From Colius striatus (Eukaryota > Chordata > Aves > Coliiformes > Coliidae), in contig NC_084774.1 of NCBI RefSeq assembly GCF_028858725.1, positions 9,646,001 to 9,710,000 of the forward strand: 64,000 nucleotides of DNA. The letters run 5' to 3'. Within the stretch, counting starts at the first letter, position 1, and each line of letters begins with the position of its first letter. A program made the position numbers and the translations under genes. The notes under the pieces are model-generated. The model was not told where the DNA came from. It ran no database searches and was given only the letters and a program-made list of their open reading frames with translations. This document shows, piece by piece, positions 1 to 64,000 of the stretch.

Positions 1-3000
1 GAGTGGATGCACTTACCTGGCTGTTAGGTAACAGATATCAAGAGTTCATTTAAGCCATTTCTATACTTCATAGAATTGTCCAAACCAAATGTGGCAGGAG
101 TTTGTTGAATGCATTCTGAGCTGCAGCTCCCCTCTTGTCTCCTGTGCTCTGTTTCAGTGCTTAATTAACGCAGATGTTGAAGAGCTGCTGTTTGAGGCTT
201 CATTTCCACTAGTGTTGAGAACAATATTTTGGCTGCAGCAGTGATAGGAAATGGCTCATCACAGCAAATACAGCTGCTGCTAATTAAATGTATCTGTTAA
301 CCTTTATTCCACAGCATAATTACCTGGAGTCTGTGTTTCTTCCTGTCATCTGTGTGTGTGATAGTTGTCTTTTTACCAACTAGAAGGTGAGGCTACTTCA
401 GTGTTAATGTTTCCCCTCACATGATGCTTGCTGAAGGTCCCTTTCTCCTTTGGGAAGCTACAGGTGTGTCAAACATGGTGTCAGGAGAATGGAATGTGTC
501 AGATGACATTGATGTTCACAACAGAATGGAAGATGTCACAGTTCCCTGCTGAGCTCCTCAGGAGACCCCCTCCAGTGAAATCTTTCTATTGGGGCAGAAA
601 TGAGTGTGAAAGAAGTGTGGAGTGAACCACCCCACCCTCATACACACACACCTGAAAACCAGCCCCAGGCTTCCTTGGATTCTACCACTATGAGCAGCTT
701 GTCTGGCAGAGGCTGGAAATGCTTCAGTGTGGGCCACAAGCACTGACATTTTGTTCCTGTTGCTTGAGGAGTTGACATTTGGTCCTTGTTCAGAGCTGCA
801 CACTCCTTTTTAAACCACTTGTCTTGTTGGTTTGGAAACTGAGAGAAATGAATGGGAGAGTTAATGGAACTGAATGCAAGTGCTTTGTGACATGTCATTT
901 ATCAGGAAGGGGGTGGATAAGGGACAAGAGGCATGTTCCAAGGGCAAGTGAAGATCTTCTAAGTGAATGGATAAGGTGCAGAACTTGCCTTTTTGCCCTC
1001 AAATGATCCCCTGTGCTGTGGTCACTGTAAAATCTGCTGCCTTGGCTGAAGGTCCCGTTCCCCCAAAGCAGGGAATCCCATCAATCCTTCCTGAAAGTGC
1101 CACCCAGCTCCCAGCCAGGGCTGACACGAGGTTGCAAAGGCAGCATGTGTGGAAACCTGAGTGATGCTGAGCCCAGCTCTCCTCACAGGGGTTTTTACAT
1201 CTTTGGGTTTTGTTACAGATGGTTGGTTTAAAGCTCAGAGCTGAGGTACCAGGATGTAATGGGAGGCACAAAGCTCAAGCTGTGTGTTTGTCAAGTGGCC
1301 AGATGTGCCAGGGAACACATTGATGACTTTGATAAATGCTGAAGCAGGGTTTGAGGAGTGCATTGCTCTTTCTTTTCCTAGAAATCCTCTTTAGCAGCTT
1401 CTAAGTCATGTAAAGGTGATTTGGGGAGTAATTGTGTGGGAAGAACACAGGACTGAAGTCTGGGAGACCTTGACATCACCTGCCTTGTCTTCCTTGATGC
1501 ACGTGAAGGACACACCTCTGCACTTAAGTCCTCCCCTTGGAATTCAAAGCTGCCGTTCACCTGCAGCAACCTGCCCTCAGCTCCCTAAATAAAGGTTGAC
1601 CATGGTACCTGAGCCTTTGCCGACCTGTTTTGGTAAGCAAGGGAGAGGCGGCCGCTAGAGGACACTCTGCCCCAAATCATCAGTTGTGCCCGCAGGGACT
1701 GCAGACTGCTGAGGCTGCAAAGTGATGGGCAGGGCAAAGAAGCCAAGGGGTTGTCTGAGGCCTGGATGCGCGAAGCCTGCAGTGTGATGCCGTCCTCCAG
1801 CTGGGAACAAAGACAACTTGACATGAAACTTGTAAGTGAAGCCCCAAAACCCAATGCTCTTCTTCCTCCAGTGCTCAAGTGATAAAGAATCTAAAGGGAG
1901 AAGAGAATTGGGGAGGTTGAGCTGACACTTGTTGAGCTCATCTGTGTCATCTTAATGAAACTGTAGTTCACAGACTTGCAGCTTGATGGGAAACTTCTGT
2001 TTCATCTTCCAGGTGCAGTGAAAGGTGCTGTGTGTGGGATTCCTCGGGTACCTTTGGGTCCTGGTAGCCATTAGTGCCTCAGGCTCATGCTAAACACACA
2101 CTTTTAGGATCTTGTGTAGTGATAACACAGAACCTGAAGAAAACAAGCTGTTTGGTAACAGCAAAAAGTGATTCATTCAACTGGAAACAAGTCCTCCCTT
2201 TTGCATCTCAATTTGATCCTCCAGTGGGAGAAAGGAGCTGAGCTCTGCATGTCCTACAGCTCAGACTCATTGATTTCACTGTTTCTCTCCCTCTTCTCCC
2301 TTCAATTGCCTGTAATTTCTCCCAGACCCTGACATTTTCCCAAATGACATCCTTGTAGGAAGAAATTGCACTTGCTAAAAGCTCTTTAGAATGAACCAGC
2401 CTCCAATGAATGAGTGTGCATGAGAAGCTTTGCAGAATGCACACCATCAGGGTTGGGGAGGGGATTGTCTTTATTTGCAGGTTGTTTCTCTCTGTTGGTG
2501 ATCTCCCTTTTAAAATGCCACATCTGTAGCATTCCACACTCCTGTCAATGCCTGGAAATGGGCTTTTGCTGGCTCTTGTGAGCACATGCAGTAAGAGACA
2601 GCCTCCATCTGAAAAGCCTTACTGCCTGATACTTCTGACAGGCTGTTAAAGAAGCTGCTAAGCTTAGCTTGCAAAAACTTCTGACTCAAAAAGCTTGACC
2701 CTGAGCCACCTGCATCCCATCTCAGCCCCAAAAGCACAAAGCCATTTCTTTGGTTTGGGTAAATGTCTGAGGACTTCATTTTGCTGTTCAAAATAAAGGA
2801 GGCACTAATAAATCAAAACTAGGAGTTTGTATTTCAGCAGCCCAATTAAAGAGGGGTGGGAACAGTCTGGTGTTCAGTGCTGTACAGAGCTGCAGAGAGG
2901 GTGGGTGGTTGGACTGTCAAACTGCCTTAATTTAATTGCAAACACATGCTGATGAGTCCCCTCCTCCTGGACCTCACAGCTGGGGAAACTTTTGTGTGTC

Positions 3001-3047
3001 AGCTCCCTGCAGTTCAGAATTGAGGCAGATCCACTCCAGCAAACACC
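1..3047. other. Upstream region or intron, no gene recognised
   Basis: Contains a short GT run near 351-360 but no CpG-rich promoter, no convincing exon and no clear repeat. If the LRRNT exon is internal, this stretch is the end of intron 1 of the PXDN-like gene. Confidence 0.5.
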
Positions 3048-3211
3048 ATGCTGATCAAACCTTCACTTCTTCCAGGCTTTCTGTGTTTTCTCCTCTTGCC
3101 TAGTTTCTCCTGCTCCTGTCCTAGTCGCTGCCTGTGCTTCAGGACTACAGTGAGATGTATGCATCTCATGTTGGAGACCATCCCTGATGTCCCACCCCAG
3201 ACAAGCATACT
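3048..3211 (+). CDS. PXDN-like: PXDN-like exon: signal-like peptide plus LRRNT
   Basis: The frame reads a hydrophobic start ([11 protein letters not shown]) and then the LRRNT cap [20 protein letters not shown], ending at donor GTGAGT in phase 2. The LRRNT identity is firm. The ATG at 3048 is not: a good acceptor (pyrimidine tract ending in TAG at 3101-3103) lies inside the supposed signal peptide, and a pyrimidine tract reads as Phe/Leu/Pro anyway. The coding part may therefore begin at 3104, with the real first exon upstream or outside the window. No CpG-rich promoter is visible around 3 kb. Confidence 0.8.
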
Positions 3212-6200
3212 GTGAGTAACTCTTTCATTTTACTGCTTTTCTTACCTATTTGCTCTTTAGAAGGAAGAAAGACAAAGAATCCAGGCCAAAAGCATGGGTT
3301 TTATCCCCTTTTTTTCCTGCAGAATTGTCTGCATCACAGACTGCTTCATGTTTTTACAGCATAAAACAGAGACTTTGGCATCAGTTAATTGGTAACAGGA
3401 CAGACAGGGAGTTGTAGAATTTAATGAGTGATGCCAAGGCAATCACTGGAAGGCATTTCTGGAGAATCAAAGGTCATAAATGTTAAACTGAGCTTATAGA
3501 AAGGCACACAGTTGACATTTGAGAAGCCTTTGTATATGGGTATAGGGGGGAGAGGGGAAACACAGCAGTTCAGGGTTTTGCTCTACTGAAAGAAACACTT
3601 TCTAACACTTACAACATGATTTCTTTCCTGAACTTTAAGTAGTGGTTTTCCAGTCTCTACCTGAACTATACAAACCAAACTTAAGGCTGGTTTGAAAAGC
3701 AACAACTGTGGTAACTCACAGATGCCTTGAGCAATAAGGTACCTGTTGGCCAGGGGGGTGCTGGCTGAGTCCATTCAACAGAATGGTGAGGGATGAAGTG
3801 CTTGGAGGCTCCTAGACAGCTCTTCCTGAGAGCAGAGCACATCCCTGGGATTCTAAACTAATCCTAAGCCTTAAAGGTGACTGTTAAGATGCAGTGGCAT
3901 GTAACAAAGTGCTTCCCTTTGTGGTGCTCTGAGCTGATCCCTTGGCTTGGAGGAATGTTGGGCTTTTTGTAAACAGGAAAGTAAACAAAAGACAACAAAT
4001 TCTCTTTTCACTCATCCTCCTTAAACTCTTACTGATTGTGAAACCTTTTCCCTGTGCCTGTAATTTGGTGTCAGCCAGAACATCTCTACCAGCTTTCCTC
4101 CTGTAGGCATCTCACACTGCTAAAGCAGTTCCTCTGCTGACAGCCTGAGGACCAGGATGTGAGCAGGTTGCTGGCATTTAAATTACTGCCATCCAGATCT
4201 GCTTTGCTGGATGGAAACCATAGAGGTTGTAGCATCAGTTGAAGGGTTGCTACAGCTCTCAGAGCTTGGCTGTTGGGGAAACTGCAGCTGGGAGTTACCC
4301 TGACATGGGGGCAGAGCAGAATCTGGACTTGCTCTCTCCTTAGGTAAGTGATGGAGTGGTTATTCTACAGTGTGGCACTGCTCTAGTGCTGCAGGGCTTG
4401 GTGCAGACTTGTTGCTTATCTGCTGTTACAGGAACTTGCAGAGCCTGACTCTACAAATTGTCACCAAACTCTTTTTCCCCCCCACACCACCCTGCATCTT
4501 GAAGTATTAAAACATTTAAAACATCCTTGAATGGTTTGATTTGAGCAAAGTAACTTGTTTCTCCTTGTTTAAACATAGACTTTATGGGGGAAGACTTTGT
4601 TTTCTTGGCTGAACTGAGAGATTTCTGAGCTCAGTAAAGCTTCATTTCTGCTCTCTGCTTGAAATGAGACAGCCTTTACTGTCACACTGGGTAGCTTGAG
4701 TGTGCTTCTGGTAGAAATTCATTGAGTGCAGAGGGAGGGAAGTTTACTTTGGTCACCAGTACTGCAATGGTGTGTTTCTAAATGCCCTCTGGCCACAAAG
4801 CTCTTCCTTCTTTCTGTGTTGCAGGGAGCAAAACCTGTGGTCCATGGCTTGTCCTTGCAGCTTTAGTAGAATGCCAGGCAGTACCTTGCTGTAATGTTGG
4901 TGGCAGTGAGTTGGCTGTAAAACTCCATCCTCTCTCCCCTCTGCTAACTAGTTTGCCTCCACACTGCTTGTAAATGGTCTGTGGTTTACCTGCCTAACCA
5001 TTTGGAAAGCTGGTTTATTTAGTTTAACACAAGAGCCACAACCTTGAGTGGGAAACTGGGTTTTTAAACATGAACTAAACAGCACAGGTGTGAGATGTAA
5101 AAGTAGATACATTCCAGAGGTGACCATCTTTATGGGACAGTGGTTTCTAAGGCCATTTATCTGCTTTATTCCTCTTTTAATACTGTCTGCATAGTAAAGC
5201 AAACCCACAGTGATGAGCAGAGATCCCCTTAAAGGCACATGAGCCTGGTGAGTGTTCTCTTGTTGGCAGATCACCTGCCTTTGTGGGCAAGGAAAAATCC
5301 TGACTTCCTGGGTGTCTTGAAGATCTAATGGAGGTAAATGCACTTGCAGCAGCCCATTGTATCTGTTATTAATAGCACTTGAATAATCAGACTTTCCTTT
5401 TTAATGGTGCAAGGTGGAAGAATGCTCCTTAACCAAGCCCCTGCCTCCTCCAGCCTTTGGGGATGTTGATCTTTCTCCTGGGAGGACCATTGTGCCAGTG
5501 TGAACATTCAGACCTATAGCAAGAGCAGCCTCCATCGTGAAGTTCTTCTGAGCAGCAAATGTGGGGTTGGGGTATTTGCCACATTTGCCCTTTGGTTTGA
5601 GTAGGGGCAGGTCTGTGACTGCAGTGACACCAATCCCAGGCTCCAGCTTGGTTCCCTCACAGAGCAGCTGCAGTTTCCAGATGCAGTTTGCTTTGAAGTT
5701 GGGAGTTTGGGACTTTCTGACCTCTGTGACTCTGTGCCACCCTGTCTCTGACAACCCTTGAAGACTTGGGGGAAGTCTTCTAGCCGGCACATGCTGTGCT
5801 TCAACAAGCCCCTTTGGCACATGGCCCCCTTGGGGCTGTAGCCAGCTGGCCTTGCTTAGAGCAGCCCACAGCCTTCTCCAGGCGATGCTGGGATTGGCAT
5901 GGAACCAGTTCCAGGATTGATGAGCTGTTACTGGCTCCTCTTTGGTCACCATTTCCCTCCTCCCTTCTCAATCCCAGCTGGGTGCAGCTGAGGATCCGGC
6001 CCAATGTCTGGCTTTAGCAACAGACTGTTTATCTTTGGTCATGAAGTCAGCTCCTTGAATCTGAGCAGGGACTAGGATGGCAGGAATGGCTACACATGTA
6101 CAGATAAGCAAGCTATAAAAATTCATGGTGGATAACTGCAAACATAGTTTGGCTGCTGCCTGTTCAACTGGAACATGATTATCCAGATGTGATCTGCTGG

Positions 6201-9200
6201 TTACCGCTGGGATTCGAGTGGTTCTTTTTGCCAGCAGCCCAAAGAAGGGAACAGCTGGGAAACATACACTCTGCAAATTTCAATAGGTCTTTAAGCTTCC
6301 AAGTCATTTGTTCTACAGTGTGACATTTGAAACAATAAACTTTGAAGCGTGTGGGCATGAGGGGGAGAGATCCAGGGAAAGAAGTTCCCCTCTGGCTGGC
6401 AGCTAATGGATTGCAATCCAATTATCCATGGGTTGTTCTCCTCCCTGCATTCTGCACGGCACATAATGAGTGGGCACTCCTAGAGAAACATAGCTGAGGG
6501 CACAGGCACTATCTGGGCTCTGAATGCATGGCTGGCATGAACTGGAGGTGACCCAGTTGTTCACAGACCTGGTTGCTAATTGGGCAGCGTGAGCACTGCC
6601 AGCTCCACCAGTTTTGTTTCCCTTCCTTGTTGTGCTGCTTGCATGGTGGCTGCTCAGTTCCTTTCTTCAGTCATTGCTGTGGGAGGACAGGGTGTAGCTC
6701 TCTCAAGGCTATCTTAAGGAGCATGGCTTTGAGAAGGAGCCTTGTTGGGGAAAGGGCTGAGTTCTTGGAAATGCTGCTCCCTTTGTGGTCTCTGTCGTGG
6801 GCTTGGGTTGGAGAATGGATTATTCATTTCCTCTGCTTGTGATAGTCTCATGTAGAGCCATTAAACACACACCCACACACTCTGGCTGTGCAGGTGTGAT
6901 CCCTTTCTGGCTTCATTCCCTGTAGCATTTAATCCTCACTAAACCTTTCAGACGTGACCAAAGTCTTCTATGTGTTCTGTTTATAGCAGTCCCTTCATCA
7001 GAAGGAAGAGGGGGAGGGAAGGCATTTAGGACACACTTTCCTTCCTAGAAACATGCCATCACCTTTTGATGAAAACATCCTAACTCTTGGCATTGGCACT
7101 ACCTCAAGGAAACCTGCCTTTGAACTTCACAGTGCTTCATCATCTGCTTCCCACTTGAGTGTCTGCATTTTCATGGACCTCACCACATGCTTCTCCCCAT
7201 AGGTGTCCCAGGAACTTTGTCCTGTGCTCTTTAAGGGAAAGTCAGTGTTCTTTAGTGAAAGAATGGGACATAAATGGCTGTGTTCTTAAAAAGCAAGAGA
7301 CACCTGGCACCTGTGCTACATTAAACTCGGTGCTAAGGAGTGCTCCAGCAGCTCATGCAAGCTGGCATGGTGCTGCTTCTTGGACTGCATGAAGGAAGGT
7401 AAATGTGTCTTTGCACTCAGAAGTTTTCCCTTATTCCCTCCAGGTCAGGGTCAGAACACATTTCAGGAGGAGGGAAAGTTGTCTTCATTTGATGTGGGCT
7501 GTATTGTAACTAGATGGTGCAAAGGAAACAGGCATCAGGTTAAGAGAGTTGTGCTCCTTGCTGACATGAGTGCCCAAGAACACACTCAGCTGCTTTGCTT
7601 AGGATCAGCCCCTAATCTGCATACCAGCTGTTAATACAGAATAGCTCAAATGATCAAAGATTGATGAGGTCAACAGTTTGCTGTGGAATCTCCAGGGCCA
7701 AAAGTATGTTTTGGAGCTATTCCTTGCTCCTGCCTTGATTGCCAAGAGCTAAAGGGATGCCCTGTGGCACTGCATGAAGTGATTCCATCAGGGATGAAGT
7801 CTCAGCAGACCCCTCCTGCCCTGGCACTGACTATGAAGTGCAACATCACTGCCAGCTTACCTGCACAGGAAAGGTGAGATCACACCAGCTTGGTACACTG
7901 CCTGCTCACTGTCTCATCCCAGCTCACACACAAGAAGCCCTTTTGAAAACTCCCTTTTTGTGGGAGTTTGTGGGAGCTGAAAGCTTCAAAAGCTGCTTTC
8001 AGGAATGCCTGTGGTGATTTCTTAATTAAAATGTAGTGTGCCCATCCCCAAAGCTTCAGTGTGTGAGCAGTGTGTAAGAGCAGCAGCCTGTTCTGCAGTG
8101 AGGCTCCCTGCATCTGCAGATTCAGGGTCTCTGTCATCTCCTTTACTGGTGTTTCCATGCTGAATGTATTTTCCTTCCTCTTCACTCTTTGAACAGTCAA
8201 ATCTTGATGTTTTAAGCCAATATGCCCCAAAATAGGCATGACTTGGAAACAAACCCTCCCATCCCTGAGCCTCCCTGCAGTCTCCTTGTCTGTCTAGCAG
8301 AGGTGGCAGTGCTCAGCTGGCCATGTAAGGATTCAGACATGAAGGATGGTGTTTATTAAAGCCATTTGGGGACTGGTGTGAGGGGGACATTCCTGAGTTG
8401 GGGAGTTGATGACAGTGAGTCTGGAAGACTTCATTTCCATCTCAGCAAGGCTGTTTTCCCTTCCTGCCAGGACTGGAGCTGTTTGGTGGGAGGAGGGAAC
8501 CTGCAGAGACAGCTCTGATGTTCTGTGGATGAGTGAAATGAGCACCTTTGTAAGAAGAGCCACTTCACCAGAGAGTGGAAACTTCAAAGTTGTTCTCAGG
8601 ATGCCTTCCACCATCTCCCTTCCCCAGGGAACACTGGAAGCAACCTCAAGGTCTTATGTCTGTCTGTAAGCCCACCTTCACTCTCTGTGTCTTTGTTGGT
8701 AACGTGTGGGTGGCTGCCATTGGCTGAACCAGTTCTGGGTGAGATGCTCCAGAACTGTCCCTGTCATTGCTGTGCACAAGGTTTTGAACACAAAAGATGC
8801 TTCAATGCAACAAACCTAGGGATTTCCATGGAACTGCAGTGAAATGCCTCTTGTAGCTAATTGTCTGCTTAGGTTAACATAATAATGCATGATTCTGTAA
8901 AAGCCCAGACAGGCTGAACAGAAGTGGAGGTTTCTTGTAAGAGCCACTGATTGCTTTGTGTGCTAATCACTGGTAATTATTTAACACACTGCTTTCAGCA
9001 ATGGTTGTTCTGACAGCTGAGAAGGGCAGAAAGAATCCAGTGCAGTTCTGTTTCACTGGACATTTGCCAACTCTGGTGTTCTTGGGCAGCCTCTGCAGTG
9101 GGGTTAAGAGTTCCCAGAGTCACAAAAGGTAAGTTATTCCAACAGCACATCCTACATTATCCCCCTACCCCAGGCCAGTTTCTCCCTGCCAGTGCCACGG

Positions 9201-12200
9201 TGCTTTGGCACAAGGGTTTGGTGAGATTCTTGTGCTGAGCCAGTCAGGCTGGAAATGTCTGAATGGATCAGTGCTGAATGATGCAGGGCAGCTGCTGTTC
9301 CAGGGCTCCAGCTTACTCTGTGTGGAGGTAGAAGAGGATGTGGGATCCTTTAGCAGCAGCTATCCCCCTTTTTCCTTGTGGAAAGGTATCTTATAATCCC
9401 AGACTGCTTGCCTTGGGGGAAGAGTTCAATCACAAGGGATTGTTTTCCACCCCCCACCCGCTCAGTTTGCAAACTCCAAGGTGGAGAGGAGGAGGTGGGA
9501 GTGAGGGAGCCCAGCTGCCAGGCTGCCACAGGAGGAGCTGTGTGGTGGGTCCCCAGAAAAGCACACTTGGTGAAAAGAAGTGTAAAGTTTCCAGAGTGAG
9601 TGCCTTGGGAATAGAGAGAAGCCAACCTTTCTGTGTAAGAGGGGACACACTCTGTAGGGAATGTTCTCAATCAGCTGCATGCAAGCCAGGACTTTCCCTG
9701 AGCAGCCCTCCATGGCATTCATTACCAGCTAAGCTCCAGGCTTGCTGCAAGGGCTGGAGAGAAAACACTGGGGATCAGATAAAGTATTGGTGGCTCTTTT
9801 AATGCATTGGTAAGGGGGAAGATGTTATTTCCTCTGTGTCTCCTGGGGCTTGCTTTGCTCTGTAGGGACAATCATACTGGTGTCTTAGTGTGTCATTAGT
9901 GTCCTTCTGCACCCAGGGCAGGATGCACCTACCTAAGCCCTCTGTGGCTGCTGTCTGTCTCAGCTGCAGCCCTCTGAGGGTTTTATTGGCCTTGCTGTTT
10001 AAGGTATCTTAAAATCTCCTGAGTCTGCAGCTTTAGTCAGTGACTATTTGCCCATTTCTATTTGTAGCAGTGTTCTGACACAGTTGTTGTATCTGTGGCC
10101 AAATAAACTCTTCCACTTCTTTTCATTGTCGTGTTTTCCAGGCTTGGGATCATTCCCATTGCCTTCCTCTGGATGCTCTCCAGTTAATTCACATCATTTC
10201 TGGAAATGAAGTGCTCAGTGGAGACATGCACTGTTCCCTTTCTTGTCAGTGGGGAAAGCTGCTGCCTTTGTGTGGTGGAGAGGCAGTGAGCTTCCAAAGG
10301 TGTGCAGGGCAGCTGGGGCCCAGAAAATCACCTGAAGGTCTTAGAGAAAACCAAAGAAAAAGCAAGCTGTCACTAACATAAAAAGCTAAGTTTTGTTATA
10401 TGCTGCTTGGGGATAGTGTAAAGTTCCTGCATGAAACCAAACCCTCTCCTTCAGCAGAAGGAACTGTAAGGAGGCATCTCTCCATCTGTGTCCTTCTCAG
10501 CAGCTGGAGCACTACTGAGAGATGCTTCAGCCAAGGGAGAGCTGTGAGTCCTCTGTCAGTGCACCAGGGTCACTCCTGCCAGGTTCTGCAGCCCAGGATT
10601 GCTTTATTGCCCTCAGAGGTGAAGAAACCCCTGGCCTGTGAGCTCAGACTCGCTCAGGGAGCTACAGCCTGGGTGCAAACTTCCCCAGCACCATTTCCAA
10701 GGAGTCATTTTTGGCAAGTGACCGATAGTTGAACAGACCCTGGCACTGGAGGAGCTTGTGGTTTGTGTTCTTCTGAGTTTTTGGAGGTGTTTTTAGTCAC
10801 CTGTGGTTCTGGGGTTTGGCTTTTGTTGCAGCTGTGGGAGCTGTGCAGTTGTGGGTGAGTGCTGAGCTGGGAAGGATTGCAGTTCATAGAATGGTAGGGG
10901 TTGGAAGGGACCTTTAGAGATCATGTAATCCAATCCCCTCTGGGGAACTTTGCAGTTGCCTTTGTTCATTAAAACACCCTGATCTATTTTCCTTTTCCCC
11001 CACACCTGCAGCCTGTGACCCAAAGTGGTGTTTTCCACTTCACTGCCTGCTCCCTGCTGCCTTCCATGAGCATCACCACCTTCAGCCCTGACCCTGTGCA
11101 TTTCTTCCCTTTATTATGTTCCCTATTACCTGTAGCCAGCTGCCTGGACTAATTACACAGCTCTTTACAGCCCCCCAGGGCAGGCAGAGTTGGTGCCTGT
11201 GTGTTACAGTGGATAAATCAAGTTTGCATTTCTTCACCTCTTTGTCTCATGCTCTAGTCTTTCCTCATTCCCTTGTAATGAGGCTGTGGAGAGCAGTCAG
11301 CCAGTCCTGCTGTCACCTTTGCCACCTTTGTGTTTGGCTTTATGCTGTCAGCCACTGCCTTGGAAAATCCAAACAGATACCCCCAAATTCCCATCACCAG
11401 GGAGGAGGGATGTGTAACACCTTCTGACAAGAAGAAGGAGCAACAAGCATTGGAAGCAATGCAAGTCAAGCCAAAGGCAGCAGGAAATGCCAAAGGTGAA
11501 GTTGCTGTTGGAATGTGCAGTTCCAGAAGGTGATCCTTGGGGATTGCAGTGTGCAAGGGACAAATGGTGCCTGTAAATTGCAGTTCCAACACTCTTGTGG
11601 TTGTTGTTTTGAAACAGTGAAGCTGTGTTCTTTCCTGCCTTCTTAACTCCTCTCTGGGTACCCCTAAGAAAGGGGAGAGGCTTCTCCCTGCCTCAATCTG
11701 CTCATTCCTTTGTTGAGAGCTGAAAGGTTATAGAAAGGATCAAAACAACCAGCACAGAAAAGACAACTTCCACTGGCCTGTTCTGTTGCATTCAGTGATG
11801 ACACAGGGGTGAGAGCTCTCCTGCAGCCACCACTCAGTGATGACCCAGGCAGAGATGTCATGTCCCACTGTAAGTAACTTAAGGAAGGACACTGTGCATT
11901 TTCTGCCTGGAAAGTGAGGAAATGCAGTGGGTATTCTTCTTATCATCAAATAACTACTTTTGCAAAGTGTTCAGCTAAAGAACTGTTACATCTTCAACCA
12001 AAACCAGCTTCCCTGTGTGTCTTCTCATGCTCAAAGGGGTTTCAGGCCCCCTGGGTACTCTCTGTCAGCTCAAGTTGACAGCTGCCTGCAATGACTGCTC
12101 CTCTTTCTAACCTTCATTTTACAAAAGCCACGATTCCTGTGCATGTCTGGTCTAAAAATAAGTCCAACTTGTAGCTACTTGTGCAGTTCTTGTTTCAAAC

Positions 12201-15200
12201 TCTGCCTCCACATGCTTTGTGACTTCCCATGGGCAATTCAGCTTGTCCTTGTGTCTTACTCCTTTTAAAGCAAATGCCCTTAAAAGGCTGCCTTTAGCTG
12301 AGAAAGAGCTGCCTATCCTCTAGATGGGAGAGATCAGGCAGTGTAGGAGGCAAAGCAGAGTCAACTTCATTGTTCTGCTTTGGATAGAAACTAGTAGCAA
12401 AACCATTTGTCAGTCTTTAGAGAGTTGCTGTAATACCCTGGCCCCTGCAAGGTGCCAAATCAATGCACATTCCCTGTAGAAGTGTTTCTACTTGGTTAAC
12501 CAGGTTAAACCACTTAGCTCTTATTTTATGATCCCATTAGCAATGGGAACCCCCCGTTTTCAGGCTCTGAGTTGATGTAGTTACATGGGCAGCCCTTGAA
12601 ATTTGCCAGAATCCCCTGGACTCCTCTAATTCTAATTGAAGTTGGCACAGATTTGAAGTGCAGGCAGTGATAAGCTGTGCTGAGGCTTGGAGCATTGTGG
12701 AGCAGAATGGGAAATGCTTGTTATGTGAGGTTATTTGGTCAGATTTAACCATTTTAGGGCAGAGCTAATTTTGCTGGGGAGCTAAAAAGCGGCTCCATGT
12801 GTGGATGTGCATCCCCTTGCAGCTCAGGATGAGGTGCAAGTGTAAAGGCAAGTGAACCTGGGGTATTGAGCAGCAGACTTTGTCCAGTCTTCATGGAAAT
12901 GATCACTTGAGTCCTTCCAGTCTTTAGTTTTCTATGGCATGAAAAGGGATTTTGTCAATGCAGGTTTGTCCTGGCTGTTGGCTGACCTTGCAGACCCCAG
13001 CCTTCATCCCCACTCCTCCTCCACTCTCTCCCCTGGTCTTTGTCTCCATTTCTCCAGCTCATGTAGCCCTGGCATGACAGGCTCTCCCAGCAACCCTCCT
13101 CCCCAGGATGATGCTGATGGCTTGTTTCTATGGTTGTGTTTTCTACTTTTAGAGATTTACGCTTCAACCACATCAAGGAGATCCAACCTGGAGCCTTCAG
13201 GAGACTGAAGAACCTCAACACACTGTAAGTTCTGCTTGGTCATCCTGCAGGGACAACATCCATTTATTACTTGTGTTAGTACTACCCCACTTTAATTGCT
13301 TAAAGGTGGCCTCAGTCCTTTAGTTATTTCATCTAAGTTGTGCATATCCAGCTCAAGCTTTACACTTCTCTGTGAGTGGGAGCACGTGCTGCTGCTTGTC
13401 TCTGTAAGGCTGAGGGGTTTGAAGATAGATACAACTACATCTGCACCATGTAGCCAAGAAGCTACAAACCAGCTCCTAAATCAGGAACAGAAGCTGTGTC
13501 AGCACAGCACTGTGCTGGATGTAATTGGCCTGCTGAGACTCAGATCTGATTATCTGAGCTGTAACATGGTGCTAACAGCTATAAGATTTCCAGGTCCAAG
13601 CTTGAATCTCTCTGTGAGGAAAACCAAGTAGCCTGGGAACCTGCACAGCACAGCAACACCCTGAGATATCCTGGGTGCACACATTCCTGGTCCCAAATGG
13701 CAAGAGAAAGCCCAGATTGATGTTTTTTTCTGCCTGACCTTGAGAGGTCTGAGGTCCCTGATCCCATAAAGGTGGCAGAATGCTGGCAGAAGTCATCCTG
13801 GGCAATAAGGAATTCGGTCTGTTGTAAGTTGCAGTAAGAGTGGCAGTACAGCAGGGTTTTACCATAGAGCCCTGTTCAATAGCTGTCTTATAAAAATCAG
13901 CATTGCTAAATATTATCCCACCCTGTGGGGCTTTGATTGGCCAAACCATGACTGCAGGGTGCTTTAGAGTACCCTGGTTGTGGCCCAGGCCATTGCTCAT
14001 AGGACAGGTTTACCATCTAAGAAACATCAGCAAATTCTTCATCTCTTATCAGTTCTGATGTGGGAATTGGACAAACCAAAGTTCCTGGAGAGAAATTGGC
14101 TTTAGGAGTGTGAGGTCTGATGTTCCCTCACTCAGTTATCAAGCTCCTCATCCATGGGAGTTATCTGCTGTGGGAGTTAACCATCATTGCCAATGATGCT
14201 GCTCATGCAGGGCACAAGAACAGGCTGTGTTGGTCTCTCAAACAGCACCACGTTGTACTTAATTGCCAAAAACAATAGAGAGAAAGGATACTTTGGATGG
14301 ATTTCTGTCAGTGGAGATGGGGCAGACAGGGGGATAGATGTGACTGAGGTATCTAGAGAGAAAATGGAGTCTGAGTCTGTAGGATCTGACTTTATCACAA
14401 AGCTCTGCTGAAGCATCTTGATCTCCAGAGCTGCTCTTCCAGCCCTGAAGCTCTCCTGAGTCGAGCAAACAAACTGTTCCAGATTATGTCATCTGTGTGT
14501 GATGCAGACAGATGTTTGGCAGGCAGCTCAGCAGGGCTGCCAGGCTCGTTTCAGCCAAACCCTGGGGAAGCTCAGGGTGCTGGCAGCCTTCACTCAGAGC
14601 AACGCTCCACCCGACCTGTGCAGCTCTGTACGAGGTCCCAGCTCCTGCTCTGCCAGTGCCTCACTCTGGGCATGTCTCTGACATCTGCTTCTTTCTTCTG
14701 ACTCCTGCCACTCTGCTGAAAGCTAGAGATTGATATGCAGCCAGGCTGAGGCAGGAAGATCTGTCTGTAATTCCTGTTTGTGCTCCATGAGTGTGTCCAG
14801 CTCTTGTTTTCTGTCTCCACACCTTCCTGGACAGGGATCTAAAGGACAAGTAGTCCACGAGCAGATGCTGTACCTCCAACATCCCTGAGCTCATGATTGT
14901 GGATGCTGGGGCAGGAAGAGGAATGTGGTTTGCACACAGATGGTGGGCAGACTCTCCTGCTTTCTCTGCTGCCCTACAGCCATCATCAGAGCTGGAATAC
15001 AGGACTAGGTGAAACACTCCTCTAACAAAAGACTGCATTTTTAGGTGTGGATTCTGAAAATCAACTGGTTTTGCCAATGAAACCTTTCCATTAAGGTGGT
15101 ACTTCAAGTGGATTGGTTTGTATTGGTTGTATTTCCTGGTCTGACCAGCAAACTGTGAACATCAGTAATTCCCACACTTGTAACAGTTAACTCCCACAGA

Positions 15201-18200
15201 TGAGGAGCTTGATAACTGAGTGAGAACACGTCAGACCTCACACTCCTCAAGCAAATTTCCCTCCAGGAACTTTGGCTTGTCCAATTCCCACATCAGAACT
15301 GACAAGAGATGAAGAATTTGCTGATGTTTCTTAGATGGTAAACTTTTGCTTGAGGACTCATGTAGGTCTTTATCACTCAAAGAGAACAAATGCTTTAAAA
15401 TCCCTGAGAGACTTGCTGAGAGGGTTTGGCCAGAATATTTGAAGCAAGAGACTGGGAGGACAGAGTAGCTCAGGTTCCACATGCAGAGCTTTGAACTTGC
15501 AGTTTTGTGCCATGGCACTTAAATACATGGTCCTCATCCAAATACCTGCTTTTAGAAGAGCCTTTTCCTGCAACACTTTGCCCTGGCAGAGGAAGGGCAG
15601 CAGATTCTGGGTGAAGCTTCTGGTCTGCATCTCCTTTTGGGCAGGATGACTGGGTTATATCCAAGTGTGACAGTTTGTAACCCACCCTGATAAGGAAACC
15701 TTTGTACCCTGCATTGCATGTGGAGAGGTGAGCTGTGAGATGGGCTGTGAGTGTCCATTGGGGCATTTCAGCAGTTCAAACCTTCCCCTGGTTCTCTTCT
15801 TTCCTTTTCTCTTCCTGATGTGAGACATTTGACAAGTTACAGGTCACTGCTTTAAAGTTAAAAGCAGGAGCCTTGTTTGTGGAGGAGATAGAGTCACTGT
15901 CTGCTCTGCTGGGGGTTCCTGGTACAGCATCACAGGTCATAAGCCATTATCCTCAATGCTGCCCCACTGGGAGCTTGCTTGGCAGCTGCCTGTGGTGCTG
16001 TGTGTGTTGGAGAAGTCTCCTTGGGCTAAAGCTCTTGGAGATGTAAGGTTCCCTCACCCCTTACTGTTGCCTCTTCTCTGTTCCTGTGCAGATGTTGGTG
16101 TCAATATGTCCTCTTGGGTAAAGAACCCCATAGGGTAGCAGGGAGAGAGAGGATGAACAAACCCTCTTCTGTGCCATCCACAGAATCCCCACAGCTCACC
16201 CTGGCAGGAGCCCACAGCAGCTGCTGGCTGTGGAAGGCAGCAAACCCTTTGGGAGCCCATGGTGAGGCACAGCATCCTGCTGCTGCCCACTTTTTGCTCC
16301 TTTAGCTCATCTTTGGGTGGGGATGGATGATGACACCCTTCTGTGACTGTTCCCACAGGAGGTCAGCACCCTGCCACGTTGCCCCAGCTGGTTGAGTGGG
16401 GTGTCTCCAGCACCATCTATAGAAATAGCCAACCTTGGGACCAATTTCTTCACCTCCCCAGCGTGTGTTTTGTTGTGCCTGTGGCACGAGCACCCTAGAG
16501 AAAAGGGACTCTGTGGAGAACACATCACACATGCTTCTGCCTGGGCCTTTGCCCCATCAGTGTCATTGCTCCCATCATTTTTATCCTGTTTTGATGAGAG
16601 CAAAAGGCACTTCTGGTGAGCTCTGCAGATGTCCCTTAGGTGCTCCTTGTAAAGGGCTCCAGGCTGAACAACAGTAATAACAGCAAGTCTTGAACCCTCT
16701 GGTAGCTTTTGAGAGAGCATCCTCCTGCCAGCAAGGAGATGTCTGGGCCTGCTTGGGTCTCAAAATAGAAGCTTCTCCCTCAGAGATGAGACATGGCTGT
16801 TCCAGGCCATTCTGTCCATGAGGGAGGATGCATGGCTGAAAGTTAAACTCACTTTTTCTCCCCCTTTAGATACACCACATGATGATTTCTATTAATGGGG
16901 GAGGGAAGGCAGAGCTGTTATGTCACAAGGTGTGTAGCATGTGGTTTGTCAAATGGAAAGAGGAAACAGTACACTGGCTGAGGCTGAGTTCTGTGCTGTC
17001 ACATCATTTAATACACTCTTCAAACCAGAAAACTACTCATTTAATGCAACTTAAGCTTGTGCTTGGCAACCTGGAGAGAGGGTGGGGAAGGAGAAGGGAG
17101 GGACAGTCAGGACGTAAAACCTGAAGGAAACTGAATGTAAAATGTTCTCTTGGTGAATCTGGGGCAGATCTCATGGGGCCTGATCTCTCAAACCTCCCAG
17201 AAGACATTTGCTTTAGGAGTAAACCCTGTGTGATTTGAGTCCACCAAGTCATTGCAGCCCAGTTCACCAGCTGTCATGAAAGGGATGCCACATCATTTAG
17301 CTCTCTTTTGATGGGCTCCAGGAAATGTCCTTCTGGTGCTTTTAAGGCACCTGGATTTGCTACAGGGTGTATTTCCAGCAGGCATTGCTAATGATCTTGC
17401 CAGCCTTTATTCCCAGCAGATCTGGTTAGCAGCACACCTTAGCTCCTGACCCTCTGACATTAGCAGGAATTTGGGCTGTTTTGCTATTTGATTGCAGCTG
17501 GGATCAATATCCAGGTCCTGCCAGCATTCTGTGCACTTCCCTGTCTGAGTGAACTGCACAGGAGTCAAGGAACAGACAGCTGTGCAGACACCATCTAAAG
17601 TCTTTGGAGGAGCCAGATGTGCTGCCTGGTCTGTGGATTTCTCTGAAAGCAGCATTTTGGAATATGTGGACTAGGATGGGCTTCATCAGTTAGCTCACTT
17701 TTGAGTTTGTTCCAGGACATATCCTTCTATTACAATGGGGAATCCTGAGACAGGAAACAGAGATGGCTTCTTCCACACGCCTTTTAACCTTCAATCAGGC
17801 AATTTCAGGTCTCAGATGAATGAGATAAGAGCCCTGTGTGCCATCTGAACTTCCAGGACTTGTCTAGTTTCACTTGGATCACTGATTGCACCCCCTTGAA
17901 GTGTCTAAAATAGCCAAGACAACAAAACAGACTCGATTAATGCTCTTAAATAGCATCAAAATGCTGTCACACAATGTGATGCAGTTTGAAGTTCTCCCCC
18001 CCCTCCACAGCACAGACTTCAGTCCTGGTCCAAACTCATTGCATTAAAGATGATGGGTCGAGAGGAGGAGTCCAGACCAGCGTGGTGAGTGGGGTTGTTG
18101 AGGCTGGTGGTGTGACCCTGCCTCCAGGACCTGCTCCCCTGGTTGTTTTGATGTGTCTCCTGGAAAGGAGAGGCTGATGCCAGCTGGGGGGATGAGGGGC

Positions 18201-21200
18201 AGGTGCTCACCTCCATGGGAATGACATGGGAGCTGGCACCCATCTGTCAGCCCATCTGACATCCTCAGAAGTAGGGCCAAGGATCAGATAACAGAGAACA
18301 AGCTGCCCTGGCTGGAGATGAAAGTGAGCTGATAGAAGGCAGGGAAGGAAGTGTGCACCCTTGGTGCTTGTGTTGTCTTTGTCCTGTGGGTAAACAGACA
18401 AAAGCCTTCTCCCATGCTGCTCTCAAGCAGTTATTTCCAGTCCTTGGGTGTTCAGTCATCAAACAAACCTTTGGGTTGGCATTCAGGGGCTGTGTTTCCA
18501 CTCAGCATATCTGGCTGTCAAAGCAAGATTGTGTGTTCCAAGGACTTGACATCATTTTTGCATCCTTCTGAGTGAAATGGGGTTGTTTAACCTCAGCCTT
18601 GAGTATTGAGCCATTGCTTCCAGCTGTGCAGAACTTTTCCAGCAGCTTTCTGCCTTAACCTCTTCAGGCTGCTTGTCCACAACCCGGGCAATGAGCAGTT
18701 GGTAGGCACACACAGCCGTGGTAGCAGGGTAGCCAGGCAAGAGAGGATGCTCAGATCAAAGATACTGACATTTTTTCTCAAGCCTTTATCACTCTGACTT
18801 CCAAAAGTTCCACCAGCACTGCAGCCTCAGAGGGCTTTGCCAGACCTGAACATCAGTGGGGTACCACAGCAAGAGGCTCACAGGAGTGTGGTTGGGCAGC
18901 AAATGGTGTCTATTAAAGAGCTATTTCTAAGTGATTTGTTTCATTCTCTCAGTGTTGAGCTTGGCAGTGGTTGCAGAAGAGGGTTTGGTGGTGTTGAGCT
19001 GCTTGGTTACCAGCAGTGCACACAGGGTGGTTGTTGCAAGGGTGAGCTGTGTTTCTGAGCATTGGCACTGGCCATCATTTGCAACTGCACAAGGAGAGGA
19101 TTATTGGATTCCTCTCTCCCCTCCACTTTCTTCTACCTGTCTCCCCTGTCTTCATCCCTTTCCTGGCCAAAATTCACAGAATCATAAGGATTGGAAGGGA
19201 CCTGGAAAGCTCATCCAGTGCAACCCCCACCAGAGCAGCACCACCTAGAGCAGGGCACACAGGAACTCATCCAGGGGGGCTGGAATGTCTCCAGAGAAGG
19301 AGACTCCACAGCCCATCTGGGCAGCCCCTGCCGGTGCTCCCTCACCTCAACAGGGAACAAGTTTTTCCTTGTGTTCCTTTGGAACCTCTTGTCACTTTGG
19401 GGTGAAAACCACAGTGGCAAAAGGTAAAGACAAAGTCTTTGTACATTACATATCGGAAGCACTCGGCACCTCTGGCTGACAAACCTTCTTGGTGATTTAT
19501 CAGGTGTGATTATCCAAACTCTGATCTGCTTAACCCCTTTAAATCTTAAACTCTGTGAAATATGGGCTCAGGACTTCTCAGTGGGCATCCAGGAACAGAA
19601 ATGCCACACGTGCTGCACTCACCAGCTGTGATTTTCTTTCTCGATTTGAACAGGCTGCTGAACAACAATCAGATCAAACACATTGCAAGAAGATCCTTTG
19701 AAGATCTGGAGAACCTGAAATACCTGTGAGTTGGTGGCTTGGTAATTTCTTCACCTCTTTGAAATTCCAGTGTCCAAGGATGTACTTTCTGTGCTCAGGA
19801 TTCCTGTGTGTTAATGTCACAGCTGTGAAACGTTGAATGCAGTCAGCCAGCTCTGCTTTGGGTTGAGGTCTCTGACTGTTTCAAACACAAGTGCTGATCA
19901 GTCAGCCTGATGCTTTGTTTCTTTCTCTCCTTTTGAAAGGTACCTTTATAAAAATGAGATTCAGAGCATCCAGCAGCATGCCTTCAATGGGCTCCATTCT
20001 CTGGAACAGCTGTAAGTACAAATGAGCCTTGTCTGTTGCTGAATGGGATGTGTGTAAGAGCTGATTTATGGGCTCCTCTAACCCAAGTGCTGCCTTTGCA
20101 GTAGAGAACCATGGTAAAAAGGGATAAGATCCAGCCAGTTCTCTGGGTTGACAGCAGAAGTGGACAGAGTATAATAGGAAGTTTCAGGCAAGCTTAATAA
20201 TAGGTGTGCTACCAACTTTGAGTGCATAAGGTGGTTTTCATCAGCCAGCTCAGCAAGGATGCCTGGGAGAAAACATAGGAAGCAGATACTGGCTCAGCCC
20301 TGCTTAGAGAGGAGCTGCTGCTGGCCACAGTGATACTTGAACAATGAGCATTCCAGACTTGATGTCACCAATAAAACAACAACAAAAAAGAAACCCCAAC
20401 AAAACCAACAAACAGCCCTCTGAAAAGTCCCATCTGTTTTCCATCACGGGCAGGCATGATTCCAGCACCATTAGCTGTGCTCAAATCCTACCCTGCTTCC
20501 CTGTACCCCACAAGCCAGCTTTCCAAGGAAAAGTCTAACCCAATGGATGGACACTCTCAGCTGCTCTGCTCGAGGTCCAAAGCACTGACAGCAGACATCT
20601 GACACTCATTAAAACGTGTGTGTGTCTCTCCCCACCGCTGCCCTCCACTGCAGAATCGGAGTCACAGGCTCCCAGTTTGTGCTCTGGTAGTGCACCATTT
20701 ATCATGAATCCTTCCATTACAAATCATGTGGCACCTGGGCAGTTCTTTCTCAACACAGTCAGCTGCAAGAGCAGCAGGAGTGTTTGTAGGTCTGCTGTGA
20801 AATGTGTCCTGTGTGAAAATAAGGGGGAAGAGTGTAAGCAGCTCTGAAAGCCAACCAAGACACATCTGAATGTCAGGAGCACCTTAGAGATGCTGGTGAA
20901 TGTCTCAGCTGGTGGGAACAGGGAGTCTCAGGTATGGTGGTGTGTTGCTCTGCCCACTCCAGGTTTTCCTTTGCTGATGGCATGGGCTGACCTGGGGCAG
21001 TGTAGAAGGTGTCCCAGGGCTCTGGAAGAGCAGGTCACGCTTGAGATTCTAGTGGAACTAAAACCATTACCCTGCATTAGCAAGGAGTGGGCTCTTCATG
21101 TTACTGTGCTGCTTAGATCCAAGTGTTCCAGCTGACTGCACCAGCTCTGCCCTCAGAGACTGTACCTTCCCTCCACAGAAATACAATAACCCAGTGGCAG

Positions 21201-24200
21201 CTGCTTCCAGATGTTTCTGCTCTTGCTGAGTGGATGCAAGTGCTGGGAGCCCCTGTTAGAGTCACAGACAAATGCAGACTGGAGGAGAACTTTGGATGCT
21301 TTCAGTCCCACCTTCAGCAACAAAAAGGTCGTTCAGGGCCTTTTTCTACAAGTGAATTCTCAGCATCCTCAGGATCCCACTCAGAAATGTTGCAGTTCCT
21401 GGTCTGGGAACAAGTGCCTTGCAGTAAGGCTATTCCTTCCTCCCTGATGAGCCAAGGATGTGCTGGGGAATGCTGAGGCACAAGGGGAAAGGCAGGGAAA
21501 GTGCTCAGATGGGAGCAGCTGCTGCTGCCTCTCCATGGGCAGTGCTCTCATCCTGACCCTCACCACTGCAACAAGCAATTCATGGCGATGGTGGTGGTCT
21601 CCAGCTTCAGGGAAGAGCAATTCTGTCCTCTGTGTGTTGTAGTTTATTAAGAGAGAGAGAATAAATCACAGGACAGGGAGAAGCCAGCTTTGGTTACCAC
21701 ATTTGCACGTGGGAAGTGGAGACACTAAGCTGACTCCTCCACATCTGCCCCAAGATGTGTGGTGAACAATTGCTGGGTGTTGGAGGATTGTTCTGGAAAG
21801 ATCTTTTAACTTGCAACCTGAATGCCTGCCCTTTGTGATTCTTTTTGTGTGTGACAGCTACCTGCATTTCAACAACCTGGAAAGTCTGCAGGCAGAGACT
21901 TTCAGCGACCTGCCTAAACTTGAAAGGCTGTAAGTAAAGATGGGACTTTGCTTGGGAGTAAAGGGGTGATGGGAAGAGGAAAACCTCCTTCTTTTTGTGT
22001 AACAATTCCAAGTAGCATGAAGTGTGATCTTCAAAATGGAGGGAAATGCACATAAAGCTTCCATGAAGAAGGGGATTTTATAGGCTTGCCAGAAGGAAGG
22101 GTTGCTGAGAATGTGAAGGGAATTTCCCACGTTGTGTTCATGTTTCCACCTAAGCAGGGATAAACCCACAGAAAGCTGCACAGTTGGCCAAGCCAACTGA
22201 AATTTCACTCTGACCATAAGGTCAACATTAGTCACTGTTGGCCAGCATGTGCAACAAAGGGGGATGGAAAGGGAATAAAGTCAGAAGAAAGCCTAACAAG
22301 AAAAACATGCATCCATCTTGCAAGCAGTTGGGGAACAAAGCCCTGTGGCTCCTGCTCCCCAGGATTGCTCCTAGTAGTAACACACTAGGGCAGAAGTTCC
22401 CATGGTGGTTCCCACTCTATGGTGGAACCAACAGACCCTGGAAATGTGCCTTCTAACCACCCATGATTGGATTCCATGACCTTATTTTCCTAACTCCCTT
22501 AGGAAAATTCAGACCTGGATGAGTGCACCCCAGCTGAGCTCAGTCACTGTGTTTGCTCCAACAAAAGCTCAATTGTAGAGGGAGGTTTGTCAGCGTCCAG
22601 GCTGGGCAACCAGGCTCAATGTGTGTGTGCAGGCTGTGCTGCTGTTGGACCTCTTTCCTCTTCCACTGCCTACTAAAACAGATTCCTGTCTTTTATCAAT
22701 GGTCTGTGATTAGTTTTAGATGCAACCAACGTGGCTAACTTCCCCTCTCCATGATGAGAATAGTCAGTTAATGATCCCAGCTTGGTCCCCACTGATGCAT
22801 TTTATTGCAATCAGGATTTCTTGCTAAGACCTAAGGAGTCTTGTCTGTGTGCTAAGGCTCTGGAAGTGACAGTTTGCCTTGGCTTCATTCAGAGGTGAGC
22901 CCAGCTTAAGCTGAATTAGATTTACCCCTGGATTTGGGTTAATAACCACACTGAGCCCAAGGCATGAGTTGTCCAGCGTCTTGTGCTGGAGGAGCCTCAC
23001 TTCACTGGCTGCCCTTGTAAAATCCCTGTAGATTCTGCAGGGGGGAGAAGAAAAAGCCCTTTCTACACTGGAGCTGCCCCAGTAGGGTGGGTCCAGTCTG
23101 TAGGGATTTCATGCCCTTTCTCCTCCCTTTGCAAGCTTGAAGCACATTGAGGTTCCAGCCGAAACCTGTTACATCACATCTTGAGTCACCGTTTCCATTC
23201 CACACCCGCTCCGGCGCCTTACGTTGTGCTCTCCAGTGAATGAAATCCCCACAGCTCGTGGAAACAAACACTGCACTTGAAAACTAAGCTCCAAGCCTTT
23301 GTATTTAAACTGAGCCTTGACCTGGGATGTTACCACCAGCGTGGTGCAGATCCTGAATAATGCTTTGGCGTGGCTTCTCCCATTGCAGATTCTTGCACAA
23401 CAACAAGATTTCCAGGATTCATCCAGGGACATTCTCTCAACTGGAATCTCTCAAACGTCTGTAAGTAAAAGAAAACATTGCCTGCAAAGAGCCATTGTTT
23501 ATCTTTGATCAGATGGCCAGGACCTGAGGAAAAATGTGCCTGCTTGGCAAAGCTTTTAGTTGTTGCACTTCTAAGGCCACAGCTAAGATTATAAAACAGT
23601 TGTGATTGGCCATGAGAGCTGATTTAACCAGTTAGCAGTTCCTCCATGCTAATGTCTAATTACAATCCACAAGTCATCTGCTTACAGCTCAATAATGCCC
23701 CAGGAATGAACATTCCTGGAAAGTCCTCACAGAGGTTTGAACCCATAAAAACATCCTTCAGACATGTGGAAAGTCCAGGTCAGAGATACGACCTCGACTG
23801 TGTCTCCAGATCAGTATCTGACATGGAAGGAAAAACCATGGTCATAAAAGACTTTTCTGCTACAGACTGAAAATACTCAGAGGGGTGCCAAGGTGCAGGA
23901 TTCTCCTCCCAGGAGGGAATGACCTGGTGTGTCACTCCCACATAGCCTAGCTATCTCTTAAGCTTACTTCTTGCTTGCTTAGACACCCCAGAGCTTTGCT
24001 TTGTTTATCTTTAATGATCCCTAGGAATAAGTTCTGTGATGAGGTTTGTGGGGAGGGAAAAAAGTGCCAAAACTAAAGAATTGTAGTGTTCTGCCTCGAA
24101 TTTAAGCTACAAGGAAATAAAAGTGTTTCTCCCTGTAGTCCTCTGTGATTTCTGCAGTAGGTATAAAATGCTTTGCTTTCCTTTAACAGGGAATAGCTTG

Positions 24201-27200
24201 TGAAATGCTGTCTTTAGGTGTCAGAGGAAAAGGTGGGGTGTCTGTAAAGTGCTCTATCGTGGCCTTGTGTGAAATCTCACACCCTCAAATGTTTGTCCCT
24301 GGAAATAACACTCCATGTTGGTTTAGTTTTGTTGGGTATTTTGTTTTCCAATGGCCCGGACCCATCTACTGTAAAAGTGCCAGTGGGGAAGGAGGCGGAA
24401 ACTTTGCTGATCCATAGGCAGAGCAGGAATGAAGTCAGTGTGTGCTCTGGGAGGTGGCTGGGGCTCTGTTCAGCAGGGCTCAGGTGGATGTTGCAGGAGC
24501 AAAAAGTTCTCATGGTCATGCAGAAATGCTGCAACTTCTCCAGCAGCTGCTCACAGGAGGAGATTGATCTGACGTGCACTAAAAGCAAGAGGGAGTTCTC
24601 TTGGAGATGAAAGAGAAGGGAAAGCTCTAACAGAGCCAGTGTTATCTGCCGCTCTTACAGACTTCAGCAAAGACTGAAATCTCTATCCATTGAGACTTCT
24701 CCATTGGGGAAACACCAATGTTTCAGTGTCTTGGCCTCAAATTAAGCCAAAATTACATAATCCATCTTAACAGAGTAAGTTGAGACTGAAATGAATGATG
24801 AGTGATGTTAGTTTTTCAATGAAATCCTTCTGACTTGCTTAAGCATCCTATTGAAACATGGTGGGAATGAAATAGCTCAAGTTTTGATTGGGAATAGAAT
24901 CCAATTAAACATGAGGAAGTTCTTCCCTGGGAGGGTGCTGAGGCACAGGCTGCCCAGAGAGGCTGTGGCTGCCTCAGCCCTGAGAGTGCTCAAGGGCAGG
25001 TTGGATGGGGCTGGGAGCAGCCTGTGGAAGGTGTCTCTGCCCATGGAAGGGGAGTTGGAAAGATGATCTTTAAGGTCCCTTCCAACTCCATCTGTTCAAG
25101 GGTTCTATGATTCTATGAAATGCAGAGGGGGACAGCCAGGTGACCCTTCCCTCTGGAGGGCTGTTCCCCTCCTGTGCCCTGGTGGAGGCAGCAATCAGAG
25201 GGTGGTGGGAGATCTCTCTGCCTTCTGCTCTGCCCTGCTGAAGCCTCATCTGGAGTCCTGTGGCCAGTTCTGGGTTCCCCAGCTCCAGAGGGACAGGGAA
25301 CTGCTGGAGAGAGGCCAGAGCAGGGCCACCGAGATGATCAGGACACTGGAGCATCTTCCTTATGAGGAAAGGCTGTGGGACCTGGGGCTGTTTAGTCTGG
25401 AGAAGAGGAGACTGAGGGGGAAGCTCATTGATATTTATAAGTGTATAAATGGTGGATGCCAGGAGGTTGGGACATCCCTTCTTTCTGTTGCACCTAGCAA
25501 CGGATGGGATGCAACACAAAAAGTTCCATGGAGGCTCCTTCTTTGGAAGTCTTCAAGATCCACCTGGACACATTCCTGTGTGACCTGATCTAGGTGGGAC
25601 CTGCTTTGGCAGGGAGGGGGTTGAACTGGATGAGCTCTAAAGGTCCCTTCCAAGCCCAACCATGCTGTGGTGCCGTGATTCGATGAAGTGCCTCTTCCCA
25701 TGCCTCGCAGGCGGCTGGACTCCAACGCCTTGCTGTGTGACTGCGAGCTGCTGTGGCTGGCTGAGCTGCTGAGGAAATACGCGGAGCAGGGCAGCACCCA
25801 GACAGCCGCCACCTGCGAGGCGCCGCGCCAGCTGCACGGCCGCTCCATCCGCACCCTCAGCGCCCGCGACTTCAACTGCGGTGAGCGAGGTCAAACCCTT
25901 CCCCCAGGCACAGGTTGAACTCGGGAACTGCTTCTTCCACCTCTTTCTCTCCCTTTTCCCTGTCCCAACACCCTCCTTTTCCTGCTGAGATAGGAAAGTG
26001 GCTCAGGATGTGAGTTGCCAGGCTGAAGCTGGCGGGAGTGTGGGGGTTGGAGGCAGCTCTGTTTGGTCTTCTTGGTGTTGAGAGCTTCTGCTGTGCTTGT
26101 GGTGGCTCAACCAGCAGCCAGAAGAGACATCTCACATTGAGATCTCACACAGGGAGAGTGGCAAAGGCTGGGAACACACTGAAAACCGGAGCAAGGGCAT
26201 GGGAGACACGTGGCTGAGTGATTTGCCTGTGGCTGTGTCCTGTGTTTGTTAAGCAGTTCTTTACATTTAGAGGAGTGCTCACTGTAAAATGCTGTTTGGG
26301 GAGGAAAGGTTTTGTCATGAAAAACATCCAAAGTGAAGTGTTTCCTGAAGAAAAAGACAAAGCTCTGACTTTTCAGTAGGGGCACAAGCTTTGGCTGTGG
26401 TTCCCTGATACTTCACTGCTGACAGAGGCAGTTTGAGGACATCCCACTCAGCCAGGCCAGCTATTAGCACCCCTCCTGGATGTGCCAGTCCAGCTGTGTG
26501 CATGGCCATGCTGTGAGCCAGGTGTGTGAGAGAGAACAGCTGGATTCTGAAGAGCTCTCCCTTGAATTCAGCATTTCTACTATGATTTTGTTATTATCTG
26601 TTGTTTTTGTCTAATCCTGACCATTTCACAGCTTAATTTAGGGCACAGCCATGCAAAGAGTTGAACTGGCACAAACAGGGCTGTGGCCTCAAGGGAGAGG
26701 GGAATGGGAAGGGTTCAGGGTTTAGGGGAAGCAGCTGAGGACACATGGAGTGGGACTGGAAGAGGATGTGCCTCTTGCACAACTGTTCCTGCCACACAGC
26801 CGGTGCCACGCTACAGCCCTTAGTGTCGATTTGTTCTGGGTTAGGCATGGGCACACAGTGGGAAGGCTGTGAAGTCAGCCAGAGCACCTGGTGGGAAGAT
26901 TTTGCTGGCATTAGGCTTTTATGCTGGTGTTGTGCCAGCTGGGAAAGACAAATGATGCATAATTCAGCACAAGGCTCTAATGATGCAGGCAGCTGATATC
27001 TGAGTCAGGATGGATGCTGCTGGCATCAAGTTAACCCACCACTTCCTAGCAGATGTGAGCCAGTGAGCAAACCTGCCCTGGATCAGCATTTTGTACTCTG
27101 AGGCTGTGGTGGGTTTGGTCCTGCACTGACATGGCTGTTGGGAGAGAAATTGCCAAGCCATCACCTTGTGCTCTGAGGAGGAAAGGCACTGACCTTCCCC

Positions 27201-30200
27201 TGCAGCGGTGGCAGGTTCTCCATTCACCTGATGAATGACTCAGCTGGTTTTGCTGGATTTCTGGGGAGCATATAGATCATTAGGTGGGTAAATATGGGCT
27301 TGGCAGTGTGAGGTGAGAGGTTGGATTCAATGATCTTAAAGGTCTTTTCCAACCCAAATGATTCTGTGAATTAAGATGAAGTGCTTCAGACCATGTGCAG
27401 AAATCCCTCCTTTGTTTTATCACATCCGCTAAGCATTTAACTTGCTCAGTGCTCGAGTACGTCTGAAAGTGAAGCACACAGTGAGAGGCTTGGCTGAGTA
27501 GGGGTTGGCTGAAGAGTAAGGGACATAATAAATGAAATCCTGTCAAAAGGAAGGTGCTGTGATCTGCAGAGAGCTGGCACTGTGTGGTTGGCAGAGTGGT
27601 CTGCAGAGAGCTGGCACTATGTTTGGATGGAGCAGGCAGTTGCTGAGAGCAACAGGCTGCCATGGACAGAAAAACAACCCAAGTGAAGATTGCACTGACT
27701 TCTTCACTTATTACTTTGAAGGAGACAAGGGCCACAACTCTTGGAGTGGCACTAGTTGAACCAGTGGACAGCCAGGTCTGTGTTTGTTCAGTGCTGCCTG
27801 GGGGTCTGCAAGGAGCTGATCCAATGCCCAACACAATGGCAATAGGAACAACCAGTTGCATTCTGCAGGGCTTTTAGGGGGCTCAGATGAACGGTGCTCT
27901 GGAATCACTCTGGGGAATGATGCCCCAGATGTTTGCTGCTGTTGGTGAGAAGCCCTGGGGTGGATGCCCTTGTGCTCTGTGGGTTCCTGCTTACTCAGGG
28001 GTGTCAGGGTGGGTGTTGTGTTACTCCCTGTAATAGGCTGTAGGTGGTTTTGTGCTGCTCTGGTCTTGGTCATGTTCAAATGGGTCTTTTGCAGAGAGGC
28101 CTCGCATAACCTCAGAACCCCACGACGTTGATGTCCTCTTGGGAAACACAGTTTATTTCACCTGCAGGGCAGAAGGCAACCCAAAGCCTGCAATTATTTG
28201 GCTGCACAACAAGTAAGTCTCACACAATGGGCCCTGGAGTGGCAAAGGTTTTCAAGCACTGAGCCCTTCAGTGACTGGCTGTAATTACAAAAGCTGTTAT
28301 ATGTGTCACAGAAAGGGACATTCCATGGGTTGCATTTACCTTCCTTTTAACAGCATTCTCTGGTGACCACTAATCCAAGTGGTGTTTTCATCTGCATTTG
28401 AAATATCTCATCTGCATTTGTAATGGATCCTGAGAGCTTCTAGCTTTCCCATAAACATACTCTGCAGGCTGAAGGTGATGCTCTTTCATCAGGAAAGAAA
28501 AAGATGAGTACTTCACCTTGCTCTAAGCCACCATGACTGCCATGTATTAACTGCTGCAATGTTCCTAGTCTCTAGGTTTCTCTCACTGAAGGCCTGGTGT
28601 GCTAGAATGGCTTTTCTCTTTGTTTTCAAAGGGAACTTTCAGGGTTCCCCTGCAAGACAGACCTTGAGGTTATCATTCCATACAACAAGGCTGAAGATAA
28701 ACAGCTGTGCTGGATGCCAGAGTGTTTCTGGGGAATACTACACGAGGAAATATTCTGAGCTCAAGGAGTTGCCCAGTGTGGAAGTGAAGTTACTTTGCTG
28801 CTTTAGGAGGTTTTGGTCTGTGGGAGCCTGAATAGAGATGGGTTATTAATAAAAATGATTAATGGATGCTTCTCCAGCTAATTCCCCACCAGGCAGGGCT
28901 TCAGCACACTGCAAAAGTTTATGGCTGAGTTAAGTCCCCCTGGAAGGAAGGTTTTGTTAGGAAAATGCTGGCAGGCTCCCAAAGATAGCATTGTAAAGAG
29001 GGGTAATGATAATAAATGTTCCACAAATGAGATATGACTGGAGTGAGGGGAATGAAACAAATGCCCAGCAAGCATATTAGTTTGCACAGTGGATTCAGCC
29101 TTTGTCCCAGGGGGAAGAGAGGTCCCTTCTCCACTTTCAATCATCTGCAGCCATCCAAGATTCCTTCATGCTGGGACAAATAGGATGCAGCAGCAGGACC
29201 TTCTGCCTCGGGCTGGGATCCAGGAGCTGCAGGTCATTGTAGAAAGCAGGAAGATGTTTCACAGCTCTTGGGCTGGGTTGGAGCCCAAGCTGTGGTGGGG
29301 TCCCATGGTGACTGACATAGGGGTTTTTTTAGCCCCCCCTGAGGCCTTTGAGCCTGTTGGAATAGAAATGGCTGCACACAATAACAATATTAATTCATTA
29401 TTCTATCTGCATTTAGTAAATAATGAGAAGAAGCTTTCTGGGTCTAGATGCCCTGACAATAGCAAGGATGCCACAGCGTGGGAACAGCGTGCTCTCCTGA
29501 TGGGCTGTAAATGTCCTCTGTAAGCAGTGGTGAGAGAAAAACTAGCTCACCCAGGGAGGAAATCAGAGCTGGAGCTGAGGTGCAGTGCTGTAAAGCATCA
29601 CTCTTGCTATAAATTTCCAGAACAGCCCCCCCACTGCCTCAGCAGCCCAGGGCACAGCACCTCTCTGCACTTCTGACAGATTTCGCCTGTTTGTGGCTGT
29701 TTTCCAGCAATGAGATTGACATGAAAGATGACAACCGCCTCAACCTGTTGCAAGATGGTACCTTGATGATCCAGAACACCAAGGAGTCAGACAAAGGCAT
29801 CTACCAGTGCATGGCCAAGAACATAGCTGGGGAGGTCAAGACACAAGAAGTGGTGCTGCGCTACTTTGGCACCCCAGGTAACTGAGCCTTGTGCATCCCT
29901 TAAAGGCTCATCTTGCTTTGGGGCTGGGAGTGGAGCTAAGTCAGAGGCAGTCCCAGCTTTGGGTGTGCTGAGATGTTCTTGGTGTGCTGGGAGTGTGGCT
30001 GACAGTTGTGGCGTGGCCTGAGCTTCAGAGGAGTGGGAAACTGGAGGTTTGAAGGTAATTTGGGGCTGGGGAGGGAGGTTGGGAGGAGTTCTGCAGCACA
30101 GAGGCATCAAGCATGAAGGGGACACACGAGTGGGGATGCTCCAGCATTAAGGGATTGGGAGGGAGGAGTGAGAACCTGGAGTCAGGGAAGAGCCAGGTGA

Positions 30201-33200
30201 TTGCAAGCTGGCTTGCATGAGGAGCCCAGGCAATTTGTGGCTGTGAGGAGGCAGCAGAGCTGCTGGGTTCTGAAGCGCTCGTTTCCTTCCAGCCAAGCCC
30301 AGTTTCGTGATCCAGCCGCAGAACACTGAAGTGCTGATTGGGGAAAGTGTCACCTTGGAGTGTGGGGTCTCTGGGCACCCCCACCCTCGCATCAGCTGGA
30401 CCCTTGGCACGGACTCTCCTTTACCACAGGACTCTCGTTTCACTATCACCAGCTCTGGGGGACTCTTCATTCAGAATGTCACCTTCTCAGACCAGGGACA
30501 GTACAACTGCAACGCCAGCAACAGCGAGGGATCCATCCAGGCAACGGCAAGGATCATAGTGCAAGGTGAGGAGCCCCAGGCTGATGGCATTGCTGGGATA
30601 CTGTGTTTGGTCAGGGGGCTGTGTTTAAGCCCTGTGGCTGATTCTGCTCCCATGAACTGAGATTTAAGCCCAGCTTGCTGCCTGAGTTGTTCCTGCTGCT
30701 CAGTCATTGCTTTTCCCCTCCAGATTCTCCCAGGTTTCTCCGTGTTCCCACTGATCAGACAATAACAGAGGGACAAAGTGTGGACTTCCCCTGCTCAGCT
30801 GAGGGTCACCCTTCACCTGTGATTGCCTGGACCAGAGCAGGTACTGCCTCATTTGACTCATGATTTCTTTCTCATGCATGGGATGTGTGTGAGAAGAGCA
30901 GAGCTGATGGTGCAGGGAGGTGTCTTGCAGCGGTGGCACAGGACAGATGGTGATCAGCACAGACCCAGTCACACTAGGAGGTATGCTGTAGATCATCAAA
31001 GATGATATTAAGCACTGAGGAGGGAGCCTCTAAGGTCTTTGACCCACTAAATCATTGTGTCAAAAGGAAAGAGTGTGCTGGTTTTCATCTGCAGGCAAAG
31101 CCTTGAACTTCCTCCTGCACTGGCTTCCTGCCTCCTGGGAAAAGGCAAGGTCTGGACTCTCCAAGTCAGTAGATATCACCAGCCCTCCATCATTGTCATT
31201 GATGCAGAAGAGCACTGTTCACCTCTGACACACGTCTGAGGTTTCTTTTAGCTTAGGAAAATCCACTCTAGGACAACAGGTGGTGTTGAACTTTTAAAGT
31301 CTGGGATGATTATTAGCACTGGCTCCACTGAGCTTATCCCATCCAGCACTTTCTGGGACAGAAGCCAATAGCACTTGGCCCAGAGGCCCTCCAACTTTTC
31401 CTTATGCTTCACAAGCCATAATTAATGGTTTAGTGCTGTGGAGAATTCATGGCTATTGTATTCCAGCTTCCACAGCAATATCCCTGATGCAGAGTTAAGA
31501 AGGACCAGCTGAAATTCCCCTTCAGCAGCGTGTTCTCCATCTCCTTTAACCTCTTTTCCTCCACTGCCCAGATTTCAGAAGAAATACCTCAGAGATGTGG
31601 AAGGGAACACAGTGACAGGCAGTGAGGTTAATAACTGCGTTGTAACCAGGCTTCCCAAGTCACTCAGCAATCCAAAGGTCGCTGGAGACAGGCTAAGAAC
31701 AAGACAAGAGGAGGAGGAGGAGTGGTGGAGCATCACTCGTTTCAAAGCCGCTTTTGACAGCGTGGGGAGGGTTCAGATTCCTTTTGGGATTTGGGGGATG
31801 AATAAACAGAGCCCTTCTTTGGAGGAGAATGGAACCTTTGAAAAACAAAAGTAGCTAAACACAGAAGTTGTAATGATTGTGTTTGGGTTTGGGAAAGCAT
31901 GGTTAATTTTCAACTTCTCTCCTTAAATAGAGGAGATACTGAAAGGGCAGAGCTTCCACACCAAAGGAAATCAAAAGAGCAAATGAAAACAGGCAATGCT
32001 GAGTGTTTCCATTCATCTGATTGAACAGCCAGTTTGGATAATTGGACACAGTTTTGCTGTCCATCAGGCATCACAGTTTGCACTAAGAAGTGAGGGAAGG
32101 AGGAGGGCACCAGCTCCTTTCCAGTTGCTTGGACACAGCCACCGAGTCACGATCCTGAGTGAGGGAAGAGCAGCATCTGTGCTGTTCCTCACCTAGCAAG
32201 GTGAAGATGGTATTTCAGGGTGGCTGATGCCACATTGGGAAGGAAATGATGTTTTTCAACTGTCACACAGACACCTCCAGTGATGGGAAGGGAAATCTCA
32301 CAGAGAATTAACAGGTTGCACTGCTTGTTTGACCAGGTGGGCCACTGCCGACCGACCGGAGGCACAGCATCCTCTCCACGGGCACCCTGCGGGTGATGAG
32401 GGTGGCTTTGCATGACCAAGGGCAATATGAGTGCCATGCCATCAGTGCCATTGGAGTGAGGACTCACCCAGTGCAGCTGACAGTGACCCCACGAGGTAGG
32501 CTGGCACAGCCACGGCAGTTATGTAACGTCACTGTGGATAGCACACTGTCTGCCAGGGCAGGGATGGGGCTTTGCTTTTGCCTGGGAGCAGATGTGTAGC
32601 CCTGAGAGCTGGTGGGAAACGTTAGAAGAGGTTTCCAGAGTGCCATCATTTGAAGAAGCTGCTTCAGTTTTCCTTGAAAAATCATCTGGGAGTCTAGAAA
32701 AGGTACAAGCATGGGGATGAAACTCATCTGGTGTGAGCAGAGAGCGAGCTGGTCTCAGCTGGCACCTGCACAAGTCACTAGGGTGAGGTTGTGGGGTCAG
32801 AAATGGCATTTAATGCCCATCAGGTGAGTTCTGATACTGGACTGGTTGGAGTGAAAAGTGAAGCTTTTTAGTAAGTGTGGGAGTTGTCATTAAGAACATA
32901 AATAGAGGAAAAGACCATTTAAAACAACGTGATTAGTACATTCTTAGTGGGTGTTTCCCCCCCTATTTTTGAGCTTTGTCTTTCCCACAGAAGGAATTGT
33001 GGGATTTCTTTTAAAAGTGAAATATTCTGCAAAGCAAAATGATCCCTTCCCAGGAAGATTGAACTCTGACTCCACAGACATTTGCCTTAAAGATTAGCTG
33101 CCAGATTCCAGGTTCAACCTCAATCAGGCCTCAGTGAAACACAAGTCACACAGGAATGCTTTCACATTTAAACTCTCTTTTTTTGGTTTGTTCCCACACA

Positions 33201-36200
33201 GTTATTCATTCTGGATAAGAAAACATCCCCACTTGTTCACAAGCACAGCAGAATTTTGCCCCATGGTAGGCTGGAGGGAAGGAAACTTCCCTAGAAACAT
33301 GAAATCAGTGGTGCTTCAAGCACAGAGTTCACAGAGTACTTCATGATCAGCAAAATAAATGTGATTATTTAATCTGAGAGGACTGACAGCTGCCAGAGAG
33401 CCTCATCCAACCATTCCTGCAGCCATTTGCCATCCTTTAAAGTGGATAGAGCATCTTTTCTAGAAAGTCTTTGACTGACCCATTTTAACTGACAGAGAAC
33501 CAGGCACATTCCTGTGTAATTGCCCCAAGTAGAGACACTGGGGAGCAGAGGATAATGAATGTAAATCACAGAGGACTCTGTAGAGAGACAGAGAGCATGG
33601 TGTAAACTGCCAGCCCTTTAAAGAGCCCTTGCAAGAGCCCAGCAGCTCTGCTCTGCCCACGCTGAGATGTTTGGCAGGCAGGTTTCTCTGCTCTTCCTCA
33701 TGCATTTCTTGCCCTTGTGACTCTTTTCCTCTCTGCTTTGCACAGTGATACCCGTGTTCCTTCATCCCCCTCAAGATGTGGTGGCAGAGACGGGCCAGGA
33801 CGTGTCCATTAGCTGCTCTGCCCAAGGAGATCCACGGCCCACCATCACCTGGGTGAAAGTAAGAGATGATTCCATGTGGGTGGCAGTCCCTGGAAAGCAG
33901 GGTGCTGCTTCTGGAGGGCATGAAGCAGCTCTTTCATCAAACACCTTCCAGCTCAGCTCATTAAATCAGTTTGCACAGCACACATGGGAGAAATCCTGTT
34001 TGATGAGAGATTAAGGACCAACATTTCCACTGATTGGGGGGGTTGATGGTCTAAAAGGATGTTGCTCCTTCTCAGGCTCCAAGCTTTGCAATGCACATTC
34101 TTGTTTTCTCTTGTTCTTCCTTCCAAATGAGTAACTTGAAGCCAGTGCCCTCCCAGGATGTCAGAAACACTTGATTGATTGACTGTTCCAGGAACAAAAC
34201 CAGAAGATGGGATTTTCTTCTGAGTAGTTTGTCCTTATTTCCAGGATTCCCACTGATGGAGCTGGATGATTTTGACTTGCTTCAGATTTGAAGGGGCAAA
34301 GCCATGACCCCTCAAAATCACACTGCAGCCTGGCTGCTCTTTGCATTAATTCATTAGATGAAGCTCTTCAGACTTTTTGCTGCTTTGCCATAGTACAACA
34401 GCCATGACCTTCCCTGGGACCTGCCTCACCTGTGAGCACAGTCAGGAACGGAACAAATTAGAGGGGAAAATGCTTGAGCCTCAGTTACCCCACAGAGATC
34501 TCGCGAGAGGATGACCTTGCAGCTTGCCTTGGGGTCCAACCAACAGTAGGAGGAGAAGAAAAGAGCCCAGGAAGGCAGTGGAGTAAGCATTAGAGTGGGG
34601 CAGTGCAGCAGAAAGATGTTAAGAAACAGGAGAATAAAACCCATTAAACTTGAAGCCACTTGTGGCAGCAGCCAGGTTGAGAGGTGGGATCAGTGATGCT
34701 GCCCACAGACAGCAAAAGCTGGTGTATGCAGTTCAAGGTCAGCAAAATTCCATCAGTTTCAGGCTGTCCCAAAACTGAAGACTTTTAGGCTTATTTATGT
34801 GCCATGAAGCAGGGGCACAGCACTCACTCCAGCCAGCCCAGCTGTGAAACCTGCAGAGGCATGCTGTGGGGTGTTTGTGCCCTGCAGTGGGTGCCTGGAG
34901 GTGGAGCAGGGTGAAGTTGCTGAGCAAGTGCCTCCTGGCAGTGGGTCCAGGCAAGAGCAGATGGTTTTGGATGGCTTTCTGGTTCCTTTGGAAGAGCAAT
35001 GCTAACATCTGCTGGCCATGTGTGTTCATCACATCCCTCTCAGAATCCCTGAGTGGTGGGGGCTGGATGATGGGCCCTACAGAGCTCATCAGCTCAAGCT
35101 GCTGCTACAGCAGGTTCCCCTGGCTCAGGGGGCACAGAAATGTGTCCAGGTGGGTTTGGAAACCTCCTGAGAAGGAGCCTCCACACCCTCCCTGGGCAGC
35201 CTGGGCCAGGGCTCCCTCACCTCAGCACCAAAGGACTTGCTCCTCCCGTGCCAGTGGAACATGCTGCGCTCCAACTTTTGTCCATTACCCCTTGTCCTGT
35301 CACTGGCCACCACAGAAAACAGTCTGGCCCCATCCTCCTGACACCCACCCTTTAGGGATTGCTCAGCATTGAGAAGGGCCCCCGTCAGCCTTCTCCAGAC
35401 TAAACAGCCCCAGGTCCTGCAGCCTTTCCTCGTAATCCCTGTGGGTTTGGTGAACAGGCTGAAGGTTGGCACGCTGGGAAGCTTTGCATACCCTGACATC
35501 TTTTCTATCTTCCAATTCTGCAACAGGAGGGTATCCAGATCACAGAGAGTGGCAAGTTCCACATAAGCCAAGATGGGACCCTTTCCATTCAAGACCTCGG
35601 TGTGGCAGACCAGGGCAGATACGAGTGCATCGCAAGAAACCCCTTTGGCTTCACCTCCAGCACCATGCAGCTCACCATCACTGGTATGGTATCTCCCATG
35701 GGTCTCTCCAGTTTTCCCCTGCTGTCACACAAAGAAGGGCTGTGCTATGTTGATATCTACACCTTGATCAGATAACTCTGTTATTTCTTCAGCCCCTTTG
35801 CAGACAGGTCCTTGCTCCTTGCTGTTTTCTCAGCTGAGCAGCAATTGCTTCCTGCAAAGGCAAAAGGTGTTGTCTGAAACAGCCTCCTGCAAGCTGAGCT
35901 GAAGTTCCTGTCCCAGCTGGGAGGCAGAAACTTATTAAAATGTCCCAACATATTTGGCCCTGGGGAAGCTGTAGCTCCAGGGCTGTGTTCAGTGCTGGGC
36001 CTCTCACTCACTGCCACAGGGACACTGAGGGGCTGCAGCGTGGCCAGAGCTGGGGAAGGGGCTGGAGCACAAGGGTGCTGGGAAGGGGCTGAGGGACTGG
36101 GGGTGTTGAGCCTGGAGAAGAGGAGGCTGAGAGCTTTTTCCCTGAGAGGGGTGTCAGCCCCTGTGCCAGGCTGCCCAGGGAGCTGGGGGAGTGCCCAGCC

Positions 36201-39200
36201 CTGGAGGGATCCCAAAGCTGTGGAGCTGAGGTGCTGAGGGCCAGGGGTTAGTGCTGAGCTTGGACTCAATGATCTTGAAGTTCTTTTCCAACCAAAGCAA
36301 TTGTATGACTCTGTGAACATGCTCACAAGTTATCCTCTGATGGTAACCTGGAGTGCCTGGGGAGGGAGAAGGAGAACAAGTGTTGCTGCAATATAGGGTT
36401 TTAAATGTTGCCCAGCCCCTTGGCGATGGGAAGTCCCTCGCTTTCAACCTGCTGCATCGTGTGTGAGGGAAGCTGTAATGAATAAAGAGGAGTAGCACTC
36501 CTGTGCTAGGCAAACCAGAGGTCAAGAGGGGAAACTGTAGTTCTTAGAGGGTAAGGAAGAACTCACAAGGAAAAAAGAAATCAAAGGCAAGCAATCAAGT
36601 TAAAAACATAAGCATGCAGGAATAAGCAGCATGGGCTGTGAGCAGCTTATTAGATGAATCTGGTATCATTTGCTATGTGGGGATTGTATGTGAGGAGCTG
36701 AGAATCATCTGAACCCTCTGTTGTTTGACATTGCTCTTAAGATAATGTCTGTGATTTATTCTTGACTGGTACCTCATTTTCCAGCTGATATGTTCTGTCA
36801 GCCAAATGAGAACTGGTTTATTTAGCTGGGACAAAGGCCCTGGCTTTAAAAACCCATTCTGTTATGGTTTGTAAGAGTCCAGGTGTTTACTTCTGAAGGA
36901 ACCCCAACAACAACTTTCATCTTTATTTCAAGTGATGTATCTGCCACGTTAGCACTAAATTTGAACTGAACTAGGAGCGTTCCACGAGTGGAAAATTAAC
37001 ATGAGCAACACATTCAAATGAATTCAAATGACTCTCAGAAGCTTCCTTTGTGGGAAAGTAAATCCAGGAATTTGGGTGAATCCACCCTGAGTCTTTACAT
37101 TTCCTTTTTCCAGTTTAACCACCAACCAAACCAGGCACTTATTGGCAAAGCTGTACAGGAGCAGCCTCTGAATATTCCACAGCCATCTCCTGAAAAAGTC
37201 ACCTTCTTTTTCAGGCAATTAACGTTCTTCTTCAGATTATCTGTTTAAGGAACCCAAACAACCCAAATGAATGCTGTTTGTGTTGCAAATAGAAATGCAG
37301 CTCGACCTGGTGATGGTTTAACCTTGACTGAGATCCAGGTATCCATCAAGTTGTTCCATCACTCCCCCTCCTAAACTGGACAGGGAGGGGAGAAATATCA
37401 TGAGAAGTTTGTGAGTTAAGGACAATGAGATCACTCAGCAATTAGGGTTCACAGGCAAAACAGATTCAACTCACAGGCAAAACAGACTCAACCTGGGGAG
37501 AAAAGGTTTCAAACCAAAACAAAGCAGGGAGAGAGACCCTGCAGTTGGGTACTGCAGGGATTGTAGTGCTATGCATGTTTTTCTTGAGCTTGGAAGAGAA
37601 TATCAAAGTAAATGCAGAACCTTTGGTTTGCTGTTCCTGCTTTGCAAAGCCACGGATGTGGGTCGGAGCGGTGACACGTTCGTAGCTACGTCCATACGAG
37701 AAGCCATCAGCAGCGTGGACCACGCCATCAACTCAACACGCACTGAGCTGTTCAGCAAGTAAGTACCTGGAGCATCACCAGCTGAGAGGTGATCACATGT
37801 TAAAAAAGATAAGGCAATGAATGAGTGGAGCTTTCTGAGGTCTCATTTTGTCGTTGGCAACCTGCGAGTGAAAGCTACGGTGTAGCGCTTGGAGTGTTGG
37901 AGGTTGGAGCTGCACCATGTAGACGTGAGGTTGTGGCAAGAGCATTTGGGCTTCTAGGAAACTCTGAGTGTCACCTCTTATGTCACTTGTATCTGCAACA
38001 TACCTTTTGCCTCCAGAGATAGAAAGTGATCAGCCTGGTCATTTCATAAACCCAGCTGCCTTTCTGTAGGGTGAACAGAAATAGCAACAGACTAACTCTA
38101 ACCATTTCCTCAATGCACAGTGACATGCACCGAATGGTCATTCCACCCCAATGTATGGGGTTTCCTTCTTGAAAGGACAGTTTGTAGTAAGGCCAAAACC
38201 TCTGGGTTAAATTCAATTGCTATAGCAGAAAAAGCCCCCAGAGATGCTGAGGAAATTCAGTGTGTGTGTTGGGGGTTGCACTGGATGATCTTTCGAGGTC
38301 CCTCTGACCCTTAAGATTCTGTGATTCTGTATTTTCCTGGGGAAAATGAGCTTTTCTAATTAATCTGCACCATGCAGGCAAGCCACACTGATCTTGTGCA
38401 CTAGCTTTGGGGGGTAACACATCAGACCAAGCTTAGAGCCTGACTCTGTCTGTCTGCAGGGTCTCATTGCTCTGAGCAGAGTCTCTTTGTTTTCGTGTTC
38501 CTGTGTCACTCCTCATTCCTTGAAACAGGCGCCCCAAGACACCCAATGACTTGTTGGCTCTGTTCCGTTACCCCCGGGACCCCTACACCATTGAAACAGC
38601 CAGGGCAGGGGAGATCTTTGAAAGGACCTTGCAGCTGATCCAGGAACACGTGCAACAGGGTCTAATCGTGGATATGAACGTCACAGGTAGGGGAGATTTC
38701 ATTTCTCTCCTTTAAGCACGGAGTTCAGTTAAAGCAACAGTGCCTAAGACATCCATAGAGTTCCAAAAGTGAATTGTGAGTATGTCAAGAACTGTGTGGT
38801 CTGGGTTCCAGTTCTCTCTCACATCTCATGGTTTTCATAACAGCTTGAGGAGTGCTCTTGGGTTTACCTTCCCAGCCTGATGCTCAGCAAAAGGATTCGG
38901 TTCCCTGTATTGCTGTGGCCCTAATCTTTAAAAGCATTTAGTCATCTCAGGAGCATCTTTGTGGATCTGAGGTTCAGTTCCCCAGCAGCATGGTCAGAGG
39001 TGATTCCTGCCCTCCCAAGTGGCCACGAGAAAAAGGTCTGGAGTATTTGGGTGCTGTAGCAGAGGAAGGGGGATATCACTCCCCTCTCTCTCTGCTACTT
39101 TGACCTCTTAGCTACAGACTCAGAGGGTTCCAGCCACTCAGGCTCCTTTTATCAAGGCAGGATAGCAAGCAACAAAGAAATGCAGCACCAGAAATACTTA

Positions 39201-42200
39201 GTGAGGTCCAAGCATCCAGCAGCTGGACTCCAAAACTTGCCAGCTGGGCTTTCCTCTCTATACAACAGCCATCCCTTTCCCCTGCACGTTTCTGCCTCTA
39301 TGTGTGAGTCACCATGCAGCAGCCATCTACGTTTGGGGCCTGAAAAGACTTCTTTTCCTGCCTGGATGTATTCCAGGCTGTGAGGAGTGTGTCTCTCCAG
39401 GCTGCAGGTCTCGTCTGGGCTGGTTGGGCCTCTGCTCCCCATTGCCCCGTCAGCATCCGCACAGCATTATCCTGGCACTCACCTACAGCTCCCTGCTCCT
39501 CGTCACGTACAGTTGAGGTGGTTGATGGTGCTTGAGGTCGGAGTAATAACCCAGAAAATAAACCCAGGAGGGAGACTGAAGCCACCCTTACTGTTTGGTC
39601 CACCAGTCACAGCATTTCTAGTTCCCCCCTCCTTGCATTTCATTCTAAACCCTTTCCCCTTTCTTTTCTTCTCTGTGAGCCTGACACATGCTCCATAAAT
39701 GACCCAGCAACCCCCAGCCCCCACCTCGCCGTGTGTCCCCTGTCAGTCTCAGCAGCGAGTTTCAGGCTGAGCCCTTACAGGGGGTGCTGGAATGGCCGTG
39801 GTCTGAGCTGGTGCTTTGCCCTTCCCTTTCAGGCTATCGGTACAACGACCTGGTGTCCCCTCACTACCTGAACATGATTGCCAACCTGTCGGGCTGCTCT
39901 GCCCACCGCCGCACGCCCAACTGCTCCCACGTCTGCTTCCACAAGAGGTACAGGACCCACGACGGCTCCTGCAACAACCTCCAGCACCCAATGTGGGGTG
40001 CGTCCCTCACAGCCTTCCAGAGGCTCCTCAAACCCGCCTACCAGAACGGATTTAACCTCCCCAGGGGCTTTTCCTTAGCAGAAGACACCAGGGAACTGCC
40101 CCTTCCTCTGCCTCGCCTCGTCTCCACCGCCATGGTCGGCACCGAGACCATCACCCCCGACGAGCAGTTCACTCACATGCTCATGCAGTGGGGCCAGTTC
40201 CTGGACCACGACATGGACCAGACTGTGGCAGCCATTAGCATGTCCCGCTTCTCGGACGGAGCACCCTGCAGCCAGGTGTGCAGCAACGACCCACCCTGCT
40301 TCTCCATCGCCATCCCCGCCAACGACCCCCGCGTCAGGAACGGCCGCTGCATGTTCTTCGTGCGCTCCAGCCCCGTGTGCGGCAGCGGGATGACGTCCCT
40401 GCTGATGAACTCCGTCTATGCCAGGGAGCAGATCAACCACTTGACGTCTTACATTGACGCCTCCAACGTTTACGGCAGCACAGAGCAGGAGGCGCGGGAG
40501 CTGCGGGATCCGAGCGGCCGGAACGGGCTGCTGAAGCGAGGGCGAGTGGTGCCCAGCTCGGGAAAGTATCTCCTTCCCTTCTCTGTGGGGCCACCCACTG
40601 AGTGCATGAGGGATGAGAACGAGAGCCCCGTGCCCTGCTTCCTGGCAGGAGACCACCGTGCCAACGAGCAGCTGGGGCTCACGGCCATGCACACGCTCTG
40701 GTTCCGGGAGCACAACCGCGTGGCGGCGGAGCTCTCGGCCCTCAATCCCCACTGGGACGGAGACCTCCTGTACCACGAGGCACGCAAGATTGTGGGTGCC
40801 CAGATGCAACATATCACCTATGCCCACTGGCTCCCCAAGGTCCTTGGGGAAGCTGGGATGAAGATGTTGGGTGAGTACAAAGGCTACAACCCCAACGTGA
40901 ACGCGGGGATTCTCAACGCCTTCGCCACTGCTGCCTTCCGCTTCGGGCACACCCTCGTCAACCCCATCCTGTACCGGCTGAACGAAACCTTCCAGCCCAT
41001 CCGCCAAGGCCACCTCCCCCTGCACAAGGCCTTCTTCTCCCCTTTCAGGATCACGCAGGAGGGGGGAATTGATCCCATCCTCCGGGGGCTGTTTGGGGTT
41101 CCTGGGAAAATGAGGGTCCCCTCCGAGCTCCTCAACATGGAGCTGACGGAGAAACTCTTCTCCATGGCTCACTCTGTCTCGCTGGACTTGGCTGCTATCA
41201 ACATCCAGAGAGGGCGAGACCATGGCATCCCACCTTACAACGACTTCAGGGTCTTCTGCAACCTCTCGTCTGCACAGGAGTTTGAGGACCTCAGAAACGA
41301 GATAAAGAACTTGGAGATCAGGGAGAAGCTCAGGAGGTACTGTAGCCTGGGCTTGGAAGCGTCAGAATCACTGGAGATTAGTCAGTGAAAAGTTTCAGCC
41401 TCTCCCAGGATACCCATCAGATAACCTTGCCAGATATTCCCACCCACAGATGTTAGATAAGGTAATAGCTGGGGTTTAAGAGCAGGGGTAAGACAAATGA
41501 AGTCTCCCCAAGTGATCGCTCTGGTTCTGGGCGGGATGTCATCAGGCACTGCTGTGGTGTGGCTGGGGAGCAGGTTGAGCCTTGGAGCTATTTTCCAGTG
41601 AGATTACACTGCATCCTATCTGCCCTGGCTGCCTCTTTCCAAGGCAGGCCTTTGTCCTGTTGCCTTTTAGATAAGACCCTTGTGAATCTTGCCCAGATGA
41701 GTTCCTTGCACAGAAACCCCTATGATGGGATAACATTTATATCCTCTCCACTCTTTGATAGCCTTTTAACTTGTTTGTACTCTGTTATCCTGCAGTTTAT
41801 ATGGAACTGCCAAAAATATTGACCTGTTTCCAGCACTGATGGTGGAGGATCTTGTCCCTGGGACCAGAGTTGGACCAACGCTCATGTGCCTGTTGACAAC
41901 ACAGTTCCGAAGGCTGAGGGATGGAGACAGGTTTGATCATCCAAATCAACCCAGACTCTTTGGTGTTCTGCTTGTGAGGGATTTGAACCCTGCAGGGAGG
42001 AACAGGACCTGTAGTTTTTGATTGTTTCTTGTCTTGTGATATGAGGGAGAGTCTTCCCTGCCCAGTGCATTAGCAAAAGGACTTGCCCCAGTTACTGTCA
42101 ATGTGTCTTTTGCTGATTTAATGATCCTCATCTTGCTGCAGGACTCTGGGCACCACTGAGGATGTGCCCATTTTCTCACAAAGGTGCTGGAAAAAGACAG

Positions 42201-44366
42201 CAGAGGCTTCCTTCTGGTTCCTATTTGATGCTTGTGTGAATGAGACACATCTTCGGTTGCGCACTTAGGGCAGGAGTATTGTTGACCCCCATCCCAACCT
42301 GCTACAGCAGAGCTGTCTGAGCCTTGGGATTCCCTTGCAAGGGGCTGTACCTGTAGGGTACAAACAGCTCCCAGGGGTTCATGTGTTCAGAAAAGGGCAG
42401 TCTGTGTTCACAGCTGCCTGAGGTTGGCATGGAAGGTCCTTTAGAAGGGTGTGGGCGCTGCCACATAGATGCAGCAGAACACTTGTGTGTCTCTCAGCCT
42501 CCCTCCCCGTGTTCTTCTCCTGAGTCACGCTGTGATTACAACCCACTGCAGGTTTTGGTATGAGAACCCCGGAGTGTTCACGCCGGCGCAGCTGACTCAG
42601 CTCAGACAGACCTCCCTGGCTCGTGTCATCTGTGACAACAGTGACCACATCCAGCAGCTCCAGAGGGATGTGTTCCGGGTGGCATCCTACCCACAGGGCA
42701 TGGTTGGCTGTGAGGAGATCCCTGCAGTGGACCTGCGCTTGTGGCAGGACTGTTGTGAGGGTGAGGAGGCTGCTGCAGCAGTGGGGGGTGTGGGGGTGGC
42801 TCTGGGAGCATTTCTCACGTGCTGTCAGCAGAGGTGAAATGCCAGGAGCTGGTTTCATCCTGTGCTGTGAGAACTGTGTGTAAGCAAAAGGATCAGAGAA
42901 TCACAGACTGGTTTTGGTGGGAAAAAACCTTGAAGCTCCTGGAGTGCACCCCCTGCCCTCACCCTGCCCAGCCCAGCACTGACCCACAGCCCTCAGCACC
43001 TCAGCCCCACGGCTTTGGGATCCCTCCAGGGCCGGAGACTCCCCCAGCAACCTGGGCAGCCTGGCACAGGGGCTGACACCCCTCTCAGGGAAACAGTTCT
43101 GCTTCAGCTCCAATCTCAGCCTCCCCTGGTGCAACCTGAGCCCATTTCCTCTTGTAAAACTCTGGCATTAAACCACAGACCCTGCCATGGTCCTTTTGTG
43201 CTATATCTGGGTACAGATGTCCAGCTGAGACATGGGAATCCATGCATGACACATGCCTCGTGTCAACACCTTTGTTGCCTCCTCCCCTCTGACATAAGAG
43301 ATGTGTCAAGGGTAGATGGTGAAAGAGGGCAGTGCTGCCCTGTGCTGCCTGCAACCCACACAATCCTGCTTTAATCACGAGTGCTCACTCAGACTTTCCC
43401 TTCCTTCCCAAGACTGCCAGACACGTGGGCAATTCAGGGCTCTTTCTCAGCGGTTCCGAAGCAAGAGATCTCCTGGCTTCAGCTACCCAGAGGAAAACCC
43501 TGCCAAGCACAAGCCTGCCTTCCCCAGGTGTAGTATCACCACTTCTTTTACCTCCAGTTTGTCAAGCATAAGACATTTTAATAACCCAGCACACCCAGTC
43601 CTTTGAAGTGGACGTCCTGCAGAGATCTGGGGGCCAGGGCTGTTTCAGGAGATGCTGAGCTCCACCAAAATCCTCCCAGTTCTATTTAACTAGCTGGGCT
43701 GGGTGGCTGGTTGGTTGGCATCTCTCAGCAGGTGAATTTGGCAGCTGGGCGCTTCTCATTGATGCTTTACCTGGCTGTTGGAGAGGGCAGAGTGGCTCTT
43801 TCCTCCAGGAAGCTGACTTTTGCATAATCCCTTTCACTTTTTATCCCTGACCCCAGAAGTGAGGCACCTTCTCCAAGCCCTTCCTCCAGAGAGAACCTCG
43901 AGTCCCTTGTGGCTGAGCTGCAGAAGACAGTTGCTTCCCTAAGGAGACAGGTAAAACCTTGTGCCCCAGTGTTTGTCTCCTGTGGAGTCACCCCCAGAGC
44001 AGGATCTAGCTGTTTGCTACAAGCAGCCTCTGAGACTTTAGTGTCCTCCAGAGCCATGAGCAACCCCCTAATCCAGAGGGAACCTAGTGGCAGGTACAGA
44101 AGTAGAGAGAGAAGAGATGAAGCTGAGCTCTGTAGGGTAAAACACAAGTTTGAGCCTCAGTGAAGGCAGCTTGAGCCAGCACTTTCTTCTTGTATTTGGG
44201 ATGGGTTAAAGAGTATCTGTGCAATGGTGCAGATGCCTCTTAGAGCTGCTGCTTTCTCATCCCTCCCCAGGTAAATGCACTGGAGAGCCAGCTGAGGTGG
44301 CACCCCAGGAACACCAGCACTCAAGGGCAGGGGAAGAAGACTGAAGACAAATGGAGGACAAGATGA
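3048..44366 (+). CDS. PXDN-like: Peroxidasin-like secreted haem peroxidase (whole gene, 22 coding exons)
   Basis: Joined exons give 4,221 nt, or 1,406 aa (human PXDN is about 1,479), with every intron GT-AG and the frame intact. Order: signal-like peptide 1-23, LRRNT from C24, five LRRs to about 174, LRRCT to 232, Ig1 232-328, Ig2 328-418, Ig3 419-510, Ig4 511-600, linker, peroxidase domain from 690, furin-like site RSKR ending R1324, coiled coil about 1358-1383, stop. Peroxidase residues are present: distal Q811, D814, H815, R965 with E968, and proximal H1062. C724 and C1303 match the cysteines that link the human trimer. Known family role: uses hypobromous acid to form sulfilimine bonds in collagen IV of basement membranes. 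This gene lies beside SRMS and PPDPF, unlike PXDN (near MYT1L) or PXDNL (near PCMTD1/ST18), so I infer a third paralogue. The VWC domain is missing. The true first exon is uncertain. Confidence 0.88.
3212..13152 (+). other. PXDN-like long intron between LRRNT and LRR 1
   Basis: About 9.9 kb of intron. The only repeat I recognise is a CR1 tail near 10883. Minus-strand open stretches at about 5401-6276 are noted separately as unresolved. Confidence 0.75.
10883..10944 (-). mobile_element. CR1 LINE 3'-end fragment
   Basis: Begins TTCATAGAATGG and continues GGTTGGAAGGGACCTTTAGA, the reverse complement of a CR1 3' end. Confidence 0.8.
13153..13224 (+). CDS. PXDN-like: PXDN-like exon: LRR 1
   Basis: A 72-bp phase-2 exon reading [15 protein letters not shown] and then RRLKNLNTL, nearly the peroxidasin family sequence. 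Acceptor TTTTAG, donor GTAAGT. Confidence 0.95.
14008..14163 (+). repeat. Long inverted repeat, left arm
   Basis: Starts GTTTACCATCTAAGAAACAT. About 150 bp match the reverse complement of 15188-15343 with roughly a dozen differences by eye. Family not recognised. Confidence 0.85.
15188..15343 (-). repeat. Long inverted repeat, right arm
   Basis: Reverse complement of the left arm, separated from it by about 1.0 kb. No target-site duplication is apparent outside the arms. Confidence 0.85.
19171..19385 (-). mobile_element. CR1 LINE fragment
   Basis: CAGAATCATAAGGATTGGAA followed by GGGACCTGGAAAGCTCATCC and the usual lysine/leucine-shadow frames of CR1. Reverse orientation. Confidence 0.85.
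19654..19725 (+). CDS. PXDN-like: PXDN-like exon: LRR 2
   Basis: A 72-bp phase-2 exon reading [20 protein letters not shown] and on to KYL. Acceptor AACAG, donor GTGAGT. Confidence 0.95.
19940..20011 (+). CDS. PXDN-like: PXDN-like exon: LRR 3
   Basis: A 72-bp phase-2 exon reading [20 protein letters not shown], only 214 bp after the previous repeat exon. Acceptor GAAAG, donor GTAAGT. Confidence 0.95.
20012..21857 (+). other. PXDN-like intron between LRR 3 and LRR 4
   Basis: No gene recognised. An A-rich stretch near 20375-20415 and a short GA run near 21649 are the only features noticed. Confidence 0.6.
21858..21929 (+). CDS. PXDN-like: PXDN-like exon: LRR 4
   Basis: A 72-bp phase-2 exon reading [20 protein letters not shown]. 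Acceptor TGACAG, donor GTAAGT. Confidence 0.95.
23389..23460 (+). CDS. PXDN-like: PXDN-like exon: LRR 5
   Basis: A 72-bp phase-2 exon reading [20 protein letters not shown]. Acceptor TTGCAG, donor GTAAGT. Confidence 0.95.
24900..25119 (+). mobile_element. CR1 LINE 3' fragment (first of a tandem pair)
   Basis: Ends in TTCTATGATTCTATGAA after AAGGTCCCTTCCAACTCC, the CR1 3' terminus. It is abutted directly by a second, longer CR1. Confidence 0.88.
25120..25686 (+). mobile_element. CR1 LINE 3' fragment (second of a tandem pair)
   Basis: About 570 bp of CR1 3' coding end and UTR, including GGCTGTTTAGTCTGGAGAAG. It ends in GTGATTCGATGAA only 24 nt before the LRRCT exon. Confidence 0.88.
25711..25880 (+). 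CDS. PXDN-like: PXDN-like exon: LRRCT cap
   Basis: Encodes [20 protein letters not shown] and the rest of the cysteine-flanked C-terminal cap, ending in DFNC. Markedly GC-rich next to the introns. The acceptor lies only about 24 nt after the end of a CR1 element. The exon starts in phase 2 and ends in phase 1. Confidence 0.95.
27310..27372 (+). mobile_element. CR1 LINE 3'-end fragment
   Basis: GGTTGGATTCAATGATCTTA and then TTTTCCAACCCAAATGATTC, ending TGTGAATT. Confidence 0.8.
27558..27625 (+). repeat. Short tandem duplication
   Basis: The stretch TCTGCAGAGAGCTGGCACT occurs twice, about 40 bp apart, at about 27563 and 27600. Confidence 0.7.
28095..28212 (+). CDS. PXDN-like: PXDN-like exon: Ig domain 1, first half
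   Basis: Reads [20 protein letters not shown] and on through [19 protein letters not shown]. This holds the first Ig cysteine and the core Trp. Donor GTAAGT. Confidence 0.95.
28213..29707 (+). other. PXDN-like intron inside Ig1
   Basis: About 1.5 kb. No repeat or other coding sequence recognised. Confidence 0.6.
29708..29877 (+). CDS. PXDN-like: PXDN-like exon: Ig domain 1, second half
   Basis: Reads [20 protein letters not shown] and then the [11 protein letters not shown] strand with the second cysteine, ending LRYFGTP. Donor GTAACT. Ends in phase 1. Confidence 0.95.
30293..30565 (+). CDS. PXDN-like: PXDN-like exon: Ig domain 2
   Basis: The only Ig domain encoded by one exon (273 bp, phase 1 to phase 1). 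It carries [11 protein letters not shown], the core Trp in ISWT, and [11 protein letters not shown]. Confidence 0.95.
30724..30840 (+). CDS. PXDN-like: PXDN-like exon: Ig domain 3, first half
   Basis: Reads [20 protein letters not shown] and then [19 protein letters not shown]. Donor GTACTG. Confidence 0.93.
30841..33745 (+). other. PXDN-like introns around the second Ig3 exon
   Basis: Outside the exon at 32337-32495 I see nothing recognisable except a short GAG triplet run near 31709-31722. Confidence 0.55.
32337..32495 (+). CDS. PXDN-like: PXDN-like exon: Ig domain 3, second half
   Basis: Reads [20 protein letters not shown] and then [18 protein letters not shown]. Acceptor GACCAG, donor GTAGGC. 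The phase joins correctly to the exon ending at 30840. Confidence 0.93.
33746..33858 (+). CDS. PXDN-like: PXDN-like exon: Ig domain 4, first half
   Basis: Reads [20 protein letters not shown] and then [17 protein letters not shown]. Donor GTAAGA. The following intron is phase 0. Confidence 0.94.
35038..35445 (-). mobile_element. CR1 LINE fragment
   Basis: Starts CAGAATCCCTGAGTGGTGGG. Includes CCCTGGGCAGCCTGGGCCAG and the stretch that reads as CR1 reverse-transcriptase C-terminus on the minus strand. Lies in the intron between the Ig4 half exons, ending about 80 bp before the second half. Confidence 0.88.
35527..35683 (+). CDS. PXDN-like: PXDN-like exon: Ig domain 4, second half
   Basis: Reads [20 protein letters not shown] and then [12 protein letters not shown]. 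Ends in phase 1 at GTATGG. Confidence 0.94.
35966..36317 (+). mobile_element. CR1 LINE fragment
   Basis: GCTGGGGAAGGGGCTGGAGC through GAGCCTGGAGAAGAGGAGGC to a tail GTATGACTCTGTGAA. Confidence 0.85.
37650..37758 (+). CDS. PXDN-like: PXDN-like exon: linker before the peroxidase domain
   Basis: Reads [20 protein letters not shown] and then [15 protein letters not shown], the helical linker that precedes the peroxidase domain in peroxidasins. Acceptor TTTGCAAAG, donor GTAAGT. Confidence 0.92.
38268..38331 (+). mobile_element. CR1 LINE 3'-end fragment
   Basis: Short tail GCACTGGATGATCTTTCGAG ending GATTCTGTGATTCTGTA. Confidence 0.8.
38529..38686 (+). CDS. PXDN-like: PXDN-like exon: start of the peroxidase region
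   Basis: Reads [20 protein letters not shown] and then [18 protein letters not shown], nearly identical to the family. Contains the N-glycosylation-type motif NVT at its end. Confidence 0.95.
38687..39832 (+). other. PXDN-like intron before the main peroxidase exon
   Basis: About 1.1 kb with no recognised repeat. An open frame runs from 39733 into the exon, but the phase and the acceptor at 39831-39832 show that coding starts at 39833. Confidence 0.6.
39833..41336 (+). CDS. PXDN-like: PXDN-like exon: catalytic haem peroxidase domain
   Basis: A single 1,504-bp exon, GC-rich and fully open. It holds [18 protein letters not shown] (C724 matches a human trimer cysteine), the distal motif GQFLDHDMD (Q811, D814, H815), HRANEQ (R965 and the haem-linking E968; the Met found here in myeloperoxidase is Gln, as in PXDN), and FGHTLVNP with proximal His H1062. 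The exon ends at GTACTG, in phase with the exon at 41796. Confidence 0.97.
41796..41930 (+). CDS. PXDN-like: PXDN-like exon: peroxidase domain, C-terminal part 1
   Basis: Reads [20 protein letters not shown] and then [20 protein letters not shown]. Acceptor CCTGCAG, donor GTTTGA (weak but in phase). Confidence 0.95.
42552..42760 (+). CDS. PXDN-like: PXDN-like exon: peroxidase domain, C-terminal part 2
   Basis: Reads [20 protein letters not shown] and ends [12 protein letters not shown]1303 in the CC pair matches the second human trimer cysteine (C1315 by my recollection). Donor GTGAGG. Confidence 0.95.
42892..43160 (-). mobile_element. CR1 LINE fragment
   Basis: Starts AGAGAATCACAGACTGGTTT. 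The same family as the copy at 35966, in reverse orientation. Confidence 0.85.
43413..43527 (+). CDS. PXDN-like: PXDN-like exon: furin-site exon
   Basis: Reads [20 protein letters not shown] and then a Pro/Lys-rich tail. RSKR followed by Ser fits the R-X-K/R-R proprotein convertase motif and lies at the position of the processing site of human PXDN (RGRR). Donor GTGTAG. Confidence 0.9.
43857..43950 (+). CDS. PXDN-like: PXDN-like exon: coiled-coil exon
   Basis: Reads [20 protein letters not shown] and then [11 protein letters not shown]. With the next exon it makes a heptad pattern: L1358, L1365, L1372 and L1379, with V1362, V1369, V1376 and L1383. Confidence 0.88.
44271..44366 (+). CDS. PXDN-like: PXDN-like terminal coding exon (stops before VWC)
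   Basis: Reads [20 protein letters not shown] and then [11 protein letters not shown] followed by TGA. The KW motif corresponds to TKWKKDAC at the start of the VWC domain in PXDN. The stop therefore falls exactly where VWC should begin. Sequence after the stop still resembles that exon out to a possible old donor (AAG before GTCAGT, about 44389). Confidence 0.8.
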   Translation, partial: VNALESQLRWHPRNTSTQGQGKKTEDKWRTR

Positions 44367-45070
44367 CCACGTTGCCTGTTGGTATAAGGTCAGTGTGTTT
44401 GTTCTGGGCTGGTCACTGTGGTGCTGCTGAGTGGGCAGTGGGATGCCTCAGAACTCTTCACACACAGAAGAGGCTGTTGCAGGAAGGAATGGAGCAACCT
44501 GGTGATGAATGGGACAAGAGGCAGTAGGCTTAAGTGCAGCAGATTAGACATTCATTTCTACCAGTAATGATTAGTGACTCACTGGAATGGGTTGTCTGGG
44601 GATGTGGTGGCTTATCCGTTCCTGGAGTTCTTTTAAGAACTGGTTTGGCAAAGATGGGGAAAGACATAAGTATAGGATGGGGAGTAGGTGGACTGGGTGA
44701 GGTCTCTCAGGCCTCTCTCTCCTGGGACTCTGGGTAGGTTTCTTCTAACAACATTTAATATCATAACCCCAAATCCAACAGCCTCCAAAGGACCTTTGTG
44801 GGGAGAGATACCACAAAGCTCAGTGATGGAGTAGCTGGACTGGTTCCTCCTCAGGGTAACAAGGACATCTGGGCAGATGGAGCAATCCATCATTTGCTTA
44901 CATATTGGTAGAGATTTCCCCCTCTACCTCTGAGTCATTGTGCACCTCTCTTCTTGCACCTTCAGTTTGCTCAGCTCGAGCCAAGGCAGCAAGGATGGCA
45001 AGTGGATATTTAAAGCCAGTGCCAGCACCTGGGGGCTCCTGCTGCTGCCCAGCTGGGCAGGGTGCTGGCA
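44364..45070 (+). pseudogene. Possible decayed VWC-domain exons of the PXDN-like gene
   Basis: Two stretches look like worn copies of the VWC exons of PXDN. The first runs from the stop at 44364 to about 44389, where the base pattern tracks the start of the VWC exon but with a stop and a one-base shift. The second, about 44988-45062, reads a KDGK-like start in one frame and VPAPGGSCCCPAG in another, compared with KDGQ...VPVNIPGACCPVC in PXDN. The match is by eye against remembered sequence and could be chance. Confidence 0.3.
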
Positions 45071-47068
45071 GAAAGCTACTCCCTGGTGTTCTGAGGCACA
45101 GAGAGCACAGACTGAGCTCCCTTAGCCCACTTCCCATGGAGATCCCTGCAGCCTCACAAGAGAGGGGGAAGATCTCGCCGGCACCTGCCGGTCTGGAGGA
45201 GGTGTTTAATGGTCTTTATGTGTTGCAAATGATTACTCCAGGGTCAGGAGCAGAGGAGTTACACAGAAGTGTTGTTCTGCCAGGCAGTCTGTACTAGAAA
45301 GAGCATCCTCTGAAGTTAGATTACAGGATAGGGCAAGTGAAAGCTGGTCTGTGCTGAGCATCTCAGCAGCACGCAGAGGGGAGGTCTGTAGGCTGCCCAC
45401 ACTGCTTCCAGCCTCTTTGGTGTGTTGGTCCTCATAGATTTTCCAGTCCAACAGCTATTGCTCTTTAGAAATGTGACATAAATGGCAGTGTAACACGTGA
45501 GTTGGCTGTTCCCTGCCATCATTTCAAATCCTTGAAGAGCAATCTAGGGTTTACAAGGTCCCTGAAGAGTGTTTCTGTGTGTTTAAAGGACTGTTGCTGT
45601 CTTTGTGCTGCAGTCCTGCCCATCCCAGACCTGCCAGGCTCTCTCTGCCTTCATTGCTTCCCATCGAGGTGGGGGTTTTGTGTGCATTCTTGTGCCATTT
45701 CAGGTGTCCTGTGACCTGCACTCCTGCTCTCCACCACTCAGTCCAACCCACTCCCACAGGGCTCAGAAACAGCAGCCGCGAGACCCCACGATGCTCTGCC
45801 TCCTCTCACACCTCCCTGTCCCAGAACGACATCTGCCCGAATTGAACCCTCTGCACTGACTGTCTACCAGCCCTTTTCAGCCCCTGGACCACTCCTCAGC
45901 CTCCCAGGGATGGGCTGTTCCCTCTTTGGTGATGGACAGACCAGCAGCCTGCTCAGATGCCACTTTCTTCCACAGTCACCAGCTGAAGCTGCTTCAATGC
46001 CACTGTTTCACCACCCTTCACCTGAAATGCCCTGTGGGCACCCAACAGAAACAATTCATTAAGAGGCAAAACCTTTCTCAAGTGCACTGTGGAGCCAGGA
46101 AGCACCTGGAGAAATCCCAAAAGAGAACAAAACTAAACAAACACGAAACTCAAATCCTCAGCCATCTTCTGATGCCAACAGAAAGAGCAAGAGGAACCTC
46201 AGGGCTCTGGCAAGCACAGCTGACGCTGGGCTCTCCATCCCTGCCAGTAGCAAGCAGATGAGCCCAAGGCCTGGGGAAGTCTCCCAGCAGTTTTTTTGGG
46301 TGCTTCAGGAGGGGATTCCAGGCACAGCAGTGGTGCTTTGCCAGTTTTGGGGTCACAGGCAGCATGACCCTGGGAGTGACCCACCGTTCTGTGCCCAGTG
46401 CTCCTCAGCATCACCCTCATTCTCCAACCTTCTGCCCCTTGAGGGGTTGAATTACATTGATGTTTCTCTTCCTTTTTGGTTTTTCTTTTCCCAAAAGGCT
46501 CTTTGCTGCAAGATGTGCTTTGAGTGCAAATGTAACAGGACTTGGAACAGAACCTCAGCTAATTAGATGTAATGTGTGCTCTCATTAGTGGAGGGGAGCT
46601 GCTGGTTGCTGTCAATTAGTCTGGGAGAACACGATGTGCAGTGTTTGACACACGGTGAATGTGAAATGCTGTTTGTGTTTATTGCTGCCAGGTGCTCTGC
46701 AACTCAACCAGGACTGTGTCACCAGCTCTACTGACAGGGCCTTCTGGTTTTGTTGCTCTTTGGAGGTGCTTTTTTTTTCGTGGTGCTAGAACTAGAAAGT
46801 CCCTGTGTACCCACCAGAGCCCCAGAGCTGTGGACAGGTCGGTTTTTAATACATCTCTGTAAGTTGGTCACAGGGACTAAAGAGAAAATACTTGATCCAT
46901 CAGATCTCTGTGCCTTCCTTATCTTCCTCACTTCTGCATCCTTCCACAGCACAAGGACAAGAGACTTTGATGAACACGCCTTTCCTTTTCTTCTTCTCCA
47001 TTTTTAGGTGATTTATAGTACCAAAAGGACTCAAAGCAGCAGGGTATGCTCCTGGAACTTCATAGGAA

Positions 47069-47074
47069 AATAAA
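47069..47074 (+). terminator. Candidate poly(A) signal for the PXDN-like gene
   Basis: First AATAAA found on the plus strand after the stop codon at 44366. It would imply a 3' UTR of about 2.7 kb. Weak support. Confidence 0.22.
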
Positions 47075-48656
47075 GGTTGTGATTTATCAGCTGCTTCCTG
47101 GCTTCCAGGACTCTGTCCTGTGCAGACACACGGTTGCAGTGATGAGTGTGTGTTATCCGTGTCTGGTGAAGTTCAGCTCAGAGGCAGTGTTTAGTCCTCA
47201 GGGGTGTTTGTCATTTGGAAGTACTCTTTCATTTAGGTGCAAATCAAGAGCCAAAGCCTGGCTTGGTATAAATCAGTTGCACTTGGCTGTGGCTTATACC
47301 ACTAGACAGCCTAATCTGGCAAAGGTCAATAGAGGTAAATCAGTCTCCAGTCTCCTTCTGCAGACCACAGGTTTACCCAGTCCCCATTCAAAGCAGTAAA
47401 GCACAAATGCTTGCTGCTCCATCTAATCAGATAATCCCTCAATGCATAACCAAGGAGCCCTTTTTCCTCCTGATGGAGGGTGAGGTGAGGAGCAGAAGTG
47501 TCAGAAGCATTGCAGAAGGACAGCAAGAGGGGATATCCCTTCCTCAAGTGTTGCAAACCCTTCTGTGCTCCATCCTCTCTTCCCTGCCCCGTGTGCCACC
47601 GAGGGCAAGGCTGTGAGCTGGGCAGCTCAGGAGAACTAACCATATTCAGGTGATACTTTGGTAAGTAGGGAGCAGAACATTTTATTAAAGGCTCTCTTTT
47701 TCCCTCATTCTCATCTGTGCAGCAACATGCAGGGCACCCTCACGAAGCTCTGTGTGCTCCTGCCCTCTGCCTTGGGCTTCTCTGCCTGGGAGAGGGTGAG
47801 GAAAGAGCTCACCTCCAAATCCAGACATTGAAATCCAACTTCTTCATGTTGTTTGGGCATCGTGGGACAGCCAGGACACAGCAGGCCTAGAGCTTTTGGC
47901 TCAGGGATGGGTGCAGATGGTTCTTCCTACACCAGAGAGTTGTAGTCTGCAGCCTCTTTAAAAACCCAATTGCACACCCAAAATGAGCCACACAGACCCA
48001 ATTACAAGCAGAGGAGGCTTGAAATAATGGACTCAAGGCCAGGAGAGAAGGTACCAGGCACAAAACTCCCACTAATTAGATGGAACAGTCAAATAACCAA
48101 ACCCAGGCAGGAGCTGGGGGTGTTGGGGTTGGGATTTCTCACCGGGGCAGCAATCTCCAGGTGCCTCAAAGTGCATGTGTAAGACTTGAGGTGGAAATCT
48201 CCTTGCCTTGGCTGATGGCTGTGGCTGCTGGGGTTTGGCAGGGGTGGCCAGGGCTGTGAGGAGCGTGGGTGTGCTGGTGGCACCAGGAGCTGTCGTGTGC
48301 TCAGCTCCAGATGCCACACACACACCTGGGGTTGATCCAGACCCTGCATCACAGACCTCCTGATGTTGTGAGGTGCTGATGCTAGTGGGGACCTGTCTTT
48401 GCTGGAGGCTGAGCAAGCACCAGATCCTGGGAAGTGGATTCCCTGGAGATCCTCTGCAATGGGGAGTTAGTGGGAGGAGGCAAATACTTTAGCAGGGTGA
48501 CCCTGGGAGGTCATTGCAGACCAAAAGGGTCCTGTGTTATAACCCCCACACTGTCCACTCAGCAAATGCCCAGATCACTTCAGATCTCTTCAGAGGTTGT
48601 TTCCTTAGTTCCGTTTTTACTCTCACACATTTGTGGCTGCAATTGTTATCCTGTGG

Positions 48657-48674
48657 GAAAGAAAGAAAGAAAGT
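48657..48674 (+). repeat. (GAAA)n microsatellite
   Basis: Four GAAA units in a row, upstream of SRMS. Confidence 0.8.
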
Positions 48675-49115
48675 AAAGCCCCACTCTCCCACACAAGCGA
48701 GATGGAGTCTATTAACTGGAGTCAGCCACTTGTCACAAGAGCTGCTTGAGGAGCAGAGAGCTGTGTTTACTGGTGCTCTGGTAACGAGCAGGAGAGAGCA
48801 CTTAATAATTAAAAGGGCAAAAGGAAAATAAGCTGTTGTTCTTGGAGAGCAGCGAGGCTCCAGCTGTGCCCCGCTCCCAGATGTGCCCCTGGCTCCCAGC
48901 CTGGGACTCCCTCCCGCCTCCCAGACTCGTCCCACCTGCAGACTCGTCCCACCAGATGAACCAGTTTCACTTTCAGAAATAGGAAGCTGGCAGGGGCAGG
49001 GCCAGGAGTGCCCAGACGCGCTCAGGAGGGACAGGGGACAGCAGCATGAACCCGGCATCGCCCCCTCCTGCAGCCCCCAGCCCGGCCGTGCCATAGCCCA
49101 TCCCATCGCACGGCC

Positions 49116-57113
<7,998 letters not shown>

Positions 57114-57490
57114 GGGTCTCCTTCCCACCATCCTTCCTGCACGAGCTCCTCCAGGCCAGCTCTTGCCAAGAAGCTCCTTCTTTCTGGTTTGTCCTCTGAC
57201 AGGGTTCCAAGGAAAGCACATATTCCCCCTAAAAAACCCCAGTCTGTGGTTCCTTTGGGTCAGGATGCAGGGAGGTGGCCAAGGGAAAAGGCACCGAGCT
57301 GCAGAGAGCTCATTGCCAGTGCTTGGCTGTGAAGCAGCCAGGAGAAGCCCTGTGGTAGTGAAGGCATCACCCAGAGTTTACATCTTAGTGGTGTGGGAGG
57401 TCCCCAGCGCTCCCCACACCAATGTGAAGGTTTGTAGTTTGTGTTCAAGTCGTGACTCAGCTTCATTCGTGTGTGTCTGGTGTATTTATC

Positions 57491-57496
57491 AATAAA
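57491..57496 (+). terminator. SRMS: SRMS poly(A) signal
   Basis: AATAAA 378 nt after the stop codon, followed by a GT-rich stretch (TGTGTGTGCATCC). Confidence 0.8.
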
Positions 57497-57798
57497 TGTG
57501 TGTGCATCCATCTGGGTGTGACCTGACAGGGCACTGCTGGGACCAGCCATGTTGCTCCCCTCCCTGCCCAGGAAGCAGTGAGTTCCAACCAGTCCCACTC
57601 TTGCAATCACAGATGGAACCATCTTCATGTCTCTCTAGTCTCTGTTCATCCAGGTTCATTCACCCCTTTCCCAGGAAGCAGCCCCCTGTGCCCCAAGGAC
57701 CCTGCACAGGCAGCTCCTGCCCAGGCTGCTCCTCTCTGGCTCCTTGTCTTGCTCACCAGCATGTGGTTATTCCAAGGAAGATGTATGTTTGGGTTCAA

Positions 57799-58093
57799 AT
57801 CACAGACTCTCAGAGTGCTGGAGGCAGGAAAGGTCCTGCAGAGCTGCTCCAGCCCCAGCCCCTGCTACAGCAGGTTCCCCTGGCTCAGGGGGCACAGGAA
57901 CGTGTCCAGGTGGGTTTGGAAACCTCCTGAGAAGGAGCCTCCACACCCTCCCTGGGCAGCCTGGGCCAGGGCTCCCTCACCTCAGCACCAAAGGACTTTC
58001 TCTTCCTGTGCCAGTGGAACCTCCTGTGCTCCAGCTTATTCTCCAGCTCTGCAGGGCCCTTCCCATCCCCACCACTCAGGGATTCTGTGATTC
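57799..58093. mobile_element. Palindromic CR1 composite
   Basis: Positions 57799-58040 are CR1 in reverse orientation, starting at its 3' end. The last 50 bp (58042-58093) are the same 3' end in forward orientation, finishing CAGGGATTCTGTGATTC. Both ends are therefore CR1 3' termini. Confidence 0.8.
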
Positions 58094-59913
58094 ATGCTTC
58101 CTCTGAAGCCTGAGCAAGGGTGAGGTGGTTGCTGAGCCCTCAGGAGCTGCAGCTGTGCCCCAGGAAGGCAGCAGCTCCAGGTGAGTGTTCCCAGCTGGAA
58201 AAAGCAACAGGGTGGGTTTGCTGCTGTGTTGTAAGAGATACTCTCATTTGGCAAAAGCATTTCCCAGCCTGATCAAACACTGGAGCAGAGAGTGTGTGTG
58301 TGTGCAGCCCAGGCCCCCTCTGAGGAGAAAGGAAGGACTGAGGCCATGTCAGGTGAGTGATGGGTTATTGAACAAGAAAGGGCAAGGACAGGTAGGGCAG
58401 GGCTGCTGCAGCAACACAATGGTAAGTTTCCAGGTCTGGCTGCCACCAGCTGCAGCTCAGAATGAAGCAGGAGGAGGAAGAGTTGTGTTGGGTGATGGGG
58501 GTGATGTGGTTGGGGTCCCTCAGAAGGCAGCAGGGCTGGCAGAGAGGCTGATGAAGCTGGCTGCAGTGGCAGTGCCAAGGGGCAAATGGGGACACAGGGC
58601 TGCCCATGGCAGCTTCTCCTTCTGCATTAAAAACCAGCCCTGGGTTTGCTCAGGTCTGCTGGGTTTGGGCATTTCTCTGAGTCACTGCTTCCTTTCTAAA
58701 AGTAGAGTTAGAGGGCAGGAGTCCAGATTCTCTCCTCACCCCAGGATCTCAGCCTGGGCAGGGCACTGCAGCTCCCCCATCAAATCGGGCTGCTGCAGGG
58801 ATTGGGCTCTTCCCAAACCCCATCCTGTGCAGGCACAGCTGCCAGGACCCCACACCTTTCCCAGCCCCTCTGGAGTGGGCATTGCCAGTGCTGCTGTTTA
58901 AGGCATTTTCCTGCTCTGGTTTCAGCCTGGCACGTGCCCTGTTGCAGATTCAGCTTGACCCAGTGGCATCTGAAAAGTGCATCAGGCAAAGGCTGCACAG
59001 GCTGCTTCTATTTTTAAAGTCCTTTGAAGGGTGAGGGGGAAGCAAAGCTGCTGGAGGGGGAAAAAACCCCCACCAAACCCCACAACAACAAACTCCCCAG
59101 GCTGTGAGAGGCAGGCTGTGAAAGGAAATACTTCTCCCAGTGGGGTGGCACAAGGGCTGCTGCAAGGGCCGAGGCTGAAGCAAAGCACCCGCTGGTGTTT
59201 GCCCAAATATGTGATTTAATCAACAGCCAAAGCCCAGCAGCTCATCCAGCAGCACAGGGCAGCCCCAGAGGAGGGGATGTGCTTCCCTGGGGAGGGTTGG
59301 TGCCATGGGAGCACTCCCAATGGAAAGGGGGATGCTTAGGGAGGGGGGTGATATAGAGTCCCTTTGCTCTCTTGCTGCTGTTGCCCAGGAGCAGCCATGT
59401 GCTGGTGAGTTCACCCAGAGCTGGGTTAGGCTGGGTTAGGCTGAGGAAGGTGCCCAGATGAAAACCAGGGACACATGACTTGGTGCCTTTGCTCTCCCAC
59501 AGCCTCTCCCAGCTGCCTGGGGACAGCTGTTGGCTTTGACCCCCTCCACGATCACAAGACCAACAAGCAAATACTTCAATATTGACTTTCCCTTTGTGTG
59601 TGCACACTTGAATCTGCAGCTCCAGAGCAGTGCTGGCTGGGATGAGCCAGTGCCAGTCACCCTTCCCAGCTCACCACCCACACAGCCACCTCCTCTTGTC
59701 TAACTCAGAAAGGATTTGTTTACAGTATTTTCCCGTGTCTTGTGCAGTTTCAAGGCTGCCACGTGCCTCCTGTGCCCCACAGCCCCATGCAGGTAAGTGC
59801 AGCTCAGCTGGAAGTCCTGTCAGATCACCCATGGGGTGATGTGCTGCTGTGAACATGGAGGTGACCTGCAGGCACTGACAGCCTTGGGGGGTCCAAACCA
59901 TGTGCCAAAGCTG

Positions 59914-60102
59914 CTCACTCAGGGTGCACAGGAACGTGCCCAGGTGGGGTTGGAAACCTCCTGAGTAGGAGCCTCCACACCCTCCCTGGGCAGCCTGGGC
60001 CAGGGCTCCCTCACCTCAGCACCAAAGGACTTTCTCCTTAAGTGGAGTTTTTTGTGTTCCAGCTTAAGTCCATCATGTTCTGTCACTGGAGACCACCTAG
60101 AA
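59914..60102 (-). mobile_element. CR1 LINE fragment lacking its 3' tail
   Basis: Contains GGAACGTGCCCAGGTGGGGT and CCTGGGCAGCCTGGGCCAGG in reverse orientation. The terminal octamers are missing. Confidence 0.8.
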
Positions 60103-60486
60103 AACCAAGGTGTGCTCCCCCCAGCCCTGAGCAGCCCCAGCTCAGGCCCACACACTCACTCCTACCCCAACCAGGCACTGCAGCAGGGCAGGGCAGCAAC
60201 ATGTTTGCTGAGCAAAAATGAGCTCAATGCCAGCAGGGACAGGCTGTACAGCCAAGTAAGGAGGAGGAGGGTGGGGGAGGCATTTGCAGCATCACCACAG
60301 CCCAGACAGATCTTGCTCACATGCAAAACACATGCCCTGGTGAGTCACTGGCACGGCTGCCATGGCCAGACGCTGCTGCTGCGGTTGAAGGCTGTGCCAC
60401 ATCCTGCTCCAGCCACAGCCCTGGCTCTGTCCCCCTGCCCTGGATGATGAAGAACCACCCCCAGCATTTCCAAAGGCTGCTCCAGT

Positions 60487-60492
60487 TTTATT
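60487..60492 (-). terminator. PPDPF: PPDPF poly(A) signal
   Basis: AATAAA on the minus strand, 230 nt past the stop codon. A second AATAAA lies at 60610-60615 and could serve as an upstream alternative. Confidence 0.7.
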
Positions 60493-60721
60493 AGTTGCCA
60501 TCGTGTGAGCACAAGGTAAATGAACCGTGTTACTGGGGCTGCGTGGAAGCGCCGTCTGTACCTCGAGGCAAAGGCTGGTGTGGGGATCCTCAGGGTGGGT
60601 TTGCTGGGCTTTATTGCAAAGCAGCACCTTTGCCTTGGAGCAGCCTGCCTAATTCTACAGGGGGAGTGGGAGGGAAGGGGCTGTGCCCGCCGAGGGAGCG
60701 GGGAAACAGCCGCTGACCCCC

Positions 60722-60827
60722 TCAGGCCGAGGGCCCTGCGCTGGGCTCGCTGGCGTGACGCCTCCGTCCCGGGGCTGGTACCAGCACACAGCCCATCGCT
60801 GCTGGCGGCACCCCTGGGGCTCCCAGG
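60722..60827 (-). CDS. PPDPF: PPDPF terminal coding exon
   Basis: Acceptor CTTGCAG. The phase forces the frame LGAPGVPPAAMGCVLVPAPG and then RRRHASEPSAGPSA followed by TGA. The ending resembles the human tail. Two longer open frames overlap it but are out of phase. Confidence 0.85.
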
Positions 60828-62071
60828 CTGCAAGGCAAGAGCAGAGAAAGGGGTCAGGCCAGCACTCAGGCCTTGTGTTACCTCTCAGCATTTCTTTTGG
60901 CAGCAGAGGTGGCTCAGAGCACGAGGATGTGGCCTCCTGGGGTGAGGATGCTGCAGGGATGGCCCCACGTGCCCTGAGGGCTGCACTGGCATGAGGGAAG
61001 CACTCACCCCTCCAGGGACTCTGACACGGTTGTCATGGCTGGGTGAGTCGTCTTCCCAAAGAAGAAGGTGGCCCACCAGTGGCCAGGGTCAGATTTGGGC
61101 AGACCTGAGGGACAGCACATGCCAGGAAAGTCCAGGTCAGTGCCAACCGGGCAGCCCTGGCACCACCTCCATCTCATCCATCGCTTACTGCCTCACCTCC
61201 AGGAAGCTTTGGAGTGGAGGGGCGGGGAGAAGAGTCCCCACTCCCCAAACCCCTGAGCTGAGGGGGTGGCACTTACCTGGGGGATGGGGGATGACCTCCC
61301 CAGAGTACTCAGAGCTGCCGCAGGAGCTGTTGCTGGATGTAGAGCTCAGGCGCCCTGCGGAGGGGGAAACCACGGCTGTCAGAGCCACCCCTGTCCCTGG
61401 GCTGTGCCATGGAGAGCAGAGCACAGCCTTGGTGTGGCCATCCCTGGGGTGCCACAGCTCAGTCTCAGCACTGTCTCACTCCAGTGCCAGGCCAATAAAA
61501 GCCACTGAGGAAGGAACCCTGGTGAGATGACAAGCTGGCCAGGAGCAGGTGGCAGAAAAGCACCTGGACACCTCTGTAGGAACTCCAGGGACGGGATTTA
61601 AGAGCTTTGCATCTGTATGTGACACCTGGGAGGCCTTCACAGATGACTTGAGGCCAGGAGGATAGAGATTCCTGTTGCTGGTTTCAGCTCAAAGGAGCAA
61701 TCCATTAAACCTGAGAGTCTCTCTCCTGGAGAGGTACCAGGGACTGACATTGCAGCTCATTTCCACAGCAACAGCACAAGATGCATTTGAAGGTGTCGCC
61801 TTCCCCTCACCTACAACCTTCCTGAGGAGAGTTTGCAAGCCCCATCTCCAGCTGGTACAACCAGGCAGGGGCTGCAGTGGCAGAGAGGGTCCAGGCAGCA
61901 GGAGGGAGCTCTCCCACTGGAGCTGGGCTGCATCTCTGCTGAAGCCACATCTCCCTGAGCCTGGCAGAGCATCCCACCACCCTGAGCCCACCCCAACCTC
62001 CAGCATGGGCCCTTACTTCTGTAGTAGTTGTGCGTGGCCATGAGCGAGCCGCTTGATGGGATGGATGCCAT
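60722..62071 (-). CDS. PPDPF: PPDPF (pancreatic progenitor cell differentiation and proliferation factor), whole CDS
   Basis: Four coding exons join in phase to 336 nt, or 111 aa (human 114). The protein starts MASIPSSGSLMATHNYYRRR, continues STSSNSSCGSSEYSGE and IPHPPGLPKSDPGHWW, then ATFFFGKTTHP, and ends ASEPSAGPSA (human ends SAGPPS). The N-terminal three quarters are strongly conserved and the last exon is divergent. Known role: a small protein tied to exocrine pancreas development in zebrafish and to cell proliferation; its biochemical activity is unclear. An in-frame ATG 11 codons upstream exists, but the family start is MA[AS]IPSSGSL. Convergent with SRMS. Confidence 0.95.
61008..61104 (-). 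CDS. PPDPF: PPDPF exon 4
   Basis: Reads GLPKSDPGHWWATFFFGKTT and then HPAMTTVSESLE. Donor GTGAGT. Confidence 0.95.
61277..61354 (-). CDS. PPDPF: PPDPF exon 3
   Basis: Reads RRLSSTSSNSSCGSSEYSGE and then VIPHPP. Acceptor CCGCAG, donor GTAAGT. Confidence 0.95.
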
Positions 62072-62106
62072 GGCTCTTGATCTTGGTTCTTGTGCAGATC
62101 TCAAAC
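62017..62106 (-). CDS. PPDPF: PPDPF exon 2 (short 5' UTR and start codon)
   Basis: Acceptor CCCCCAG, then a 35-nt 5' UTR, ATG at 62071-62069, coding to YYR. Donor GTAAGG. Confidence 0.92.
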
Positions 62107-63160
62107 CTGGGGGAGGGCAAAGGGGCAGCTGTCACTGCTGAGGAGCCACAGAACAGCCCTTACAGACCCCCACAACCAGCCTGGGGCCTGACCTGCAGCC
62201 ACACACACCAAAGAGCTGCAGGAGTTTAAATGGTACCAGTGGGATTTCTCAAGCCATTTGCCACGGATCCCTACCCAGGGCACTGCTCTGGGTACAGAGA
62301 TTAGTGCTGGTGTTTAAATCTGCAGCTGGAGAGCTCAGGCTAAGAGCAAAGCCACAATCACTCCCTGCAGAGCAACAGCTTGCACAGAGCACAGGCTGGC
62401 TAAGTCTGCACAGCACCTTCCCCCAGCCCCACACCGGGCTTTTGCTTCCTTGCAGACATCCAGTTCCCCTCGTTGTATCAACAGCTGGGGGTTACGAAAT
62501 CCCAGGCAGAGCTTGCGTAAGTAGCAAAGGAGTGTTTAGCTCAGGGCACATACCGAGGGTTTTCAAGCAAGAAGTTCCAGCCTCAGCCTGCCCCCAGCAC
62601 TGCCTCCATCAGCCCTGAGCTGGGGCAAACCTGTCAGCCCTGCACCCTCTCACACAACACATCCCCCTCCTGAGACATCTGCTTCCAGCACGGGCTAAAG
62701 ACTTGCTCTCCCTGCCCCACAACAAGACCACTTTTGAGCTGGAGAAGTATTTTCCTTCCCCTGGCACAAAGCACCACTCTGTTAAGATGCAGCCTCTTCC
62801 CACGCCCTGATCCCTTCCGTTCGACCTCCACAAGGCAGTCAAAGAGCCCCTTGTCAGCACAAGGCAGTTCCCAACACCCTGCTCCGAGGAACCGAAAATG
62901 CACCGACCCGGGCTGTGAGCCAGGTCCTCCCCAGATCCTGAAGCAGCTTTCCACCGTCTCGCGATGCACCCACTTACTGAGTGTCCTGACACGCAACATC
63001 CTCCGCTCACCAGCGCTCTGCGGGGAAACTGAGGCACGGAGCCTCACACAAAGTTTCACCCCGAAGAGACTCGGATCGTTCCTAAATCACTCCCCACCCC
63101 CCCCATTGCTACAGGTCACCCCATTCCCCCTCGCCTCGTTTCCCGCGGGGGGCAGCACAC

Positions 63161-63272
63161 CTGGGGGGCTGGCGGCGGCGGGGTCCGGCGGGCGGGCACT
63201 AGGACCCGGGGGGCCGCTGGGCGGCGGCGCCGCTCTCCGCTGGGCACCGCACGGCCTGAGCCGCGCTGCTGC
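63161..63272 (-). other. PPDPF: Probable PPDPF non-coding exon 1
   Basis: GC-rich sequence downstream of the TATA box, ending CCCCCCAG before donor GTGTGC. The 5' end is estimated at about 30 nt from the TATA box, not observed. Confidence 0.5.
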
Positions 63273-63295
63273 CGTGCCCCCCCACCGCGCCCAGC

Positions 63296-63395
63296 CCTTA
63301 TATGCCCTCTGGCCACGCCCTCCTCGGGCCAAACAGCCAATCGGAGAAGGGGCGCGGCAGGACACGCCCCCTCCCAGCCCACGCCCCCTCCCAGC
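63296..63395 (-). promoter_or_regulatory. PPDPF: PPDPF core promoter: TATA, CCAAT and GC boxes
   Basis: On the minus strand, CATATAAG (about 63299-63306) lies 30 nt before the inferred start. An inverted CCAAT box (CCGATTGGCT) lies near 63337-63345, and GGGAGGGGGCGTG-type GC boxes repeat at about 63360-63392. The block is CpG-rich. Confidence 0.65.
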
Positions 63396-63399
63396 CCGC

Positions 63400-64000
63400 G
63401 CGCCCACCAGCGGGCCGTGCGCAGCGTGGAGCAGCGCGAGCCGGGGATGGGGATGGGGTCGTGCCGGGGTCCCCCCAAACCCGCACCCCACACTCAAACG
63501 GCACCGGGAGTGTGGAGAGACAGGATCTGAAACATTTCCAAGCGGCCGAGGCCGCCTTTAAAATTGGGAGTGGGAAGGGAGAAATAAATCCGTATGGATC
63601 TGGTGGGGTTGGGAGCGGGATGGGCTGGGTCAGTTTTGGGGCAGAATGCTGTGTTTTGGAAGGAAGAGGCTGCAGCACGGTCTGAAACGCACCATCTCCG
63701 TGTTTGGGTGCTGTGGTGGAAGGCGCGGGTATGGCAGGGTAGAGCTCCCGGAGGGGTGAGCGGAGCCGGTGTCGCGGCTGTGGCAGAGGAAAACAGCAAC
63801 TCCCCGGGAAATTCCTGTTTGAGTGGGATGGGAATGGGGCTGGGAAGAGAAAAAGCGGCTCCGGTTTGTGTCAGAGCCGCGGGGAGACGCGAGAGCCTCG
63901 CGGTACCTGCGCGCAGGCGGCTGGATGTGCGCGGGAGCTGACGCGGGACTCGGGGGTTCTCTCGTTCACATCCAGTGATGGTGCCGAGCAGGGTGCTGCA
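63400..64000. other. CpG-rich flank upstream of PPDPF
   Basis: GC- and CpG-rich. A minus-strand donor-like GCGCAG before GTACCG near 63905 could mark an alternative first exon. No coding sequence recognised. Confidence 0.4.

Follow-up and report, generated by a model that had tools for sequence, protein, structure and literature searches.

Peroxidasins strengthen the sheets that lie beneath tissues, and the Colius striatus genome raises the question of which member of this family lies beside genes that we associate with human chromosome 20. In human, PXDN neighbours MYT1L, PXDNL neighbours PCMTD1 and ST18, and MYT1 and PCMTD2 are located at 20q13.33 together with SRMS and PPDPF. The original prediction held that a stretch of 64,000 nucleotides (C18:9646001-9710000, hereafter "the window") carries a complete peroxidasin gene directly upstream of SRMS and PPDPF, and that this gene is a third vertebrate copy which human lacks. 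With regard to human, the prediction agrees with a 2012 survey of the family (PMC3533774, partial text), which lists two human peroxidasin genes, at 2p25 and 8q11, with 63% identity between them; a third human entry is near-identical to the second and perhaps represents a splice form.

The window was found to contain one open coding sequence with a start codon at 3048, a stop ending at 44366, 22 exons and 4221 nt, encoding 1406 amino acids (Table 1). Exon borders were set by homology to PXDN and by the GT-AG rule, without transcript support, and GT-AG was observed at 21 of 21 introns. The lengths of exons 2 to 19 (n = 18, including the 1504-nt peroxidase exon) are identical to those of the PXDN exons on contig C3. 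Pfam searches revealed LRRs, four I-set domains and the haem peroxidase domain (An_peroxidase, PF03098; 671.8 bits). The window protein thus shows the domains by which peroxidasins are defined (i.e., signal peptide, five LRRs with caps, four Ig domains and haem peroxidase domain; PMC3533774, partial text), with the caveats that the C-terminal LRR cap (PF01463) scored 16.8 bits, below the curated cut-off of 20, and that the N-terminus was judged hydrophobic and signal-like by eye. Rfam returned nothing above its gathering cut-offs; among solved structures, none of the 42 matching the peroxidase exon, and none of the best 60 of 189 matching the N-terminal part, was named peroxidasin. LINE-like coding remnants, which we take to resemble avian CR1, were seen at ~25067-25590, with similar ones near 35 kb and 54 kb; some of these recur widely in the C3 region. 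A pseudogene was rejected in view of 1406 open codons and low pN. Both predicted downstream neighbours were found as well, the kinase gene being one that fits SRMS; the predicted completeness, on the other hand, did not hold for the C-terminal VWC module, which is absent from the window gene.

Table 1. Features of the window gene, its neighbours and the paralogous blocks (window positions unless a contig is given; C, contig)
Feature	Position	Strand	Basis
Peroxidasin gene, probably of a third ohnologue type; 22 exons, 1406 aa	3048..44366	+	exon model with GT-AG borders, Pfam domains
Exon 1: signal-like start, LRR N-terminal cap	3048..3211	+	exon model
Exons 2-6: five 72-nt LRR exons	13153-13224, 19654-19725, 19940-20011, 21858-21929, 23389-23460	+	regex scan, exon model
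Exon 7: LRR C-terminal cap	25711..25880	+	exon model, Pfam
Exons 8-14: four Ig (I-set) domains	28095..35683	+	exon model, Pfam
Exons 15-16: linker	37650-37758, 38529-38686	+	exon model
Exon 17: bulk of haem peroxidase domain, 1504 nt as in PXDN	39833..41336	+	genome search, exon model, Pfam
Cys724, counterpart of human PXDN trimer Cys736	39934..39936	+	alignment; role from PMC8533639 (partial text)
Gln811, Asp814, His815, Asp816 (QFLDHD), distal haem residues	40195..40212	+	alignment
Arg965, catalytic; Glu968, haem-ester	40657..40668	+	alignment
His1062, proximal	40948..40950	+	alignment
Asn1146, proximal His partner	41200..41202	+	alignment
Exons 18-19: end of peroxidase domain, second trimer cysteine	41796-41930, 42552-42760	+	exon model, alignment
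Cys1303, second trimer cysteine, equivalent of Cys1315	42751-42753	+	alignment
Exon 20: carries convertase-like site	43413-43527	+	exon model
RSKR^S, proprotein-convertase-like site in exon 20	43457..43471	+	alignment to C3 PXDN RGRR^S; human site function from PMC8533639 (partial text)
Exon 21: tail beyond cleavage site	43857..43950	+	exon model
Exon 22: degenerate match of PXDN first VWC exon, early stop	44271..44366	+	exon model, PXDN comparison
SRMS-type SH3 and kinase gene, downstream neighbour	~49116..57113 (limits approximate)	+	Pfam, ORFs
PPDPF (PF15060), two coding ORFs, downstream neighbour	61185..62131	-	Pfam, ORFs
C18 block: MYT1, PCMTD2, window gene	C18: 9599213-9604159, 9636193-9636474, window gene	+	PF08474, PF01135
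C6 block: ST18, PCMTD1, relic	C6: 55476794-55459300, 55360171-55359890, 55188532-55185168	-	PF08474, PF01135, relic searches
C3 block: MYT1L, PXDN	C3: 27923544-27912889, 27832274-27746608	-	PF08474, peroxidasin search
Peroxidasin relic near PCMTD1-type gene: remnants of two exons, with stops and frameshifts in the larger one	C6:55188532-55185168	-	homology searches

When the window protein was compared with PXDN from C3, 982 of 1384 residues (71.0%) were identical, and the two genes showed a pS of 0.889 (i.e., saturated) and a pN of 0.196, which together exclude chance likeness. Identity was highest in the first Ig domain (82.1%) and the peroxidase domain (431/548; 78.6%) and lowest beyond the cleavage site (20/65; 30.8%). 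All eight catalytic residues checked (Gln, Asp, His, Asp, Arg, Glu, His and Asn) are conserved, and so are the two trimer cysteines; the roles of these residues are those described for human PXDN, as is that of the cleavage site (PMC8533639 and PMC3533774, partial texts). This mapping is backed by the spacing in MPO (148, 97, 85), and the calcium loop LTSYIDAS is retained. In a relative rate comparison against MPO over 455 columns, 22 changes were confined to the window gene and 20 to PXDN, suggesting that the enzyme domain of the window gene evolves as slowly as that of PXDN. As judged from these sequence features, the bird most likely has a second active peroxidasin in the window protein, which would be secreted and form a disulfide-linked trimer. 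A proprotein convertase would cut it at RSKR^S, and its haem would make hypobromous acid, leading to collagen IV cross-links in the basement membrane; we infer its enzyme activity, substrate and tissue.

The VWC domain of C3 PXDN, which that gene keeps, is split over two exons, as seen by reading the sequence. Exon 22 of the window gene can be aligned with the first of these as far as the conserved Trp, beyond which it runs into a stop codon. A second VWC exon was not found downstream, either by regex scans of window positions 43000-52000 (a pattern that, owing to the split, also failed to match the VWC of C3 PXDN) or by tblastn of the whole window (best scores 20.0 and 21.9 bits), and the 29 genome-wide matches of the C-terminal part of PXDN included no VWC match on C18 and no additional peroxidasin. 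Peroxidasin clades 1, 2 and 4 are likewise without VWC (PMC3533774, partial text), and VWC is thus not a defining feature of peroxidasins at large. Human PXDN enters the matrix only in its cleaved form (PMC8533639, partial text), from which we infer that VWC loss would be tolerable; the module, which lies behind the cut, may have been dispensable in the window copy and decayed. Loss of VWC with retention of everything before the cleavage site represents a natural test of what the VWC module does.

VWC loss could instead mark a changed role or early decay of an ohnologue that is no longer an active cross-linker, as the poorly conserved tail behind the cleavage site might also suggest. The convertase motif is little proof of the contrary, since human PXDNL carries such a motif and yet stays uncut, cleavage being dependent on peroxidase activity (PMC8533639, partial text). 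We nevertheless regard a loss of cross-linking activity as rather unlikely, given the high identity of the peroxidase domain, the retained catalytic residues and a rate equal to that of PXDN, and given that the part behind the cut may not be needed for matrix entry.

The whole genome (1.21 Gb, 191 contigs) was searched for further peroxidasins. The peroxidase exon gave 12 matches, i.e., one in the window gene, one in PXDN (C3:27765870-27767351, reverse strand; 78% identity), four in a gene near PXDN on C3 and five in a gene on C25 (which we presume to be TPO-like and of MPO/LPO type, respectively), and one at C6:55187968-55188378 (reverse strand), with 36% identity and 9 stops. PF03098 gave 31 matches, distributed over C18 (3), C3 PXDN (3), the C3 TPO-like gene (7), C25 (8), C9 (5), C12 (2), C24 (2) and C6 (1); the places at C9:21338760-21344759, C12:22181919-22184121 and C24:1903519-1905819 are of haem peroxidase type. 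With PXDN residues 1-670 as the query, identities of 59-98% were observed only on C3 and C18 among 87 matches (66 of 648 candidates scored), and the remaining matches, at <=46%, were taken for other LRR or Ig proteins.

The neighbours of these genes form comparable blocks on three contigs. PF08474 (MYT1 family) had 12 matches, four each on C18 (forward), C6 (reverse) and C3 (reverse), and PF01135 had 9 matches, with single places on C6 (reverse) and C18 (forward) that are flanked by the MYT-type gene on one side and the peroxidasin on the other; the same PF01135 search found no PCMT match between MYT1L and PXDN on C3. On both C18 and C6, MYT-type gene, PCMTD-type gene and peroxidasin thus follow one another in the same order and orientation, and C3 shows the same arrangement minus PCMTD, with PXDN placed between the TPO-like gene and MYT1L. 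The names PCMTD1, PCMTD2, ST18, MYT1 and MYT1L were assigned by linkage and by the positions of the human genes rather than by trees. The paralogous neighbours expected of ohnologues from the 2R duplications, equally ordered and on different chromosomes, are therefore present, C3 being without PCMTD. The window gene adjoins PCMTD2 and MYT1 and does not occupy the position of PXDNL beside PCMTD1 and ST18. The 5 matches of PF18012 fall on C16, C6 and C18, one place each, and we take them to be alpha and beta syntrophins (SNTA1-like on C18, SNTB1-like on C6), where the C6 and C18 places agree with a correspondence of C18 to human chromosome 20 and of C6 to human chromosome 8. Gamma-syntrophin, a further neighbour expected in the block, was undetected by PF18012 beside PXDN or the C6 relic.

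This relic was read in 20 kb of C6 (55180001-55200000). Its peroxidase exon is broken into pieces in three frames, which span window-protein residues 878-1074, and aligns to PXDN over 440 columns, 33 gaps included, with some 59% of nucleotides identical; a match of the next exon follows 2.7 kb further, in the expected order and on the expected strand. The peroxidase exon scored 59.7 bits with the window protein and 61.2 bits with PXDN, as compared to maxima of 25.0 and 25.8 bits, respectively, in 60 rounds of permuting letters inside 200-nt blocks, and it passes the PF03098 cut-off (28.2 vs. 25 bits) with 2 stops. The second exon scored 31.2 bits with PXDN, as compared to a shuffle maximum of 21.2 bits (n = 60); with the window protein, it was missed at default settings (best score 15.8 bits, at another place) and matched at sensitive settings (29.3 bits, E = 0.014). 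N-terminal exons were found neither in these 20 kb nor among the 87 matches of the PXDN N-terminal query (66 of 648 candidates scored), and last exons were not found in the same 20 kb. As an intron-like spacer divides its two pieces, the relic looks like a decayed gene rather than a retrocopy. Its place beside PCMTD1, on the expected strand, indicates that a peroxidasin once stood there. Judged by its place, the relic likely represents the remains of avian PXDNL.

Overall, we consider it likely that the window gene is the 20q13-type peroxidasin ohnologue, and that this genome keeps PXDN and the window copy, with PXDNL present only as a relic, while human keeps PXDN and PXDNL. An ancestral block of MYT, PCMTD and peroxidasin would have been multiplied in early vertebrates, presumably at the whole-genome duplications, and its 20q13-type copy would have been kept on C18. 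The predicted third copy is borne out by synteny within the same genome, where PXDN is separate (on C3, by MYT1L), the window gene lies by MYT1 and PCMTD2, and a third block runs from ST18 through PCMTD1 to the relic. The accompanying expectation of separate PXDN and PXDNL genes holds for PXDN; on the PCMTD1 side, peroxidase-exon, PF03098 and PXDN N-terminal searches found no intact gene (the sequence itself being read from 55180001 to 55200000). As only this relic of PXDNL was found here, the losses look reciprocal, with the bird having lost PXDNL and human the 20q-type copy. An ohnologue is well supported by position and relic, and reciprocal loss would be the new element.

The gene itself is not new, as it is annotated in chicken as PXDNL, together with PCMTD2, at chr20:9.06-9.10 Mb of GRCg6a (PMC7240924, partial text). 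An assembly join in the window, which would have undermined the original prediction, was rejected on the basis of this same pair of neighbours. The chicken gene is very probably the orthologue of the window gene, a likeness by position rather than by sequence, and PXDNL is named among the RNAs that were reduced in the breast muscle of chickens given a supplement (PMC8464878, partial text).

The chicken annotation could also indicate that the window gene is PXDNL proper, i.e., the orthologue of the human 8q11 gene, moved beside PCMTD2. The two genes share, besides the name, a position next to a PCMTD gene. Such orthology would fit the placement of bird sequences in the Pxd2 branch (PMC3533774, partial text), as well as the failure of the above searches to find an intact gene beside PCMTD1. 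However, the PCMTD1 side of this genome holds a relic on the expected strand, and the order and orientation of MYT1 and PCMTD2 around the window gene mirror those of the other blocks, a match that transposition would hardly give. Moreover, the window gene keeps Gln811, Asp814 and Asn1146, whereas the Pxd2 group is without the equivalent Gln91 and Asp94 and is variable at Asn421 (PMC3533774, partial text). Orthology to human PXDNL thus seems improbable. A more recent PXDN duplicate, segmental or lineage-specific, that landed on C18, as the overall identity and the identical exon lengths might suggest, is highly improbable given saturated pS, the MYT1 and PCMTD2 neighbours from the same block, and the same neighbour pair in chicken (PMC7240924, partial text).

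The 20q13-type ohnologue has to be reconciled with the published tree, in which vertebrate peroxidasins form two branches (Pxd1 and Pxd2) with birds in both, rather than three (PMC3533774, partial text); this speaks against a plain three-branch picture. The same survey has two entries each for chicken and zebra finch, three for turkey and four for Anolis. Its bird Pxd2 sequences may be window-type genes that group with mammalian PXDNL; with reciprocal losses, and in a tree that takes no account of gene position, a copy of 20q type could fall there unnoticed, and reciprocal ohnologue loss could thus explain a two-branch tree despite three genes. Among titles and abstract openings, a set with subscription papers mostly outside it, we found neither a third peroxidasin ohnologue named nor the avian "PXDNL" described as a positional non-orthologue of mammalian PXDNL. 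The bird "PXDNL" is probably misnamed, and if the two are different ohnologues, neither name nor function could rightly be carried over from human PXDNL to the bird gene or back. On balance, we lean towards the bird gene being a different, catalytically intact and VWC-free enzyme as compared to the inactive human PXDNL, such that birds would have two active collagen IV cross-linkers and human one active and one inactive.

In comparison with PXDN, then, the window gene shares the order of domains as far as the cleavage site, the lengths of exons 2 to 19, catalytic residues, trimer cysteines and a convertase-like site, and differs in its protein identity, its lack of VWC and its location on a PCMTD2/MYT1 side rather than a TPO/MYT1L side. 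The two genes also differ in GC3 (0.72 for the window gene vs. 0.41 for C3 PXDN), a gap that may reflect chromosome size.
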